Source: a virus
Strand: one strand, 5' to 3'
Length of the DNA stretch: 20,510 nt
IMG/VR virus record: IMGVR_UViG_3300006928_000142
Span: 1 to 20,510 of that record
Each line of letters begins with the position of its first letter. The first letter of the stretch is position 1. The notes under the pieces were generated by a model. That model saw nothing but the letters and a program-made list of their open reading frames with translations. It had not been told where the DNA came from and made no database searches. Of the stretch, positions 1 to 20,510 are shown in pieces. The translations under genes were made by a program, and so were the position numbers.

Positions 1-6
1 AATAAA

Positions 7-2352
7 ATGCTAGAAGTCGCAAAAAGATGGGCTCATGTTATTTCATCAAGAGAATTTACTAAAATTTTAAATGGTGTAGAATCTAATACAACCGATGAAG
101 AACTAGAAGAATATAGAAGGCAGGGAGTGGATATAAAGTGGGAAGGTCTTAATTCACCTGAAGATATTATTGCACTTATGAAAAAAGGAGAAGATACACC
201 TTGGCAGATAATCTTGGCTAATTTTTTGGCACGTAGTATTGTAGATAAAAGTAGACCAGACCATATATCATATAACTACGAATTATTTTACCCATTATCT
301 GTGTTTGATGAATTTTCAAAAATGGATGAACTGTTAGATGAAATTAAATCTGAATCTCTAGATAAATTAAAAAAATTTATGGTTAAAAACACATATGATT
401 TTTCCTTTGACGTAGAGGACTTTGAAAAAGATTTAACATTTAATAATAACTTCAGTGATGGGGATGACTTAAATAAATTTTTAAACGTCTGCCATGTTAT
501 AGAACTAGTTAATGAACACGATAATAAAAAACTAAAAGGTTTAGATGCAGTAAATAAATTAGCATCAGAAATCGCAGAGGAGGTTTTAGAACAACTTTCT
601 GGTGGTAAAATAATAGTGACACAATCTACTACTAAACAGGTAGATGTAGAGTTAGACGGTAAAAATTTACCATTAAGAATATTAGAGGGGACAAACCCCA
701 TATCTATAAATGACATGGAAGATTTACTAGGTGAGACAGAATACACTAAAGATACAATAAATATGTTAGATGGAAAACAGGATGATGCTAGTATTATTGA
801 AATATTTGATAAAATAACAAGTAAAAAGAAAACCGATAAAGGAATTGCATTCTCGAAAGCGATAGTATATACTAGTACTTCTGAGAAAGATACTGTAGAA
901 CTATCACTAAATATTAACTTAGATTTGTCTAAAAAATCACCAATTCCTGACGCAGCAAAAAGTATGACTAAAACTAGAAAACCTAACATACAAAAATTTA
1001 ATCACGAGTTAAATTTACAAAAATACGCTGAAGTAAATACAGATAATACAGAACCAGCCAAATTATCAGTCGATGAACAGTTACTTAATATTGCTGAAAA
1101 GGCTTTAGACACTTTACAGGATTTTGGAAAAACACATAGAATGTTATCTATAATTAAAGGTAATGATGTTCAGAAAATACTAAGGCAGACCCAAATAAAA
1201 TCTGTTATTAGTATTTTAAATTCTGTTATCAATTCGGCTAGTGATGAGGTAAAGGGACAATATTCTGAAAGATTATCTAATATTACGAATGTTATTGTAA
1301 AAGATGATTTACAATACGATGAATTAATAACTGTTATAGAACCAATGTATACTTTAATAACTGATATAACCCAACAATTAGAGCCTAGTGATGATGAATT
1401 AATGCCTGAAACTTCAGATATGTCCGACGAAGAATATGAAGAGTGGGCGGAAAGGAAAAAGAAAGATTTGCAGGAATTGGAAGATGAAGAATCCGATGAA
1501 GAAGAGGGGGTCGTACAAGACGACACATTATCCCCAGAGGTATTTTTAGAACTTGAAGGTGAAATAAAAGACCCTGATGATATTGGTACCATAGCCCATT
1601 TACGTAAAATTACTCAATCAGATAATGTAGACGATGTATATAGAGAGAAATTAGATTTTCTTAACGAATTTGGAAGAAGCGAAGACAATATTAATGCCAT
1701 AAAAAGTTTAACAGATGAAAAAGAGAAACTAAAAGGGGATGATGAGAAGAAGGTACAACTATTAAATGTTAATGCCGAATATAATCTACGTACTATCTTA
1801 CAACAATTAATGCAGGTTGACGAAGAGGCCAGTGTTCCGTTTATAAACAGCCTAATTACAAAAGCAAAAAAATCAATCAGTAGTTTTAAAAAGACGAAGG
1901 GTATAGAAAGTACAATGGGTAGTAGTTATAAGTTACTAAAGGGCTATAATATTAAACAAATGGTTATTGATATTCTTACACGTTCAAGTGGTTTTAATAC
2001 CGTAGATATTGCGGACTTATCAGGCACAATAAAACTCACTTTTATATTTAATAAATCATATGGGAGTCAACAAAGGTTTGGTAACAAACTTAAGTCCTTT
2101 ACTAAATTACAATACTCGCAGAAAAAACGAGTTGAATCGACAAGCGGTAAAGTTGATTTTACTGTGGTCCCTCTACACGGTAAAAACTATACAATGAGAA
2201 GTGTATTAACGCAGCAAGATACTGCTAGGGTTTCTGTTGGAGATAAGAGAAAAGGTGAAATATATGACTTCTTTAAGGTAAGGATTTATAATGAACTTTA
2301 CTCTAACATTAACGAGTTAGATAGATTACTTAAGCGGGTGGAAGCAGAATGA
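7..2352 (+). CDS. Unrecognised acidic 781-residue protein in the head-side position
   Basis: I do not recognise this protein. It lies just upstream of the head-tail adaptor, where capsid or capsid-associated genes usually sit, so a virion or head-assembly role is an inference from position only. It is predicted soluble and largely helical in the first 600 residues, rich in Asp, Glu and Lys. A very acidic, probably disordered stretch spans about residues 461-505 (includes SDEEYEEW and EESDEEE). The C-terminal 150 residues look different: mixed alpha/beta and basic (for example SKKRVES-like and GDKRKGE segments). No catalytic motif, signal peptide or membrane segment is visible. The ATG at 7 is the first start in the window. 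The in-frame codons before it (AAT AAA) are open, so a longer 5' end is possible, but the TAA at 3-5 in another frame may be the stop of a preceding gene, which would fit the compact layout. Its end overlaps the next gene as ATGA. Confidence 0.8.
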   Translation: MLEVAKRWAHVISSREFTKILNGVESNTTDEELEEYRRQGVDIKWEGLNSPEDIIALMKKGEDTPWQIILANFLARSIVDKSRPDHISYNYELFYPLSVFDEFSKMDELLDEIKSESLDKLKKFMVKNTYDFSFDVEDFEKDLTFNNNFSDGDDLNKFLNVCHVIELVNEHDNKKLKGLDAVNKLASEIAEEVLEQLSGGKIIVTQSTTKQVDVELDGKNLPLRILEGTNPISINDMEDLLGETEYTKDTINMLDGKQDDASIIEIFDKITSKKKTDKGIAFSKAIVYTSTSEKDTVELSLNINLDLSKKSPIPDAAKSMTKTRKPNIQKFNHELNLQKYAEVNTDNTEPAKLSVDEQLLNIAEKALDTLQDFGKTHRMLSIIKGNDVQKILRQTQIKSVISILNSVINSASDEVKGQYSERLSNITNVIVKDDLQYDELITVIEPMYTLITDITQQLEPSDDELMPETSDMSDEEYEEWAERKKKDLQELEDEESDEEEGVVQDDTLSPEVFLELEGEIKDPDDIGTIAHLRKITQSDNVDDVYREKLDFLNEFGRSEDNINAIKSLTDEKEKLKGDDEKKVQLLNVNAEYNLRTILQQLMQVDEEASVPFINSLITKAKKSISSFKKTKGIESTMGSSYKLLKGYNIKQMVIDILTRSSGFNTVDIADLSGTIKLTFIFNKSYGSQQRFGNKLKSFTKLQYSQKKRVESTSGKVDFTVVPLHGKNYTMRSVLTQQDTARVSVGDKRKGEIYDFFKVRIYNELYSNINELDRLLKRVEAE

Positions 2353-3437
2353 TACACAGACCTTCAGATACATCAATAAATCAAGCGGACTACGCAAACG
2401 GTATAGGTTACTATACCGACGTGGCAAGAATTGCTAATTTACTCAGTGTTCCAGAATTCGATGATTCATCATATCCGACAGAAGGTCATGTGGGTGAACT
2501 AATTCGCTATGCAGAAGATTATATTGACGAATATACAAAAGATTCATGGCGACCAATTTTAATCGAAAACGAATACCATGATTTTGATTATGATATGTTT
2601 AGAATGAATAGGGCTAGCATGTATAATAAGTATACAGATTATGTAGGGTATATCCGACTCAATGCAGAAAATCTTCGTAAAATAGTTAGGCTTGCTGTAT
2701 GGCGTGGTAATCAGTGGGAAGAACTTGCTGGTGCTACTTCTTCTGTAACAATTACTGACCATACTAATATTACAAATGTTGTTTTACGTTTACCTAATAG
2801 CGGAACTACTTTTACACTAACTCCCGGAACTACGGTTAGTACATTCAATACTACTTATGGTAATCGCACCGCTGCATATGAGTTAGCATATCTAATTAAC
2901 GAACAGTTACCTGTTATGACTAATGGGTTTACCGGGTCAAGTGGGAGGAAGGCTATAACATCAGGTTCAGATTCTATTAGTGATTTCTTTTATGCTACTG
3001 TGGAGCAGGACAATAAGATAGTAATCTCATCTACGCTACTGGGCGATGATGGTAAAAACTGCACACTTACTGTAAGTGGTAGTGGGGTTTCAAGGGAAGA
3101 TTTTTCAGATACCGAGGCCCGGGGCCGTGAGCAGGACTGGTGGGATATTCGTAATGATGGTGCTATATTTTTCCGAACTAACTACCCATATAATCAAAAA
3201 CACTCTATTCGTGTTACATATCTTACAGGAGGGGCGTCAGTCCCTGCTATTATTACTGAGGCCGCTACCAAAATTGTAGCATGTGAACTTATGGCCGAAG
3301 ACGATTCAACGCTTTTACTTGGTGAGAACGGTGAGGCCGGACTTGCTTTAACAGATAAATATACTAAGTATAAGGAAGAAATTGATAAAATTCTCGGTAT
3401 GAAAAAGCGCCTTATTTATTTCTTGGATAGTGATTAA
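2349..3437 (+). CDS. Putative head-tail adaptor (connector) protein with an inserted beta domain
   Basis: The N-terminal 70 residues (ARIANLLSVPEF... GELIRYAEDYIDEYTKDSW) have the helical pattern of head-tail connector or adaptor proteins of the HK97 gp6 / SPP1 gp15 type, which form a ring under the portal. The C-terminal part, about residues 298-350 (VPAIITEAATKIVACELM... then a Lys-rich helix), resembles the closing helices of that family. Between them, about residues 128-265 are Thr/Ser/Gly-rich and beta-like, so the protein is about three times the length of a minimal adaptor. The start overlaps the previous stop as ATGA, with GGTGG about 8 bases upstream as a possible ribosome-binding site. 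The following gene starts one base after its stop. The family call rests on my pattern recognition plus gene order. A general structural neck protein is the alternative. Confidence 0.6.
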   Translation: MIHRPSDTSINQADYANGIGYYTDVARIANLLSVPEFDDSSYPTEGHVGELIRYAEDYIDEYTKDSWRPILIENEYHDFDYDMFRMNRASMYNKYTDYVGYIRLNAENLRKIVRLAVWRGNQWEELAGATSSVTITDHTNITNVVLRLPNSGTTFTLTPGTTVSTFNTTYGNRTAAYELAYLINEQLPVMTNGFTGSSGRKAITSGSDSISDFFYATVEQDNKIVISSTLLGDDGKNCTLTVSGSGVSREDFSDTEARGREQDWWDIRNDGAIFFRTNYPYNQKHSIRVTYLTGGASVPAIITEAATKIVACELMAEDDSTLLLGENGEAGLALTDKYTKYKEEIDKILGMKKRLIYFLDSD

Positions 3438-3438
3438 T

Positions 3439-4167
3439 ATGTGGTATGATATAATTAAACAGGATAATGAGTTTTTTCTTGGTATAGAAACCTATGGTCC
3501 AGAAGTTAGCATGGCTATTTCTAATTATTCTATGGGGCTTACAGATACATTAGGTTTACGACTTATAATTGATACTCCTACAGCAAAACGTTTTAGGAAA
3601 AAAAATAGAAAAAAACTTATAGATGGTATATTTACTAAAATATATTCCGATATAATTAAAAATCATATGGAACTTGGAGAACCTATTGCTAAAGATAAGT
3701 TTTACGAATTAGTTGCGGATGAAGCAAAAAAATATACTATAACGATGGAAATTTTAACCAAGAATAAAATTAGTAAGAAAGTAACTAATTTATACGTTTT
3801 AACATCAAGTGGAAAAATTGGAAGAAAATACCAACATTATTACAAATATGCGCGTAAAGTGAGCCCCCGACCAGTTCAAGATTTAATATCAAGGGGATAT
3901 ATTGAATCTATTTCTGCCACAAATTTAGCACCAAGAGGAAATGACCCGGACGGCAGCAGGCGAACCAATACACATAGTCCTGACACAGCATATGGTTCGA
4001 AAGGAAGGGCAGTCCGAACATTAAGTAGAGATTACGAAAATAGTTTTATTAAAAAAAGAGAAGTTCCTCCTGATTTATATTTAGATAAACTACGTCCGTA
4101 TATGGCAAGACCAACAGTTTCACGCGATAGAAGCCACCCCCCTAAACCATTTAGAGGGCGACGATAA
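3439..4167 (+). CDS. Unknown basic protein at the head-tail interface
   Basis: This is a 242-residue protein of unknown function, predicted soluble. The first half contains a Lys/Arg-rich helix (AKRFRKKNRKKLIDGI) followed by further helices, faintly like the HK97 gp10 family of head-tail joining proteins, whose core is a basic helix. That similarity is weak. The last 70 residues are Pro/Arg/Ser-rich, strongly basic and probably disordered (ending PPKPFRGRR), which could bind DNA or anchor in the neck. I chose the ATG at 3439, one base after the adaptor stop, over an in-frame GTG at 3430 that overlaps the adaptor. No clear Shine-Dalgarno sequence precedes either one. It ends in a TAATG overlap with the next gene. 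Position between adaptor and terminator supports a neck or head-completion role. Confidence 0.7.
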   Translation: MWYDIIKQDNEFFLGIETYGPEVSMAISNYSMGLTDTLGLRLIIDTPTAKRFRKKNRKKLIDGIFTKIYSDIIKNHMELGEPIAKDKFYELVADEAKKYTITMEILTKNKISKKVTNLYVLTSSGKIGRKYQHYYKYARKVSPRPVQDLISRGYIESISATNLAPRGNDPDGSRRTNTHSPDTAYGSKGRAVRTLSRDYENSFIKKREVPPDLYLDKLRPYMARPTVSRDRSHPPKPFRGRR

Positions 4168-4373
4168 TGTTTGATAAGATTTTAAAGAAACTACAAACCT
4201 TACAAGAAAAAATACCTAATGTAGTAGAAACTACTAAGTCGCAGGCAGAAGAAGTAGAAAATATGAGCGAAGAACTTCTTGGGGTTAGAATGTCAGAAGA
4301 ACTTACTGCTAAGTTTATAAAGGAAGAAATAAATAATAAAATTACTCAGGAATTAAAAAAGGTGTTTGAGTAA
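4167..4373 (+). CDS. Small helical protein, 68 residues, unknown
   Basis: The gene is joined to both neighbours by TAATG overlaps, with GAGGGCGA upstream as a possible ribosome-binding site, so it is very likely translated despite its size. The protein is almost all charged helix (MFDKILKKLQTLQEK... then VENMSEELLGVRMSEEL), compatible with a short coiled coil. No family is recognisable. Its place between neck proteins and the terminator suggests a small structural or assembly-chaperone role, which is inference only. Confidence 0.65.
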   Translation: MFDKILKKLQTLQEKIPNVVETTKSQAEEVENMSEELLGVRMSEELTAKFIKEEINNKITQELKKVFE

Positions 4374-5014
4374 TGGCAGTAACAGAAGACGAAACAACAT
4401 CACTTATTACAATCCTTAGTGATAACTGGGCTGCTGCTTGTACTGCTTTAGATACTACAAACGGTAATGGACAAATAGCAGACATACACGCAGTAACTCC
4501 ACAAATACTAGATATTAGAAATATGAATTCTGGTAAAAATACTGATGCTCAAGGTCGCGCCCGTGGTGGTAATAGGATTAATACTAGTAAGGTAGAAACA
4601 GGAGATAGAACTGCTGGGACTCCCGAACCTATTTATTCTAATGATTTACTTATTATTTCTCAAAGTTCTCAAACTGTAAATTACCCTACGGTATTTTGGG
4701 ATTCCCGTGACGAAATTCATGAAATGGAAATATGGATTCGCACTAGACAGGATGATAGAACACTAACTAATGGAAGTAAGGTTTCCCCTAATTCTGGTAC
4801 ATTTGGTATAGACCGAATCCGAAGCCTTTATATTATAGTTAGGTATATAATCGAATTAAGGCGTAAGGGCTATATCAAAAATGGCTTGTTGTATCAAAAT
4901 ATTAACCACTTAATACTAGGCGGAAGAACAGAAAGTAACGACAAGAGAAATAAATTATTCGGATATAAAGTAAATATAACAATGAGAAGATTAGCACAAG
5001 GCGTCACATGTTAA
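4373..5014 (+). CDS. Putative tail terminator / tail completion protein
   Basis: This 213-residue protein lies immediately before the tail tube gene, the usual slot of the tail terminator (lambda gpU type), which caps the tube and joins it to the head. The N-terminus (SLITILSDNWAAACTAL) reads as the opening helix of such proteins. A Thr/Ser/Gly-rich central part follows, then a helix at about residues 143-165 (IDRIRSLYIIVRYIIELRRKG) and a final strand pair (NKLFGYKVNITMRRL). This helix-then-strand end with a beta strand ending in basic residues is typical of terminator and completion proteins. The start overlaps the previous stop as TAATG, with AGGTG upstream. A 21-base gap (5015-5035), A-rich and holding a weak GGTAAG ribosome-binding site, separates it from the tube gene. 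The call is moderate and depends partly on gene order. Confidence 0.5.
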   Translation: MAVTEDETTSLITILSDNWAAACTALDTTNGNGQIADIHAVTPQILDIRNMNSGKNTDAQGRARGGNRINTSKVETGDRTAGTPEPIYSNDLLIISQSSQTVNYPTVFWDSRDEIHEMEIWIRTRQDDRTLTNGSKVSPNSGTFGIDRIRSLYIIVRYIIELRRKGYIKNGLLYQNINHLILGGRTESNDKRNKLFGYKVNITMRRLAQGVTC

Positions 5015-5035
5015 CAAAAAAAGTAGGTAAGTAAA

Positions 5036-7339
5036 ATGTCAACATCAGAAGTATGGATGGGTTCCGGTCTAACAATGACTATGGCCCCTGAAGCAAAACT
5101 GTTTTTAGGATATATGCCGTATGGCCCAACATTAGGTAGAGCAAGCACAAATAGAGCGCACTTAATTAAGTATAGTTTAGGCTATGCTGTGGATGGAGCA
5201 TCTGTGGTAATTGATAATGCACATGGAGAAGGTAGTAACGCTGTAAAACATTTTACAGATTATTACCATTTAGTTCCTGATTTATATACGGGTTGTACAG
5301 CAGAATTTTATACTAAGAGTGCTTCTGGAGATTCTTACGCATTAGAATTTACTGCTATGGTAGCAGGTAATGATGCTGACGCTATTTACCTTTCTGGTAA
5401 TCTTGCTGATTTTCCAACATTATTCGCTGACGAAAATGCTGCTGTTTCTTCTTCAAGAAAAAGAGGATATATTTGTTTACAACAACATGGGGCAGTAGTT
5501 CCTGCACCTATTAGTTTAGAAACAGTTGCTACTGTTAGTACATTTACAAAAGATATTGAAGAAGTAACTGCTACATCAGGTACAGATTTAACTAAATTAG
5601 CGATTGATGAATTAGTTTATGATACAGCGAATGGTGTTTGTGTTGGTAAAGTGTGGGGTTTTTCTGCTAATAATACTGCATTAGCGGCAAGAGATGCACA
5701 TGATGGTGCTTCCACAGATGATACAGTACACTTTTTGTCTGCTAATTTAGGTACAGTTTCGGGTGCTTCAAGTGCTTCAAATAGTATTGGTACAGTAGTT
5801 ATGCCTACATCTATGACCGGAATTTTAACAGCAGGTGATTTTATTTCAGGTGATTTAAATACTAGAACAAATGCAGCAGTTATTGGTATTGTAATTACTC
5901 TTAGTTCTGATGGTACAACAGTTACGTTTGCACAAACGGCAACTCAATCATTTGGTTCAGGACATGAATTATATTGGGGTAGAGATACTTCTTTCGCTTT
6001 ATCATCCAGTTTAACTTCTATTGCTAGAGTAAGTGCTAGAGTTCTTTCAGATAACTGGTTGGGGTTAGTAGATTCTGCTACTCCATCTACACCAGATGTA
6101 ATGACAGAACAAAAAATGATGGCTATTGGTGGAACTAGAAACGTAACATATCAATACAAAGGTATTGAAACTCCAGCAGCGGCATCATTAGATGCTACAT
6201 TAAATCACGGAACATGGTTACATTATGCTTTGGGGACAACTACTGCTAGTTCTACTGTTGTAGATACTAACCCTGCAACAAATGTTTTCCAAAGAGCAGG
6301 AGCAAACGCATCAACACACGAAGTTCATGCTGGTTATACCGAAAACGCTACTTTAGATTACGACGGAGGCTCACAAAATGGTAAATTCCATAGAGTATTA
6401 AAAGGAACTGCTACTATTTGCCCACCATTAATACCCGGAGAAGCCACTGCTAAAGTAACTTTACCAAGTGTTTCTTCTGGACTTATTCAAAACGCAATCA
6501 CTTATACATTTAGCGAGCGTAATGATAATATTTTACCTTCTTTTGCTTTTGAATTATTAGCAGAAAAGGGTTCAAATGTTGACTCTATACCAATGGTTGA
6601 CCGAGGAACAACTGCAAGACAAGATGCAACTACTTTTGATACGAAAGATAACGTATATGCAGAAATACATCCGGGAGCAACATTAGGTTCATTAACTTTA
6701 ACTGCTTCTGCGGAATCTGCAGTTACTGCTAACATGTCATTTAATGTTAAAACCGTCTTTGATTGTCCTACAGGATATGTTGGAAGGGCCTATGATGCTA
6801 CAAATAATATCACTAAGGGTTCTAACTTACCTAGAGTTCTTAATAACTTCGGACAAAATACTGGAGTCGCTACTGCTTCTAAGCAGGATTTCTTAACCCC
6901 ATATTACTTTAGCGATGGAACTATTAGTTTATTCGGTAGTGAATTTATGCGTGTTACTAGTTTCGATTTAGCCATAGAAAACACCCTAACTGATAAACGT
7001 TTTATCGGCCAACACAATAAGAAAATACAAAGCGCAGTACCCGGACAAAGGACATATACTATTAATATGACTGCTCAACTAACAGACCGAAGGCTATTTG
7101 CAGAACTTAGAAATGAGGATTCTTTCCGTAGTGCTATGAGTAATGCTAATATTCAGTTACTTCTAACCAAAGCAACCGGAGAAAATATTAAACTTCAATT
7201 CGATGATTATATGATTTCTGTTGCTAGTTTCCCCGGACCTACAGATGACCGAGGGCCGCTTGAAGTATCATTTACTATTATGCCTATCCGTAAGGGAACC
7301 GAAATATCCACTAAAACCTCTTGGGTTCTTCAAGGATAA
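5036..7339 (+). CDS. Major tail tube protein with large N-terminal extension
   Basis: Residues about 365-767 read as a siphovirus tail tube subunit. They include a YQYKGIETPAAASLDATL-type opening, a first-half signature (HPGATLGSLTLTASAE then VTANMSFNVKTV), and a second-half signature (DGTISLFG... VTSFDLAIENTLTDKRFIGQ) followed by strands ending in LEVSFTIMPI. Tube subunits polymerise into the hollow tail through which DNA passes. The first 365 residues are extra. They include a beta-rich block (HFTDYYHLVPDLYTGCTA) and two tandem copies of a small beta module at about residues 182-240 and 262-320. The 767-residue length is roughly double that of a usual tube protein, so the extension probably decorates the tail surface. 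Position directly before the frameshifted chaperone and tape measure strongly supports the role. ATG at 5036 is preceded by a weak GGTAAG site. Confidence 0.8.
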   Translation: MSTSEVWMGSGLTMTMAPEAKLFLGYMPYGPTLGRASTNRAHLIKYSLGYAVDGASVVIDNAHGEGSNAVKHFTDYYHLVPDLYTGCTAEFYTKSASGDSYALEFTAMVAGNDADAIYLSGNLADFPTLFADENAAVSSSRKRGYICLQQHGAVVPAPISLETVATVSTFTKDIEEVTATSGTDLTKLAIDELVYDTANGVCVGKVWGFSANNTALAARDAHDGASTDDTVHFLSANLGTVSGASSASNSIGTVVMPTSMTGILTAGDFISGDLNTRTNAAVIGIVITLSSDGTTVTFAQTATQSFGSGHELYWGRDTSFALSSSLTSIARVSARVLSDNWLGLVDSATPSTPDVMTEQKMMAIGGTRNVTYQYKGIETPAAASLDATLNHGTWLHYALGTTTASSTVVDTNPATNVFQRAGANASTHEVHAGYTENATLDYDGGSQNGKFHRVLKGTATICPPLIPGEATAKVTLPSVSSGLIQNAITYTFSERNDNILPSFAFELLAEKGSNVDSIPMVDRGTTARQDATTFDTKDNVYAEIHPGATLGSLTLTASAESAVTANMSFNVKTVFDCPTGYVGRAYDATNNITKGSNLPRVLNNFGQNTGVATASKQDFLTPYYFSDGTISLFGSEFMRVTSFDLAIENTLTDKRFIGQHNKKIQSAVPGQRTYTINMTAQLTDRRLFAELRNEDSFRSAMSNANIQLLLTKATGENIKLQFDDYMISVASFPGPTDDRGPLEVSFTIMPIRKGTEISTKTSWVLQG

Positions 7340-7389
7340 CTGCATAAGGTTTATTAATAAAGGGCGTATTGCTAAGGTTAGTGACAACT
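7340..7389 (+). promoter_or_regulatory. Longest intergenic gap, with a possible archaeal TATA-like box
   Basis: This 50-base gap is the longest non-coding stretch in the window. It holds TTTATTAAT at 7350-7358, which resembles an archaeal TATA box placed about 30-36 bases before the chaperone ATG, so a transcript with a short leader could start near 7380. An AAGG/GTGA pair (7374-7384) may serve for ribosome binding. No hairpin terminator is evident. In AT-rich DNA such a match can arise by chance, so the promoter reading is tentative. Confidence 0.25.
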
Positions 7390-7767
7390 ATGAGTTACAC
7401 AATAGCCACAGATAAAAGCAAGTTGCTAGTTTCACGACAAGCAACGGAGCATTATGTTAGAATCGCTCCCGGTAGCGAAGAGTACCTAAAAATTTGGATT
7501 AAGGAACCAACGTTCCTGCAATTAGAACAGGCGCAAATGAAGTTATTCGACTTCAATGCTGGTTCTCAAGAAGTGAACCTAGACATGGCGGAAGTATACC
7601 GTTACCTTTGGGATGCATTTGTGGAGAAAACTGAACATGCTCTTAGTGCTATGGATGTATTAGGTCTTAATCCCTATATCGGCTCGCAAATCAAGGAGAT
7701 TTTACCAAATCCCTTTGCATTTACAGAGGTGGATGAGGATTTAAAAGTGCCTATCGTCGAGCAATAA
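7390..7767 (+). CDS. Tail assembly chaperone, short form (lambda gpG-like)
   Basis: This 125-residue protein follows the tube gene and precedes the tape measure, the canonical place of the tail assembly chaperone that coats the tape measure during tube polymerisation. The N-terminus has a compact beta-like start (YVRIAPGSEEYLKIWIKEP) followed by helices, as in gpG-type proteins, and no enzymatic motif. I chose ATG 7390 (MSYTIATDK). An upstream in-frame TTG at 7369 is less likely because it lies inside the gap and has no ribosome-binding site. Normal termination at TAA 7765-7767 gives this short form. A slippery heptamer lies 18 bases before the stop and permits the long form described separately. 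The gene looks somewhat richer in G/C at third positions than its neighbours. Confidence 0.8.
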   Translation: MSYTIATDKSKLLVSRQATEHYVRIAPGSEEYLKIWIKEPTFLQLEQAQMKLFDFNAGSQEVNLDMAEVYRYLWDAFVEKTEHALSAMDVLGLNPYIGSQIKEILPNPFAFTEVDEDLKVPIVEQ

Positions 7768-8000
7768 GAACAGGAAAAATAGATAATCCACAAATTGCAT
7801 CGAGGGTAATTATGTATACTTTAGCCAAAGAATTGAATATTCCACCTCATGAGTTAATAAACTATCCTATTAGTTTAGTTACTGATTTAATGACTATTTT
7901 TTCCGAAGTGAAATTATATGAGGCTGATTTAATAGACAAATCTACTAATAAAACTAGTGGAACTACAATGTCTAGTAATGATGGGATAAACTTTGGGTGA
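7390..8000 (+). CDS. Tail assembly chaperone, long frameshifted form (gpGT-like)
   Basis: A -1 shift at 7740-7746 fuses 119 residues of the short form to 84 residues from the other frame, giving 203 residues. The added part begins SAYRRAIRTGKIDNP and continues IASRVIMYTLAKELNIPP, which reads as the usual C-terminal T domain (basic helix, then YxLAKExxxPPxE). The T domain binds the tape measure protein, so a small amount of long form recruits the short form along it. The open part of the -1 frame extends well upstream of the first ATG in that frame (7812), and the coding pattern is conserved-looking across that stretch, which supports fusion rather than an independent gene. A separate start at 7812 behind GAGGGT (7802-7807) is possible but would omit the basic helix. 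The stop at 7998-8000 overlaps the tape measure ribosome-binding site. Confidence 0.8.
7740..7746 (+). promoter_or_regulatory. Programmed -1 ribosomal frameshift site, TTTAAAA
   Basis: The bases T TTA AAA match the X XXY YYZ slippery pattern exactly and in phase with the short chaperone frame: the final T of GAT, then TTA, then AAA. Slipping back one base re-pairs the two tRNAs on TTT and AAA and continues with AGT GCC TAT in the -1 frame. That frame is open from 7737 through 8000, running past the short-form stop. Such sites between the two chaperone frames are a hallmark of siphovirus tail operons. Confidence 0.85.
7757..7803 (+). other. Possible stem-loop downstream of the frameshift site
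   Basis: TCGAGCAA at 7757-7764 can pair with TTGCATCGA at 7795-7803, giving eight base pairs with one bulged A and a loop of about 30 bases. It begins about 10 bases after the slippery heptamer, close to the spacing seen for frameshift-stimulating structures. The long loop makes it weak, and I did not compute its energy. Confidence 0.3.
7996..8000 (+). promoter_or_regulatory. Ribosome-binding site of the tape measure gene, GGTGA
   Basis: GGTGA (within GGGTGATTTT) lies 6 bases before ATG 8007 and matches the 3' end of 16S rRNA well. It contains the stop codon of the long chaperone form, so chaperone and tape measure translation are probably coupled. Confidence 0.7.
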
Positions 8001-8006
8001 TTTTAA

Positions 8007-9608
8007 ATGGCATGGAACTATAATGCAAAAACTTCAACGGATTCAATGGACAGTGTAGGTTTTAAATTAGAGGCTATGATTGCTGGTATTTCAAGAATGG
8101 TTGAACTACAGGAACAATCTATAGAAAATGCTAAAAAATTAGGCAAAGAAACAGAAAAGGCTGATAAAAAAACTAAGACGTTGCTAAGAAGTGCCGCCAA
8201 TCTATCATCCAGTGATACATGGTATGGTAAAGCATGGGTAGCAGTTAGACGTATTTCTTCCCGTGTTGCTCCTGAGTTTTGGGCAATACAGAATGCTGCT
8301 GTTGGTGCTATGGACACTGTAGAATCCTATTATAAATTTCTAGATGCAAGAAAGAAAAAGAATTCTGGTGAAAAATTATCCCCTATGCAGAAAATAGCAC
8401 TAGGTATTATGGACACTAAAAAAGGCTTTGAAAAAGGAATGCAATTGGAACGTCTAAGATTAGATACTGGTATAACTAGAGATACTATAAAAGATAATGA
8501 AGAACTTGCAGAGGCTTATTTTACTGCACAGCAAAACGTTGCTGAAAAAACAGCAAGGGGTGAATTTGCGCTAGAAGATATGGAGGCTATGGAGACAGCA
8601 AAAAATCAGTTAGCGCAAGCACAAAAAATTGGTGAAGCAGTGGCTGTTGCTGAAGCAGGAGGCATGGCTAAATACAAGAGACAACTTTATAGAAAAGAGC
8701 AAGCCGCTAAGTTAGTAGAAAAATTTACTAGTATGAAAAATTTCTTTAAGGGTTTAAGAAAATTTGATTGGAAGGCATTTGGCGCACAGATTAAATTAAT
8801 TGCAGGTGCTGTTGCTAAATTTTTACTAGCGATTACATTAGTTATAGTTATATTTAAAGCACTTAATTTAGGTAAATTACTTCTTGCGATTGGTAAGGGG
8901 ATATATGAATTTGGTGTAAAAGTAGTAGAAGGAATACTAATACTTATTGATGGTTTCGGAACGTTGATAGGTGGATTTATTGATTTATATAATGCGGTAG
9001 ATACATTTATGGAAGAAGGTAACTGGCAACCTATATTAGATGCTATAATTAAAATAGTTACTGGTGCCGGGCTTATACTTTGGGGTCTAATTAGCACATT
9101 GATAGTACCCATACTTGTGGGTATATGGGAGTTCCTTTCTTCAGCATTTACGGATTGGTTATCTTCTACTGCGGATGATGTTGAAGGAGGATTTAATAAA
9201 GCCTTATCTATTGGATTGAACATACTTACTATTATTGGTTCTATTGCTGCGTTTATATATTTTCTTCCGTCAGTAATGTTAGGTCTACTAGCGGCTGCCT
9301 CTGTTGCCCTTGTTGGAACATTAATACAAGGATTTATTCCGGGTAGGGCGATGGGTGGTCCCGCGTCAGGTTTAACTTTAGTAGGTGAAAGAGGTCCGGA
9401 ATTAGTATCTTTACCAACAGGTTCTACAGTATATAGTAATTCAGATTCAAAGAGAATGGCTACAGGTAATACTAATAATATCACAGTTAATGTTCAAGGC
9501 CGTATTGGTGCGTCCGATACAGAACTACGAGATATAGCACAAAAGATTGGGCGCATGGTTAATATGGAAGTTAATCGCACTACAGCAAGTAGAACGAGGG
9601 GAGCATAA
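8007..9608 (+). CDS. Tail tape measure protein
   Basis: This 533-residue protein sets tail length and is later ejected with or before the DNA. Residues 15-230 are helical and charged with coiled-coil character (FKLEAMIAGISRMVELQEQ and several Ala/Glu/Lys helices). About residues 264-445 hold a series of hydrophobic membrane-like segments (264-286, then around 290-335, 350-380 and 405-445), as is common in tape measure proteins. The C-terminus carries the family's recognisable end: GGPASG then LVGERGPEL at about residues 458-466, followed by LPTGSTVY. The gene follows the frameshifted chaperone, as expected. Using the general rule of about 1.5 angstrom per residue, the tail would be roughly 80 nm, which is short. 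I see no lysozyme, M23 or NlpC/P60 peptidoglycan-cutting motif. The start is fixed by a strong GGTGA site, and the end overlaps the next gene as TAATG. Confidence 0.88.
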   Translation: MAWNYNAKTSTDSMDSVGFKLEAMIAGISRMVELQEQSIENAKKLGKETEKADKKTKTLLRSAANLSSSDTWYGKAWVAVRRISSRVAPEFWAIQNAAVGAMDTVESYYKFLDARKKKNSGEKLSPMQKIALGIMDTKKGFEKGMQLERLRLDTGITRDTIKDNEELAEAYFTAQQNVAEKTARGEFALEDMEAMETAKNQLAQAQKIGEAVAVAEAGGMAKYKRQLYRKEQAAKLVEKFTSMKNFFKGLRKFDWKAFGAQIKLIAGAVAKFLLAITLVIVIFKALNLGKLLLAIGKGIYEFGVKVVEGILILIDGFGTLIGGFIDLYNAVDTFMEEGNWQPILDAIIKIVTGAGLILWGLISTLIVPILVGIWEFLSSAFTDWLSSTADDVEGGFNKALSIGLNILTIIGSIAAFIYFLPSVMLGLLAAASVALVGTLIQGFIPGRAMGGPASGLTLVGERGPELVSLPTGSTVYSNSDSKRMATGNTNNITVNVQGRIGASDTELRDIAQKIGRMVNMEVNRTTASRTRGA

Positions 9609-10639
9609 TGACTGAAAGCGCAATAGTAGCAATTAGTATTTCTGGTTCTACAATTACTAGAGCATCTGGGAATTTTACTACCGATGGTTTTATTGTTGGG
9701 GATTTAATTAGAATTATTGCTTCAACAAATAATACTGGAACATATACTGTAAGCGAAGTAGGAACTACAACAATGGTAGTTACTCAAGCACTAATTACTG
9801 AAGGTGCTTTTTCTGGAGCAGTAATAAATTATATATTATTTAATACTGAATCCATTTCATCTAGTTCACAAGCCCCACAAACAAGAGGTATGTCTTATCA
9901 CGTTTTCTTAGATTTTAGTGCTAGGGCAGATGACGACTTAGGCTCACAATCTCCAATTACAAATAGAATTGGTCTACTGGCTGAATCTTTTAACGTACAA
10001 ACAAACAAATCAAGACCTACATTTTCTATTCCCGGAACAGCGTTAGTTACTGGTGAATCAAAAACACTATCAATTGACCTTGCAGCGGCAACTAAAACGT
10101 TTAGTATAACTGGTATTATTACCGAACAATTAATGGTTAGAAAATACCCTACTGGTGGTAAGTTAGATGAAAATAACCCACTTGCTGCTAGTGGTGAATA
10201 TCCCGGAAAGGATGGTTCAGAAGTCGCTAGAATTTTTACAGCGCAAGAAATAGCGCAATTTTTACATTCCTCATTAGATTCCTCATTCCTACAACCATAT
10301 CAAAATATTACAAATATGGCCGTACTTATTCCTAGTAGAGTTGGTTATGACTATAACTACCATACAGGTGTTGATGAAAATACCCCTGTAGAATACTTAC
10401 CACTTATCCCATATTCTTTTAAGGCTAGATACCAAGATAACCTTAGAGCAGTTACATTAGATAATTCTGAATACTTCAAACCATCCCATTCCTCATCAAT
10501 AGTTTCTCACCCTGTTGTTATCCAAAGTATTACTACAGATTTTGTGCCGGGGCAACCTTGGTTAACATTTACCATCAATGGTGAATTTATCTTCGACGTA
10601 ATGGGTAGCGCAAAGGATATATTTGGTGAAGATGCATGA
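9608..10639 (+). CDS. Putative distal tail (Dit-like) protein
   Basis: This 343-residue protein sits between the tape measure and the hub, the slot of the distal tail protein that forms the ring at the tip of the tube. Residues 1-75 form a separate beta module (STITRASGNFTTDGFIVGD then TGTYTVSEV), a pattern found in various phage virion proteins and repeated in altered form at the start of the giant hub gene. Residues from about 95 (SYHVFLDFSA) onward are beta-rich with a Gly-rich transition and an ITGIITEQL strand, followed by a helix (AQEIAQFLHSSL) and further strands ending in FTINGEFIFDVMG. This resembles tube-related folds used by Dit proteins, but sequence identity is not obvious. GAGGGG lies before the start. 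Alternative: another baseplate structural protein. Confidence 0.5.
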   Translation: MTESAIVAISISGSTITRASGNFTTDGFIVGDLIRIIASTNNTGTYTVSEVGTTTMVVTQALITEGAFSGAVINYILFNTESISSSSQAPQTRGMSYHVFLDFSARADDDLGSQSPITNRIGLLAESFNVQTNKSRPTFSIPGTALVTGESKTLSIDLAAATKTFSITGIITEQLMVRKYPTGGKLDENNPLAASGEYPGKDGSEVARIFTAQEIAQFLHSSLDSSFLQPYQNITNMAVLIPSRVGYDYNYHTGVDENTPVEYLPLIPYSFKARYQDNLRAVTLDNSEYFKPSHSSSIVSHPVVIQSITTDFVPGQPWLTFTINGEFIFDVMGSAKDIFGEDA

Positions 10640-11751
10640 ATTTAATTCCATATGCGGGAAATCAATATGGGTTAAAATTCCCAGTTCTTTGTGATGGGTA
10701 TGTTAGTGTAGATTATTCTGATAATATTGCATCAGAGGCTAGGGGTATTTGGGACCACGAAGGTAGTTTTACAGTTGAAATGTTATTCGTTCCTTACGAT
10801 GTAAACGGATATGGTTCTAATTCTCAGGCTGCAGCCACTTATGATAGGTCTATTAATGGTGACTTTGGACACCAAACTAGTCAAAAAACTATGCCTTCTA
10901 GAGAAAAAAACATCAGTACAACTACATTAGATGAAGGCTACATGCCTACAACTAATAGATTATCTCACCAAATGTGTTTATTTTCAAGTACTAATTTTAA
11001 ATTATATTTAATAAACAGCACAACAACAAATGTTAATCAACCAGCGGAGTATTATTTTGAAGCAAAATTAACTACAGGTAGTACAACTAGTACAATAAGA
11101 ACTCCTGTATTATTTAAATCAAGAAATACACATAGTATGAATGCTTCTGCTCCTACCGAGTTTAATTATATTAATAACCAAGTTCATTTGATGGATAGTG
11201 GATTTAACGCTACCTATCCTTCTTCGGCCGCATCTCCTACTACTAGTAAAATGGATATAATTGATTCAAATAATGGTAGAGCGCAAATAGGTACAAAGTT
11301 ATATAAAAGTGATGGAACTGTTATGGGTACTATTACCGCTGCTACGTATACTTCCGGTAGAGCATTACTAACATTAGATTCAAACGTAAGTTCTCTTAAT
11401 GGAGAAGATATATACATAGAAGCACCTCGAGAAATTACTTACCCGCTATCACCTCATCATGTTGGGGTTAGTTATCATAAAGCATCTAACTCTATTAATA
11501 TATTTTACAACGGTGCTAAGGTTAGTACATTAAAGCACACAGATACAAACACATTTAGTTTCGGTAATGCTGATATTACTTTAGGTCAGGATAGAACTAG
11601 TTCCTCTAAAAGATATTCACAGTTTATGGGAGAACTTCACGAAGTAGCAGTAATACGTGGTTCAAAAAATTCTATCAATACTACAACTACTTTATTACCA
11701 CAATATAATGATACGTTACTATATGTTGATTTCGAGGAGGCAGATATATGA
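10636..11751 (+). CDS. LamG / concanavalin A-like virion protein
   Basis: This 371-residue protein shows the split signature of a laminin-G/ConA-like jelly-roll. GSFTVEMLFVPYD lies at about residue 43, HHVGVSYHKASNSINIFYNG at about 274, and ITLGQDRT followed by FMGELHEVAVIRG at about 331, the last being the typical closing strands of LamG domains in phage proteins. About residues 184-268 look like an inserted small beta module (GTKLYKSDGTVMGTI). Such domains often bind glycans, so a role in receptor or cell-surface recognition at the tail tip is plausible, but a purely structural role is equally possible. No glycosidase catalytic motif is visible. The start overlaps the previous stop as ATGA, with GGTGA at 10625-10629 giving good spacing. 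Confidence 0.7.
   Translation: MNLIPYAGNQYGLKFPVLCDGYVSVDYSDNIASEARGIWDHEGSFTVEMLFVPYDVNGYGSNSQAAATYDRSINGDFGHQTSQKTMPSREKNISTTTLDEGYMPTTNRLSHQMCLFSSTNFKLYLINSTTTNVNQPAEYYFEAKLTTGSTTSTIRTPVLFKSRNTHSMNASAPTEFNYINNQVHLMDSGFNATYPSSAASPTTSKMDIIDSNNGRAQIGTKLYKSDGTVMGTITAATYTSGRALLTLDSNVSSLNGEDIYIEAPREITYPLSPHHVGVSYHKASNSINIFYNGAKVSTLKHTDTNTFSFGNADITLGQDRTSSSKRYSQFMGELHEVAVIRGSKNSINTTTTLLPQYNDTLLYVDFEEADI
11734..11740 (+). promoter_or_regulatory. Strong ribosome-binding site GAGGAGG for the giant hub gene
   Basis: GAGGAGG lies 7 bases before ATG 11748. It is the strongest Shine-Dalgarno match in the window. It sits inside the end of the LamG-like gene, ahead of an ATGA start/stop overlap. Confidence 0.75.
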
Positions 11752-14700
11752 GTTTACACGCAGTAGATACTGGACAAAGTTTACCACCGTTAATTGATGT
11801 TGTTGGTGACTTTGATGCTAGTGCTAATACTTTTAGTAGAGATAGTGGTGGAACTATTACTGGTTTAAAACAGGGAATGGTTATTACAATTACAAATGCT
11901 GTTGATGGTGGAAATAATACTAACTATACTTTAACCGCAGATGCAAGCACTACGTTAGCATTAGGAAGTGTCGCCGCTGATGAAAGTAACGACACTGTTA
12001 CAATTACTCCTATTATTGGACATAATACACCAACTAACCCTACACTAGTAGAGATAAATAGTACAGCATTAGCCGGTGATATAAACTGTTTTGAGATATA
12101 TAAAACAAGGGGTGCTGCCCCTGCTAATACTTTAAACAGTGTTTCATCATCTACTGTTAATAGATTATATCCAACCAATACTACAATAGATAGTCACCAA
12201 TCGGCTAAAAGTACAACTCCCGGATATAAAATTCATTCAGATGTTACGCTCACAAATATACTAAGTGGTTCTTCTTTGGCTACGGCTAACGATTATTTTG
12301 TATTGATTTATTCCGATAATGGTAATAAACACCATTTTGCTAAAATTACCGAAGTATTAAATTATGATAATGCTGGAGACGGCTTTGAATTTGAACCTAG
12401 ATTAAAAGAAGATATACCAGAGGGAACCAAATTCGCGGTATACAAAGGGCCTTCATCTACAAATACTGATTTAGTAGCAGTTAGTTACGGCTTAACAGGA
12501 ACAGGTGATAAACATAACCACTATGTAAATGTTAGTCGACCAACGTTTTATTTCTACAATGACCGAATAGATAACCCAATAGATAACGAACTAGCACATA
12601 ATACAAAATATGAAGTTAGGAAAAGTAGATATGATGGGTCTAGCCATGTGCATAGTAGTACTTGTTTCTTAACTAACCAATCATTCGGACCTAGATTATT
12701 AGATAAAAGTCCATACAAACAAACTGTTAAAATAGTAGATACGGCCCACACATATGATAGCACAGTTAGTGCTAGTACAACAACTCACTATACTAATTAC
12801 GCTGGTTCAGCACAAACATATACTGCCAACTTAACTAGTTGGGACACTTGTTTTTTAAATGCTAGTAGGCCAGTATATACCTTATCTGGTGGATTAGCAA
12901 GTGGAAGTCAATCTGTTGCTACTGTATATTCAGGACCATCTACACATTTATCATTTGTTGAATCACCGGAAATAACTAAAATATTAGAGAACGTATCATC
13001 AGTTAAGGTGTCTAAAACAGTTACTGTTTCGGGTAACTACGCTGAGTTAGAAATATATGACTTTGAAAAGGTTCTAGATGAAAAAATTAAAATGAATGAT
13101 GATTTTAAAGTTAGAAGCGTATTATACCAACAGAAGTTAAATAATAACTATGATGTAAATTTACCCGGTAAGGTTCACACAAATACTACTGCTGGACAGT
13201 TAGAGTTTCAAGAACTCGGTGATGAACAAGATTTAGCCCGCCTATTAGGTGATGGGGAAACTATTCGTATAGATGACTATATCTATGTGGTAGCCTCAAT
13301 AGCATCTAAATCGGCAGGAACTCAAGTAGTTACAATTGATGCATATAAAACAAAAAATGCAGCCACATTTACAACAGGGACAACAATACATGATACTCTA
13401 TCAGGCGTAAAAGCCTTTAGGAGAGCATGGTCTACGTTAAAATCTAATTTGTTAACTAACGCTAAGATAGATACTGAAGTTGCGGCTGATGGTACAATAA
13501 CTAAAAATGGTATTACTGTTACTACATCTCAAGTAGATTATAGGGATTTAAATATTGTTTTAGATGATGGTGACCTTAAGAGTTATAGATTATCTGTAGA
13601 TAAAGGAGATAAGAATAACCAATACTTTGAACTAAATGATAGTGCTTTTAATATTTATCAATATGGTAATGAAAATAGAGGAACTTCTACTGTAACAAGT
13701 AACTCTGTTAAATATATAGCGCCAATAATTAACTACGTTGGTGGTGGGGCATTTATTGATAATGTTATTTTTGATGGAACTGTTGAATATATTAATAGTA
13801 AAACTGAAAGTACGCAAATGAAATACACAATTAGTGGTAGAGATGACTTAGGTAAGTTATTAGCAAAGGTAAATAATAAAAAATACCTTTATTCCGATGA
13901 ATATGTTTATTCTACTATGAGTCCGATTAGTCAAATGACTGATACAGGTTTAGATTTGAGAGTTACATCGGGTAGCACTCTCGCTACTCAAGATGCAGGT
14001 TCCGCTAATATTAGTACATCAAGAAGGGGTAGTGGAACGTACGTTCCTTTAGAAATTGGTGATAGAATATATTATAGGTATTTATCCTCACCGAGGGAAC
14101 AGTATATTTTGTTAGGTATAGTGTCTGCAAATACCGCTACTTCTGACCCCGGAACTGGAGTAACAGTAACTGTGTCTTTAGAAACACCTCTATCAGAAGA
14201 TATATTCAGAGATGTTACTACACCAAAATTTAGTGTTACTGCACCGGGGGCGGGAACGTCACCATTCTCTATTGCTAATTCCACAGAAGCAATAGTTTAT
14301 GTGGCTAAATCAACCATTATGGCAGGTAAATCTTTATCAACAAATCAAACTGATACTGATACTCCTACTACCTTAAGAGGTAGTGCAGACAAAGGTATAA
14401 ACTTTATTTCTGGTAAAAAAATAAATGTCTATACTGGGCAGGATTCAACATCATTAGTTGGGTCAAAATCAGACACATATGTAGGATTAGATAATGAAAA
14501 CTCATTAGGTTATACTATTTCAAATACTGTTCAAATTGATTCTAATATGTCCCCGGAAGGTTTTGTTCCTTTTAACTCTGATGGTACTGAAAACAAGTTA
14601 CACACTGTTTCCTCTATGACCGAGTACGATGTAATAGATATAGAAACGTTAGATGATGGACTTAACAATATCAGCGTAGCCCCAATCATGCCCACTGTCT

Positions 14701-17700
14701 TAGGTAGGATTGATTCAAATACTGCTAGAAAATCTATTACTAACGAACAACATATTTATCTAATTAACAAAGGGGGCTTGCCCTCCGGTGGGATATTACA
14801 CCTATTAAATTCAGAAGCAATAACTAATAACGATTCTGAAAATTACCCTATATCCTTTGTAGGAAAATTAAATGATGATAACCTAGGTTCACCTAAACTA
14901 TATGCAACATATAGTACTAGATTCGGTTCTTTTATGTGGAGGTATTCATACCTTGAAGATGGTAGTATATACTATCAGGATGAAATAGGTGATAGAATAA
15001 CTAATACTGCTAAGACATCTATACTTGGTATTACTGGTCTAGATTTATATAGAGATAAAAAAGGTAATATTAGAGCCTGTCTTACTGGTGTAAGAATTGA
15101 TGGTAATGGACAAACTATCGCTTTAGGTGATGATAACTCAGTTTCTGATACAAAATTACGGGAGGGTTCTCCTGAAACTAGGGGTCCAATGCCCGTATTG
15201 GGTAGTAATTTCTATGATACAACTTTGATTCCTAGAAACTGTGATAACGCAAATCATAGTCAAGATTCTAGTAGTATTGCGAATAATGACCACGATAATT
15301 ACAGAGAAAAATACTGGGGTAGGTTATTGGCCCAAGACAGCGATGACGATAATATTTTCTATGTAGATAAGATGTTCTTTGAAGCAAATGACCCCAAAGC
15401 AATAAATACTTTTTTGTTTGCATTGGGTGATATTTATCCTGATAGTATGACTAGACCTAATCATATAGGTTACCCTGCAGCCTCACGGTCTTTTACAGAT
15501 TACTCTCTAATTTTTAAAGCCAGCGGTACTACGGTAGCAGGGATAGAGCATGATAAATATGTCGGACAATTAACATCTAAAAGACAAAATGATGCCTCTT
15601 ATGATATTTTACCAGTCAACACAAGTTCTATTTCACCTAATACTATGAAAAGATTTGGAGTAGTTAGGTTGGTAGAGATGACTATGGATTGGCATTTTAA
15701 TAATGTTGATGTAGAAAATAAAACTGATATAAATAATTATACTGCGATGCTAGATGTTCATAATAAAAAATTCCAATTGCATAATGAATTATTTAGTGCA
15801 AATGACCACCAAGTTAAATTTCATACTGCAGTATTAAATCTTGGAGCAGAATTAACTAATGGTGCTAGTAGTGTGACTTTAAATGCATCTCCAGCGGCTA
15901 CAGGTGGAAGGTCTAGTTCAGGATTAACAAGTTTACCTACTAATTATATAAATACTAGCGCAACAGTTACTGCTGTATCTGGTAATGTAATAACAATCAG
16001 TAATGGTGCTTACGGTAATGCTAGTCACTTTCACGAAGGTATGATTATTGCTAGAATTGGTAATACTGCTACGTCTGTAACTAACGAAGATAGACAATAT
16101 GCTATGATAGAGAGCGCAGCAGATAATAGTTCAAATGTAGAAATTACTCTTAAATCCGCAAGTAGTAGCGAAAATGGTCCTAACGTTCCTGAGTATGAAA
16201 AGTTATTTGACCATGCTTTGATTAACCATTCACCTGCTGACCCAAGTGTTTCTGGTGGAGATATTATACAAATAGTACCTATTGAAATTTACGCTGACCC
16301 TCTTACGGGTTCTTCTGCTACAAGTCCTAATAGAGTTTTTATAGGCACAGTTAGTGCCATAAGTGGGGCTACTATAACTTTAGGTTCTAACTATAGTGGT
16401 CCTACTATTGCTAATGGAACTGAAGTATATTTTAGCGTTGGGCCAGATTCAGTTCATCAAAGTGGGACACCTATAAATATTAAACATGATTTTAATGTAA
16501 AAATACAAGAATTCAATTCACATATTATTAGTGGTAGCGTCCAGTTTCCTTGGTTTGTAACTAATAACAATGCTGGATATAACCACAATAAAGAATTAAT
16601 ACATAATCAACTAATAAGTCCTTTATACTTAGGTAACACAAATACTAATGTTATTGCCTCGGACTATGGGCCTCTGGATGTAAATAAGGGATATTCCCCA
16701 TTTAAATCTAGTATTCAAGGATTAATTAGAAGTAGTTCTAGAGTTATTAATGAAATGTTAGTACAAGATAGTTTTACGCAAACAAACACTAGTAATACTT
16801 CCCGTCTAACGGAAGTAGAAGTTTCTGGTGGTTCTAAGATTAGAAATAATATGATAGGTTTAATTACTAGAGGTTACAAACCGAATGCGTTTTTTGAAAA
16901 TACGATGCTAAATGCTAAAAGGTCTAAAGATGTTATATTAGATTACCCATCAAATTCTTCAGATAACACAATGAATGTTAGAACTACAGGGGTTGGGTAT
17001 GCTAGTGAATTTCAGGCTGGTGCTTATCTTAACACTAAAATAGGTGTTGATTCAGATGATTTAGAAAATATAGATAAATTTGAGGCCATATATTTTCACC
17101 CAAGAAATGATGAAGATGGTGGTGGTGCTTCCGACGAATTTATTAGATTGTTAAGTAATAAGTTTAGAAGTAGTTTTGCTAGTGTAATTGCAGATGCTGC
17201 GATTCTTGTAGATGATATGGCTAACGCACAATATGGTTCAGGTAGTGTTAACTTTACAGTGGGTGATGCTTTCTTATTAGGTATGCGGGCTGACTATATT
17301 ATAGCAACTGCCGGTATGACTTTCCCAATTGTTAATTTAAGTTATCCTAAAGGTGATGGTGATAATTACTTTTATAGCACTTCTTACGGCCAAGCATATT
17401 TAGGTTCTGCTCAAACTGCTCATAGTGGAACTTCTTCGGATAACCCATACGCTGCTTTGAAGTTTGACGAATTAAGTAGATACACAAATAGTAATAAATT
17501 ACAGGACGAAGGTACAGGAGAGTTAAATTCATATTTAGGATTAACTAAGGCGGGTAACGGTATTGAAGAAAAATCATCAAGTCCGGTGCAAGACCAAAGA
17601 TTCAATGAAACCTCAATTACCGGAGCAGAAGTATACTATAAACCGGTTGTAAATTTACAGGCTGATGATGTAGGTATTGGTGGAACAATAGATATTCATG

Positions 17701-19511
17701 CTCAGAAAAGACGAAGGATTACTTTTAGTATTTATAATACTCCAGACAGTAATCATATTACCGAACTAATTGAAAATAAAAGTTATGCAAATGACGGAGA
17801 TGATAGACAATTACATAGATGGATTCATTTCTGTCCTGACCTTACGGGTTATTATTTAGTTAGTGAAGAAGGCAAAACGTTTGCTAATGCCTCTACATCC
17901 AATAGAGCAATTAATAATACTGTTCCCACATTTATACATAAAATTATATCTCATACTATAGAGAAACAATTATCTGAAACAAGTAACACAGAATACTTTA
18001 AACACGTAATTGAAATAGATAATGCTAATACTTATAGCACAGGGTTTTATCGAGTTATGAGAATATCACAAGATACATTCTATGACTTTACCCCGTCAGA
18101 AATTAACCTGTTAACACTATCTAATTCTTATTCTAAAGTAACAGGTAGCGATAAATGTTATGGGCCTATTAATAGGTTTAACTATTATGATGCTGGGTTT
18201 GATGCCAGTGTAGATACTATGTATAATGAGGGTTTACTATCTATGTTTATGCCTATTAATATAGATGTAATTGACGGAGGCTTCGTAGATATTAGAAGTG
18301 CACAACATTTCGCTACTGCTACTAATTCACCTGAAACAGTTAATGGTGTAGCAAATGTTACAAAACCAAGATTTGTAGATAATACAACATATCAAATGTC
18401 TATTACCGATGGGCACTCTAGATATAGTTCAGGGGTTAAAGTAGCAAGAGCGAACACCACCCCAGTTGTATATAGATTAGAAATGTCTAATATTAAAGCA
18501 ATGGGTGGTGTAGTATCTTTTGGGGAGATTTTTACTTTGTCTACTTTTAATAAACCTAAATTTAATGGTAAGCGATGTTCCATAGGTACTAATTTCCAAG
18601 TAGTAGATGAGGCAGAACAAGTAATTAATGATTTAATAGAAAATACAGATATAACATATACTCAAACAACAGATACTGCAAAGTACTATGAAGCGTTTAA
18701 TGTGCAAGGTTTAGACAGTTTTAGTGCTGTGAATTTTGTCGCATCTCTCAAAAATAGAAAATTAATAGTAGACGGTAAAACCGTTCAATTAGTTAAGGAT
18801 ATTGAAGATGAAGATTATACTAATATTGAATTTAATGAATTTGATGCAGACAATAGAATAGGACAAATATCTAGAGATAATAACTTATTTGATTTCTTTA
18901 ATCAAATTACAGTGTATGGTGACGGTGTTAAGAGCACAGTAAGAGATTATAATTCTGTAAAGAAAGATGGGTTAAAAGAATTAGAAGAGGTTGACTTAAC
19001 TATAGTCACAGAAGAAGCATGTAAAAGAAAGGCTATGAATCTATTACGAGTTCACTCGGAATCTAGTCCAGCAATATCTTTTAAGGTGTTATATGAACAA
19101 TGCCCATACTTAAGACCCGGACAAATAATTAATATTAATTACCCATCAGAAAAAATAGCAAGGGGTGAGTATATCGTATTGGAAATTAACTATGAAATAG
19201 GAGGATTCATGGATGTTAAAGTAGGTAAATATGCTAAGAATCTAACAAACCGCATTGCAGAATTATTAGTACAGGGTAAAAGGGTAGATGCTGCTTTACG
19301 TGGTGACCGATATAAAACCACGACTCCTAGCAGTTTTATACAAGAAGAAGTTGCGCTTAGAGCAGTTAAACTTAAAGTACAGTATACTACTGCTACAAGT
19401 ACAGTAGCAAATGTATTTGGATTTACGACCATATTTGGTGTTGATACAACACTAGGAATAACGGTCCCAACAGGAGAGTCAACACAAAACTTGGAGTATG
19501 ATTTACTATGA
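11748..19511 (+). CDS. Giant tail hub / baseplate protein (gpJ/Tal-like), 2,587 residues
   Basis: The C-terminal part, about residues 2277-2545, reads as a phage tail hub. It contains an EQVINDLIENTDITYT helix, LKNRKLIVDGKTVQLV, then FNQITVYGDGV (about 2387), a helix-rich stretch, and PYLRPGQIININYP (about 2453) ending in strands and NRIAELL. This is the pattern of hub proteins that close the tube and carry fibres. An early hub-like region lies at about 418-470 (VTVSGNYAELEIYDFEKVL), followed by KYTISGRDDLGKLL near 690-702. Between these hub regions lie roughly 1,500 residues of beta-rich, Asn/Ser/Thr-rich sequence with several small repeated modules, so the hub fold appears split by a huge insertion. 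Residues 30-90 repeat the module seen at the start of the Dit-like gene. No hydrolase or chaperone-protease motif is recognisable. Receptor binding by the inserted region is inference. Confidence 0.75.
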   Translation: MSLHAVDTGQSLPPLIDVVGDFDASANTFSRDSGGTITGLKQGMVITITNAVDGGNNTNYTLTADASTTLALGSVAADESNDTVTITPIIGHNTPTNPTLVEINSTALAGDINCFEIYKTRGAAPANTLNSVSSSTVNRLYPTNTTIDSHQSAKSTTPGYKIHSDVTLTNILSGSSLATANDYFVLIYSDNGNKHHFAKITEVLNYDNAGDGFEFEPRLKEDIPEGTKFAVYKGPSSTNTDLVAVSYGLTGTGDKHNHYVNVSRPTFYFYNDRIDNPIDNELAHNTKYEVRKSRYDGSSHVHSSTCFLTNQSFGPRLLDKSPYKQTVKIVDTAHTYDSTVSASTTTHYTNYAGSAQTYTANLTSWDTCFLNASRPVYTLSGGLASGSQSVATVYSGPSTHLSFVESPEITKILENVSSVKVSKTVTVSGNYAELEIYDFEKVLDEKIKMNDDFKVRSVLYQQKLNNNYDVNLPGKVHTNTTAGQLEFQELGDEQDLARLLGDGETIRIDDYIYVVASIASKSAGTQVVTIDAYKTKNAATFTTGTTIHDTLSGVKAFRRAWSTLKSNLLTNAKIDTEVAADGTITKNGITVTTSQVDYRDLNIVLDDGDLKSYRLSVDKGDKNNQYFELNDSAFNIYQYGNENRGTSTVTSNSVKYIAPIINYVGGGAFIDNVIFDGTVEYINSKTESTQMKYTISGRDDLGKLLAKVNNKKYLYSDEYVYSTMSPISQMTDTGLDLRVTSGSTLATQDAGSANISTSRRGSGTYVPLEIGDRIYYRYLSSPREQYILLGIVSANTATSDPGTGVTVTVSLETPLSEDIFRDVTTPKFSVTAPGAGTSPFSIANSTEAIVYVAKSTIMAGKSLSTNQTDTDTPTTLRGSADKGINFISGKKINVYTGQDSTSLVGSKSDTYVGLDNENSLGYTISNTVQIDSNMSPEGFVPFNSDGTENKLHTVSSMTEYDVIDIETLDDGLNNISVAPIMPTVLGRIDSNTARKSITNEQHIYLINKGGLPSGGILHLLNSEAITNNDSENYPISFVGKLNDDNLGSPKLYATYSTRFGSFMWRYSYLEDGSIYYQDEIGDRITNTAKTSILGITGLDLYRDKKGNIRACLTGVRIDGNGQTIALGDDNSVSDTKLREGSPETRGPMPVLGSNFYDTTLIPRNCDNANHSQDSSSIANNDHDNYREKYWGRLLAQDSDDDNIFYVDKMFFEANDPKAINTFLFALGDIYPDSMTRPNHIGYPAASRSFTDYSLIFKASGTTVAGIEHDKYVGQLTSKRQNDASYDILPVNTSSISPNTMKRFGVVRLVEMTMDWHFNNVDVENKTDINNYTAMLDVHNKKFQLHNELFSANDHQVKFHTAVLNLGAELTNGASSVTLNASPAATGGRSSSGLTSLPTNYINTSATVTAVSGNVITISNGAYGNASHFHEGMIIARIGNTATSVTNEDRQYAMIESAADNSSNVEITLKSASSSENGPNVPEYEKLFDHALINHSPADPSVSGGDIIQIVPIEIYADPLTGSSATSPNRVFIGTVSAISGATITLGSNYSGPTIANGTEVYFSVGPDSVHQSGTPINIKHDFNVKIQEFNSHIISGSVQFPWFVTNNNAGYNHNKELIHNQLISPLYLGNTNTNVIASDYGPLDVNKGYSPFKSSIQGLIRSSSRVINEMLVQDSFTQTNTSNTSRLTEVEVSGGSKIRNNMIGLITRGYKPNAFFENTMLNAKRSKDVILDYPSNSSDNTMNVRTTGVGYASEFQAGAYLNTKIGVDSDDLENIDKFEAIYFHPRNDEDGGGASDEFIRLLSNKFRSSFASVIADAAILVDDMANAQYGSGSVNFTVGDAFLLGMRADYIIATAGMTFPIVNLSYPKGDGDNYFYSTSYGQAYLGSAQTAHSGTSSDNPYAALKFDELSRYTNSNKLQDEGTGELNSYLGLTKAGNGIEEKSSSPVQDQRFNETSITGAEVYYKPVVNLQADDVGIGGTIDIHAQKRRRITFSIYNTPDSNHITELIENKSYANDGDDRQLHRWIHFCPDLTGYYLVSEEGKTFANASTSNRAINNTVPTFIHKIISHTIEKQLSETSNTEYFKHVIEIDNANTYSTGFYRVMRISQDTFYDFTPSEINLLTLSNSYSKVTGSDKCYGPINRFNYYDAGFDASVDTMYNEGLLSMFMPINIDVIDGGFVDIRSAQHFATATNSPETVNGVANVTKPRFVDNTTYQMSITDGHSRYSSGVKVARANTTPVVYRLEMSNIKAMGGVVSFGEIFTLSTFNKPKFNGKRCSIGTNFQVVDEAEQVINDLIENTDITYTQTTDTAKYYEAFNVQGLDSFSAVNFVASLKNRKLIVDGKTVQLVKDIEDEDYTNIEFNEFDADNRIGQISRDNNLFDFFNQITVYGDGVKSTVRDYNSVKKDGLKELEEVDLTIVTEEACKRKAMNLLRVHSESSPAISFKVLYEQCPYLRPGQIININYPSEKIARGEYIVLEINYEIGGFMDVKVGKYAKNLTNRIAELLVQGKRVDAALRGDRYKTTTPSSFIQEEVALRAVKLKVQYTTATSTVANVFGFTTIFGVDTTLGITVPTGESTQNLEYDLL

Positions 19512-19903
19512 TAACAGAACTAGCAAGACAAGCACTTAGGGATTTTGTACAAGATAATTTTTTAGGATATAAAATAGGCACAGGTGGAGATAGTTCCAAC
19601 CCAAATGCTACAAACTTAGATGCACCGCTTAGTGTAGGGGGTACAGAACTTCAAACTAGTGGAATAACTATAACCACTTCAGGTATTTCGTCAATTGATT
19701 TCACAATAACTTTAAGTGCTAGTTCCTATGTAGGAGAAGTAATAAGAGAGGTTGGTATTTTTAATACCGCAACAGATATTACAATTGATGGAACAACCTA
19801 CGCGGCTGGTGCAATAATGTTAGTGAGAGTCCCTTTTGATGGTATTGGACCTATTACTTCTAGTGATAATATAGAATTAGTTGTTTCAGTGGACGTGGTA
19901 TAA
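19508..19903 (+). CDS. Small tail-fibre/baseplate-associated beta protein
   Basis: This 131-residue protein begins inside the hub stop (ATGA overlap) and ends in a TAATG overlap with the fibre gene. It starts with a helix (ARQALRDFVQDN), then YKIGTGGDSSNPNATNLDAPL, a beta core, and VIREVGIFNTA with a closing strand (SSDNIELVVSVDV). The order GTG... then EVGIFN... then a final ..I.VVV strand is a pattern I know from small proteins in phage fibre and baseplate regions, with no enzymatic function. It may form a connector between the hub and the fibre encoded next. Confidence 0.6.
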   Translation: MITELARQALRDFVQDNFLGYKIGTGGDSSNPNATNLDAPLSVGGTELQTSGITITTSGISSIDFTITLSASSYVGEVIREVGIFNTATDITIDGTTYAAGAIMLVRVPFDGIGPITSSDNIELVVSVDVV

Positions 19904-20510
19904 TGGTAGCAAACGAAGGGAAAATTACTACATTTGGGACTACAGGAACTCTTGGTGGTTTAGTAGACGGTACCGATACTATTCATACCGGTGTTGCTAA
20001 AACATTATTTGCTATTGCTTCTGGTTGTCGTGTTGTTAGTAGTGGAACTTTTACACAATCTTCTGATGATTTTGTGTTGGCTAACCCAACTACTTATAGA
20101 ACACTAGGAACAAAAGTTACTTTATCTAGTAGTTCCGGACACAATACAGTTACAGTTGGTGCTGGTGATAGCACTTACGATAGATATGATTTAATATATA
20201 TTGATGCTGGAAACAATAGATTAGCAATTAGTGCGGGTCAAGTTAATCCTGCTAGAATTGCAGATATAAATAATGATGATGTTCCAGTTGCTATTGTTAA
20301 AGTAGCGGCAGGTGCGGCGGCAACAAACACACATAGTTTCCAAACTTTAATGAGTGTATATAATACAGATAGTTTTGCTGGTGATGATATAGTTAGTTTA
20401 ATTATAGGTGCAGATGCAGATGGTACAGATAGAACAATTACTTTTGGTCATTCAACTCTTAAAACAATTATGGGAATTGATGATAGTGCTGATAAATTTA
20501 TTATTAACAC
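19903..20510 (+). CDS. Tail fibre or baseplate protein, 5' part (cut by window end)
   Basis: This reading frame opens with the ATG of a TAATG overlap and stays open to the right edge, giving 202 residues of an incomplete protein. About residues 18-145 read as a compact beta domain: a THTG-like start, a GTFTQSSDDF strand, then STYDRYDLIYIDAGNNRL and DVPVAIVKV, a pattern common at the base of phage fibres and baseplate attachment proteins. The final residues (FGHSTLKTIMGIDDSADKF) look like the start of a fibre shaft repeat. It is probably a receptor-binding fibre attached to the hub. The receptor-binding tip lies outside the window. Confidence 0.6.
   Translation, partial: MVANEGKITTFGTTGTLGGLVDGTDTIHTGVAKTLFAIASGCRVVSSGTFTQSSDDFVLANPTTYRTLGTKVTLSSSSGHNTVTVGAGDSTYDRYDLIYIDAGNNRLAISAGQVNPARIADINNDDVPVAIVKVAAGAAATNTHSFQTLMSVYNTDSFAGDDIVSLIIGADADGTDRTITFGHSTLKTIMGIDDSADKFIIN

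Follow-up and report, generated by a model that had tools for sequence, protein, structure and literature searches.

Tail genes of a magrovirus-like virus

The window (the whole stretch of DNA analyzed, 20,510 bases) is the tail module of a head-tailed, magrovirus-like virus, and its 13 open reading frames (ORFs) all lie on the plus strand. The left end of the window cuts a larger gene, which spans 999 amino acids in the near-identical record G001; its 3′ part remains (7 to 2352; no family match). A conserved protein of unknown function follows (2349 to 3437; PHROG 17057, E = 6e-20), which is present in 8 of 9 related records. Three ORFs without family matches come next: a tail-module ORF (3430 to 4167), a small ORF (4167 to 4373), and a conserved tail-module ORF (4373 to 5014) whose counterpart in the relative G007 was spotted by eye. 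The tail tube protein (5036 to 7339; Phage_tube_2, PF18906, E = 1.2e-15) served as the query to find relatives. Judged by position, the small conserved ORF after it (7369 to 7767; no match) is possibly a tail assembly chaperone. Another small ORF without a match (7812 to 8000) precedes the probable tail tape-measure gene (8007 to 9608; phrog_19914, E = 1.9e-6 over 69 matched residues). Two further tail-module proteins are encoded at 9608 to 10639 (weak PHROG match only, phrog_1236, E = 4.9e-5) and at 10636 to 11751, the latter with a subthreshold match to a lectin-like domain (Laminin_G_3; 25.6 bits, cutoff 27.6). The ORF at 11748 to 19511 (2,587 amino acids; no PHROG match) is, from its size and position, a probable distal tail or receptor-binding protein, and a small tail-module ORF (19508 to 19903; no match) completes the series.

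Nothing beyond the tail module lies in the window; the traits of the order Magrovirales (an archaeal-type replisome, 90 to 100 kb, low G+C) were found in seven relatives of 91 to 99 kb with 30 to 36% G+C. G007 carries a family B polymerase, a clamp-loader-like ATPase, and an ATP-dependent ligase (Pfam), with counterparts in all seven. In size, low G+C, and replisome genes these relatives resemble the Aoguangviridae and other magroviruses, a likeness drawn from gene content and published description (PMC10768690). Poseidoniales are the magrovirus hosts according to the literature (PMC10768690). Marine Poseidoniales archaea are therefore the presumed hosts here, given the gene content resembling that of Aoguangviridae; a compositional likeness to Poseidoniales DNA was also seen. 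The best named matches to the G005 portal and the G007 capsid protein include the Druskaviridae HCTV-1 and HVTV-1.

AGCT and GATC in the window and its clade

AGCT and GATC were the sole tetramers of 256 missing from the window (0 observed; 61.5 and 46.0 expected, respectively, in 20,510 bases under a maximal-order Markov model). Both are palindromic and hence missing on both strands from 1 to 20510. An earlier note on this DNA had reported that AGCT is wholly missing, that more than 150 GCT trimers occur with none preceded by A, and that the remaining 4-bp palindromes are present. Recounting bore this out: GCT occurs 226 times and AGC 177 times, and the other 14 four-base palindromes were all found, the lowest being CGCG (6), TCGA (17), and GCGC (19). 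The statement that exactly two palindromes are missing stands for 4-mers but not beyond them, since AGWCT (19.0 expected) and CCWGG (12.2 expected) were also at 0. GATATC was absent as well, although with only 5.8 copies expected this is weak taken alone.

The note had also argued against a general composition effect, which the Markov expectations and synonymous-codon shuffles uphold. Across 500 shuffles of the 13 ORFs that kept protein and codon usage, AGCT averaged 79.8 copies (standard deviation, 6.6; minimum, 59) and GATC 40.5 (standard deviation, 4.9; minimum, 25), compared to 0 of each in the real sequence. GTAC, AATT, TGCA, and TCGA were mildly low against the same shuffles (z of −3.4 to −4.0), yet present. 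Within the window ORFs, GCT was the alanine codon at 0 of 118 positions following a codon ending in A compared to 184 of 333 in other contexts, and GAT was the aspartate codon at 0 of 22 positions before C compared to 350 of 418 elsewhere; AGC made up 0 of 40 AGC/AGT serine codons preceding T. These codon contexts and shuffles indicate that sites were lost by synonymous change with the protein kept. The control pelagiphage HTVC027P, of similar G+C, avoided neither word.

As the earlier note had proposed, palindrome odds ratios were computed in relatives, and the loss of both sites held through most of the clade. AGCT and GATC were at 0 in 9 of 9 first relatives; two of these, G001 and G008, match the window at 99.95% identity where they align and so are not independent. 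AGCT was missing from 78 of 83 further clade contigs, as was GATC from 78 of 83, and the seven 91- to 99-kb genomes lack either word (expected copies: AGCT, 1,496; GATC, 1,740). Contigs from many IMG datasets agree on the loss, while others of the clade retain one or both sites. The G264/G265 contigs have some GATC and zero AGCT, the G266/G267 contigs have some AGCT and zero GATC, and the group made up of G261, L266, and L269 shows avoidance of neither word; G261 is still low in TCGA (12 of 32 expected) and GATATC (1 of 13). Since some contigs keep GATC alone and others AGCT alone, a single enzyme behind both is ruled out and two separate pressures are indicated; separate AGCT and GATC specificities are thus supported. 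These exceptions follow descent in the terminase tree. Further palindromes were purged lineage by lineage within the clade, the loss of AGWCT and CCWGG being that of the window's own subclade.

Site purging is already in print. According to the excerpted text of PMC7230728, GATC and CTAG are wholly missing in 7 of 7 HF1-group haloviruses and AGCT is missing from HRTV-7, for which the authors invoke host defenses. Those are other viruses with other hosts, with AGCT lost in one virus only, whereas here a large marine clade has for the most part lost AGCT and GATC jointly. The Druskaviridae HCTV-1 and HVTV-1 likewise lack GATC (0 copies against 240 and 213 expected, respectively, from 50 kb per genome) but, unlike the clade of the window, retain AGCT (136 of 176 and 96 of 121). 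Haloarchaeal tailed viruses are described, in excerpts from PMC8651126, as either encoding Dam or being without GATC. Excerpts from PMC6286503 (Rusinov et al. 2018) report host type II sites as underrepresented in prokaryotic viruses and call a ratio below 0.1 "eliminated"; AGCT and GATC fall below 0.1 of expectation in the window and most of the clade. AGCT does not occur in the text of PMC6286503 and, in comparison to the viruses treated there, the hosts here are uncultured. What distinguishes the present case is how widely the loss extends, covering the majority of a large virus group.

Depletion in presumed host DNA and candidate enzymes

The host sample comprised 40 stretches (764.9 kb) from 39 Poseidoniales genomes, chosen on contigs with methyltransferase-family matches, some of them weak, and hence not random. 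AGCT (1,223 of 2,460 expected) and GATC (1,958 of 3,890) each stood at 0.50 of expectation, the two lowest values of 256 tetramers, and CCWGG (0.74) was lowest among 32 degenerate pentamer palindromes. Some host genomes (G049, G206, G020, and G175) showed no AGCT depletion at all. Virus and host palindrome spectra were correlated over all 16 palindromes (Spearman, 0.58; P = 0.019) and more strongly when limited to 12 (0.81), but without AGCT and GATC the agreement was loose (0.37; P = 0.19). A CCGG ratio of 0.00 in stretch L350 of G164 was rejected as a genome-level match, given that the other G164 stretch (L370), of different G+C, has 9 CCGG; L350 may be a foreign contig. Without it, AGCT and GATC remain the lowest of the palindromes checked in host DNA.

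Strong full-length Dam-type matches were present in 6 of 243 host genomes, by our reading of the matches listed. The Dam-type genes of loci L102 and L104 are most like DpnM (2dpm), and the ORF next to that of L102, the single case tested, is a predicted endonuclease (PADLOC type II model, E = 3.4e-32); judging by likeness, a few host genomes probably carry a DpnII-like GATC system. This endonuclease model matched 0 of the 243 genomes, and the controls gave no match either. GATC was lower in the six genomes with a strong Dam-type match than in 32 others (one-sided P = 0.028), where Dam-type means at least 118 bits, a threshold set after the list was seen, weaker-match genomes (G022, G129, and G164) were counted as lacking the gene, and G013 was dropped.

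The earlier note had suggested looking in hosts for AGCT-specific systems; this hunt identified no such enzyme, and none could be assigned among the host methyltransferase-family matches. A conserved host methyltransferase adjoins a phosphoglycerate-kinase-like gene in 28 of the 30 best PF01555 loci (neighbors judged by eye). Median AGCT was 0.36 in genomes with this linked methyltransferase compared to 0.73 in those without (P = 0.0011; 26 versus 11 genomes, phylogeny not controlled; G023 and G013, outside the 243, left out). CTAG, ACGT, CGCG, and GATC also differed between the two sets, and G198 (0.83) and G175 (1.03) are hardly depleted of AGCT despite carrying the gene, which is only a candidate for the AGCT enzyme. 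Cytosine methyltransferases (PF00145) exceeded the cutoff in 31 of 243 host genomes; no link between these genes and AGCT was visible by eye and no specificity was assigned.

Probable host restriction and its alternatives

We consider it probable (roughly 0.85) that AGCT and GATC were purged as sites cut by restriction endonucleases of Poseidoniales hosts. Among the readings considered, host restriction fits best, since no other tetramers of the 256 are as depleted in Poseidoniales DNA as these two; what we infer is the selecting agent (endonucleases), the hosts (Poseidoniales), and which host genes are responsible. Endonucleases with AGCT and GATC specificities would circulate in these hosts, and an unmethylated site in incoming viral DNA would be cleaved. 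Viruses without their own methyltransferase of the three families searched would have unprotected sites, which synonymous codon changes would then remove; in the window's own subclade AGWCT and CCWGG would have been purged too. PF02086 and PF00145 matched 0 of 37 virus records and PF01555 0 of 29, most records, the window included, being fragments. No ORF above 90 amino acids carried the motif [DNS]PP[YFW] in the window or in any of the nine first relatives; SPPY does occur in two long ORFs of G269, whether or not by coincidence. None of the three families was found in viruses of the exceptional lineages, where the 48-kb G261 contig appears by eye to hold structural and unassigned genes only; a search for a longer relative of G261's own lineage turned up none. 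The earlier note had read the absences as two host restriction or modification specificities. Separate specificities and depletion of the same words in host DNA agree with this, but with AGWCT and CCWGG gone too, the missing palindromes number exactly two only among 4-mers.

A virus-encoded endonuclease could instead cut host DNA at AGCT and GATC, the virus being site-free to spare itself and the pressure fixed in its lineage. Near-universal loss in the clade alongside sparse recognized host enzymes would fit this, as would the PD-(D/E)XK and ERCC4-domain proteins common to all seven long relatives and an HNH-like ORF (below the Pfam cutoff) in six of them. Excerpted text refers to "restriction enzyme-like nucleases" of the Apasviridae, a magrovirus family (PMC12999244), and proposes that endonucleases encoded by tailed viruses of haloarchaea act in this way (PMC8651126). 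Nevertheless, we regard this as unlikely: it does not readily explain depletion of both tetramers in host DNA, PADLOC type II endonuclease models matched 0 of 8 scanned G007 proteins, G268 has zero sites and yet no HNH-like counterpart was found there, and lineage-by-lineage purging of other palindromes would require many viral nucleases.

Somewhat less likely still is a modification-dependent or phosphorothioate-type host system selecting against GATC, with a second system against AGCT. A DndC-like gene (285.6 bits, cutoff 290.4) adjoins the Dam-type gene of G044 (L105), but just two of the 243 host genomes gave DndC-like matches, all below the cutoff. We know of no phosphorothioate- or modification-dependent system for AGCT. 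Excerpts from PMC7230728 discuss, for haloarchaea, phosphorothioation of GATC as well as cleavage by Mrr at GATC sites that are methylated. A composition effect, biased mutation, or an artifact of assembly or library has a negligible chance of accounting for the data and is rejected by the codon shuffles (zero against 80 and 41, with other palindromes present), the controls, and the exceptions, given that many datasets concur, contigs of the same clade keep sites, and the exceptions track the terminase tree.

Extending host restriction further, we offer as a speculation, doubtful at present, that an ancient restriction of AGCT and GATC is common to the whole order Poseidoniales, its enzymes being yet unrecognized and the phosphoglycerate-kinase-linked methyltransferase being one candidate partner, and strong enough to keep most magrovirus lineages site-free since the clade began diversifying. 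Across the bulk of a widely sampled virus clade whose hosts are uncultured archaea, one and the same pair of words has disappeared, and no tetramers are more depleted in the apparent hosts. Virus genomes may thus reveal host restriction specificities, lineage by lineage. If so, host immune specificities and host switches, as in the three exceptional lineages, could be predicted from sequence alone.

Loss of AGCT and GATC across the virus clade

As the earlier note had claimed, AGCT is absent from the window (0 observed versus 61.5 expected under a maximal-order Markov model) despite 226 copies of the trimer GCT. GATC was likewise absent (0 versus 46.0 expected), and these two were the sole tetramers of the 256 without any copy. 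When the 13 window ORFs were shuffled among synonymous codons for 500 rounds, holding protein and codon usage constant, the means were 79.8 AGCT (s.d. 6.6) and 40.5 GATC (s.d. 4.9). The virus has changed the codon wherever either site would otherwise form: GCT was used for 0 of 118 Ala codons following an A-ending codon versus 184 of 333 in other contexts, and GAT for 0 of 22 Asp codons ahead of C versus 350 of 418 elsewhere.

The window covers a portion of a head-tailed virus's tail module and includes genes for a tube protein (Phage_tube_2 match) and a probable tape measure, along with a 2,587-amino-acid ORF that matched no PHROG. It spans its whole record, a virus contig of 20,510 bases, to which the longer record G001 is 99.95% identical across 15.9 kb; IMG/VR relatives include contigs of 91 to 99 kb. 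In one of these, G007, Pfam matches identified a family B polymerase, a clamp-loader-like AAA ATPase, an ATP-dependent DNA ligase, a B12-dependent ribonucleotide reductase, and a prohead protease. Of the seven longest relatives, 6 or 7 had a phmmer counterpart of each such gene. Among phage-collection records, the G007 capsid protein and the portal of another relative (G005) were nearest to haloarchaeal tailed viruses, Druskaviridae included. These features agree with what has been published on Aoguangviridae and other magroviruses, which are linked to Poseidoniales (PMC10768690), a likeness by description rather than alignment. We also observed tRNA-Leu(TAA) in relatives G006 and G007 and tRNA-Arg(TCT) in G006 only (L024:17970-18173, L027:19315-19402).

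The absence extended to relatives. Both tetramers had zero copies in 9/9 first relatives, and each was absent from 78 of 83 further contigs (totals of 146 AGCT versus 2,298 expected and 115 GATC versus 2,260 expected). These 83, each represented by one locus of up to 21 kb, were the 110 loci minus contigs among the first relatives and second loci of the same contig; since some are close strains, they are not 83 independent cases. Seven genomes of 91 to 99 kb contained no AGCT (1,496 expected) and no GATC (1,740 expected).

Further missing palindromes and exceptional lineages

The claim that exactly two palindromes are missing holds for tetramers but not overall, as the window also lacks AGWCT (0 versus 19.0 expected) and CCWGG (0 versus 12.2). 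Pooled records of its subclade (G001, G002, and G009) likewise had neither (82 and 47 expected, respectively), and AGWCT loss was limited to this subclade among 19 contigs checked. In presumed host DNA, no degenerate pentamer palindrome was more depleted than CCWGG (0.74). Many additional palindromes were missing from longer relatives, in sets that varied by lineage; CTAG, ACGT, CCGG, TCGA, and GTAC were lost in only some lineages of the 83 contigs. Single long relatives (L026-L030 and others) lacked many together, for example, GATATC, CTAG, ACGT, CGCG, GTAC, and TCGA.

Neither tetramer was avoided in the lineage of L195 and L286-L288 (record G261), L266, and L269, with near-normal AGCT (observed/expected 76/89 in L195, 28/29 in L266, and 17/17 in L269) and GATC (57/64, 29/24, and 12/14, respectively). 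Either a modification system or another host could account for the sites in the G261 lineage, whose contig is without the replication region. Loci L196 and L198 had no AGCT but some GATC (8/30 and 9/34), and L278 and L279 had no GATC but some AGCT (5/13 and 20/47). In a midpoint-rooted terminase tree of 49 rows, exceptions fell in three separate places, with L196/L198 and L278/L279 adjoining zero-site lineages with strong support. Because some contigs retain one site only, in separate tree places, the pressures on AGCT and GATC are separable, in line with the proposal of two specificities. We infer that pressure was relaxed in the exceptional lineages rather than never having acted.

DNA and restriction enzymes of the presumed hosts

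A 16S probe site led to 67 contigs, mainly titled Poseidoniales, Marine Group II, or Euryarchaeota, in which the lowest palindromes were GATC (0.58), TATA (0.65), and AGCT (0.66). In a sample of 40 presumed host stretches (764.9 kb, 39 genomes), possibly biased since all lay on contigs with methyltransferase-family matches, the lowest 2 of 256 tetramers were AGCT (1223/2460 observed/expected) and GATC (1958/3890), followed by CGCG. AGCT depletion was absent from stretches of four host genomes (G049, G206, G020, and G175), and ACGT was at 0.00 in one stretch of G258. Virus and host spectra of 16 palindromes correlated (Spearman 0.58), but agreed only loosely outside AGCT and GATC (0.37, P = 0.19). 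In host genome G164, CCGG was absent from L350 (20 kb, 42% G+C), with 9 copies in L370 (10.4 kb, 36% G+C); one of these contigs may be foreign to the bin.

Among 243 Poseidoniales genomes, 28 exceeded the cut-off for PF02086 (Dam-type), many through short cross-matches of another family; by reading of the matches, 6 had strong full-length ones. Dam-type enzymes of L102 and L104 were most similar to DpnM of the DpnII system. The Dam/DpnM-like gene and its adjoining ORF (L102:625-2337, L103:635-2325), which for L102 has a match to a PADLOC model of Type II endonucleases, are likely a GATC restriction system of Poseidoniales. Separately, a DndC-like gene slightly below the curated cut-off adjoins a Dam-type methyltransferase on contig 24 of a single Poseidoniales genome, G044 (L105, L387). 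PF00145 (cytosine) and PF01555 (N6/N4-type) exceeded cut-offs in 31 and 127 genomes, respectively. One conserved methyltransferase gene (TSPPYN; L147:1225-2208, with counterparts among L148-L175), found in many Poseidoniales genomes, adjoins a phosphoglycerate-kinase-like ORF in 28 of the 30 loci with the best PF01555 matches; inspection by eye revealed no endonuclease beside it. These methyltransferase-family searches of the 243 genomes identified no enzyme for AGCT. Virus records had no PF02086 or PF00145 match (37 records) and no PF01555 match (29 records).

Probable purging of host restriction sites

A virus-encoded nuclease, rather than host restriction, might select for site loss, and PMC12999244 mentions restriction enzyme-like nucleases for Apasviridae. 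No Type II endonuclease model matched any of eight scanned G007 proteins, and we consider this explanation improbable. Nucleases common to the long relatives were of PD-(D/E)XK (Cas4-like) and ERCC4 types, along with a weak HNH-like ORF.

In control viruses (50 kb each, observed/expected), pelagiphage HTVC027P (35% G+C) avoided neither site (AGCT 296/247, GATC 182/182), S-CAM4 kept GATC (276/284) with low AGCT (49/161), and vir335 had low GATC (146/359) with AGCT not low (197/133). Druskaviruses HCTV-1 and HVTV-1 lacked GATC and kept AGCT, whereas the window's clade mostly lacks both. Published work describes loss of GATC and CTAG in HF1-group haloviruses, with AGCT in one virus (PMC7230728), "methylate or purge" in archaeal tailed viruses (PMC8651126), and general recognition-site avoidance (PMC6286503). 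We found no report of AGCT or GATC loss in magroviruses, in literature coverage outside most subscription journals and bioRxiv. Six terms on restriction, methylation, or palindromes are all absent from PMC10160649, and PMC7318539, PMC12999244, and PMC11705971 mention neither GATC nor AGCT. A k-mer study including 26 magrovirus sequences (PMC7962313) lacks "palindrom," "GATC," and "restriction"; AGCT occurs there in a table on thermophily.

The loss of AGCT and GATC is genuine and very pronounced, and the reading we favour is that the viruses purged sites targeted by host restriction, including that of a presumed AGCT enzyme. Such purging is an adaptation of a known kind, and this case is unusually broad and clean. 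The lineage-specific sets of missing palindromes might predict the restriction sets of hosts.
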